This document shows positions 1-39,563 of a stretch of DNA of 39,563 nucleotides, piece after piece. Within the stretch, counting starts at the first letter, position 1; every line of letters starts with the position of its first letter. The stretch is taken from contig JADIIU010000114.1 in assembly GCA_027603945.1 (NCBI GenBank), positions 1 to 39,563 of the forward strand, read 5' to 3'. The stretch is from Terramyces sp. JEL0728. Its lineage: Eukaryota > Chytridiomycota > Chytridiomycetes > Rhizophydiales > Terramycetaceae. Under the pieces are notes generated by a model. The model saw nothing but the letters and a program-made list of their open reading frames with translations, did no database searches and had not been told where the DNA came from. Position numbers and translations under genes: made by a program.

Positions 1-1
1 T

Positions 2-493
2 ACTACCGCTGCTCCTACTACCGCTGCTGCAACTTCTGCTGCTCAAACTGGTGCTCCTGCCGGCCAAACCACTGATGGAGGTGCCGCTGCTACTCCTTGC
101 ACCACTGGTGCTCCAACTACCACTGCTGACTACCCAACCAACGGTACTGGTTATCCACAAGGTTCGGGTAATGTCCCAGTTGTAACCAACGGAAATGGCC
201 CATCTTACCCATCTGCTGCAGGTAATGCTCCAGCTGCCAAACCAACTGGAAACTATGCAGCTGGAGATAGCCCAAAGGGATCTAGCGGTTATGCAAACGG
301 AGATATCCCTAAAGGATCGTCTGGATATGCACCAGCTCAAAATGCTGATATCCCAGCTGTCCAAACTACTCCTTGTGAACAAGATATTCCGGTTACTACC
401 CAAGCAGCATACGGAAACGGACCTATTGTTAACGGTGCTGCCAAGTCTGCTGTCGGAGGACTATTCATTGGATTGATTGCATTCATGTTGTAA
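2..493 (+). CDS. C-terminal part of a secreted aspartyl protease (5' end outside window)
   Basis: The frame is open from base 2 to the TAA at 491-493. It encodes only the Thr/Ala-rich stalk and the C-terminal tail of an A1 aspartyl protease; the catalytic domain lies left of the window. The stalk carries TTAAP repeats, two PKGSSGYA motifs and a CEQDIP motif, and ends in a hydrophobic tail (GGLFIGLIAFML) of the GPI-signal type. By eye it is about 98 percent identical at the DNA level to the tail of the complete gene at 3088..4836, with about ten differences in roughly 490 bp. Identity continues past the stop into the AATAAA at 503..508 and then stops. This is the remnant view of a recent tandem copy; nothing indicates that the gene is broken. 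Confidence 0.85.
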   Translation, partial: TTAAPTTAAATSAAQTGAPAGQTTDGGAAATPCTTGAPTTTADYPTNGTGYPQGSGNVPVVTNGNGPSYPSAAGNAPAAKPTGNYAAGDSPKGSSGYANGDIPKGSSGYAPAQNADIPAVQTTPCEQDIPVTTQAAYGNGPIVNGAAKSAVGGLFIGLIAFML

Positions 494-1076
494 TCGTTTA
501 TTAATAAAATATAACATTTTTAATTATGGACAGTTTAGTATTACAAATTAAACTAATTGCATAAATCAAATTCATACCCATAGAGGTGAGTGATGGTTAC
601 ATTCATATATCACGAGAGTCAGTGCTTGTGATATTCTGTGGCCAAAACCGTAACCACTAAAGACAGTCCAGTCGAACTAGCAGAATTTGACTCAACAGCC
701 GCTAGTATATGCCTTGTTGTTGGCCACCGATAACTATCTTAACTTCTATTAAGTTCTTAGTGGCATGATAAGTAGAACTGGCCTTGTGTTTTGCGGTTGG
801 GGAACGGTGTCCATGGTATCACCAAAGTTCAATCGCATAAAAAAGAGATGGTATTTGGGTAGGGAGTCGAGTCTTTCATCGGCAATAAATCCAATGTATG
901 TTTGGTAAACACTGTAAAGCTACCATACGTAATATTGGTGTTCTTTGATAACGATTTCTGGCTGTGGAATATTCCGATCCCAAATTAGCAGTTCTCGAGC
1001 GGCACCGCGTGGAAGGTTTGAAAATTGGATATTTAAATTGAAATCACAATGGTACCTGTCTAATCAATAAACTAGA
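494..1076. other. Intergenic spacer between two protease genes
   Basis: No credible gene is seen here on either strand, even allowing for 19-22 nt introns. It begins with the poly(A) signal AATAAA (503..508) of the upstream copy and ends with the promoter of the next gene. Its length (583 bp) is typical of the spacers in front of secreted-protein genes in this window and much longer than those between housekeeping genes, so it probably holds upstream regulatory sites that I cannot resolve. Confidence 0.5.
1030..1076 (+). promoter_or_regulatory. Core promoter and leader of protease gene 1077..2594
   Basis: A TATA-like TATTTAAA lies at 1030..1037, about 40 bp before the ATG. The leader ends in TCAATAAACTAGA immediately before the ATG, and the same 13 bases precede the ATG of the paralogue at 3088. 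An ATCACAATGG block is also shared. The conserved leader suggests co-regulated transcription or a shared translation-start context. Confidence 0.5.
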
Positions 1077-2594
1077 ATGAAACCTATCGCAGTTTCCACT
1101 TTGATCATGTCCTTGGCGGCCAAAGTCACCATCCAAATAGAAAGAAGAGTTCCAGCTTCAATTGACGCTTCACTTTTCCGTCATGAACAGGTTGATGCTC
1201 ATATCAACGATGCTGTTCATGATACTGAATTCAGTGAAAACTTGGGCAACATTGAAAACTCATTCTACGCCTGCCCACTTACTGTCGGCACTGGACAAAA
1301 GTTTGTCTTGGATTTGGACACTGGATCCTCTGACACTTGGTTCAAAGGATCTGACTGTGTCGATTTGGCTCACGATGGATCTTGCAACACCACCAAAATC
1401 GAACTCTCTGACCCTGCTGTCAAGAGAGTCCCAAACGTACAAGAAGTATTTAACCAATATGGTTCTGGTAATGCTACTCTTGGTGTTTACACTGCCGATG
1501 TCACTATTGGCGGAGCTACTGCTAAATCTCTGCCAATCGGTGTTGCAAACAAAGTCTACACTATTGGACAAGAAGGTTTGGTTGGTCTTGCCTTCAACGA
1601 CCTCTCATCTGTTGGGAGAGCTCTTAACTCTAGCGCAAACTTCTTTGATTTCCTCAACCTCCCAAAAGAAAAGAACAAGTTTGGTTTCTACTTGTCAAAC
1701 TTTGTTGAAAAGGATGCTGGTGAAGTTACCTTTGGTGGAGTTGACGAAACCAAATTCACTGGTGATGTTCACTACTATGATATCGTCAACTTTTATTCCA
1801 AGAAATTGCAACGCAACCGTACTTTATGGTGGACATTTGATATTCAACCATGGACTGTTTCTGTTGGTGGCAAACTCACTAATTTCAACTTCTCTACTCC
1901 AACTGAATACGGCATTGCTGATACTGGTACTACTCTTATCTCCATGAGATACGATGCAGCTGTCACTCTTAACAATGCTATTCCTGGAGCTGTTGAAGCT
2001 GAAACAGGAGCTGGAGTATGGAACATTAGCTGTGATACAACTGGACTTCCTGATATTACTTTCAATGACGGCAGAGGAGTTCAATATGTCATTCCTCCAG
2101 AAATCTATGTATGGAAATACGACTATGACAACAACTTGTGTCTCACTGGGTTCTCTGGAAAGCCAGACAGTCCAATCTACATCAACACTGTCATTTTTGG
2201 TGATATCTTCCTCAGAAACTACTACTCTATCTATGACAAATCCACCACTCCAGCCAGAGTTGGTTTCGCAAAAGCTGTCCATCCTAAAGCTCCAGCTACT
2301 ACCACCGCTGCTGCTACTACCGCTGCTCAAACTACTGCTGCTGCCACTACCGCTGCTCAAACTTCTGCTGCTCAAACTACATCTGCGCAATCTGGTGCTC
2401 CTGCCAAACAAACCACTCCTGCTGGAGATTCAAACGGAAATGCTCCATGCACTACTACACAAGATTCAGCTAAACCAACTGGTTACCCACAAAAGGCACA
2501 ACAAACTGGCTATGACTCTAAACCAATTATAAACGGAGCTGTTGCTACTTCTTCACTTGGGTTGATTGCCGTATTCATTGCAATGCTATTGTAA
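1077..2594 (+). CDS. Secreted GPI-type aspartyl protease (peptidase A1)
   Basis: Single-exon gene of 505 residues. An N-terminal hydrophobic signal is followed by an ERR basic site and a short pro-region. The pepsin-fold catalytic domain has the first catalytic DTGS at residues 81-84, a flap-type QYGSG around residue 128 and the second catalytic motif ADTGT with its Asp at residue 282. From about residue 404 the protein becomes a Thr/Ala/Gln-rich, probably O-glycosylated stalk and ends in a hydrophobic tail suited to GPI anchoring. The expected role is extracellular or cell-wall proteolysis at acid pH. Its core is almost identical to the neighbour at 3088..4836, while the pro-region and tail differ. 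AATAAA follows the stop by 10 nt. The A1 assignment is firm; the substrate is unknown. Confidence 0.93.
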   Translation: MKPIAVSTLIMSLAAKVTIQIERRVPASIDASLFRHEQVDAHINDAVHDTEFSENLGNIENSFYACPLTVGTGQKFVLDLDTGSSDTWFKGSDCVDLAHDGSCNTTKIELSDPAVKRVPNVQEVFNQYGSGNATLGVYTADVTIGGATAKSLPIGVANKVYTIGQEGLVGLAFNDLSSVGRALNSSANFFDFLNLPKEKNKFGFYLSNFVEKDAGEVTFGGVDETKFTGDVHYYDIVNFYSKKLQRNRTLWWTFDIQPWTVSVGGKLTNFNFSTPTEYGIADTGTTLISMRYDAAVTLNNAIPGAVEAETGAGVWNISCDTTGLPDITFNDGRGVQYVIPPEIYVWKYDYDNNLCLTGFSGKPDSPIYINTVIFGDIFLRNYYSIYDKSTTPARVGFAKAVHPKAPATTTAAATTAAQTTAAATTAAQTSAAQTTSAQSGAPAKQTTPAGDSNGNAPCTTTQDSAKPTGYPQKAQQTGYDSKPIINGAVATSSLGLIAVFIAMLL

Positions 2595-3087
2595 CCTTAT
2601 CCCTAATAAACGTAAATTTCAACTCTTGATATTATTGGCATCAGCACCTTGAGATATAGTTAGTTGGAGCTATCATCAGCTATGGTTCATCTTTTGGCAG
2701 CAACCAGGATTGAAGATGTGAAAGGAGCTTTTCAAAATCAAGCAATAACAGTAGTTTAAGATAGAGTTACACTCAGCATTCCGTTTTTGTAAGGGGCTAG
2801 GTGACTCGAGGTTGCCAAAAACAAATTTCGAGGTACTTTGTTTCCGAACCTTTCGACTTTTCAACTCATCTGTTCCTACGTTGCCGGAACAAGGACCAGT
2901 TCATCTTGAATGTGCTTGCTGCACTGTTTTGGATGTGAAGCCATACTCAAGGCTCACAAAGGCATGTTCGACACAATTATCAAAAGGCTCGTAACCGACG
3001 TCCATGCGTCAGTCCCCGAACAACCGCGAACTGCGTGTTCAGAAATATAAATGGATCACAATGGAATATTTCTATCAATAAACTAGA
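2595..3087. other. Intergenic spacer
   Basis: No supported gene. It holds the AATAAA (2605..2610) of the upstream protease and the promoter of the next. Short ORFs on both strands here show no homology I recognise and no plausible tiny-intron structure. Confidence 0.5.
3046..3087 (+). promoter_or_regulatory. Core promoter and leader of protease gene 3088..4836
   Basis: TATAAATG at 3046..3053 lies about 40 bp before the ATG. The leader ends in the same TCAATAAACTAGA found before the ATG at 1077, and the ATCACAATGG block also recurs. The flanking spacer is not obviously similar, so the shared core promoter looks conserved rather than merely recently copied. Confidence 0.5.
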
Positions 3088-4836
3088 ATGCAAGCTGTAA
3101 CCATAGTTTCAACCTTGGCCATGTCGTTGGCGGCAAAAACCACCATCCCAATGCAACGAAGAATTCCCTCCAGTCCAGATACTTCGTTTTTACGCCAACA
3201 GCAACTACATGCTAAAATCAACAACTTGGCTCATGAAACTCAGTTCCACGAAGATTTGGATAACATTGCCAATTCATTCTACGCCTGCCCACTTACTGTC
3301 GGTTCTGGTCAACAATTCGTCTTGGATTTGGACACTGGATCCTCTGACACTTGGTTCAAAGGATCTAACTGTGTCGATTTGGCTCACGATGGGTCTTGCA
3401 ACACCACCAAAATCGAACTCTCTGACCCTGCTGTCAAGAAGATGCCAAATGTAACTGATGTTTTCAACCAATATGGCTCTGGTAATGCTACTCTTGGTGT
3501 TTACACTGCCGATGTCACTATTGGTGGAGCTACTGCTAAATCTCTGCCAATCGGTGTTGCAAACAAAGTCTACACTATTGGACAAGAAGGTTTGGTTGGT
3601 CTTGCCTTCAACGACCTTTCAAGTATTGGTGATGCTATTGGAGCAAACGCAAACTTTTTCGATTACCTCAATTTCCCAAAAGAAGACAACAAGTTTGGAT
3701 TCTACCTTTCAAACTTTGTTGATGAAGACGCTGGCGAAGTTACTTTTGGTGGAGTTGACGAAACCAAATTCACTGGTGATGTTCACTACTATGATATCCA
3801 CTCTTTCCACTCAAGAACTTCCAACAAGTCTTACACTTTATGGTGGGCTTTCGATATTCAACCATGGACTGTTTCTGTTGGTGACAAACTCACCAACTTT
3901 AACTTTACCAACCCAACTGAATACGGTATTGCTGATACTGGTACTACTCTTATCTCCATGAGATACGATGCTGCTGTCACTCTTAACAATGCTATTCCTG
4001 GAGCTGTTGAAGCTGAAACAGGAGCTGGAGTATGGAACATCAGCTGTGATGCAACTGGACTTCCTGATATTACTTTCAATGACGGCAGAGGGGTTCAATA
4101 TGTCATTCCTCCAGAAGTCTATGTCTGGAAATACGACTATGACAACAACTTGTGTCTCACTGGGTTCTCTGGACAACCTGATAGCCCTGTCTACATCAAC
4201 ACTGTCATTTTTGGTGATATCTTCCTCAGAAACTACTACTCTATCTATGACAAATCTACCACTCCAGCCAGAGTTGGGTTTGCAAAAGCTGTCCATCCTA
4301 AAGCTCCAGCTACTACTACCGCTGCTCCTACTACCGCTGCTCCTACTACCGCTGCTCCTACTACCGCTGCTGCAACTTCTACTGCACAAACTGGTGCTCC
4401 TGCCGGCCAAACCACTGATGGAGGCGCCGCTGCTACTCCTTGCACCACTAGTGCTCCAACTACCACTGCTGACTACCCAACCAACGGTACTGGTTATCCA
4501 CAAGGTTCTGGTAATGTCCCAGTTGTAACCAACGGAAATGGCCCATCTTACCCATCTGCTGCAGGTAATGTTCCAGCTGCCAAACCAACTGGAAACTATG
4601 CAGCTGGAGATAGTCCAAAAGGATCTAGCGGTTATGCAAACGGAGATATCCCTAAAGGATCGTCTGGATATGCACCAGCTCAAAATGCTGATATCCCAGC
4701 TGTCCAAACTACTCCTTGTGAACAAGATATTCCGGTTACTACCCAAGCAGCATACGGAAACGGACCTATTGTTAACGGTGCTGCCAAGTCTGCTGTTGGA
4801 GGACTATTCATTGGATTGATTGCATTCATGTTGTAA
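3088..4836 (+). CDS. Secreted GPI-type aspartyl protease (peptidase A1), longer paralogue
   Basis: Single-exon gene of 582 residues. The order is signal peptide, QRR basic site, pro-region, and pepsin-like domain with DTGS at residues 82-85 and the second DTGT with its Asp at 283. Next comes a TTAAP-repeat stalk, then a Gly/Tyr/Asn-rich segment with PKGSSGYA repeats and a CEQDIP motif, and finally a hydrophobic GPI-type tail. The catalytic core matches the 1077..2594 gene nearly base for base over long stretches. The stalk and 3' end instead match the partial copy at 2..493, so this gene is a mosaic of its two neighbours, consistent with tandem duplication plus gene conversion. AATAAA lies at 4846..4851. 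Confidence 0.93.
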   Translation: MQAVTIVSTLAMSLAAKTTIPMQRRIPSSPDTSFLRQQQLHAKINNLAHETQFHEDLDNIANSFYACPLTVGSGQQFVLDLDTGSSDTWFKGSNCVDLAHDGSCNTTKIELSDPAVKKMPNVTDVFNQYGSGNATLGVYTADVTIGGATAKSLPIGVANKVYTIGQEGLVGLAFNDLSSIGDAIGANANFFDYLNFPKEDNKFGFYLSNFVDEDAGEVTFGGVDETKFTGDVHYYDIHSFHSRTSNKSYTLWWAFDIQPWTVSVGDKLTNFNFTNPTEYGIADTGTTLISMRYDAAVTLNNAIPGAVEAETGAGVWNISCDATGLPDITFNDGRGVQYVIPPEVYVWKYDYDNNLCLTGFSGQPDSPVYINTVIFGDIFLRNYYSIYDKSTTPARVGFAKAVHPKAPATTTAAPTTAAPTTAAPTTAAATSTAQTGAPAGQTTDGGAAATPCTTSAPTTTADYPTNGTGYPQGSGNVPVVTNGNGPSYPSAAGNVPAAKPTGNYAAGDSPKGSSGYANGDIPKGSSGYAPAQNADIPAVQTTPCEQDIPVTTQAAYGNGPIVNGAAKSAVGGLFIGLIAFML

Positions 4837-4991
4837 TCGTTTATTAATAAAGAACATTTTGCCTAGCGAATAGGAATACCACTGTCTTATTTTAGCGTAT
4901 CCGTGATTTCCAATTCAAATGTTGAACACGCGCGTGTTTCATGTCAAGCCTGTCAAAGCCAAACAATTGGCTCAAAAACTGGGGATTGGTT

Positions 4992-4997
4992 TATAAC
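4992..4997 (+). promoter_or_regulatory. TATA-like element of protease gene 5026..6703
   Basis: TATAAC in a TTTATAACC context lies about 30 bp before the ATG at 5026. Unlike the two upstream paralogues, the leader lacks the TCAATAAACTAGA box, matching the greater divergence of this copy. Confidence 0.4.
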
Positions 4998-5025
4998 CAG
5001 CCAACCTCCCCCAATTTTCAACTAA

Positions 5026-6703
5026 ATGCATACTGCAATACTACTAAGTGCAGTAAATGCATTATTTACAGTACCTATAAAGAGACACCGGCGAATTGAA
5101 AAGAGGGCAATCTCATTCGATGCTCCAACACTAGAAAGTAATCTAACAAATAATTTCGACAACTTTTATACATGTACAGTTACTATTGGAGGTGGAAATA
5201 ACGTCCAAGTATTTCAAATGAATTTGGATACAGGGTCAGCAGATGTTTGGTTCCGTGGAAAGAATTGTGTAGATCCAACTGGATCCAGCGGATGTTTTGG
5301 CAAGGCAATCTCATTGAATGATCCATCAATCAAGAAATTTAATGTCAAACCAATCACGGCTAATTACGGGTCTGGACAAGTTGTTGTTGCTTTGTTTGAA
5401 GCGCCATTGTCAATCATAGGTGAAAACAACTCCAAATTCGGTGGAATTGGAACTAAAACTGCTACTGTTCCTTTTGGCGTTGCGTCATCTGTCAAAGGTG
5501 TACTTCCTGGTGACGGGTTGCTAGGAATGGCGTTCAACGGCATATCTGTCATATCTCCGGCAATTGGAGCATCAGCAAGCTTTTTTGATAGTTTGAAGCT
5601 TCCAAAATCCCAACAAGTATTTGCATTCTATTTAAACAACCTTGAAGATAAAGATGTTGGGGAAGTTGATTTTGGCGGCGTAGACAAAACAAAGTTCACT
5701 GGCGATGTGCATTGGGTTGATGTAATTAAAACCCCTGGTGATGGTGAATTTACTACTTGGAACTTTGATATCACCGAATGGTCTGTTTCTGTTAAAGGGG
5801 TAAAGCAGCTATCGAATGTACCAGTTGCAAGCTCCAACAATGTCTATGCAATGGCAGACACTGTAAGGACAATTCTAACTTTAGGGAACTACTAATTTGA
5901 TTTTACCGGATGATCTGGCACGGGCAGTTAACCAAGCTTTAGGCGGAACAGAAAGTACAAGTGCTCCAAATATGTTTGTAGTTAACTGTTCAAATGTTGA
6001 CAAGTTGCCGGATATAGTCTTTTCGCACAAGGGGGAAAATTTCCCAGTTCCTGCTAACATTTACCTGAACCCTCCTTTTGCTGATGGCCAATGCTTCACC
6101 AGAATTGTTGGAACACCAGTCTCTTCAGATGCACCAAATGCGTTATTATTTGGGGATCCATTTATTCGCTCTTTTTATACTATTTTTGATAATAGACAGA
6201 CAAATCCGAGACTTGGGTTTGCCAAGGCTGTCCATCCATCAGACAAGGACACAGTACCTGCTATTACTGTTGTTCCTACCACAACCACTGTTAAGCCTAC
6301 CACTACCACAACCACCACGACTACGACTACAACTACTACTGTCAAGCCTACCACTACCACTGTCAAGCCTACCACAACTACGACTACTACGACTACAACC
6401 ACCACGACTACTACTACGACTACTACTGCTGATCCAACAACCACTGAAGATCTTGCCAACTTTGCAGGTCCCGCAACAGCAGTCGTTCTCACAGCTGATG
6501 AAGAAATAACCACAGTTCAAGTAACAACTGAACCCACCGCTACCACCACTGAAGCAGCAGTCACTACTGAAGCCCCATACACTCCTGAAGCAGTATTTAC
6601 TACCGAAGCAACACCTTTTTCTACAACAAACACTCCAAAGATAGTAAGCTCTGCGAAAACATATGATCTAACTGCATTACTGTTAATACTACTGAATATA
6701 TAA
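5026..6703 (+). CDS. Divergent secreted aspartyl protease with a 22-nt intron in the second catalytic motif
   Basis: Read as two exons, 5026..5862 and 5885..6703, giving 551 residues. Unspliced, the frame closes just after MADTVRT; removing the GT...AG segment 5863..5884 (22 nt, with CTAAC near its end) gives ADTGTTNLILP, restoring the second catalytic DTG. The first catalytic motif is LDTGSADVWF. The protein has a signal peptide, a basic HRRIEKR processing site, a pepsin fold, a long Thr-rich stalk with VKPTTTT units and a short hydrophobic C-terminus. It is clearly more distant from the three upstream copies. The stop TAA at 6701-6703 lies inside AATAAA (6702..6707). A genuine frameshift is the alternative, but exact restoration of an invariant motif by a canonical intron makes splicing far more likely. 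Confidence 0.88.
6284..6432 (+). repeat. Thr-codon microsatellite-like repeat
   Basis: A run of ACN codons encodes VKPTTTT units and long poly-Thr within the protease stalk. Codons alternate (ACC, ACT, ACA, ACG), so the DNA is degenerate while the protein stays pure, which suggests selection on the poly-Thr product. Confidence 0.75.
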
Positions 6704-6881
6704 TAAAATTGAAATCTATTTACTGATACATAAAAGAATGAACATGCAAGTTCTTGAGTTGAAAATCAGACTGTTATGTCGAGCTATGAAAGTTTATGAA
6801 TTTTATTGGTTTGAAACCACTTTGATGAACCAAAATAATCACAATCTAAAATATTTTAGTGATTTTTTTTGTCCAAATTTA

Positions 6882-8829
6882 ATGGGGAAAAAAAGAAGAG
6901 TAGAAAACCAGGAAATAATTGATTCAAAGGACGAGCCACAAGAATTAGACGAGATCGATATATCAGAGCCAGAGCCAGAGCCAGAGCTAGAGCCAGAACG
7001 AGAACCAGAACCAGAACCAGAACCAACAGACGAAAAAGGAACGTTGGATTTCAAAGTTACTCACAACAAACCACTACCAATATCTTCCACTCAAGGTCTG
7101 CCGGAATGGCTAAAAACCCCAATTGAAATATCTCCGTTTTATGATCATACTTTTGACAATGCAATCGACAATCCAAAATGGAAAATATCTGCATTCTTGA
7201 AAAAACGATTACTAGAATTAGGGTATACAAATTGGTTCCCTGTTCAAGAACATTTGATTCCAAGATTATATATTTCAAGGTATAATCGACTGTCGTTTCC
7301 TGGCGATGTATGTGTATCTGCATCAACAGGGTCTGGTAATATATCTTAATTGTAGGTAAAACATTGGCGTATGCCGTGCCGATTATTGAAGCCTTATTAG
7401 ACAGAGTTGTGCCTAGGATTAGAGCGTTGATTGTGGTTCCAACAAGGGATTTGGCAGTTCAAGTCCGACAAACTTTTCAAGAATTGATCAAAGGATCTGA
7501 TTTAAAGATCGGGATGGTTATTGGATCTACATTATTGTCCACAGAGCAAACCAAGATTATGGACAAGAACAATGAATCTAAAATTGATATTCTAATTTCC
7601 ACACCAGGCCGGCTTATTGATCACTTGCAACAGACAAATGGATTTAATTTGAAGCACTTGAAATTCCTTGTTATGGACGTAAATATACTTTGATTTAGGA
7701 AGCAGACAGATTGTTGAACCAGCATTACCAAGGTTGGCTGGGCACAGTCTATGAACAATTTGAAAAGGCAAGATACATTTTGCCTTACCACATTGATTCA
7801 AGTAAAAGAAAAAATCATGTTCAGAAGCTCTTGTTTTCAGCGACACTTACACGAAACCCTGAAAAAATTGCTACTCTACAGCTAGTGAATCCAGTTTACA
7901 TTGCTGTGTCTGCTGATGATACTGAAGATGCTCGGTTTGTCATACCTCCATTCTTGACTGAACAAAGAATAGTTGTAGACCAGCAGGATAAAGCCCTGCT
8001 ACTTTTACACAAGCTGATCAATGAAAAGATGGATAAAGTACTTGTGTTTGTCAAATCAGTTGAATCAGCAAACAGATTATCTTTCCTTATCAACAAATCA
8101 AGCAAAGTCCATGGAACTAAAGTCAATACTAAAGCACTGTCATCAGAATTATCTCCTTCGATGCGCCAAAATATATTAAACGAATTCAAAAAAGGCAACC
8201 TTACTGGTTTGATATGTTCCGATGTGATGGCTCGAGGTATAGATCTCGGCGAAACTGTAAAAACTGTTATCAACTATGACATTCCAACCAACATCAATTC
8301 GTACATTCATCGTGTTGGTCGTACTGCTAGAGCCGGTAAAAAAGGGCTTGCGATTACTTTTCTCGAACCCAAGCAAGTCAAATGGTTCAAGGTTAATATG
8401 AAAGTCAGGGTAAAAAGGATGACTGTGATTGAAAAAGTTGTGGTGAAGGAGAAAGATTTTCAAGGGTTGGTTGGTATTTATCAGAAGGGACTTGCAGCTT
8501 TGGAAAAGGACGTTAAAGGATTGGGAGAAATAACTTCCCAAGGTGATAGTGAGACTTTGGATAGTTCCAGTAGCTCTGACAGTTCTGACAATTCTGACAG
8601 TTCGGACAGCTCTGATAGCTCTGATAGTGATAGTTCCAGTAGCTCAGACAATGATAGTTCTGATAACGATTCGCAAAGCTATAACAATACTAAAGATAAT
8701 GTTGACGATAGGGATAGCGATACTGATTCAGACCCTAGTGATTCTGAATCAAACGTAACTAACAATGAACAGGCAATCAATAATTACAGAAAAACAACAA
8801 ACTCATGGACAGATCCTGAATGGACCTAA
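6882..8829 (+). CDS. DBP6: DEAD-box RNA helicase, DDX51/Dbp6 type
   Basis: Three exons: 6882..7335, 7356..7678 and 7699..8829 (635 residues). Both introns are 20 nt and cut catalytic motifs: the first lies within ASTGSGKT (motif I), the second between the D and EAD of motif II. Other motifs are PTRDLA (Ia), STPGRL (Ib), FSATLTRNPEK (III) and HRVGRTARAG (VI). The RLLNQHYQGWL stretch after DEAD and the FPVQ start are typical of DDX51/Dbp6, a nucleolar helicase of 60S ribosome assembly. I choose the ATG at 6882 because the protein then begins with basic MGKKRR; upstream in-frame ATGs at 6738 and later give no family-like sequence. The N-terminus is Glu/Pro-rich and the C-terminus a long Ser/Asp tract. 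The stop overlaps AATAAA (8828..8833). Confidence 0.93.
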
Positions 8830-8838
8830 TAAATTTAT

Positions 8839-9048
8839 TTAAACACTATCCTCTTCTTCACTGACTTTTTTAAACTCTGGTTTTTGCTAAATTAACAACC
8901 CTTACCTTCAAGCTGACGTTGTACATATTCAACTGTCTAATATTTGACATTGCAGTATTTGGAAACATTGTGTATCCAAACACACCTAGAGGAGCCAAGT
9001 ACGGAACGAGTCTTCCAAGTTGACTATCATTAGCAATTCTTACTTCAT
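8839..9048 (-). CDS. Small protein, 56 residues, seen only after splicing two tiny introns
   Basis: On the minus strand, an ATG at 9048 is followed after only 5 coding bases by a 20-nt intron (9024..9043, containing GCTAATGATAG). Exon 8906..9023 follows, then a 19-nt intron (8887..8905, ending TTAATTTAG) and exon 8839..8886. The total is 171 bases, in frame, ending in TAA. The product begins MNQLGRLVPYLAPLGVFGYT and ends in a charged EFKKVSEEEDSV tail. I do not recognise it; the size and a hydrophobic stretch followed by a polar tail fit a small organelle-membrane subunit. Its stop lies inside AATAAA (8834..8839 on the complement), and it converges on the helicase gene with only 9 bp between stop codons. 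Two canonical introns of exactly the local length argue against chance. Confidence 0.65.
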
Positions 9049-9255
9049 GGCAAAAAGTTTAACGCGTAAATTATCATTTGACTATGAAAATATTTGGACA
9101 AATTGGCACTGAGAATACAGCGGGTGCAGAAAGCATTCGGAAATATATAATGTACTTGTTATCTATGGATGCTGTAGCTATTTACAATTTTATCAGTCAG
9201 TGTACATTTTCATGCATGTGTCATGTGTGAAAAACAGACGCGCCTCAATTTCTTT

Positions 9256-9438
9256 ATGAGTTTGTTCAAAGCGATCGGTATAGTAGTTCCAGTAGCAGGA
9301 GCAGCGTACTTGCTCTACCCGCGCCAAGACCGTTTAAACCCTTACCAAGTGACAAGAAAGTTTCGTAAAGGCCCCAAAGAACAGTTTGTAAGGGAAAGTT
9401 TGTACTCGAGAGAAGCTACTACTCACAAAAAGGAATAA
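9256..9438 (+). CDS. Small single-pass membrane protein, unknown
   Basis: Reading from the ATG at 9256 gives 60 residues starting MSLFKAIGIVVPVAGAAYLL, one membrane segment, followed by a basic, polar domain with YPRQDRLNPYQ and KFRKGPKEQF. An in-frame ATG at 9223 would add 11 polar residues in front; I prefer the shorter form because it places the helix at the N-terminus, as in small mitochondrial inner-membrane proteins. The family is not recognised. It is divergent from the 8839..9048 gene (about 200 bp shared promoter) and convergent with mL38: the two stop codons are 7 bp apart and each lies inside its own AATAAA (9434..9439 here). Confidence 0.6.
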   Translation: MSLFKAIGIVVPVAGAAYLLYPRQDRLNPYQVTRKFRKGPKEQFVRESLYSREATTHKKE

Positions 9439-9445
9439 AAGTTTA

Positions 9446-10599
9446 TTATGCGTTTTCGTAGCGGTTTTTGCGGACTTGTACACTTTCTAATCCTTCACGG
9501 TTGCGTACTATAGCGGCATTGCCCAGCGCAGTCAATCGTTGTTTTCTTTGTACGTTATATTTTTCGTATTTGTTGTTGAGTTCGGCTTTTGTTGGGAGCT
9601 TAGGCACTGATTTATGTGGTTTATATCCATGGTTAAGCAATTGAACATCGTCTGGGCTGGTTGCCGCGAGTTCTGTTGACACTTGAATCTTTCTCTTCAA
9701 GTAGTCCAGTGTTTCGTTGCGGACTACTCCGTATACCGGCTCATGGACACCTATGGTTAGTTGCAATTACCCAACTTTTGCATAATCGATGAAGAATCGG
9801 TATCCCAAGTGCTCTTGAACCATGCGAACGATTCCAGTTCCAATCCATTATCTTTGGCAAATTTCATGCTTGGTAGAAAAGCTCCTCGTTGTTCATAGGC
9901 CAGATCAGAAGGTTTCTCGAGTGAAAGCTCTTTAGATTGTCTCCATAGTGTGATTAAATAACGATGCTCTTTTCTAGGATTTGACAGTGGTGGATGAGGA
10001 GGCACATAGTCGTGCACTACACTACCTGCAGTTTGTTCTTGTTAATCAAAAAATACCATTCTGTTCACCTAAAAAGTTTGAATAGCCGCCATTTAGAACA
10101 AGACGGTCTTTTACTTGCACATTCGTAACCAGCCAGTGGCACCATTCATCAATCGATTGACGTTCAGGATATTGATGATCCAAGTCAGTCATCATGATAG
10201 TAAACAATCCCGACTTGTTGATTGCCACCGTTGGCGCATTAACAGTAAATTTAGGTTGAATTGGATGCCCGTAACACCCATTCCACTTTGTATTCTCAAA
10301 TTGCACCTGTATCAAAAAGTAATTACTTCAAAAAATGAAATATCAGTTTGCGGTAAAGCGTCTTTAAAAATCCCATCTTTTTCTGCAAATTTCAGCGTTT
10401 TTGGAAGGACATGTCTCTTGAACAAATTTGCATGTAGTTTTTTGTGAATATCTTTAGTAAAATCTGGGTTAGTGGAGTATTCTTTGTGATTATTGATATC
10501 CGCTATTTCACTCTTTCTGCTTCCTAGTAGGGACTGTGCTTGTTTGAATGCCTGGTCTAATGGATTCGTCTTGGGTAATTTTAGTATCGTCCTTGACAT
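9446..10599 (-). CDS. MRPL35: Mitochondrial large ribosomal subunit protein mL38 (PEBP fold)
   Basis: Four exons on the minus strand: 10327..10599, 10057..10306, about 9771..10037 and 9446..9750 (364 residues). Introns are 10307..10326 (20 nt), 10038..10056 (19 nt) and 9751..9770 (20 nt, with ACTAACCATAG). For the middle one a 31-nt variant using the AG at 10026 is also in frame and differs by four residues; I prefer 19 nt by analogy. The central domain has the phosphatidylethanolamine-binding-protein signature TDLDHQYPER...CHWLVTN...DYVPPHPP, preceded by an N-terminal extension as in mL38. Its role is structural, in the central protuberance of the mitoribosome. The stop lies inside AATAAA (9442..9447, complement). 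Confidence 0.85.
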
Positions 10600-10713
10600 T
10601 TTTTGTAAATTTTTTTTTGAGATGTAAAATTTAAGAATCAGTCCAGAGTAACGATCGCCATTGGTTTACAAGCACCTCGATGTTAGAGACCAAGACTTTT
10701 GTCGGCAAACAAA

Positions 10714-11841
10714 TTAAATATCGTCCTTTATTTCTTCAAATTTTCCAACTTCAAGGTCATCTAGAGTTGTATCGGATGAAAAAGATTCCAATCGCCGATA
10801 CTTGTTGTTGAAGCTAATCAAATAAGCCATCAGATGGAAATACACGATAATAGCAAAGCCTATAGAAGCCAAGAGCATGGAATATGATCCTGCATCAAAT
10901 TTAGAGTCCTTGAGTTTATAAATAGCGTCTGAGCTTCCACCCATGAAAAACATGCCTGAAGTAACCCATAGAGTATCAACCAGAACACGAGTATCAATAT
11001 TTCCATACAAGCTGAGCAATTTGATTGTCGAAGCACCAACAAGAGTCATACCAAACATGATGTGCAATACCAGAGCAAAAGAGGAATTCTGATCATGGAA
11101 AATCATTTGGATTCCTTCAACAAACAAAACTATATACGGGAAGGGATTAACAATGTTCTTGGATCTGTAAATCAACCCAAGCACGCCGCCAAAGAACCAA
11201 AATACACCACTCAGCGTGTGTTGATAGTCCCTGTGACTCCAATTTGTCCCCCACCGATGCGTAACTATAGTATTTAAAATACCGAAAAATAGTATTACTG
11301 CAATTAGGACATCATGCTGGTATTGGGTAAACATTCCTATAAATGCAACCGCGATGAATGCAAATCCCATCCCAAAATGTGCCATACAATTATTAACTTC
11401 ACTAGGTTGGCAGATGCCCAAACTAGCGGTTACTCCACTACCCATTTGTAATATAGGCATTATAACAAACAAAGCCAAGAGTAGATAGTGCGCCTTGCGA
11501 AGGAATTCGGATCTTGTAGTTTTAAAACATATCGTAAAAACAGTTAGAACGTATACAAGGTAGAATACGTATGGTTGAGAGTGTACATGAAAGGAGGACA
11601 GTCGGTATCCATATAATTTGTGCCCAAAAAAGTACGCAATGTGGAACAGCGCAAATCCAACGAATAGCAGATATAGATTTGGGTTTCTTTTTATAGTGTA
11701 GATGATTGATAATGGGAATAGGAATAGGAACGATGTCGCCATAAGCGTAACATGGATGACGAGTGTTGCAGATACTGGCGGCGTGATTAGCAGCGAAGGG
11801 TCCTGTTTGTCATAGTCAAAGTTGTGTAGGTGTCTCTTCAT
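10714..11841 (-). CDS. Ytp1-like multi-pass membrane protein
   Basis: A single exon on the minus strand gives 375 residues from the ATG at 11841. An in-frame ATG at 11928 would begin 8 bp from the upstream gene's stop and adds a non-conserved leader, so I prefer 11841. There are about ten hydrophobic helices. Landmarks fit the fungal Ytp1/DUF2427 family, related in layout to cytochrome b561 proteins: AHFGMGFAFIA, the QHTLSGVFWFFGGVLGL helix and a later LHIMFGMTLVGA helix with His residues. The C-terminal tail is acidic and cytosolic. Biochemical function is not established in the family. The MFSD5-like gene lies immediately upstream on the same strand, 95 bp away. Confidence 0.7.
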   Translation of the reverse strand: MKRHLHNFDYDKQDPSLLITPPVSATLVIHVTLMATSFLFLFPLSIIYTIKRNPNLYLLFVGFALFHIAYFFGHKLYGYRLSSFHVHSQPYVFYLVYVLTVFTICFKTTRSEFLRKAHYLLLALFVIMPILQMGSGVTASLGICQPSEVNNCMAHFGMGFAFIAVAFIGMFTQYQHDVLIAVILFFGILNTIVTHRWGTNWSHRDYQHTLSGVFWFFGGVLGLIYRSKNIVNPFPYIVLFVEGIQMIFHDQNSSFALVLHIMFGMTLVGASTIKLLSLYGNIDTRVLVDTLWVTSGMFFMGGSSDAIYKLKDSKFDAGSYSMLLASIGFAIIVYFHLMAYLISFNNKYRRLESFSSDTTLDDLEVGKFEEIKDDI

Positions 11842-11936
11842 TACTCGTCCTTCATTTTCTTTGTTTTTATCTGGATTTTTATTTATTTGTTGTGATAAAC
11901 AAATATAACACATCCAAACATGGATCAACTTGGAAA

Positions 11937-13331
11937 TTATTTATTTTTATCTTTTGCAGACACCTGTAATCTTAGCGACAGCAATAATCCCAAACCAGTC
12001 AACCCGCCGCAAACTAAAAATCGCGACTCTAACGACAGTGAATTTACAACCAGCAAAACTAAAACCACTGTCAGATTCAACGGTATCCTGAAAAAGTTCA
12101 TTACCGTAGCTCGCTGACCCTCCGGTATGATTCTACTTCTGAGACTTCCAATTGTAGGAAAGTAAAGCCCACAGCTAGCTTCAAACAGATTGAATGCGAG
12201 TACTGCGGATATCTCCGACTAGGTTAAATGTTTCTACTTTAAATACGATAGGGATTGTAAATGAAACGGTTGCTATGAGGAATACTACTACAGACAGGAA
12301 TTCAAACGAACTCTTATTTGTCGAATATTTGAATATTTGGGAGCCAATCATTACATGAACCATAAAAGTAGCGAATATCACGCCAAAAGGCAAGGCTGGC
12401 GATTCTGAATCAGTGAAATGTACCTGCTATTGACTCTAATACTGGGGACCATAGGAAGACAAAGGTGTACATTGCGCTTTCAAAACAGCACTGCATCACA
12501 CCAACTGACAGAATTCTTGGATTAGCCAAGATCGCGAACAAGTCCTGGCCATCCTTTTTCACTTTGGTTCCTTTCTTTGCTTCAACTTTTTTTTCTTTGC
12601 TGATTCCATAGTTTTCTCCCCAGAACAAAATGATAAACACAAATGAAATTACGACCAAGAAAGACGCAAAAAGGAAAGGAGATTTCAAGCCGTAGAAATC
12701 AACCAAGCCATTGGCAATTAAACCTGAAATGATTGCTGAAAACCCATTCAAAAAGGTCCCCCATGAAAAAGTGTCATCCAACAACCTCTCCTCAAATTTC
12801 CGTTCATGGTGAGCTGCAATCATCCAAGATTCAAATACAGAGTGTAATAGGGAAGTAGATATACCACCAAATACCCTTCCAACTATCATAATGGGATAGG
12901 ATGTTTGTATTTTGGTCATGCAACAAATCCCATAAAAAACGCAATATCCCAGGCAGCCTACCCTTCGTCCGCTGTATTAACAATAAATACTATTTATCTG
13001 AAAGTGATCCGAAATAAGTTCCAAATATCGCTGATCCTGCAAACCCTGTAACAGCCAGCACTGCAATTTGATTCAAATCGTATCCAAATGACTTGTACAA
13101 CGCGTATTGATACGACCTAAATCAAACATCACATACCCTTTCATTAGCACTTCAAACCTTGCAACCACTAGAATTAATTTTACTTACGTCCGACATGTAG
13201 ATCAAAATCATTATTGAAAAATACTGGATTTGAAACGATCGAAAATTCTTGTGATGAGTATACTGTTCGTTTGACGATATACTGAATACAACCAGTGTCA
13301 GCACCGATACTGAAAATATTGTCCAGTACAT
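11937..13331 (-). CDS. MFSD5: MFSD5-like (molybdate-anion transporter family) MFS protein with seven exons
   Basis: Minus-strand exons: 13188..13331, 13158..13167 (10 nt), 13137 (1 nt), 12991..13116, 12424..12971, 12238..12404 and 11937..12218, giving 425 residues. The six introns are 20, 20, 20, 19, 19 and 19 nt. The spliced product shows the family landmarks in order: SDWLQGSYQYALYKSFGY, GSLSDKYGRRVGCLGY, GRVFGGISTSLLHSVFESW, an FSWGTF segment, LWSPVLES, and FEASCGLYFPTIGSLRSRII. Human MFSD5 is of similar length. I use the ATG at 13331 because it places the first helix as in the family and lies clear of the upstream stop; an ATG at 13382 is possible. The role is a plasma- or endomembrane transporter, with molybdate known for some relatives. 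Confidence 0.85.
13117..13157 (-). other. Two 20-nt introns separated by a single-nucleotide exon
   Basis: Within the MFSD5-like gene (minus strand), intron 13138..13157 begins GTTTGAAG and ends GCTAATGAAAG. A lone G follows at 13137, then intron 13117..13136, which begins GTATGTG and ends TTGATTTAG. Removing all 41 bases as one intron puts the rest of the gene out of frame; keeping the single G restores DWLQGSYQYALY, which aligns without a gap to the conserved DWLQ-x-x-Y-x-Y-x-L-Y motif of the family. A 34-nt intron starting at a GTGC (13117..13150) is also in frame but inserts two residues. Confidence 0.7.
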
Positions 13332-13392
13332 TACTTGAAAATTGCAAAGTATCAAGAAAACTTTTTTTATTATAGAGCCCATCTCCACTTTA

Positions 13393-15119
13393 TCAGGCAA
13401 AGCATACCAAAAGAGCTAGCACAATCAACATGCGGTTTATAAGCGGTGGTAAACCATCCGCGCCAGAAATCGTAGTTGAAACAGAAGTTGAAAGTGCAAT
13501 TGTGTACCCAGTCGAGAGCGCATTTCCAGCTGCAGCGGTAGAATTATAACCCATAAAATCATTTTGAGGGCTAGTATCGTATCCACAACCAGAACAGTCT
13601 GAATTGTCACAATAATCGCAAGTACTATTTCCATCATCCGTGCCATTAAAGACATACGTGTAATTGTATTCAATTAGATAACTATTTGTCAGATTTAACG
13701 GTTCGCAGACATCTGTTGCGTTGATGTAGGATAGTGGGATGTAGAATGGTGGAGTGCTGAAATCGTAACTGATTTCACTCATAACGACGGATATATTGAC
13801 GTACAGCTGATCAGCGGGGTCTTTGCATATACAAAGTGAGCTGTTTGCGTTGGGTAGAGGAGAGCATCCATAGCTGTTTGTTGATGCTGTGGTAGTTGCA
13901 GCAGCGGACGACGTTGGACAAGAAGGACTAGCACAATAAGAAGAGCTTTGATCTTGGATTACTCCAGTACATATCGGAATGAACTGATCCGGGTAATTTG
14001 AGTTGGACCCAGTTGAACAATTGGAGACAAATTGAGCATAATAATCGGCATACCAACTCGCATTTTGTAGAGTATAAATATAATTTGTAATATTCAGCAG
14101 TTGGCTAAAGCTCACCAAAGTATTATTGGTCAACGAGGTGTCATTTGCGAGTACTGCAGGCGGAGATACCCAAAATGATAATTCTTCAAAAAACACGTAT
14201 GAAACTTCTGGATGATCGCAAAAATGAATATCTTGATTGATAAGCAAGTGCAAATTTGCCATGTATGCCATTTGGAAATATTGTGCCAGTAAAGCGCTGT
14301 ATACCTGAATAGCCGTGGTAGCGCCTCTGATCATATTTGATGAAGTTTGGAGTATATCATGCGGGTAACTGCCGATTTGTGTCAGGTATGTCGCGTATTC
14401 TAGGTCAAAAGCCGCGATTGTCAGGGACAGATTAAATGCCCTCAAGGCGGATTGCAGCTATGTGAGGCAATAATTACTTTGATAACGTTTGGAAGACGGT
14501 CAAGCGTTAGATATTGATCAAACGAGGTGGGCATGCTATTGATGCTTTGGTCAACAATTCTATCAAGCAAGGTAGAGTTGTAGACCGATATTGAGTTTTG
14601 CACATGCTGTAAAAAGTGAAAAGAGTACCATGCCATATTAAAGCAGGCATAATTTCCGTTGAATACGAGAATATTCGCATTTTGATTGCCGGCAGTGTCG
14701 GAAACGTTGAACAAGTTAAAGTCGATATCCAGCTGAATCTGCTGTAAAGTATCCACGTACTTTTGATACCCAATGATTTCATTAACGATATTTGTAGATC
14801 CATAAAAGAAGATGTTTGTGATTGTAGCGGTAATACAAGTAGAAGTAACCGCGTATATTGAGGTCAAATCGTCAGCAATCGAAACAACTGTAACCAAAGA
14901 CCCATTTTCCCCTGACGCATTAAATCCTACTCGTCTTGCTACATTGTATTTTTGAATTGTAATTTCAGTGGTGCTGAAGAGCAATTCAATGTCTGCTTGA
15001 CTCTGACAAATTGCATTGTAAGGGAGTATATCACTAGCAATTTCAGAGATGATATCTGATGATTGCTGCAGAGTATACTGGGCTGCAACTAACCCAAATA
15101 CCCCAAAAAGCAACTTCAT
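13393..15119 (-). CDS. Secreted Cys- and Asn-rich GPI-type protein, unknown family (paralogue A)
   Basis: Two exons on the minus strand, 14478..15119 and 13393..14457, joined by removing a 20-nt intron (14458..14477), give 568 residues. I start at the ATG at 15119 because MKLLFGVFGLVAAQ is a clean signal peptide; an ATG six codons earlier exists. The ectodomain has many N-glycosylation sequons, an LPYNAICQSQADIELLFSTT segment near the N-terminus, then a Ser/Thr/Ala linker and a Cys-rich part with CICKDPADQ and CDYCDNSDCSGCG. A hydrophobic tail (MLIVLALLVCFA) suggests GPI anchoring. The next gene (15241..18153) shares the CQSQ segment and overall plan. The stop TGA is 10 bp or more before the MFSD5 gene. 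I do not recognise the family. Confidence 0.8.
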
Positions 15120-15240
15120 GACAAAGTTACACGTCATTTTGGCTTTAGATATACACCATCGTTCAATTCAAATATTATTGAACGAGCACAACATAACCGC
15201 TAAAATTCATAAAACAGGGTTTATTCACAAAAATAACGCT

Positions 15241-18153
15241 TTACGCTACGTATACCGCAATGGCCAATACAATCATTAAGGAATTGAAAGTTTGAGCGAC
15301 TGATTGGGCACCAGATTTAGTTGTTTGAGCAACTGTGGTAGCAACTACTGGTTCATTAGTAGGAACGTATGCTGGAGGGGTAGTTGGTTGTGGTGGAGGA
15401 GTAGTTTGAGGTGCATATGGTGCGGTAGTTGGGACAGGTGGTAATTCCTGGCAAATATTAACGTCCCAGAATGCAAGGGCATCAAACAATGGGTTTTGAG
15501 GTGCATTTTGAACGTTAATAGTAGCTTCGAAAGAGACAATTTGGTTAAGAACTCCGTTAAACATAGTTGAGCCAATGTCGCTTTCACATCCACAAAGTGC
15601 TGATGGCTGAGGAGTAGCATAAGCTCTCTTGTACAATAATACAGTAGTGGTAGCATCAGTGGTAGTTGCATCATCGGTTGTGGTTGCATCAGCAGTTGTG
15701 GTGGCAGCGTCAGTGGTAGTTGCAGCGTCAGTGGTAGTTGCAGCGTCAGTGGTAGTTGCAGCGACAGTGGTAGTTGCAGCATCAGTGGTAGTTGCAGCGA
15801 CAGTGGTAGTTGCAGCGTCAGTGGTAGTGGCAGCGACAGTGGTAGTTACATCAGCAGTTGTGGTGGCAGCGACAGTTGTAGTTGCAGCGTCAGTGGTAGT
15901 TGCAGCGACAGTTGTGGTGGCAGCGACAGTGGTAGTTGCAGCATCAGTGGTAGTTGCAGCGACAGTGGTAGTTGCAGCATCAGTTGTGGTGGCAGCGACA
16001 GTGGTAGTTGCAGCAGCAGTGGTAGTTACATCAGCAGTTGTGGTGGCAGCGACAGTGGTAGTTGCAGCAGCAGTGGTAGTTGCAGCGACAGTTGTAGTTG
16101 CAGCGACAGTGGTAGTTGCAGCAGCAGTTGTGGTGGCAGCAGCGGTGGTAGTGGCAGCAGCAGTGGTAGTTGCAGCGACAGTTGTGGTGGCAGCGACAGT
16201 GGTAGTTGCAGCAGCAGTGGTAGTGGCAGCAGCAGTTGTGGTGGCAGCGGCAGTTGTGGTGGCAGCGGCAGTTGTGGTGGCAGCGACAGTGGTAGTTGCA
16301 GCAGCAGTGGTAGTTGCAGCAGCGGTGGTAGTTGCAGCAGCGGTGGTAGTGGCAGCAGCAGTGGTAGTTGCAGCGACAGTTGTGGTGGCAGCGACAGTTG
16401 TGGTGGCAGCGACAGTTGTGGTGGCAGCGACAGTTGTGGTGGCAGCGACAGTTGTGGTGGCAGCGACAGTTGTAGTTGCGGCTACATATCCTGCGGTGGT
16501 AGTTGCAGCAGCAGTTGTAGTTATAGCAGCAGTGGTAGTTGCAACAGCAGTTGTGGTGGCAGCGACAGTTGTAGTTGCGGCTACATACCCTGCGGTGGTA
16601 GTTGCAGCAGCAGTAGTGGTGGCAGCGACGGTTGTACTACCTCCATATACTGCAGCAGTGGTAGTTCGGGTTGTTGTAACCGCGGCAGTTGTACTACCTC
16701 CATAAACAGCAGCAGTGGTGGTGGTAGATCTTGTAGTGGTAGCAGCAGCAGTGGTTGCTCCATAAGCAGCAGTGGTTGAAACAACAGTAGTAGTGCGAGT
16801 GGTAGCAACGCCATTGTATCCAGTAGTAGTAACAACAGTTGTAGTAGTAGCAGCGCCATATGCTGGAGCGGTAGTAGTTGTTCGGAGGGTGGTGGTTGGA
16901 GCACCATATCCTTGAGTAGTTGCTGGAGCAGTCGCGGTACCATAGTAACCTGGATTTGTAAATGGATTGAGTGGAGCACAGTAACATCCACCATTTTGAA
17001 CTACAGGACCTGGGCAAACTGGAGGTGGAGCAACAGGAGCATTGTTGATATATTGAGAATATCCACAAAGTGAGGTCAAGTTGCCGATCAAAGGTTGGGC
17101 TGTGACTTGTAATGCGGTAATTTGAACGGTAATATCGGTTAAGACTGGACCGATTGAAGAGTTGTACCAGTTAAAGGAGTTCAAAGTAACTGCGACGGCA
17201 GTGAGTGATGCTGCAACAACGGTTACGTTAACAGGATTTAAAGCATACTTGTAGTAGGCAGCTTGGACCGCAGGATTGCTACATAAAGCTTGGGAGCCGT
17301 TTACAATAATTGAAGTTTGGAAGAAGGAGGCTGTAGCAGATAAAGCAAAGAACTGTTTGGAAAACGCGCTAGCAATACTGCTGACTGCTTGAATGACGGT
17401 GCCATTTCCACCAGGTAGATTCAATACAAAGTCCAAATCAGTTCTTACTTGAGCCAAAATAGTTTGGACGGCCAAAGTAAAGTATTTGAAGTGGTTCAAA
17501 TTCTTGATATCGTGTGAGATTGCATTCAAGGCAGCAGTGAGATTCATTTGTTGTAGTCCTAGAATAATTGGAACAATCGATTTATAGATCTTTCCAGTTA
17601 CATTATGGCTGTAGCTTTGGATGGTTGGCAGCTGCACGCTAACACCGTCAATATAAGCGACCAAGGCAAGGTTTGCAGCAATAACTAGCGAGGCAGCATT
17701 GACTTTATTGGATGGGTCTGGAATTTGAGGCAAAAGAGCGGCAATAGTCCCAATATTTTGCAATATCTGGTTATATCTGTCGTATGAACCAATGGTGTTC
17801 ATAAACCAGGTAACATTAGCGCCAATTTGGAATGTGTTTGCGACAGTAGAAGCTATACAAGTACTAGTAATAGCAATGACGCTGGAAATAGAAATAGCAG
17901 CGTCAGTAACATTAGCGGTGTTGTTTTGGCAGTCATAGGCTGAGAATCCAGTAAAGTTTAGTACACTGAGCGTATCAAACTTTCTGATTACAATTTCAGT
18001 AGCAGAGAATAGAGCAGCTGGATCTGACTGTGATTGACATAGATGGCCATAAGGATAGATGTCCATCGCGACTTGCTTGACCAAGTTTTGAATTTGACTG
18101 ATTGATACCTGTCCTAATGCCTGTGAAATGAGAGACAACAGGAAGAGATTCAT
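15241..18153 (-). CDS. Giant secreted mucin-like protein of the same unknown family (paralogue B)
   Basis: A single exon on the minus strand gives 970 residues. The signal peptide is followed by an ectodomain of about 370 residues containing IYPYGHLCQSQSDPAALFSA, matching paralogue A (LPYNAICQSQADIELLFSTT). After a Cys/Pro-rich hinge comes a Thr/Ala stalk of roughly 400 residues built on VAATTTAAATTT hexads. It is followed by a C-terminal Cys domain with LCGCESDIG and NICQELPPVP whose spacing resembles paralogue A, and a hydrophobic tail (LMIVLAIAVYVA). The likely role is a cell-surface or cyst-wall mucin. A TATA box lies about 37 bp upstream, and AATAAA (15221..15226, complement) 15 nt after the stop. 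The function of the globular domain is unknown to me. Confidence 0.85.
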   Translation of the reverse strand: MNLFLLSLISQALGQVSISQIQNLVKQVAMDIYPYGHLCQSQSDPAALFSATEIVIRKFDTLSVLNFTGFSAYDCQNNTANVTDAAISISSVIAITSTCIASTVANTFQIGANVTWFMNTIGSYDRYNQILQNIGTIAALLPQIPDPSNKVNAASLVIAANLALVAYIDGVSVQLPTIQSYSHNVTGKIYKSIVPIILGLQQMNLTAALNAISHDIKNLNHFKYFTLAVQTILAQVRTDLDFVLNLPGGNGTVIQAVSSIASAFSKQFFALSATASFFQTSIIVNGSQALCSNPAVQAAYYKYALNPVNVTVVAASLTAVAVTLNSFNWYNSSIGPVLTDITVQITALQVTAQPLIGNLTSLCGYSQYINNAPVAPPPVCPGPVVQNGGCYCAPLNPFTNPGYYGTATAPATTQGYGAPTTTLRTTTTAPAYGAATTTTVVTTTGYNGVATTRTTTVVSTTAAYGATTAAATTTRSTTTTAAVYGGSTTAAVTTTRTTTAAVYGGSTTVAATTTAAATTTAGYVAATTTVAATTTAVATTTAAITTTAAATTTAGYVAATTTVAATTTVAATTTVAATTTVAATTTVAATTTVAATTTAAATTTAAATTTAAATTTAAATTTVAATTTAAATTTAAATTTAAATTTAAATTTVAATTTVAATTTAAATTTAAATTTAAATTTVAATTTVAATTTAAATTTVAATTTADVTTTAAATTTVAATTTDAATTTVAATTTDAATTTVAATTTVAATTTDAATTTVAATTTADVTTTVAATTTDAATTTVAATTTDAATTTVAATTTDAATTTDAATTTDAATTTADATTTDDATTTDATTTVLLYKRAYATPQPSALCGCESDIGSTMFNGVLNQIVSFEATINVQNAPQNPLFDALAFWDVNICQELPPVPTTAPYAPQTTPPPQPTTPPAYVPTNEPVVATTVAQTTKSGAQSVAQTFNSLMIVLAIAVYVA
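15640..16620 (-). repeat. 18-bp minisatellite encoding (A/V/D)AATTT repeats
   Basis: About 1 kb of tandem 18-bp units, each encoding a hexapeptide such as VAATTT, AAATTT or DAATTT on the minus strand. Units vary at the first residue (Val, Ala, Asp) and at synonymous sites (ACTACC against ACAACT). Asp-bearing units cluster toward the C-terminal end, giving a gradient in charge. The period never breaks frame, so copy number can change without disrupting the gene. Confidence 0.9.
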
Positions 18154-18182
18154 TTTGATTAGAATTTGCTTCGCGATCTTGA

Positions 18183-18190
18183 TATTTATA
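18183..18190 (-). promoter_or_regulatory. TATA box of gene 15241..18153
   Basis: TATAAATA on the minus strand (TATTTATA on plus) lies about 35 bp before the ATG at 18153, with ATCATCGATATAAATA around it. The position matches TATA elements of the other secreted-protein genes in the window. Confidence 0.5.
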
Positions 18191-18463
18191 TCGATGATGA
18201 CATAGTTGCTGATGTCATCCTCATTATGTCGTTAATTAAATTTGATCTAAAGTCGCTCTAGACAGGTACTAAAATACACGGATGTTTCACGAAATTAAGC
18301 ATTTCTTTATTTGATTGGCTGTGATATTCTGTCGAAGGATTTGAAATGCTAAAAGGTCACACGTTTACATTACCTCATTGTTGTTATTCTCCAAGGATAA
18401 ACAATGTAGATTGTGCCATTGTCTATCGGTTATAGAGTTGAAAGAAATAGCATATCACGATAG

Positions 18464-18824
18464 ATGTTGCGCCTTATTTGGTCAACTACCACTCTGCTAT
18501 TTTGCTGCCCATATCCGTCCCATTTTGTCCTTTTAAATAATCTGAACACCAAACAAAATTTCTTTGGGCCAGGAGGCGACAGTAGCTGCTTGTAGTGAAT
18601 ATCAATCTGTTTTGAGCCGTAGCCCTTGGCTTTCTAGCGAGTTGGTTGAAACACGCTGTGAGACGGCAAACGACCGTGTCATATTGGATTTACTGCCTGA
18701 ATATCTCATATTTGAAAGCATTGTAGATGATAGAGTGTGTATGTCTCTCGATGAAACTCCCAAAATCACCAAACGCGACTTTTTGTTCGAAAACGACTTG
18801 AACAAAGTTATTTCAAATCTCTAA
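18464..18824 (+). CDS. Possible small spliced gene, unknown product
   Basis: Bases 18617..18824 are an open, protein-like stretch (LVETRCETANDRVILDLLPE...DLNKVISNL, stop TAA) without a local ATG. An ATG at 18464 opens a frame that joins it in phase if 18595..18616 (GTGAATATCAATCTGTTTTGAG without its last two bases quoted as core, 22 nt in all) is removed, giving 112 residues with a hydrophobic N-terminus (MLRLIWSTTTLLFCC). The proposed intron has the right length, but it lacks the usual TAAC/TAAT motif and ends in GAG rather than the local TAG, CAG or AAG. I do not recognise the protein. The downstream part looks more coding than its antisense ORF, which is Ser-rich like other shadows. Confidence 0.3.
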
Positions 18825-19298
18825 AGTAAATCAGACTCCAATAGTTTGCATATCCACTATTTATACACACCACACACTTTTATTTTATTCATAGTAGGTA
18901 CAACCTCATTGTTTGAATACAATGGTATTCATGATTGCTGTTAGTTCTTTCCCGCGAATTTCTATTGTTTATATCCTTATTATCACGATTCAACAGAGTT
19001 TCAAACATGTATACCAGAATCTAACCATCAACATGGTATAGACTTGAATCTCGCACGCAAAGGTCAACTAGCTCTGTGATAGTTGTCGAATATTAGAGAA
19101 TAATGTACTCAAAATGCTTGGCTATCAAGAAGCTTATTCAAAAGACCAGTTTTGGTTTGTTACAAGCGTTTATTTCATACCTCTGATTGGATGGCGACCG
19201 ACACTATCAATAAAGAACGGAATTATACAAGCCAACCTCCAAACACAAACAGTTATACAAGCCAACCTCCAACACAAACAATTCAATAAAATAATAGT
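18825..19298. other. Intergenic spacer downstream of EBP2
   Basis: No gene supported. It contains a direct repeat near its right end, in the 3' flank of EBP2. AT-rich stretches and several ATGs give only very short frames. Confidence 0.5.
19223..19280. repeat. Tandem direct repeat, period about 30 bp, two copies
   Basis: TTATACAAGCCAACCTCC followed by an ACACAAACA-like end occurs at 19223..19251 and again at 19253..19280, with one base of length difference. It lies just beyond the EBP2 stop and probably arose by slippage or a local duplication. Confidence 0.8.
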
Positions 19299-20198
19299 TT
19301 ATTTCCTCTTTTTGCCAACACCTGCCTTCATCTTTTTAATTGAAAACCCAGCCATATCATCGGTAGACTTTGTAGAATTTCTCTTGTCTTTTTTTTCAAA
19401 TCCATATTTTTTATTCTTTCCCTGCCGTTTCTTGTTTTCCTTTGGTTCTTTCTTGTCAATCTCTACATCAAAGTCCAGATTATTCTTTTTAATTTTCTTG
19501 ATTTTTTCAATGGTTTGCTTCTTTTGCACTTGTCTTTCTTTTAGTTTTTCGGTTTGCACTTTCTTTCCGTACTTTTTCAACTCTCGTTGTTTCTTGGCTT
19601 GAATTGATTTTTCAAGGGATTCCTTCTCATTCAACAGGGTTTGCTTGATCTTTAGCATTTGCGAATCCGGTTTGACCATTTCGGCAAAGTAATCATCCGG
19701 TCTGGTGAACGGTACTTTAAGTTTTGCGAGTTCTTTTTTGCTGTATTCGACTGATTTTAGTGCTTGGCTGTAGAATGCCAATTCGCGGTTCAAGTCGTCG
19801 TTGAAATCCACTTGGTCCAAGGGAAAGGTTGAAGATAATTGTTCGATAAACGGAACTTTGATTTCAATATCCTTTAAACGCTCCAATAAAGCCACTTTTT
19901 CATTCTTGTAAATCTTTTCTTCGACTTGGCTGTTCATTTGGAGATATAATTGTAATTCACGTTCTTCTTCGCTGTTATATTCTTCTTCTTCTTCTTGGAC
20001 TTTTGGTTGCTGAACCTGCTTCTTTTTTGCTTTCTTTACATCAACATTAGATTCCTTGACATTGTTCAACTTGTCTGCTTGAAGTAAATCAGCAACCTCT
20101 GGATCCATTTCAATATCCTGCGACGAGATAAATGAAGAAATATCAAAATCCTGGGCTTTTCTTTCTCTTATTGTTCCTTTTTGCTTTGGTTTTCCCAT
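19299..20198 (-). CDS. EBP2: rRNA-processing protein EBP2
   Basis: A single exon on the minus strand gives 299 residues. The N-terminal half is acidic and Lys-rich with an EEEEEYNSEEE run. The conserved EBP2 core follows: VPFIEQLSSTFPL, then DDLNRELAFYSQALKSVEYS and PFTRPDDYFAEMVKPD. A basic coiled coil (QAKKQRELKKYGKKVQ) and the C-terminal RQGKNKKYGFEKKDKRNSTK motif typical of the family complete it. EBP2 is a nucleolar factor for 27S pre-rRNA processing and 60S assembly, so it functions with the DDX51/Dbp6 helicase also in this window. The stop TAA lies inside AATAAA (19298..19303, complement). It has no intron, unlike most housekeeping genes here. Confidence 0.92.
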   Translation of the reverse strand: MGKPKQKGTIRERKAQDFDISSFISSQDIEMDPEVADLLQADKLNNVKESNVDVKKAKKKQVQQPKVQEEEEEYNSEEERELQLYLQMNSQVEEKIYKNEKVALLERLKDIEIKVPFIEQLSSTFPLDQVDFNDDLNRELAFYSQALKSVEYSKKELAKLKVPFTRPDDYFAEMVKPDSQMLKIKQTLLNEKESLEKSIQAKKQRELKKYGKKVQTEKLKERQVQKKQTIEKIKKIKKNNLDFDVEIDKKEPKENKKRQGKNKKYGFEKKDKRNSTKSTDDMAGFSIKKMKAGVGKKRK

Positions 20199-20398
20199 TT
20201 TTTAGTTTCAAAAAAAAAGAAAAAATTCAATCGTGTCATGTGACTGGGTTAACTTTTGACGTCAACCTATAGAAGCAGAGACTGTTCCGATACTAGAGCG
20301 CGTTCCATGAATATTGGCTTTCTTCACTCTGTCTCCAACTTGTTTGCGATTTGGATAAAAGAAGCAACAATAAATGGAATTACAAAAGGTAGAAAAAT

Positions 20399-21280
20399 TT
20401 ATTCTTCCTTTCCAATATACTTTGTCTTTCCACCTCTCTTCATCTTTTCAAAAAACATATTATTGTCATATTCATATTGAGGGAATCTATAGCTACCGCC
20501 GATACGGTCCCATAAAGTAAAGTACTGTCCATAGTTGTAGTTGAATTCCAAATGATGTACTGTATGATGTGCTGCAGAATTAATTATTCCATCATTAGAT
20601 ACATATACTCCATCATGAATGCTATGTAAGTTAAAAGTACCTTATAGTCCAGAATTGGATCAAGACAAACATTGTCAAGTATAGATACGAGTTCATTGGG
20701 AACAAATAAACGAATATGTGCATTGGCAGTGACTGCACGTACCCATCTAGGGGATGGAAAGCAAACGAAGCAAAGGGAGTCGTAACTTTCCACATATGGT
20801 GTTGCTTATGCAACCAAGAATAAACCAAAGGATGATGTTCATACCTGAATCAAACCCAATTACCTGTGGATCCAGTAAACCCCAAAATCAGTAAACAAGA
20901 TGAACCAAATCAGCGACAACACAAGGTACGGATATCCATAATCATCAACATCGTGGTACAGTTTGGAGTATCCTTTAATTTCAAAATAAAACCAAGGAAC
21001 AGTTACGAGCGACGTAATGGGGAACGAGTAAACAGATAATTTGATTTCCTTTAGTATCTGATTCTTTAAATATTTCGGATGCTTCAATATTGATCTGTCA
21101 AATACTGTGTAATAAGATATGGTTGAAAATACAAAGTAGAGGAAAGTTACGCCTGGATTAATTTTGATTACCAACTACTGATATTGCCCATAAGGAGAAT
21201 AGTTGCCGCAGTGTGTTATCTCTTGGAACCGAGTAGTATTGATCCAAGTATGGGTCTACCAGATTCAAAATAAGATCCAT
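20399..21280 (-). CDS. ERG3: C-5 sterol desaturase (fatty acid hydroxylase superfamily)
   Basis: Four exons on the minus strand: 21172..21280, 20864..21152, 20641..20844 and 20399..20621 (274 residues). All three introns are 19 nt. The spliced protein follows yeast Erg3: LWAISVVGVTFLYFVFS, FDRSILKHPKYLKNQILKEI, TVPWFYFEIKGYSKLY, FTDFGVYWIHRYEHHP, LHKQHHMWKVTTPFASFAFH and HHTVHHLEFNYNYGQYFTLW. The three His boxes (HRYEH, HKQHH, HTVHH) that bind the di-iron centre are intact, with intron 2 cutting the first one. The enzyme introduces the C-5 double bond in ergosterol-type sterol synthesis in the ER membrane. It is shorter at the N-terminus than yeast Erg3. The stop overlaps AATAAA (20398..20403, complement). 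Confidence 0.93.
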
Positions 21281-21458
21281 GAGAAACTTTTTACACGTGC
21301 TCTCATTTAACTCTAATTCAACAGCCAATGCTACTACCGCAGATCAGCAGCGATTGATGTGTCTGGCTGATATTTAATTTTGCTATGCGAGAATCTAACC
21401 TGTTTATTTTTTTGGATTTGTTTATTAGGGAGACAAAAGCTCCTTAAGATGTTAGATA

Positions 21459-21938
21459 CTAAACTTGTTTATCGTTTATTATCTTTAACAGAAAATCCCT
21501 ATTCATAAACAACCCCTTATCATCAAACAAAAACGTCCTTTTCCCAGCCCTCAACTGATTCCCATCGATCCTAACGTTGCTCAGCAACTTTTCTTTCCCC
21601 AACAGCGAAAATGTCTGCAAGTACAATTTGTTGTTCTTGAATGCAAGTGAATGGATGTTACGGTTGGCAACGAATGATGCAGAAAAGAGTATTACAAACC
21701 CGACTGATGTCGTTAATCCAAGTACGTTTACTAGTTCATCTTTAGTTACTGCGGTGTTTTGTTTGTTTAGAGTGTCTATTATTGTGTCTAGCTGAGGATA
21801 GAGCTGGAAAGAGAGGAATCCCCAGAATGCTAGGTGGCCTATTCCGCAGAAATACAGTGATTTGTATAGCAGGTTATTGTTGTTGCGGTACAGCAGCATT
21901 TGATTTGACTGTCTGATAACATTCATTATTTTTTGCAA
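21459..21938 (-). CDS. TMEM223-like mitochondrial membrane protein
   Basis: A single exon on the minus strand gives 159 residues. The plan fits TMEM223: a short N-terminal stretch, MLLYRNNNNLLYKSLYFCGI with a first helix, a polar loop, a second helix (VGFVILFSASFVA), NRNIHSLAFKNNKLYLQTFS and a C-terminal KRTFLFDDKGLFMNRDFLL. These segments align by eye with the order and character of human TMEM223 (LLFEHDRGRFF, SLRSVRSVVL, RRFYFLLDKTGHF). TMEM223 is a mitochondrial inner-membrane protein linked to cytochrome oxidase assembly; the related TMEM70 and TMEM186 share the hairpin plan and cannot be fully excluded. No AATAAA is seen directly at the stop. Confidence 0.6.
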   Translation of the reverse strand: MQKIMNVIRQSNQMLLYRNNNNLLYKSLYFCGIGHLAFWGFLSFQLYPQLDTIIDTLNKQNTAVTKDELVNVLGLTTSVGFVILFSASFVANRNIHSLAFKNNKLYLQTFSLLGKEKLLSNVRIDGNQLRAGKRTFLFDDKGLFMNRDFLLKIINDKQV

Positions 21939-21977
21939 AAGTTACCACAGTGAAAAACAAAGACTTTAATGATTTAT

Positions 21978-23620
21978 TCAAAGAAAGAAGAGTGCAAGCA
22001 TAAACAATCCAGCCGAAGCTTTTTCAGCATAGGATACAACTGGAGCATCGTAAGAAGCACCAGTAGTCTGAACGGTTGGCAAATCGGTAGCTTGTCCATA
22101 AGCAGCACCAACATCAGTAGTAGTTTCCTCATCTTCATCACAGTCTTCAGAATCATCTGCGGTTTGCTGTGGATAGTTTGGCAAAGTTGGGGCTACACTT
22201 TGAGCATATTGTTGCTGTGCAACTACTTTAGCCAAGTGTTGTTCTTGGTCACAGGCTGGGATCAATGGAATTGGCTGGACTGGAACATTGTTCTTTGCAT
22301 TGTCGTATGAAGTTTGGCATTGGCTGTTGACTTTTTGGAGATCGCTGTCAGTAAGGTTAAGCATCTTGATCCAGTCTGCAGAGAGCTGAGAGTGGCATTG
22401 AGTGGTTGGTGGGTAGATGGAAGGCGGGATAACTGGATAAACAACAGCAGTTGTGGTAGTAGCTGGAGCTGAAGAGGTAACAGTTCCTTTTGCAATATCT
22501 GCAGATGATTGTTTGTCAGCAGGCTGAGTAGTAGCGACTGGGTTGGTAGTGGCAGCGGCTGGTTGTGTGGTAGTACCTTGAGCTGCAGAAGTCTTGGCAG
22601 AATCTTGGGTGGTAGTTGGAGCAGTAGTAGGAGCAACAGTAGTAGGAGCAGCAGTGGTGTGAGCAGCGGTGGTTGGAGCAGTGGTTGGAGCAGCGGTGGT
22701 GTGGGCTACAGTAGTAGTAGGAGCTACAGTGGTAGTAAGAGCTACAGTAGTAGTTACAGCAGGTGGTGTTTCTCCCTTTGGCACATAAACAACACAAATG
22801 TCATTGCAAGAAAATACTTCTGAAAAAGTGCATTTATCCTTGTTTTCACATGATCCATCATAACCTGGAAGGTAAGTATTAAAATCGATAGAGTTTCCGT
22901 TGAAATCAGTCCATTGAGGGATAGTGGAATCCTTAGCTGCCCAAACACTTTGTGCCAAAGACCAGAATCTGTCATAACAAGCGTGGTGCAAGTAGAACAT
23001 TGGATCTTTTGGAGAGTACATGGATTTAATGGTGCCTCCCAAATCATTGTGAAGGTATCCGTGTTGGACCTCAACCCATCTTGCAAAGTACGCGAACCCG
23101 TCTTTACCTTCAGCGTCAGAAATATAGCCTTGGAATTGATCATAAGTCATCAAAGTATCAGGCGACTTTGTATAAGTTCTATCTTTTCCGTACTTGTTCA
23201 TAGCTGCAGTGTTCTTGATTGCAGATGGAGTGTAAGGTGCATTGGCGTGCAACAATTCGTTGTAGTATGGAAATGCTTTAAAGTTTGGGTTCAACTTTCT
23301 AAGGAAAGATTCAGTTTCCAATAAGAATCTTCTGTGGAAAGGGACTTTGTTAGCAAATAATTACAAAAGAATGGAGTACTATGGATTTCATCCGCAATTT
23401 TATCATGGTAATTTCCTTGGGATTCCCAGAAAGAAACCTTGGCTTGGTTTCCATCCTTGTCAAATCCATCAACGATAGTATTCATAGCTAAATCAACAGC
23501 TTTGGCTAATTCAGCCCATTCTGCATCAGTGTAGTCGTCGGCGTCTTTTCTATAAATTGTTTCTGTGCACTTTGACTTTGCCAAGGCTGCATACGCTAAG
23601 AGGAGGGCTTTTACAAGCAT
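21978..23620 (-). CDS. Secreted tyrosinase with mucin stalk and GPI-type tail
   Basis: Two exons on the minus strand, 23365..23620 and 21978..23344, with a 20-nt intron (23345..23364, GCTAAC near its end), give 540 residues. After the signal peptide, the CuA ligands are H72 (GNYHDK), H80 (EIHSTP) and H89 (PFHRRF), and splicing joins HSTPFF to FPFHRRFLLETESFL. The CuB region has VQHGYLHNDLGG and DPMFYLHHACYDRFW. The usual Trp before the third CuA His is Phe (FPFHR). After the copper domain come a Thr-rich stalk with TTAAPTT units, a Cys/Gln-rich segment, an acidic DDSEDCDEDEE run and a hydrophobic tail (AGLFMLALFFL). The expected role is oxidation of phenols to quinones at the cell wall (melanin or cross-linking). 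AATAAA abuts the stop. Confidence 0.93.
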
Positions 23621-24321
23621 TCTATAAACTGGAGCTTTGGCTGAGTTCGCTGCTTTTTGTACTGAATTGGGTCCCGATTCAACAGACTGAAAAGGAATGG
23701 AACCGTTTTGGTGTTACAAAGAAACACACGAGCATTAAGTGTAGAAAAGAAAGTGTAGATTTTTCTCTTGGATTGTGATTGGAAATAAGAGGATTGGATG
23801 GTCGTTACGTGCTTTTCAATGTGATGATTTTCTTTTTTTTGGAGAATTTGGAATCTTGAAAGGGCACCGAGTTTCTTTCAGAGATTGTGAGCTAAATTTG
23901 CGGTTGGTATGTTTAACTCATTGTTGTTCAACACGAACCAAGCTAGCAGCATAAATCACGATGAAGAACAGTTTGATTAACATCTTGCTTTACTGCAACT
24001 GCATCTAGTGGGATGGATACCAGAGTGTTCTCAGTTTATTTGTGGCAAAATTGATTTGAATACTCTGTGAACTTGACAGAAAATATTGTCGACAGGCTGA
24101 AATAAGGCTGGATGTTTATTCTGAACCGATACCAGATTATCATAGGATCCTCAGCTCACTTGTCAAATTATGATTTTCCAGTTTGCGCTTCAATCCTGGT
24201 AAAAGTCAAAGCAGGATCTTGAGCGATCAAAAGTGAATGTCTAGCCCATCAATCTCCAAAAACCAAAATTTGTTTGCATTAGTGTTTTATTAGTGAATCA
24301 ATTGGGGTTTATTGACAATAT
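23621..24321. other. Intergenic spacer, tyrosinase promoter side
   Basis: No gene supported in 700 bp. It contains the upstream region of the tyrosinase gene at its left end and the AATAAA-bearing 3' flank of the next gene at its right end. Oligo-T and AT-rich tracts occur around 23830. No clear TATA box is seen close to the tyrosinase ATG. Confidence 0.45.
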
Positions 24322-24780
24322 TTAAAGAGCCATCAAAGCAACGATAGCAGCAACGACGGAGAATCCAGCGGTTTGAGCAGAAGCAACAACTGGAGCATTG
24401 TAGGAAGCAGCAGTGGTGGTTTCTGGAATATCAGCAGAAGCAGTTGGATATCCGGCAGCTGCAGCATCAGTGGTAGCTACAACAACAGCTTGGTCGTTTC
24501 CGTAAGCGTTGTTGCCGTTTCCGTATCCGTAAGATGGAACTTTTGGGACTTGTGGTTGGTAAACTGGAGCTTGGGTGGTTTTTGGAATATCTTGTGCGCA
24601 TGGAGTGGTGGTTGGGACAGCAGCAACAGTAGTGGCCTTTGGAATATCTTTTGTGCAAGGAGCAGTAGTTGGAGCAACAGTGGTGGTTGGCGCAACGGTG
24701 GTGGTGACAGCAACGTCATTTCCGTATCCTCCGTATCTTGGGGCAGCGATGGCAACAGCAGCTAGAGCAATGAACTTCAT
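24322..24780 (-). CDS. Small secreted mucin-like protein with CxxDIPK repeats
   Basis: A single exon on the minus strand gives 152 residues. The signal peptide (MKFIALAAVAIAA) is followed by a Thr/Val/Pro stretch (TTTVAPTT), two PCxxDIPK motifs (CTKDIPK and CAQDIPK), a Tyr/Gly/Asn-rich segment with YGYGNGNNAYGN, an ADIPETTTAASYNAPVV segment and a hydrophobic tail (FSVVAAIVALMAL). The composition suggests a GPI-anchored wall protein. The Cys-x-x-Asp-Ile-Pro motif also occurs in the aspartyl protease stalks (CEQDIP), and the SYNAPVV-type end resembles the tyrosinase end (SYDAPVVSYAEKA). No enzymatic domain is seen. Confidence 0.75.
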   Translation of the reverse strand: MKFIALAAVAIAAPRYGGYGNDVAVTTTVAPTTTVAPTTAPCTKDIPKATTVAAVPTTTPCAQDIPKTTQAPVYQPQVPKVPSYGYGNGNNAYGNDQAVVVATTDAAAAGYPTASADIPETTTAASYNAPVVASAQTAGFSVVAAIVALMAL

Positions 24781-24820
24781 TTTAAATCTATTATAAAGAA
24801 TACGGGTCAGTCAACCTCAA

Positions 24821-24826
24821 TTTATA
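24821..24826 (-). promoter_or_regulatory. TATA box of gene 24322..24780
   Basis: TATAAA on the minus strand, in a CTTTATAAATTG context, lies about 41-46 bp before the ATG at 24780. A second TATAA-like run (CTTTATAATAG) sits nearer the ATG and may be leader sequence. Confidence 0.5.
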
Positions 24827-25514
24827 AAGAACTAATTTGCCGCTGTGGACCCGACTCGAGGGAACTGGTTGGAGTTGGAAAATTCAAGGAGTTGGGAGAA
24901 ATAGAAACGGAAACGTGGATTCGGTAATAGAAATATAAACTTTTGTTTACTGATGAAAAAGCAGCAGTACTACTAAGTTTAATTGGTTTTTTGCCAAACA
25001 CAGACATTTTCATGACCTCAATCGCCATCCAAAAAGGGAGTTCTCGAGTCGTTGTGTCCTACTTTTAGCGGCCTATTGAATATTAACAACACAGATTCCA
25101 GATGGCACAGGATAAACCCGATGAGGCCGGAGGATAAGGCCACAGCTAATCAATCGCTGGATAGCACCAAACTGCAATATAATCAGCTCAAATTTCGCAA
25201 TGTTATAAATGTTTGCTAGACGCAAGTAAATGTCGCAAAAGCTACTTTGTTTTGGATCAAGCAATTATTCTTTGCAAGTAATGAGACACTAAAACAACAA
25301 TTGAATTCAATGCCAATTTGCTTGCATTATCCATTCTAGCAAAAGATCAAATGCTGAGAAAAATCAATGGCCATCCAAATACATTGTAGAGAATTTAAAT
25401 GATCAAAAACTTTTGAATAACAATCAATAAAGACCATATCTGTTCTTTCAAATTTGAATTTTGGAAAGAATTTTTATTCGAAAAACAGAATTACAGCCAG
25501 TGCAAAAACATTTC
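24827..25514. other. Intergenic spacer
   Basis: No gene supported in about 690 bp. The short minus-strand ORFs here lack any recognisable domain or a plausible tiny-intron connection. The right end is the 3' flank of the next gene and includes an AATAAA-type signal about 50 nt after its stop, unusually far for this window. Confidence 0.45.
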
Positions 25515-26318
25515 TTATGGCAGAGTTACCTTGATGCCAGCAACATAATCTGCTGCAGCTTCTCCAATTACATCTTGAGCAACAGGAGATGCGGAAGGAG
25601 TAGTAGTGACTTGTGGGACAGTAACTTGTGCATTCATTGTTGGCTCCATTGCAGGGGTTGTAGTTACAGTTGGTGGTTGAGTAGCGACAATAGTTGTGAT
25701 TGATGCTTGAGATTTTGGAAGGTCGTTAGTGTTTGGTGGTAGATTGGCTGGGAGATTGGCTGGTGCACTGGCAGTATTTTGAGGAGCAGCATTTATTGAC
25801 TGAGGACTTGCAGGATTTTGAGCAGCGTTTACAGGGCTTTGAGAATTTACTTGGTTGTTTACTGGGGCATATTGAGGTGTCACTGCTTGATAACCCGAGG
25901 TTACTTGTGGCAAATCAGCAGTTTGGTACTTTGGGACACATTTGATTTTGGTAACTTCTGGCAAATCAGTTGTTGCAGCGACAGCAAGATCTACAGTAGT
26001 GGTTGCATACTGTTTTACGCATTTGGATTTATATCCATATGGTGTTTGGGCTACGGCCAAATCTACAGTGGTGGTTGGGATTGAACCGTATCCTTCAGCA
26101 AGTGACACTGCCAAATCAGAAGCAGCTGGGGGTTGGGCACCGTATGTCGGCTGAACTGTAGATTCAGCAACTGCAAGATCGACAGTAGTCGTTGGTTGAA
26201 CGCTATACCCCATTGTGCATTTTGGTTTATACGTTGCGACTGGTGCATCTTGAACCGCGGCATATTGTTGATACGCTGGAACAGCCAAAGCAAATGATAC
26301 TAAAAAAATCTTTATCAT
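25515..26318 (-). CDS. Secreted repeat protein with TTTVDLAVA motifs, possibly frame-broken at its C-terminus
   Basis: A single exon on the minus strand gives 267 residues. The signal peptide (MIKIFLVSFALAVPA) is followed by four copies of a TTTVDLAVA-like motif spaced by Tyr/Pro/Lys segments with single Cys residues (KCTMGY, KCVKQY, KCVPKY), then an Asn/Pro/Ala/Gln-rich stretch and a Thr/Pro/Val segment. It ends in VAGIKVTLP without the hydrophobic tail present in every other secreted protein here. Just downstream, another frame encodes NVFALAVILFFE followed by TAA, exactly such a tail. No canonical 19-22 nt intron joins them. Either a 1-nt frameshift has removed the GPI signal or I have missed a splice site. 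The family is unknown. Confidence 0.65.
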   Translation of the reverse strand: MIKIFLVSFALAVPAYQQYAAVQDAPVATYKPKCTMGYSVQPTTTVDLAVAESTVQPTYGAQPPAASDLAVSLAEGYGSIPTTTVDLAVAQTPYGYKSKCVKQYATTTVDLAVAATTDLPEVTKIKCVPKYQTADLPQVTSGYQAVTPQYAPVNNQVNSQSPVNAAQNPASPQSINAAPQNTASAPANLPANLPPNTNDLPKSQASITTIVATQPPTVTTTPAMEPTMNAQVTVPQVTTTPSASPVAQDVIGEAAADYVAGIKVTLP

Positions 26319-26703
26319 TCTAAATTTATGTTTTACCGTCTAGGAATCCGCTTTCCCTTTAAATGTCAAACGCCATCATGGCTTCATTGGATGCAGGAAC
26401 TTGGAAAAAAAGTTTGAAGTTGCCCCCTTTATAAAAGCAGTTTCATAGTAACTTGCAGTCTAATTTTCCAACTATTAGTGAAATATGTAAGAGTGGGAGA
26501 TATCCGCACCTGATAATTCATCGCGTATGGCTGCTCGCTTTGCGTTTTGGCAAAATAATACTGGGCTCTCCAATATTAAAACCCGTGGCTGTCTCATCCC
26601 ATGGGTTGTGTTTCATACAGCAGAGCGGGAATTGCAAGATGGAAGATGTGAGCGTGATGGCATGACATCACTTTATAAAATATCCAAAGAGCTTCTTGAC
26701 TAA
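26319..26703. promoter_or_regulatory. Divergent promoter region between the repeat protein and the MHYT gene
   Basis: About 385 bp separates two divergent ATGs. On the plus side, TATAAAA (26674..26680) lies about 30 bp before the MHYT ATG, just after a TGACATCA, a CRE-like octamer at about 26663..26670. On the minus side an ATTTAAAGG run lies about 35-40 bp before the ATG at 26318. No gene is seen between them. Confidence 0.45.
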
Positions 26704-28695
26704 ATGACTGTAGTAAACACAGAGTTTGCTGGAGTGAATTTCATTCAGGCACAGTGGAACATTTCAATTATCATCATTTCACTTTGGACGTCAATCTTGG
26801 GCTGCCACACCGCGCTGAGAATCATCGAGGATTTACTAAAAGTCTACAGAAAGATTGTTGCATACAATATCTATGAATTAAACAAACGAAAGAAAAAAGT
26901 CACACTGAACAAGTATTTAGTATATCTGTATATAAATAGACAATCGATTATCGTGCTGCTGCTCTCTGGATGCACGATGGGGGGCTGCAGTGTGTGGAGT
27001 TTACACTATATTGGAATATTTGCATTGGAGTTAGTGTTTTTCACTCCATTGCAACCCAACCACACAATACTGGGAGACCAAACGCTGATGACATACAATG
27101 ACACGCAGTATGTCGGAACAGGATTATACCTCGTACAAAATTCTGGCACAATAGGAACGCTATTTATTGTGGTGTTCGGATTGACATTTGGAGTGTTAAT
27201 ATCTTCCTTTGGCGCAGGACTGATACATTCCAGTATGGACACCAAAGGACTGCCAAACGTGTCAATGTACGCATCATTCATACGAGCTGCGAGCAGATCC
27301 CCACCAAAGTCAATCTTGAAAATCAAACAAAAATCTGAAGATAGTTTGCAAACTAGCAGTTCTGCTGATTCTGGATCTTCTCCCGGCCCAATTGGGAATC
27401 TTCTCCCTAACGATGATGCAAAGCCAGCAAGCAGCCATGTAATTAAACCTGTACTTCATCTTGCAAATATAAATAGCGACACAAGGATCGACATAGGCTT
27501 GGATCGGGACTATAGTGAAATTAGTGCAGACAGTGAACCAACAAGCAGCGTACTAGCAGATTTGCCAGCAATTGATTCAGAGGCTAGCAGCATTGCAGAC
27601 CGAGAAATGAAAATCCCCGACATCCACATATCGTCATTGTCAAAAGTCGACGAAGAATACATTCTAAATGCAGTGTCATTAAAGATTAATGAGATGGACT
27701 CTAGCAGCTACAATAATTATCCCCCACTGGATAAAATACCTGAAAAGTACGACCCTTTTGCAGCTCCGCCTGAAAGTCTATCTTCATTGCCAATGCAGTT
27801 ATCATTATCCGCGCCAGAGCCATTCCCAGTTTCTGTCCCATCCAGTATAATTTTGCAATCCGGAATACTATCTGACTCTTCACCAAGCAATACAACACCA
27901 GGCAAAACAGCAGATACACCAAAGGTTACCAGCAGAAGACCATCCGTTCTAAAATTACCAGGGAAAAAAAAGAATAAAGCAAAAGGAAAGAAAGGTGATA
28001 AATCCGACGAAAAAAAGGAGCCTCGCAAGCTCTCTGTCAAATTAACAATCACGGACGACACGAGTCCTACTAAAACCCGTGTAGTTTCACCCCAAGATGA
28101 AGTTGCTGAAGATCCAACAAAAGAAAAAAAGGAGATTATTGAAAGTAATTTTCCAAATATAATCAACCAAGAGCCAGAGGAACAGGAAAGCGAATTGGCA
28201 ACATCCCTAGATTTAAATTACATAGAGTTTCTAGATTTGACTGTTCAGCGTAAAGTTATTTTCTGTATTGGAGCATTACTATGCGGAGGGTCGATGTGTG
28301 TTATGCACTACCTGGGTATGGCAGTTGTAAACATACCATATGCAACTACAAAATCAAATATTGTAATTATAGTGATATCGGTAGTAATTGCGCTAGTAAT
28401 TTCTTTAATAGCGCTATGGATAATCTTTTTTTTGAAAATACAAAAACTGCGCTTTTTCGCACCTATTCTAATGGCTGTAGCTATAGGTGGAATGCATTTT
28501 ACATCGCTCTATGGGTTCATGGTAACCCCAAGCACAGGAGAGCAAATTGATTTGCAGATGGCTATCCCTAACGAAGCTACAAATTACCTCATTTCTGCAA
28601 TGTCAGTTATTCATTTAGGATTTACATTTCAATTATTTGCTTTTGCACTTTCAAGAAAGATTTTGGATTTGAAGAAATACAATATCAAAAGATGA
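26704..28695 (+). CDS. MHYT-domain multi-pass membrane sensor-like protein
   Basis: A single exon gives 663 residues. Two membrane blocks flank a long hydrophilic middle. The N-terminal block carries the first MHYT-type motif (VWSLHYIGIFAL). The C-terminal block carries the second and third (CVMHYLGMAVV and GGMHFTSLYGF). Such repeated Met/Leu-His-Tyr/Phe-Thr/Leu-Gly helices are proposed to bind metal or sense gases (CO, NO, O2) in the MHYT family. The roughly 270-residue insert (residues about 190-520) is Ser/Pro/Asp-rich with a strongly basic KKKNKAKGKKGDK patch, likely cytosolic and phosphorylated. There is no output domain such as GGDEF or kinase, unlike many bacterial MHYT proteins. It has a TATA-type promoter and AATAAA about 15 nt after the stop. 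Confidence 0.85.
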   Translation: MTVVNTEFAGVNFIQAQWNISIIIISLWTSILGCHTALRIIEDLLKVYRKIVAYNIYELNKRKKKVTLNKYLVYLYINRQSIIVLLLSGCTMGGCSVWSLHYIGIFALELVFFTPLQPNHTILGDQTLMTYNDTQYVGTGLYLVQNSGTIGTLFIVVFGLTFGVLISSFGAGLIHSSMDTKGLPNVSMYASFIRAASRSPPKSILKIKQKSEDSLQTSSSADSGSSPGPIGNLLPNDDAKPASSHVIKPVLHLANINSDTRIDIGLDRDYSEISADSEPTSSVLADLPAIDSEASSIADREMKIPDIHISSLSKVDEEYILNAVSLKINEMDSSSYNNYPPLDKIPEKYDPFAAPPESLSSLPMQLSLSAPEPFPVSVPSSIILQSGILSDSSPSNTTPGKTADTPKVTSRRPSVLKLPGKKKNKAKGKKGDKSDEKKEPRKLSVKLTITDDTSPTKTRVVSPQDEVAEDPTKEKKEIIESNFPNIINQEPEEQESELATSLDLNYIEFLDLTVQRKVIFCIGALLCGGSMCVMHYLGMAVVNIPYATTKSNIVIIVISVVIALVISLIALWIIFFLKIQKLRFFAPILMAVAIGGMHFTSLYGFMVTPSTGEQIDLQMAIPNEATNYLISAMSVIHLGFTFQLFAFALSRKILDLKKYNIKR

Positions 28696-28772
28696 ATTTA
28701 TGTTTTTAATAAACAGTTGGCTGTTTTCTACTCGGGCTCGTCTAGATATACTTTGAATTCAGTTTTATTGGG

Positions 28773-29765
28773 CTACAATTTACTTTGAGCAAAGAACAAA
28801 GAGATGATTGCGTTGATTTCGTCTGGAATTTCAATCATCACCCAGTGTCCTGCTTTGACTGACGTAAAAGCACATTGGGGAACATGCTTTTTCATCTTCT
28901 TTGCCATTGCGGGTACCAAATAAGGGTCATTTTCAGCAAGAACATACAAGCACCTTGCTTTAACTGGCCCTAATCCCTCCTGTTCTTTTTCCCAATTGAT
29001 TCTTCGCGTTCTATACCAATTCAAAGGGCCGTGGAACCCTTGATGAATAAACAATTACCTTTTTCAGCATACATACGCTTGTGGTACGACATGTCTGGGA
29101 TAAACGCCATTTTGGAATCCTGGACATTACCGAAAATCGATTTGGCAATCTCAAACTTGTTTGGTGCACCAAACATCCAATTAAAGAATTCATCAACGTT
29201 CTCATCCAACAATTTGTCTGTTTTTGGGTCTGCCAAGTGCTTTTGGTACATGAAATTAGGAAGCATCTTAACAACGTCGTCAATTGGAATAAACGTCTTG
29301 TTTACTGGGTTGTATGGCGTGCAAAGAGCAATCATTGATATAATGCGATCTGGATAGTATTGAGCAAGTCTCCAAGCAACTGCACCGCTAGATTAAGATG
29401 GATGTACCCCCAATCATGTCCGACCAAATGGAACTTTTTTGCGCCGACTGATTCCATAAGAAATGCCAAGTCATCTTATTTAGAATTGGCGCTACCTGAA
29501 ACAGATTTAAAAGTATATCGTTCCAATCCCTCCGTTGCTGCATTTGGCTGATCTGTTTCGCCATATCCAGCCATATCTGGTACAATCACTCTGTACTGTT
29601 TCGAAAGATATTTGATTTGGTTTCTCCATCCATACCACAAATCAGGAAAGCTAGAGTTATTTCAACGTACCCATGAACAAGCAGTATGAACGGACCCTTT
29701 CCTTGATCAACGTAGTGGTATTTCAGCCCTCGGATTGTTAAATAGCAATGGTTAAATGAATCCAT
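28773..29765 (-). CDS. Alpha/beta hydrolase, epoxide hydrolase type
   Basis: Five exons on the minus strand: 29671..29765, 29496..29650, 29408..29474, 29059..29387 and 28773..29038 (303 residues). Introns are 20, 21, 20 and 20 nt. The spliced protein has the oxyanion motif HGFPD (residues 31-35), [15 protein letters not shown], the nucleophile motif [13 protein letters not shown] (Asp104), cap tyrosines in FMYQKHL and GPLNWYRTR, an acid in AENDPYLVP and the catalytic His in [11 protein letters not shown]. Two introns cut catalytic motifs: HG/FPD and HDWG/G. The likely activity is hydrolysis of epoxides to diols in the cytosol; haloalkane or fluoroacetate dehalogenases share the fold, but the two cap tyrosines favour epoxide hydrolase. 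The 21-nt intron contains an in-frame stop if retained. Confidence 0.9.
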
Positions 29766-29970
29766 CCAAGTTTTTCGTAAAGAAATTCGGCCTAACTCGC
29801 CCGCACCTGATTCGACGGCTGATCATATGGATGATTAATAAAAAGTTCTGCCAGGAATATCTGACTGCAATAGTCTAATTATTCGCCAGAGCACCTGTCT
29901 GTTTTTGCCGCTTCAAATCAAAATAACCGCATTTGGCTTTTGATAAAAATTTCAACAAAAACCTCATACA

Positions 29971-31147
29971 ATGACACTCGTAGACGACTATGTAGCACTC
30001 GTAATGAGCTATGCATACCAATTCCCTTCAATGGCAAAGTATTTCTTGCTAATATAGAAAAATATGGGACTTTAACATGACTGTAATGCAAGAAGTCAAC
30101 AAACTCTCTCCCAGAGTGAAGCAGAACATGCTCAAAGCACTGGGGCTAATCAGAGATTTGAGCTTGAAATCAATAGAGCAAATGCGTAAAGTTTATCCCT
30201 CAGTAATGAAAATTGGAACCAGACGAATTGAAGAATGGAAGCAACCTCATAGCATAATTTTACATCCTTTAGCTTACTTTGTTGCCTTTTGGTTCCCTGT
30301 TCGAGATCAGTGGGAATCTGTGGATAACGGCGACAGAATCATTTATGTTGGAAGTATCGCGTCGCTAATGTAGACCAACAGGTGTATGGGCTTGGCACCC
30401 TTTCCTTTGTCGCTGTTGTTTATTTCAAGACCGGCAAACTTGTAAGAGTGGTTACAGAAGGTTTCCATTTCACGATACCAATATGGAAGCACCTTATAGA
30501 ATATTTGGGTGCAATAGATGCAACTAGAGCCAACGCAATAGATCAAGCCTGCGAATCCGGCCATACACTGCTAATTTATCCTGGAGGAATCAAGGAGTTC
30601 TTTAAAAAAGCAGATGCACAGAAATATGACTTGGACTTTAAAGAAAAGCATTTGTTAACAGTTACTCGTTTACTACAAACTTGTGGTACAAAATATTAAT
30701 TTAGAATACACCGCCATTCCATTTGGTAATATTGGCGCGTCAGATATGGTCAAGGTGCTGTTTAATGTGCCAGTCAACCCACAAGATATGCAGAAAACTG
30801 TCCCGGTCGTGATGCCAGTTTCATACCAGAGGCAATACATCCACTTTGGCAGTCCAATAAGGGCAAAAGACTTGTCCCGACCGGTATACATGCCTTTGAT
30901 CGTTGCGTGCACAAGCACAAGAGACGACGCTCTTGATCATCGAAAACGTGAAGGCGATTCGCGATATTTATTACAAACTATCCACAAAGGAGTTGTGTTT
31001 GTCCAAAGCTACTTTTTAAGAGACAATGGGATCATCATGCAAACCAGCAGAGCTAGCCAAAGAGTTGTTAAACAGACCGTTGTTACTGGTGCAAAGCAGG
31101 TCCTAGAATATTTCCAAGACGGGCCTAAAATCGAACAAATTTCATAA
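29971..31147 (+). CDS. LPLAT-fold acyltransferase-like protein (TMEM68/DGAT type) lacking the HX4D pair
   Basis: Four exons: 29971..30038, 30058..30353, 30374..30685 and 30705..31147 (372 residues). Introns are 19, 20 and 19 nt. The first exon (MTLVDDYVALVMSYAYQFPS) was recognised only through the 19-nt intron 30039..30057 (ending GCTAATATAG) that joins it in phase. The body fits diacylglycerol-type acyltransferases: IIYVGNQQVYGLGTL (motif I position), an FHFTIPIWKHLIEYLGAI segment, LLIYPGGIKEFF (motif III), and LLQTCEYTAIPFGNIGASDMV (motif IV). Motif I normally reads N-H-x4-D; here His is Gln and Asp is Gly, so the usual catalytic pair is absent. The role may be lipid binding or regulation rather than acyl transfer. 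It is divergent from the epoxide hydrolase (205 bp spacer). Confidence 0.8.
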
Positions 31148-31265
31148 TTTTATAAATCTTTCTGTGCAAATTGTTTTGACTGCAAAGAATCTGCATTACG
31201 ATATTGAACCGCCCAATAGTATCACCATGAGCGGATGTAACATTTCTTGACAATTTAAATTTCAA

Positions 31266-33103
31266 ATGGAAAAAAAAATAAAGCTGGAAAATGAAGCAGT
31301 CAAAGTAAAGGAAATTGCAACACTGTCCGAAGAGTCTGTTGGAATAACCAGCTATATCAATCAGCAACCAGCAGGATTAGCTGGGATCATAAAGCACAGA
31401 TTTGATGATTTTCATGTTCACGAAATTGACCCTAACGACAATATCGTCTATCTTACTAGTACTAAAGTGCCAAAGACAGAGTCTAGTGAATTGCCAGAAA
31501 AAGAGCGAATAGAACTGTTGTCCTCCCTGCTGGACGATTCGTTATTCTCTGGCAAATTTGAAGAATTTCTCCATTCCAGCGTAATTAAAAGTATTTCGTC
31601 GCCAGAAATCAGTGACAAGGATAAACGGACTCTTATTCATCAAAAGACTCGGGAACTGTTTTCCAATATTGATTCAAAGACGGACGGAAATACCATCAAT
31701 TTCACTTTTAAAAAGAAAGGAAAGAATGAAAGAATTAATTGGAAAGCATTGGGCGGAGAATACCTTCATTTCACTCTGTATAAAGAAAATAGAGATACAA
31801 TGGTACTTGGTACTAACAAAAGGATGCAATCAACATCATATCAAAGTTGGTGCGAGCAGACAGCAAGTCGTTTACTTATCCTGGCACAAAGGATAAACGC
31901 GCAATAACAACGCAAAAGGTTTCAGTTAAAGGAATCACTGCAGAGCGTTTAAGCGGAATCAACGATAAATTAAACAACATCAAGTTGGGAAATTTCTCTT
32001 ACCACCCTGAAAATTTGCAATTGGGCGATGCAAACGGGAATCATTTCACAATTGGTTGGTATTATTAATGTTAGCTATCAGAAATGTTGATATTTTGAGC
32101 CAAGAAAATATTGACCTTGCAATAGAGTCACTAGGAAAACACGGATTTATCAACTACTTTGGGATGCAAAGGTTTGGAACCCGAAAAATTCCGACCTATC
32201 ATGTTGGAATCGCAATGCTGGGTGAAAAGTGGGAAAAGGCCACAGAGTTGATACTGGCTGGCGATGGCGAAGACGATAAAGAAGAAATTAAACAAGCTAG
32301 AAAGGTGTATACCGAAGAAAAAGATGCTAGGAAGGCAGCAGAATTAATGCCTAGATTCTGTATCGCTGAAAAAGCCATTTTGACTTCATTTTCAAAACAA
32401 AAAGGCAAATCAAATCATTTCCAAGCAATCCAAGCTATTCAAAAGAATATGCGCACAATGTATGTTCACGCGTATCAATCATACGTCTGGAATCACGTAG
32501 CGTCAAAGCGATTCGAATTGTACGGTTTAAATGTCATTAAAGGCGATTTAGTGATGGAGAAAACAAGGGAATCTAAAGTGGATGATAATGGTAAACGGTC
32601 AAGAAGAAATGTTAAAGTTACGGTTGTTGAAGACCCATCAAAACACTCTATCTACGATGTCGTACTGCCATTGCCTGGCCATTCTGTTATTTATCCTGCA
32701 ACCATGGTATCTGATTATGAATCCATAATGAAAAAAGACGGGTTCAGTCCACACGAAATGGCTCGCAAAATCAAGTAACAGTCATTAACTCAGCGAAATC
32801 AATCTCCCAGGTGACTACAGACATTTCGTCTCTTTACCAAAGAACGTATCTGGCAAAATAGTAAAATACAGCGACTCTAACGATCTAAATTCCTTGATTG
32901 AAAGTGATATCAACAAAATCCAAAAGGATTTCCAACAAGACCCAGACGGCGAATCTGTCGCTTACATAGTCGAGTTTAGTCTTGGTACATCACAGTATGC
33001 CACAATGGCTTTACGAGAGCTTTTGAAAGCTGAGACTGGTGCTGGATATCAAGCTGTCAAATCGCAAGATCAAAGGAAAAGAAATATTGAACAGGTTGAA
33101 TAA
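31266..33103 (+). CDS. PUS7: tRNA/U2 snRNA pseudouridine synthase Pus7 (TruD family)
   Basis: Four exons: 31266..31802, 31823..32054, 32075..32774 and 32794..33103 (592 residues). Introns are 20, 20, 20-minus-1 (19) nt; the first contains the textbook branch site TACTAAC. Splicing gives YKENRDTMDAINIISKLVRA and then YPGTKDKRAIT, where the Asp near residue 203 is the TruD-family nucleophile. Later junctions give HFTIAIRNVDILSQ and INEINLPGDYRHF. NYFGMQRFGT (motif III) is intact. In yeast Pus7 modifies U2 snRNA, tRNAs and 5S rRNA; U2 pseudouridylation near the branch-site-recognition region is notable given the extreme introns here. The stop lies inside AATAAA (33099..33104). Confidence 0.94.
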
Positions 33104-33154
33104 ACTGCTCCATTATATTGGGCACAAACGATTTTGATACGAGATATTATTTAT

Positions 33155-35030
33155 TTAAATGAATAATACAATAAGAAAAGAGAGCGAGAGCGAGATCGAC
33201 GATGCTGAACTGAGAATTGGCTGAGAAGAATCGACTGGCTGCTTTTGATTTGAGTTTGCAGCGTTTGCCAAATAACCAAACTTTGGACCAAAGATTTTAC
33301 CCTGTGGTTTGGATAACTCACTTGGGGGAACGTATTGGTCAGATTTTGGTAAATCGATGTTTGATGATACTCGCGGTTCAGGTGAATTGTTGTTTGGAGT
33401 GTATTGTGAAGGCTGAGTTGGAGTAGTATCTGTGGTTGTTGCCATAGAAGTAACAACAGGGATCTCACTTGCTGCAGTTGAAGTTGTAAGAGATTGAGTG
33501 GTGGAGGTTTGTGTTCCTTGAGTGGTTGATTGAGTAGTCGTTCGGGTAGTTGATTGAGTAGTCGCTCCGGTAGTTGCTCCAGTAGTTGATTGAGTAGTCG
33601 CTCTGGTAGTTGATCGAGTAGCTGTAATTCCTGCCAAAGTAGTCTGAATTGTAGCTACTGGTAAAGTAGTTGTTGGGTTAACTTTAATGTTGTCAACAGT
33701 AGTTGTTGCAAGTGGGGATTTAGGTTTTTGGCAGAATGTATCAAGAGTGAGCTTTCCAGTGTTGAAAATATCAAATGAATCATCAAACGGTTTGAACACT
33801 TTGATTACTGAATCTCCGTGGACCTTGAACGACAAATTAGTTTGGCTGATCAACGCAACTCCAAAGTTTCCATTTGGACAAGTATTAAACTTTCCAGTAT
33901 CAAACTCCAGCCCTAGTGACGTGTCAACTGGTAAAGATGCATCCAGCGTGAATATTTTCAATACTTCAAGGTTCATCTGGATAGATGGAATCAAGTGAGC
34001 GCTGACGGATACTTGGATATCCTTGGAAACTGTCAATGGATGTTCCTTGAACTTTGGAGTCTGTGTAAATGTTGGTTTTTGATGGGCAACAGCAGTGAAA
34101 CCAAAGTCATAGTTGAACTCGAACCCATAAACGAAATCGATATTTTCAGTGACACTATAAGATACTCCAGCGTCGAATGCAATGGCAGGACCAAAGTTAA
34201 ACAACCCTTTGACTGCAACTGGATCCAATGATTTGGTAAACAAGTTTACTTGCTTCAAGAAATTATTATCAGCTGCCAGAACTCGTGCATCCAAATCCAT
34301 GGTAGCAAACATGTTTCCATTGATGGTGAATTTGTAGTCTTTCAATGACAGACGAGTTCCGGAAGCAGTAATTTCAAAGTTTACATTTCCATCTACAAAG
34401 CAGTTGGTGCAAGATAGCTGAGCTTGATCGTTTCCGAATATTTTAATGTCTGGATTAACAGCTTTTCCATCCGCAAAGTTGATTGCAATTGGAAGATTCT
34501 TTAAAGTAGTGCTTCTTTTGTTTCCCGCCTGTTCAACGTGCGCAATGTTTAAATCATATTCATCGATAACATTGTGCAGCTCCGCTGGTGTAAAATTGAC
34601 AGAGATTTGAGAACCATTCAAAGTAAGTTTTCCCACTTGGTAAGCAGTGGTTTCATCCAAATCATGGCATTGGACTTCGTGATTAATTAGAAAGTGTAGG
34701 TTATCAACGGTGTTCCATGTGGTAATTGCCTGCTCTGCACTTGCAGAATCATTAAACTGTAGTTTAATAATGTCGTTTTGGCAAGTGATCTGAATACCCT
34801 TAGATTAGCGAAATAGTTACAGGAAAGTTACCCAGATTTACAGTTGGAAAAGTTGGGGTTATTTGCATCCCAGCAACAACGATACTGTTGTCAGGCTTTT
34901 CTAATTCGTATGACGCTTGGACTCTTGGTAGTGGATGATAACCATCTCTGGCAACTGGGACTGTTGACAGGTAGTTTGTGGTTTGAGCAGCAGCAGCAAA
35001 TACTAGGCAAGATACGTATGCAAACTTCAT
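33155..35030 (-). CDS. Secreted GPI-type protein with a large beta-rich ectodomain, unknown
   Basis: Two exons on the minus strand, 34821..35030 and 33155..34798, with a 22-nt intron (34799..34820, GCTAATCTAAG end), give 617 residues. The signal peptide (MKFAYVSCLVFAAAA) is followed by about 360 residues of ectodomain with alternating hydrophobic strands, paired Cys residues (ITCQND, VQCHDL, LSCTNCFVDG) and NVNFEITASG/FTINGNMFATMDLD segments. The general look recalls the fungal secreted DUF7029/DUF7223 proteins, but I cannot confirm this. A Thr/Ser stalk of TTRATTQSTTG repeats, a Pro/Asn/Ser segment and a hydrophobic tail (ISLSLSFLIVLFI) complete it. A TATA box lies about 35 bp upstream. Its stop overlaps AATAAA by one base and is about 50 bp from the convergent PUS7 stop. 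Confidence 0.8.
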
Positions 35031-35060
35031 TCTATTTAATTGATTGCTTGTGCTACCAAC

Positions 35061-35068
35061 TATTTATA
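35061..35068 (-). promoter_or_regulatory. TATA box of gene 33155..35030
   Basis: TATAAATA on the minus strand, in a GAGGTATAAATAGTTGG context, lies 31-38 bp before the ATG at 35030. The leader ends in TTAAATAGAATG, similar in its last bases (AGA before ATG) to the leaders of other secreted genes. Confidence 0.55.
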
Positions 35069-35621
35069 CCTCGCCCAACAATTATCCTAATAGGGTTGCG
35101 AAGGGGGTTTGGAGGCGTACATTAAAGTAGCCCAGAAAGTATCTCGCTGCAAGCTGGTTTTACCAGAACAGACTGTTTAGAAGGGATAGGTATCAAATAA
35201 AAACACAGCTTTTTTCGTCAATCATGTGTAGAACCTGTTATGGAAGAGTAACCAGAGATATGGGAAAACACGAAAATTTAGGCTCACCATTTCACTGGAA
35301 AAAGCCCAAGATAAACCCCGAATAATTTTGGGAAGCGATATAAACAGATGGTTATTGTAAAAGCTATTGGTATTACATGGCAATTGTATTTCAAGATAAA
35401 TGATAAGTTAAACCGAATATCAAATGTTTAATTTTTGAATGAGATTAGAAACAGTCAATCTGTAAATAGAAAAACACTGCAAAATGATGGAGCGGTACCC
35501 CAAAAGGCAGTGTTTCTAAAATGAATATTAATTGTTTCAGTGGTAATGAGGAGGAAGGTTATCAGTCTATCCTTCAATTCGAATAACAATCGAATTCTTA
35601 TTCAATACTATTTTATTAGAT
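35069..35621. other. Intergenic spacer
   Basis: No supported gene in about 550 bp. A 33-codon plus-strand ORF (35224..35325, starting MCRTCYGRVTRDMG) is present but has no supporting signal. The right end carries the AATAAA (on the minus strand, within CTAATAAAATAG) of the nucleoporin gene. Confidence 0.45.
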
Positions 35622-38600
35622 TCAGCGACGACCACCTTTTGGACCTCGTCTGAATTTAGGGGTAGCCATTGGTCTATTCATATTAGGAGGAAGGTTTTGC
35701 GAAGGTTGCGAGTTGCCAGCACCGAATTGGAAGCTTTGGGGAGCAGAAGCTCCAAAATTGAATGATGGTGCTCCTGTTGGAGCTTGAAAGTTGAAACCAG
35801 CAGATTGATTCGATTGCCCAAACGTAGGCGGATTTGTTGTAGGCTGGCCAAACGTAGCAGTTGACTGGCCAAATGTAGGAGCAGGGTTATTACCAAATGC
35901 AGGGGCAGGGTTAGTGGTATTTCCAGGCTGTCCAAAGTTATTATTCTGGCCAAAACCAGTCTGACCAGGCTGGCTTGGCGCACCAAAACCAGCAGCAGGT
36001 TGAGTACCAAATGTATTTGGTTGTGGTTGAGCGCTATTACTTCCAAAAGTTGTATTTGCACCGCCAAATGTAGAGTTGGACGTTCCGAAAGTGTTGGTCT
36101 GTCCAAAAGTATTGGTATTGCCAGAAGTATTCGTATTTGTCTGTCCAAATGCATTATTACCACCAAAAGAAGGCGTTGTACTCGTCTGACCAAATGCGTT
36201 GGCTGGTGCGTTTGCTTGTCCAAATGCAGGAGCAGGAGCAGGAGTAGTTGCAGTCTGGCCAAAAGCAGGAGGCTTTGCTGTATTTGCGCCAAAAGTAGTG
36301 GTGTTGCTATTTTGACCAAAGCTAGTATTACTTTGTCCAAAAGAAGGAGCGTTTTGACCAAAACTAGTATTGCCCTGTCCGAATGATGGTGCAGTGGTGT
36401 TGCTTTGCCCGAACGTCGGAGCAGCCGGCTGACCAAAAGATGGCGTGCTGGTTGTTGTTTCTGCTGGCTTTCCAAAGGTAGGTGCTGAATTCGGTGCAGG
36501 TGGTTGGCCAAAGGAAAACGTAGCAGGTGGGTTCGCCGTATTACTTGCGTTAGTTTGACCAAAGGATGGAGTGGTTGACAGGGTGTTTTGACCAAAAGAA
36601 GGAACTGTTGTATTAGTAGAACCTGTTCCTTCTGCTGGTTTAGTATCTGCTGGTTTACCAAATGTAAATGTAGGCGCTTTATCCTTCTGCTCTGCTGGGT
36701 TTCCAAATGAAAATGATGGTGCCGGGGTGGTTTCTGTTGGCTTTCCAAGCGAAAAAGTTGGAGCACTAGTATTTGATGTGCCAGTTTCAGTCTTTTCACC
36801 TGGCTTACCAAATGAAAACGTTGGCGCAGTAGAAGGTGCAGCTGTTTCCGGTTTATTTTCAGCAGGCTTTCCAAATGAAAACATTGGAACACTAGGAGCG
36901 TCTTTTTTCTCTTCAGCTGGTTTCCCAAACGAGAAAGACGGTGTAATTGCAGATGGGGCCTCTTTTGTTTCTACCGGTTTACCAAAGGAAAATGCTGGTG
37001 CTGCTGTGGTATCTGCAGGTTTGCCAAATGTAAATGTCGGTGCATCAGGCTTATCTGATCCTTTTGTTTCTGCTGGCTTGCCAAATGTAAATGTCGGGAT
37101 TGATGGTTTCAGAGTGCTTTCTCCAGAATCCTTTTTCTCTTCTGGTTTTCCAAAAGTAAAAGTTTTTAAAGAATCATTCTTTACATCTGCCAATGGTGGG
37201 ACACTCGTGTTTTCAGTAGGTTTTCCAAATGAAAAGGCAGGTGGTGCAGTAATATCTGTTTTTTCCGTTTTAGGCAAGGTAAACAATGGTGTCTTTTCCA
37301 CTTTCTTATTTTCAACTTTAGATGGCGTATCTTGCCCAAAAGTAAACAGCTGATCTGGCTTTGCATCAGTGGTATCTTTTTTTGCTACTGGAGCTGTGAA
37401 AAGGGCAGGGTTTTCTTCAGACGTTTTTGCTGCTACTACAATTTCCTTTTGTCCATCCTTATTTTCTGGAGCTGCAAAGTAGACTTTTTTAACTGTTATT
37501 TCTGGAACTGCAAATTCATCCTTTTTGGCAGGAGATTCTTGCATTAAATAATCAATTACCTTTCTTTAATCTGTTGATTGTAATTTCATCCAATTCATCT
37601 TCATCCAGTTCCTTCCTCAATCTTTTTTTAGTTCCATCCTCAGTTGACGATATTGGCAGTCTAACTGGTGCTTGATCTTGGCTCAATTCCGTGCTTTTCG
37701 TAATATCAAATCCAAGATTCTGAATTAGCGAGTGTATACCTTGAAAAACTCTATTCTCTTTTTCACAATCGTTTCTTCTTCTTGTTTAGTCTTTACTTTT
37801 TTCTTTAAGCGAACATTGTCGCCTAATTGCCAAGAGAATCCATCTTCAGGTAAAAGATTTTCAGGAAATTCATCCTCTTCAAACTTTCTTTTTGATTTGT
37901 TGGATTTTTCAACCCGACTTTCAGTTGGTTTTTCAGCTTGTTTATCTGTTGTTTTAACTTTGATTTCATTTTGATTCTGGTTTGCATCACCAAGCGATTC
38001 AAATAGCCCAACTCTGCTTCTTACCGATGTAACGCCTTTGCGAACCTGACGTTAATATTCAATTACGCTGCCTGGTGTCTTTTTTGTTGTTCTTCCAGCA
38101 GTTTTCTTTTTTCTAATTGGAGTTGCAGAGGACTTTTTTCTTTCCGGTTTCACTTCAGAGCTAATGTCTGCAATTTCACCAGAATCTAGTTCCAATTCAT
38201 CCTTGTTTGTTACTCTAACCAATGGACTTGGTGTAACAGGAGCATAGCTTTTTACTTCCATTGGCCGTGGAGTATCAACATGTACTTTGACAGGAGTCTC
38301 TACTTGAACTCTTGGTAGCGGTGATTTGAATTCTTTGACTGCGTGATGTTGTTGGGTTTGAATGACTGGCACGCTTGGGTTGAAAACAGATTTCCGTTCT
38401 GGCTTGCTAAATTCAGCTGATTTCTTTGGTCTGAAAAGATTATCCTGTACGTTTATAGGGCTAAAGCTTGAATCTTTGAATGGTGAAATGACTCCCAATC
38501 CAGGGGTGTTTCCAGCGATTTTTCGTGGAGACTCGAATTTAAAACTTTTCACTGCCATTAAAATCAGTTACCATTATCTGAACCTGATTGTGACACTAAT

Positions 38601-38807
38601 ACCAGCTGCTCTCCCTTTAATCCAGAGTTGAAATTAGTCCTTGGTGATTGATAAACTCTTCTTGGTGGTTGCATCGTCGCAGCTCTTCTCCTTGCTTGTC
38701 TATATTAGCGCAGATTACTCTTGCTTTTGCTCCACTAGATTCTGTTGGTATCTGTAATATATAAATAGAGACGCTACTATTACTCCAAGAGTAATGTAAA
38801 CGATCAT
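35622..38807 (-). CDS. FG-repeat nucleoporin with an N-terminal transmembrane helix (POM121-like architecture)
   Basis: Six exons on the minus strand: 38719..38807, 38572..38699, 38067..38551, 37740..38045, 37560..37719 and 35622..37537 (1027 residues). Introns are 19, 20, 21, 20 and 22 nt. The first two exons give a membrane segment (VYITLGVIVASLFIYY) followed by a basic RRRAATMQPPRRVYQSPR stretch. Then come SPRKIAGNTPGLG, two lysine-rich clusters resembling nuclear localisation signals, and about 600 residues of FG repeats: FSFGKP/FTFGKP units first, then SFGQ/FGQ/FGN units. It ends in a basic KFRRGPKGGRR. The role is a nuclear-pore FG Nup on the pore-membrane or nuclear side. An ATG at 38674 or 38557 could start a shorter form without the helix. 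The stop is followed at once by AATAAA. Confidence 0.82.
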
Positions 38808-39108
38808 TTTTGGGGATTTTTTTTCGTGTAAGAAAAAGTTTGAAATTTATCAGACGAGTTGTAAATCTTATTCTCAAGACACTTATTTGCGGTAAGTAGA
38901 GTCCAGAGTATTACACAAACCTCTTCCGTGGGGCCATATAATGAGAAACTCAATCTCTGCAGTTATTCGGCTGGAAATATTCAAGTGATTAATTATCGAG
39001 GTTCAGATATACACTCGTTGAAATATCTCTACTTTCAAACAGTTGCACTCACAGAATCCCCATTGTACTTTTGAAAAGTATGATAGTTTGTTATCCAGGA
39101 AAGAGTCT
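38808..39108. other. Intergenic region between nucleoporin and VWA gene
   Basis: About 300 bp. It holds the short leader and promoter of the nucleoporin gene (no clear TATA box) and the 3' flank of the VWA fragment. On the minus strand, a shifted frame continuing beyond the VWA stop (IRDSFLDNKLSYFS) stays open for about 37 codons, which may be former coding sequence. Confidence 0.4.
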
Positions 39109-39562
39109 CTAATCTGGTGTGCCGCCTGAAGGATTGTTGAGGAATCCCTGTTCAATCTGTTTGGTCGCCAGATCTAAAAACTGTTGTGGTGAACTGGAAA
39201 CTCTAACAATACGAATCAGATCGTGTCTATTCAAGAATCTTATATAAATATTCTGAGGTGTAGGAACATGGACCAGTATATTGAATATTTCCAACAATCG
39301 CTCTTTGGCTTCTTCCCATCTGGTCATTTTACTTCCATTTGGATGTTTTGAATCAGTCTCGGTGTACATTGACCCGCTGTCATCAATCAAGAATTCCATA
39401 TTGTTGAAAGTTTGCAATTCAAACAATTTCGATAGCAGTCCTAATGGTACCTCATACTTGTTGAACAATTGTCCAATTTCATTGAATGCTGTATCTGGCG
39501 CCAATCCTACTGATTTGCAATAGTCGTCATCCTTGATAATCTCAAATGATGCTTTCGTGGAT
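39109..39562 (-). CDS. Von Willebrand factor A domain protein, 5' end outside window, abrupt end after GGTP
   Basis: The minus-strand frame is open from the window edge to a TAG at 39109-39111 (about 150 residues seen). It contains the MIDAS motif DDSGSM (MEFLIDDSGSMYTET), the typical following helix (MTRWEEAKERLLEIFNIL), a YIRFLN strand and SGGTPD at the end. In VWA domains the GGTP element is followed by a further helix and strands, so a stop two codons later is unexpected. The frame one base over (IRDSFLDN...) continues. No GT donor fits a tiny intron there. It may be a frameshifted or decaying gene, or an unusually truncated one; the upstream part is not visible, so the full family cannot be named. 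Confidence 0.6.
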   Translation of the reverse strand, partial: STKASFEIIKDDDYCKSVGLAPDTAFNEIGQLFNKYEVPLGLLSKLFELQTFNNMEFLIDDSGSMYTETDSKHPNGSKMTRWEEAKERLLEIFNILVHVPTPQNIYIRFLNRHDLIRIVRVSSSPQQFLDLATKQIEQGFLNNPSGGTPD

Positions 39563-39563
39563 T

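Follow-up and report, generated by a model that had tools for sequence, protein, structure and literature searches.

Predicted introns of 19-22 nt as a genome-wide feature of the chytrid fungus Terramyces sp. JEL0728

The 39,563-nt stretch of contig JADIIU010000114.1 of the chytrid Terramyces sp. JEL0728 analysed here (the window) raises the question of whether the genes of a fungus can be interrupted by introns that are nearly all 19-22 nt long and, if so, what kind of introns these are and how they could be recognized.

Short introns in the window

We catalogued 36 introns in 14 genes of the window (13 of 19 nt, 18 of 20 nt, 2 of 21 nt and 3 of 22 nt). Half of them (18/36) were obtained in gene finder runs with a flat length prior, i.e. 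free of any length preference, 15 only with a learnt length prior, and 3 (13138-13157, 29475-29495 and 29651-29670) were placed by hand. A sequence-only reading had claimed 35 introns in 13 genes (12, 18, 2 and 3 of 19, 20, 21 and 22 nt, respectively), which equals our independent list minus a doubtful 19-mer with a weak motif at the end of a TMEM70-family gene (21516-21534, minus strand, learnt prior). Left out of the list were flat-prior predictions of 83 nt (14441-14523), 229 nt (31846-32074), 265 nt (31810-32074), 52 nt (34790-34841), 89 nt (182-270) and 74 nt (28985-29058), and learnt-prior predictions of 20 nt (4833-4852 and 13310-13329) and 56 nt (222-277).

The aspartyl protease gene (5026-6703, plus strand) contains one 22-nt intron (5863-5884, flat prior), and its spliced product matches Asp (PF00026) over residues 2-315/315 with 173.4 bits. 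In the DEAD helicase gene (6882-8829, plus strand) two 20-nt introns, both found with the flat prior, lie within Walker A (7336-7355) and at the DEAD motif (7679-7698); the DEAD domain scores 128 bits (2-167/167) when spliced, versus 76.7 bits for the unspliced piece. The PEBP-domain gene (9446-10599, minus strand; PBP, PF01161, 50.8 bits after splicing) carries flat-prior introns of 20 nt (9751-9770, also in the genome-wide pattern list), 19 nt (10038-10056) and 20 nt (10307-10326), and the tyrosinase gene (21978-23620, minus strand; Tyrosinase, 69 bits) one of 20 nt (23345-23364, flat prior). Three 19-nt introns, all from the learnt prior, were predicted in the ERG3-like hydroxylase gene (20399-21280, minus strand; FA_hydroxylase, 88.6 bits, 3-131/132): 20622-20640, which has no YTRAY match, 20845-20863 and 21153-21171. 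In the alpha/beta hydrolase gene (28773-29765, minus strand), 20-nt introns at 29039-29058 (no YTRAY match) and 29388-29407 come from the learnt prior, while the hand-placed 21-nt intron 29475-29495 restores frame and domain and the hand-placed 20-nt intron 29651-29670 (no YTRAY match) restores HGFP; the spliced protein matches Abhydrolase_1 with 125.2 bits (2-243/245). The restoration of motifs claimed earlier was reproduced throughout: ASTGSGKT and MDEAD in the helicase, ADTGTT in the protease, HGFP and HDWGG in the hydrolase, HRYEHH in the ERG3-like hydroxylase and DTMDAINIISK in PUS7 are all present once the introns are removed.

The remaining genes outside the transporter discussed below are less well characterized or were predicted in more than one form. 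In a small gene (8839-9048, minus strand), introns of 19 nt (8887-8905) and 20 nt (9024-9043) rest on the learnt prior and the motif only, and a Pfam search with the 56-aa product gave no match. The gene at 13393-15119 (minus strand) has a 20-nt intron without a YTRAY match (14458-14477), found with flat and learnt priors, in place of which another flat run gave 83 nt. The gene at 29971-31147 (plus strand), for which Pfam, NCBIfam and PDB searches gave no match, has flat-prior introns of 19 nt (30039-30057), 20 nt (30354-30373) and 19 nt (30686-30704). For the gene at 33155-35030 (minus strand), the optional 31-nt variant proposed earlier (34790-34820) did appear in two flat-prior runs; two other runs gave the 22-nt intron that we list (34799-34820), and one flat run gave 52 nt. 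The FG-repeat protein gene (35622-38807, minus strand) contains introns of 22 nt (37538-37559, flat prior), 20 nt (37720-37739) and 21 nt (38046-38066), the latter two in two flat-prior runs each, as well as 20 nt (38552-38571) and 19 nt (38700-38718) from the learnt prior.

Two genes could be compared with deposited Terramyces models. Removal of three flat-prior introns from the PUS7 gene (31266-33103, plus strand), i.e. 31803-31822 (20 nt), 32055-32074 (20 nt) and 32775-32793 (19 nt), yields a protein 100% identical to the one deposited for Terramyces sp. JEL0728 over 592 aa. At the first and third junctions the gap count within 8 aa is unchanged in all 59 aligned homologues; at the second it is changed in 15/59, which counts against that junction. 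The deposited model of the MFS_5 transporter (11937-13382, minus strand), in turn, is wrong at the short introns: the residues that it loses at the 19-nt introns 12219-12237 and 12405-12423 (both learnt prior) are present in 6/6 and 5/6 of the homologues shown, respectively. Some public Terramyces proteins are therefore likely to be truncated or fused. Across a third 19-nt intron of this gene (12972-12990, learnt prior) the homologue alignment is free of gaps, and a 20-nt intron was predicted at 13168-13187 (learnt prior). Between them, comparison with homologues predicts an exon of a single nucleotide (13137), flanked on its 5' side by the hand-placed 20-nt intron 13138-13157 and on its 3' side by the 20-nt intron 13117-13136 (learnt prior). 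This reading yields DWLQGSYQYALYK, the counterpart in Globomyces P0136 being DWLQGSYLYALYK; a single intron of 49 nt (which loses LQG) or of 34 nt (which adds two residues) would also keep the frame. On this comparison, the transporter gene probably does contain a one-nucleotide exon.

Among further intron-containing genes with domain matches, a kinase gene is interrupted by 10 introns (19-23 nt), of which seven fall within the domain, and its product matches Pkinase over 1-263/263 (258.7 bits); an acyl-CoA synthetase and a SAPS protein score 282.8 and 262.8 bits, respectively.

The length class against chance and genome-wide

Frame breaks of this kind could also be assembly or sequencing errors, or frameshifts of pseudogenes, bridged by conveniently chosen short GT-AG segments. 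A length-free gene finder will indeed bridge frame breaks with any signal it is allowed: when introns of 10-300 nt were permitted under the flat prior in 200 kb of contig C1, fake boundary pairs gave 32-42 "introns". The lengths tell the two apart, with 19/43 GT-AG introns at 19-22 nt, as against 1/40 for GA-AG, 1/35 for GT-AC, 1/32 for CT-AC, 3/36 for AC-CT, 4/33 for TG-GA, 0/33 for GG-AG, 2/39 for CA-AG and 1/42 for GT-CA. The same peak emerges without gene models. On both strands of 321,824 bases, GTA...YTRAY...HAG occurs at 340 places with a length of 19-22 nt, versus 74.6 per four lengths elsewhere (93, 136, 76 and 35 at 19, 20, 21 and 22 nt; 11 at 18 and 20 at 23 nt). A strict form of the motif gave 55 matches at 19-22 nt, which fell to 2 and 0 with two altered donors, to 5 and 3 with two altered acceptors and to 15 with an altered branch; as the last value exceeds its own background of 2.5, either some true introns deviate more from the branch motif or the motif itself is less well defined than assumed. 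Across the whole genome, a motif of open length has 51 matches, 46 of them with a length of 20-22 nt. Errors do not produce a peak that requires GT, branch motif and AG jointly, nor does an error account fit the restoration of whole conserved domains; as a general explanation it is already contradicted by the motif spectrum and the genome-wide matches, and we consider it very improbable.

The narrow 19-22 nt class observed in the sequence-only reading is confirmed and extends beyond the window: two other contigs (240 kb) show the same peak, as does the pattern search of the whole genome. The predicted introns of Terramyces sp. JEL0728 thus form, genome-wide, a narrow length class below ~25 nt, as in other genomes of uniformly ultra-short introns.

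A true short class might be accompanied by a class of longer introns missed by the methods. In the length-free run 61/156 introns fall outside 19-22 nt, among them 13 of 41-100 nt and 38 that exceed 100 nt, and the genome-wide motif has 17 matches at 47-77 nt versus 11 for the reversed pattern. Against this stand the spectrum of a similar pattern, which stays level between 23 and 397 nt (145-171 per 25 lengths in 279,563 bases), and the fake-pair runs, in which off-peak introns were as many (29-41) as with GT-AG (24). Both suggest that most off-peak length-free introns are noise; a second class is in our view unlikely, though rare longer introns may occur in this organism. Coding exons are not clearly depleted in intron look-alikes: those of 19, 20 and 22 nt number 9 versus 14.0 expected (SD 3.6; 22/200 shuffles as low) and those of 24-60 nt 151 versus 175.9 (6/200 shuffles as low), while an earlier version, compromised by true introns located at the ends of ORFs, gave more look-alikes than expected (46 vs 35.2).

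Splicing signals, spliceosome parts and a proposed mechanism

A typical intron begins with GTAAT(T), followed by about 2 unconstrained bases, NNYTRAY (which places the branch A at position 14 or 15), 2-3 bases and YAG. In a run of the gene finder without any knowledge of the branch motif, the branch A was at position 14-15 in 48/67 introns of 18-24 nt and 5-6 nt before the end in 49/67; in the next run, with the motif learnt, the corresponding values were 72/95 and 73/95, with no YTRA at the right place in 11/95 length-free introns. Of 312 introns, 143 have T at donor position +5 and just 70 have G (37 and 9, respectively, in the 67-intron run).

These features are those of U2-type introns: GT-AG ends in coding genes, conserved frames restored on removal, and a YTRAY motif at near-fixed distance that is complementary to U2, the snRNA of which is present (140.2 bits, carrying GTAGTA). 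U12-type introns have a TCCTTAAC-like branch box and an RTATCCTT donor; this class was rejected on the GTAAT(T) donor and the loose YTRAY branch across the 312 introns. Segments so short, so exactly cut and so narrow in length might alternatively be removed from DNA, like the internal eliminated sequences (IESs) of ciliates, some of which are as short as these. Ciliate IESs end in TA, while the Terramyces segments have GT and AG ends and a branch motif complementary to U2, and no fungus is known to us to carry an additional nuclear genome in edited form; we give this explanation almost no credence. The best reading is that these are 19-22 nt spliceosomal introns of a fungal nuclear genome, in support of the sequence-only interpretation.

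Other parts of the machinery were found as well. A U1-C zinc finger scores 52.4 bits, with a model that also matched in one control genome, that of E. coli, and a U2AF65-like gene, interrupted by stops, scores 251.7 bits, below the family cut-off of 310.3 bits. Searches of the draft assembly for U1 and U6 RNAs found neither, which, together with the scarcity of G at +5, would fit a machinery different in kind, in which an altered U1 or U6 RNA reads donors lacking the +5 G by other pairing. Against such a change, the U6 ACAGA box is reported as identical in all species examined in the survey of 230 Saccharomycotina and 10 outgroups (PMC10581693), and U6 may simply be absent from the draft assembly or be itself split by an intron, as described there for fission yeast (PMC10581693). 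We therefore consider an altered U1 or U6 rather improbable.

Very probably, then, these are ordinary U2-type spliceosomal introns that have shrunk genome-wide to little beyond their own signals, with the distance between the 5' splice site and the branch adenosine as the predicted ruler. The 5' site would be bound by U1 and then U6, GUAGUA of U2 would pair with the branch motif, and a lariat with a loop no larger than 14-15 nt and a tail of 5-6 nt would form before the exons are joined. Given how loose the motifs are on their own, much of the specificity would come from the fixed length. Recognition would take place across the intron, and even the predicted one-nucleotide exon would therefore be usable, its neighbours being removed one after another. 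In the human B complex, ~52 nt are estimated to be necessary between the 5' site and the branch site, according to PMC6692369. Such a geometry would not fit these introns, which would require early assembly to proceed in a rearranged, shortened or sequential form. Whether the spliceosome is truly length-gated, i.e. accepts only introns with the branch A ~14-15 nt from the 5' end, uses length as a signal, has dropped the extended B-complex geometry and tolerates exons down to 1 nt, we judge to be an even bet.

Relation to known systems and implications

In the literature consulted, uniformly tiny introns were documented in ciliates (PMC9505925, PMC5014332) and, outside these, in the relic nuclei of algae and in one group of rhizarian parasites (PMC10245619). 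Those of Stentor coeruleus (15-16 nt) are similar in their near-single length, fixed A (position 10 of 15), 5-nt tail and AT-richness, and in the retention of snRNAs and many spliceosomal proteins, as far as the account in PMC9505925 goes. By the same account, Stentor lacks a strong branch consensus and only 18.14% of its genes have any intron, whereas Terramyces has introns of 19-22 nt with A at 14-15, a clear YTRAY and 319 introns in 131 predicted genes. Chlorarachniophyte nucleomorph introns (18-21 nt) have a nearly equal length range, but are described as >800 introns in ~300 genes of a relic nucleus (PMC10245619), unlike the 15-Mb fungal genome of Terramyces. The introns of mikrocytids (16-17 nt) are likewise many and narrow in range, but mikrocytids are characterized in the same source as intracellular parasites with highly reduced spliceosomes (PMC10245619), while Terramyces keeps at least U2AF65-like and U1-C genes. 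Nearer to fungi, the introns of the microsporidian Encephalitozoon cuniculi (22-76 nt) are called among the smallest described, yet they are few (37) and of wide lengths (PMC3629993), in contrast to the narrow class of 12,000-17,000 extrapolated for Terramyces. Paramecium also has a genome-wide ultra-short class, although its introns, given as ~25 nt in PMC5014332, are longer and those of a ciliate. The suggestion that no fungal parallel is known held up, in that our literature searches yielded no report of another fungus whose introns are so uniformly tiny.

A length-gated spliceosome, if true, would be the first case in fungi or their animal relatives. It would operate in a genome rich in introns that still has U2AF, U1-C and U2, and would therefore have arisen without the spliceosomal losses found in reduced parasites. 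A fungus is far nearer to the yeast and human spliceosomes with solved structures than are ciliates, rhizarian parasites or relic algal nuclei. The JEL strain number suggests that Terramyces is held in a culture collection, and such a fungus would make both the handling of a 14-nt lariat loop by a spliceosome and the possible role of intron length as a signal directly testable.

Predicted introns of the window and the proteins they restore

The genome of the chytrid Terramyces (order Rhizophydiales) comprises 15.0 Mb in 231 contigs, one of which, C114, is the window. We predicted 36 introns in 14 genes of this contig (13 of 19 nt, 18 of 20 nt, 2 of 21 nt and 3 of 22 nt), and the sequence-only reading, which had placed 12, 18, 2 and 3 introns of these lengths in 13 genes, is matched exactly once one doubtful 19-mer is set aside. 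Eighteen of the 36 were found in gene-finder runs without any preferred intron length, 15 exclusively in runs with lengths learnt from earlier introns, and 3 were placed by hand, while nine further gene-finder calls in the window were left out of the set. The introns are inferred from DNA; base-by-base reading covered ~2% of one genome, and the remainder was analyzed by pattern only.

Removal of the predicted introns yields window proteins with conserved domains that are whole or nearly so (Asp, 173.4 bits; Abhydrolase_1, 125.2; FA_hydroxylase, 88.6; PBP, 50.8; Tyrosinase, 69; TruD, 264.1). The spliced DEAD domain scores 128 bits (positions 2-167 of 167), whereas the highest-scoring segment before splicing reaches 76.7 bits. 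On other contigs the domain test took in four of nine genes: a protein kinase whose gene is interrupted ten times by introns of 19-23 nt, including seven within the domain (Pkinase 1-263 of 263, 258.7 bits), an acyl-CoA synthetase (282.8 bits), a SAPS protein (262.8 bits) and an ABC transporter (112.6 bits). PUS7, after removal of three predicted introns (20, 20 and 19 nt), matches a deposited Terramyces sp. JEL0728 protein at every one of 592 aa, the next-closest sequences being those of two Boothiomyces strains (87 and 84%). In an alignment of 60 of the 120 listed PUS7 proteins, the Terramyces protein included, the gap count within eight residues is unchanged at two of the three junctions in all 59 homologues and is altered at the middle junction in 15 of 59.

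Positions 1-6703 of the window hold tandem aspartyl protease genes with Thr/Ala-rich tails (one cut at the left end, then 1077-2594, 3088-4836 and 5026-6703), and an intron was kept only in the last of them; a 20-nt call at 4833-4852 was dropped, as it overlaps a stop codon. A predicted intronless protein of 970 aa, consisting mostly of Ala/Thr/Val-rich repeats (15241-18153, minus strand), has no Pfam match, and an intronless gene at 26704-28695 (plus strand) encodes an MHYT domain (57.1 bits), the name of which derives from bacterial signalling proteins. For the gene at 29971-31147, searches of Pfam, NCBIfam and PDB returned no match.

The length peak in gene models and in pattern counts

A gene finder with a flat length prior of 10-300 nt and GT and AG as its sole signals, applied to 200 kb of contig C1, placed 19 of 43 introns at 19-22 nt. 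The same program run with eight fake boundary pairs, i.e. combinations of end dinucleotides other than GT-AG, reported 32-42 "introns" per pair, with 0-4 at 19-22 nt. The signals for a later run were learnt from the 18-24 nt introns of the run before it, with the length prior still flat. This later run placed 156 introns in 96 genes, 95 of them 19-22 nt long (14, 45, 22 and 14, respectively); the remaining ones comprised 3 of 14 nt, 2 of 23 nt, 1 of 24 nt, 4 of 28-37 nt, 13 of 41-100 nt and 38 longer ones. The run before had also predicted three 14-nt introns: for that in the acyl-CoA synthetase a 23-nt reading agrees better with the homologue, for a second a 20-nt reading is available, and the third is a candidate at most. 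With a learnt length prior, which biases the figure, 312 of 322 introns fell at 19-22 nt (64, 150, 69 and 29).

The peak is also found without gene models. Both strands of 321,824 bases were searched for the simple pattern GTA ... YTRAY ... HAG, in which the branch A is placed 4-7 nt from the end. The counts are 93, 136, 76 and 35 at lengths of 19, 20, 21 and 22 nt, and 11 and 20 at 18 and 23 nt, respectively, against a background of 74.6 per four lengths elsewhere in the range 13-60 nt. A stricter form gave 55 matches versus 4.0 in the background. Changing the donor reduced these to 2 and 0 (two controls; background 7.1 and 3.4) and changing the acceptor to 5 and 3 (two controls; 1.7 and 2.6); a changed branch left 15 versus 2.5, and these 15 may be real introns in which the branch site is looser. 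Counts in 279,563 bases, obtained with the donor made somewhat stricter, stay level at 145-171 per 25 lengths between 23 and 397 nt.

In the whole genome, the pattern GTAATT N{0,30} CTAAC NN TAG, which permits 16-46 nt, has 51 matches, of which 28, 12 and 6 are 20, 21 and 22 nt long and the other five 16, 17, 40, 44 and 45 nt; when reversed, the pattern matches five times. At 47-77 nt the forward and reversed patterns have 17 and 11 matches, respectively. A genome total of ~12,000-17,000 such introns would follow by extrapolation from either the 265 surplus places in 321,824 bases or the 312 introns in 279,563 bases.

A putative one-base exon and the deposited gene models

The MFS_5 transporter gene (11937-13382, minus strand) has six introns in its best reading (20, 20, 20, 19, 19 and 19 nt), and a single G is predicted as an exon between the introns 13117-13136 and 13138-13157. 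This reading yields DWLQGSYQYALYK, where the Globomyces counterpart has DWLQGSYLYALYK. The frame is also kept by a single intron at this site of either 49 nt, at the cost of LQG, or 34 nt, with two residues added (DWLQGLKSYQYALYK); both agree less well with the homologue, and the gene likely contains the one-base exon. Our first model scores 250.8 bits against MFS_5 (profile 51-331) and the model with the one-base exon 277.6 bits (10-331). This exon alone does not account for the gain, because an intron call at 13310-13329 was also dropped between the two models. As a class, tandem introns separated by an exon of zero or one base show no excess (2 and 2, versus a mean of 0.86 per gap). In gene models on C1, paired introns of 20 or 21 nt lie back to back with a zero exon at 92337-92376 and 126215-126256; these could be introns of 40 and 42 nt, introns removed in two steps, or wrong calls.

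Deposited gene models were compared for the transporter and PUS7. The deposited transporter protein begins at residue 139, so that the first 138 residues are absent, misses three residues at one 19-nt intron and another three at a second, and is joined to a YTP1-like neighbour (the two together at 10714-13382, minus strand). The missing residues are present in 5/6 and 6/6 of the other homologues shown, and by this sequence comparison the deposited model is wrong at these introns. The deposited PUS7 model agrees with our spliced version; therefore the annotation pipeline had already placed such introns, and the trait may be known to the annotators of the Terramyces genome.

Intron anatomy, splicing machinery and a proposed length ruler

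In 312 introns the donor has A at +3 in 276, A at +4 in 178 and T at +6 in 188. At +5, 143 carry T and just 70 carry G (9/67 in the first set), a minority of G that is unlike most fungi; T precedes the final AG in 220 of the 312. Among 67 introns of 18-24 nt, taken from a run without any branch motif, 48 have a YTRAN-like A at position 14-15, 49 have it 5-6 nt before the end, and 6 lack one; in the 95 introns of the following run the counts are 72, 73 and 11. An intron of 20 nt can thus be described as a six-base 5' site and a seven-base branch motif, each followed by two free bases, and a final YAG. On retention, 222/319 introns would by computation introduce an in-frame stop and 248/319 would shift the frame.

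As for the machinery, we found a U2 snRNA carrying GTAGTA and a U1-C zinc finger, the model of which also matched a single control genome out of 14, that of E. coli. A U2AF65-like gene scored 251.7 bits, below the cut-off of 310.3, its match being interrupted by stops, as introns would cause. Rfam searches, which do not imply absence, returned no U1 snRNA, and the same holds for the RED_N domain, for which there was no match. For U6, Rfam reported just two 27-bit matches below the cut-off, in two near-identical stretches, which we regard as false. These 3.1-kb stretches (L029 on contig C199 and L030 on C111) share 98.9% identity across 3,106 aligned positions and could be a recent duplication or two haplotypes. 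We also scanned the genome with CTGCGCAAGGATGACAC, ACAGAGAWGATYAGCA and CCCCTGCRYAAGGATGA, which we take to be U6 consensus patterns. Nothing matched the first with fewer than three mismatches. The second had no exact match; its three one-mismatch places were rejected as they sit in open frames (177 of 231, 230 of 231 and 261 bases), and 46 places with two mismatches are candidates at most. The sole exact match of the third was rejected likewise, the frame being open across all 311 bases fetched. The U1 and U6 RNA negatives are weak, because the fission yeast U6, split by an intron, is missed by a similar search, according to the available text of PMC10581693.

The available text of the sources gives intron lengths of 15-16 nt in Stentor (PMC9505925), 16-17 nt in mikrocytids and 18-21 nt in chlorarachniophyte nucleomorphs (both PMC10245619), ~25 nt in Paramecium (PMC5014332) and 22-76 nt in E. 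cuniculi (PMC3629993), compared with 19-22 nt in Terramyces; a survey of 644 fungal genomes describes 63 bp as a relatively short mean, again in its available text (PMC8476143). No fungal introns of this kind are described among the matches listed in a literature search mostly without subscription papers, and the available text of the chytrid genome papers examined gives no intron lengths.

The short introns of Terramyces are likely U2-type and recognised across the intron. The ruler would be the distance from the 5' site to the branch, with a predicted lariat loop of 14-15 nt. That a fungal spliceosome is gated by length, requiring the branch A ~14-15 nt from the 5' end, has given up the extended B-complex geometry and permits exons as small as one nucleotide, we consider an even chance, slightly lowered from our earlier estimate because the 49- and 34-nt single introns also keep the frame. 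The crude pattern counts (340 at four lengths with ~75 expected; by arithmetic, the background over 48 lengths would be ~900) suggest that length adds specificity, the motifs being loose; a direct test showed no clear depletion of look-alike introns within exons, and no effect confined to these lengths. In the human B complex, at least ~52 nt are estimated between the 5' site and the branch site, with helices 15 nm apart (available text of PMC6692369). A complex of the human type would not fit these introns, and therefore early spliceosome assembly in Terramyces would need to differ.
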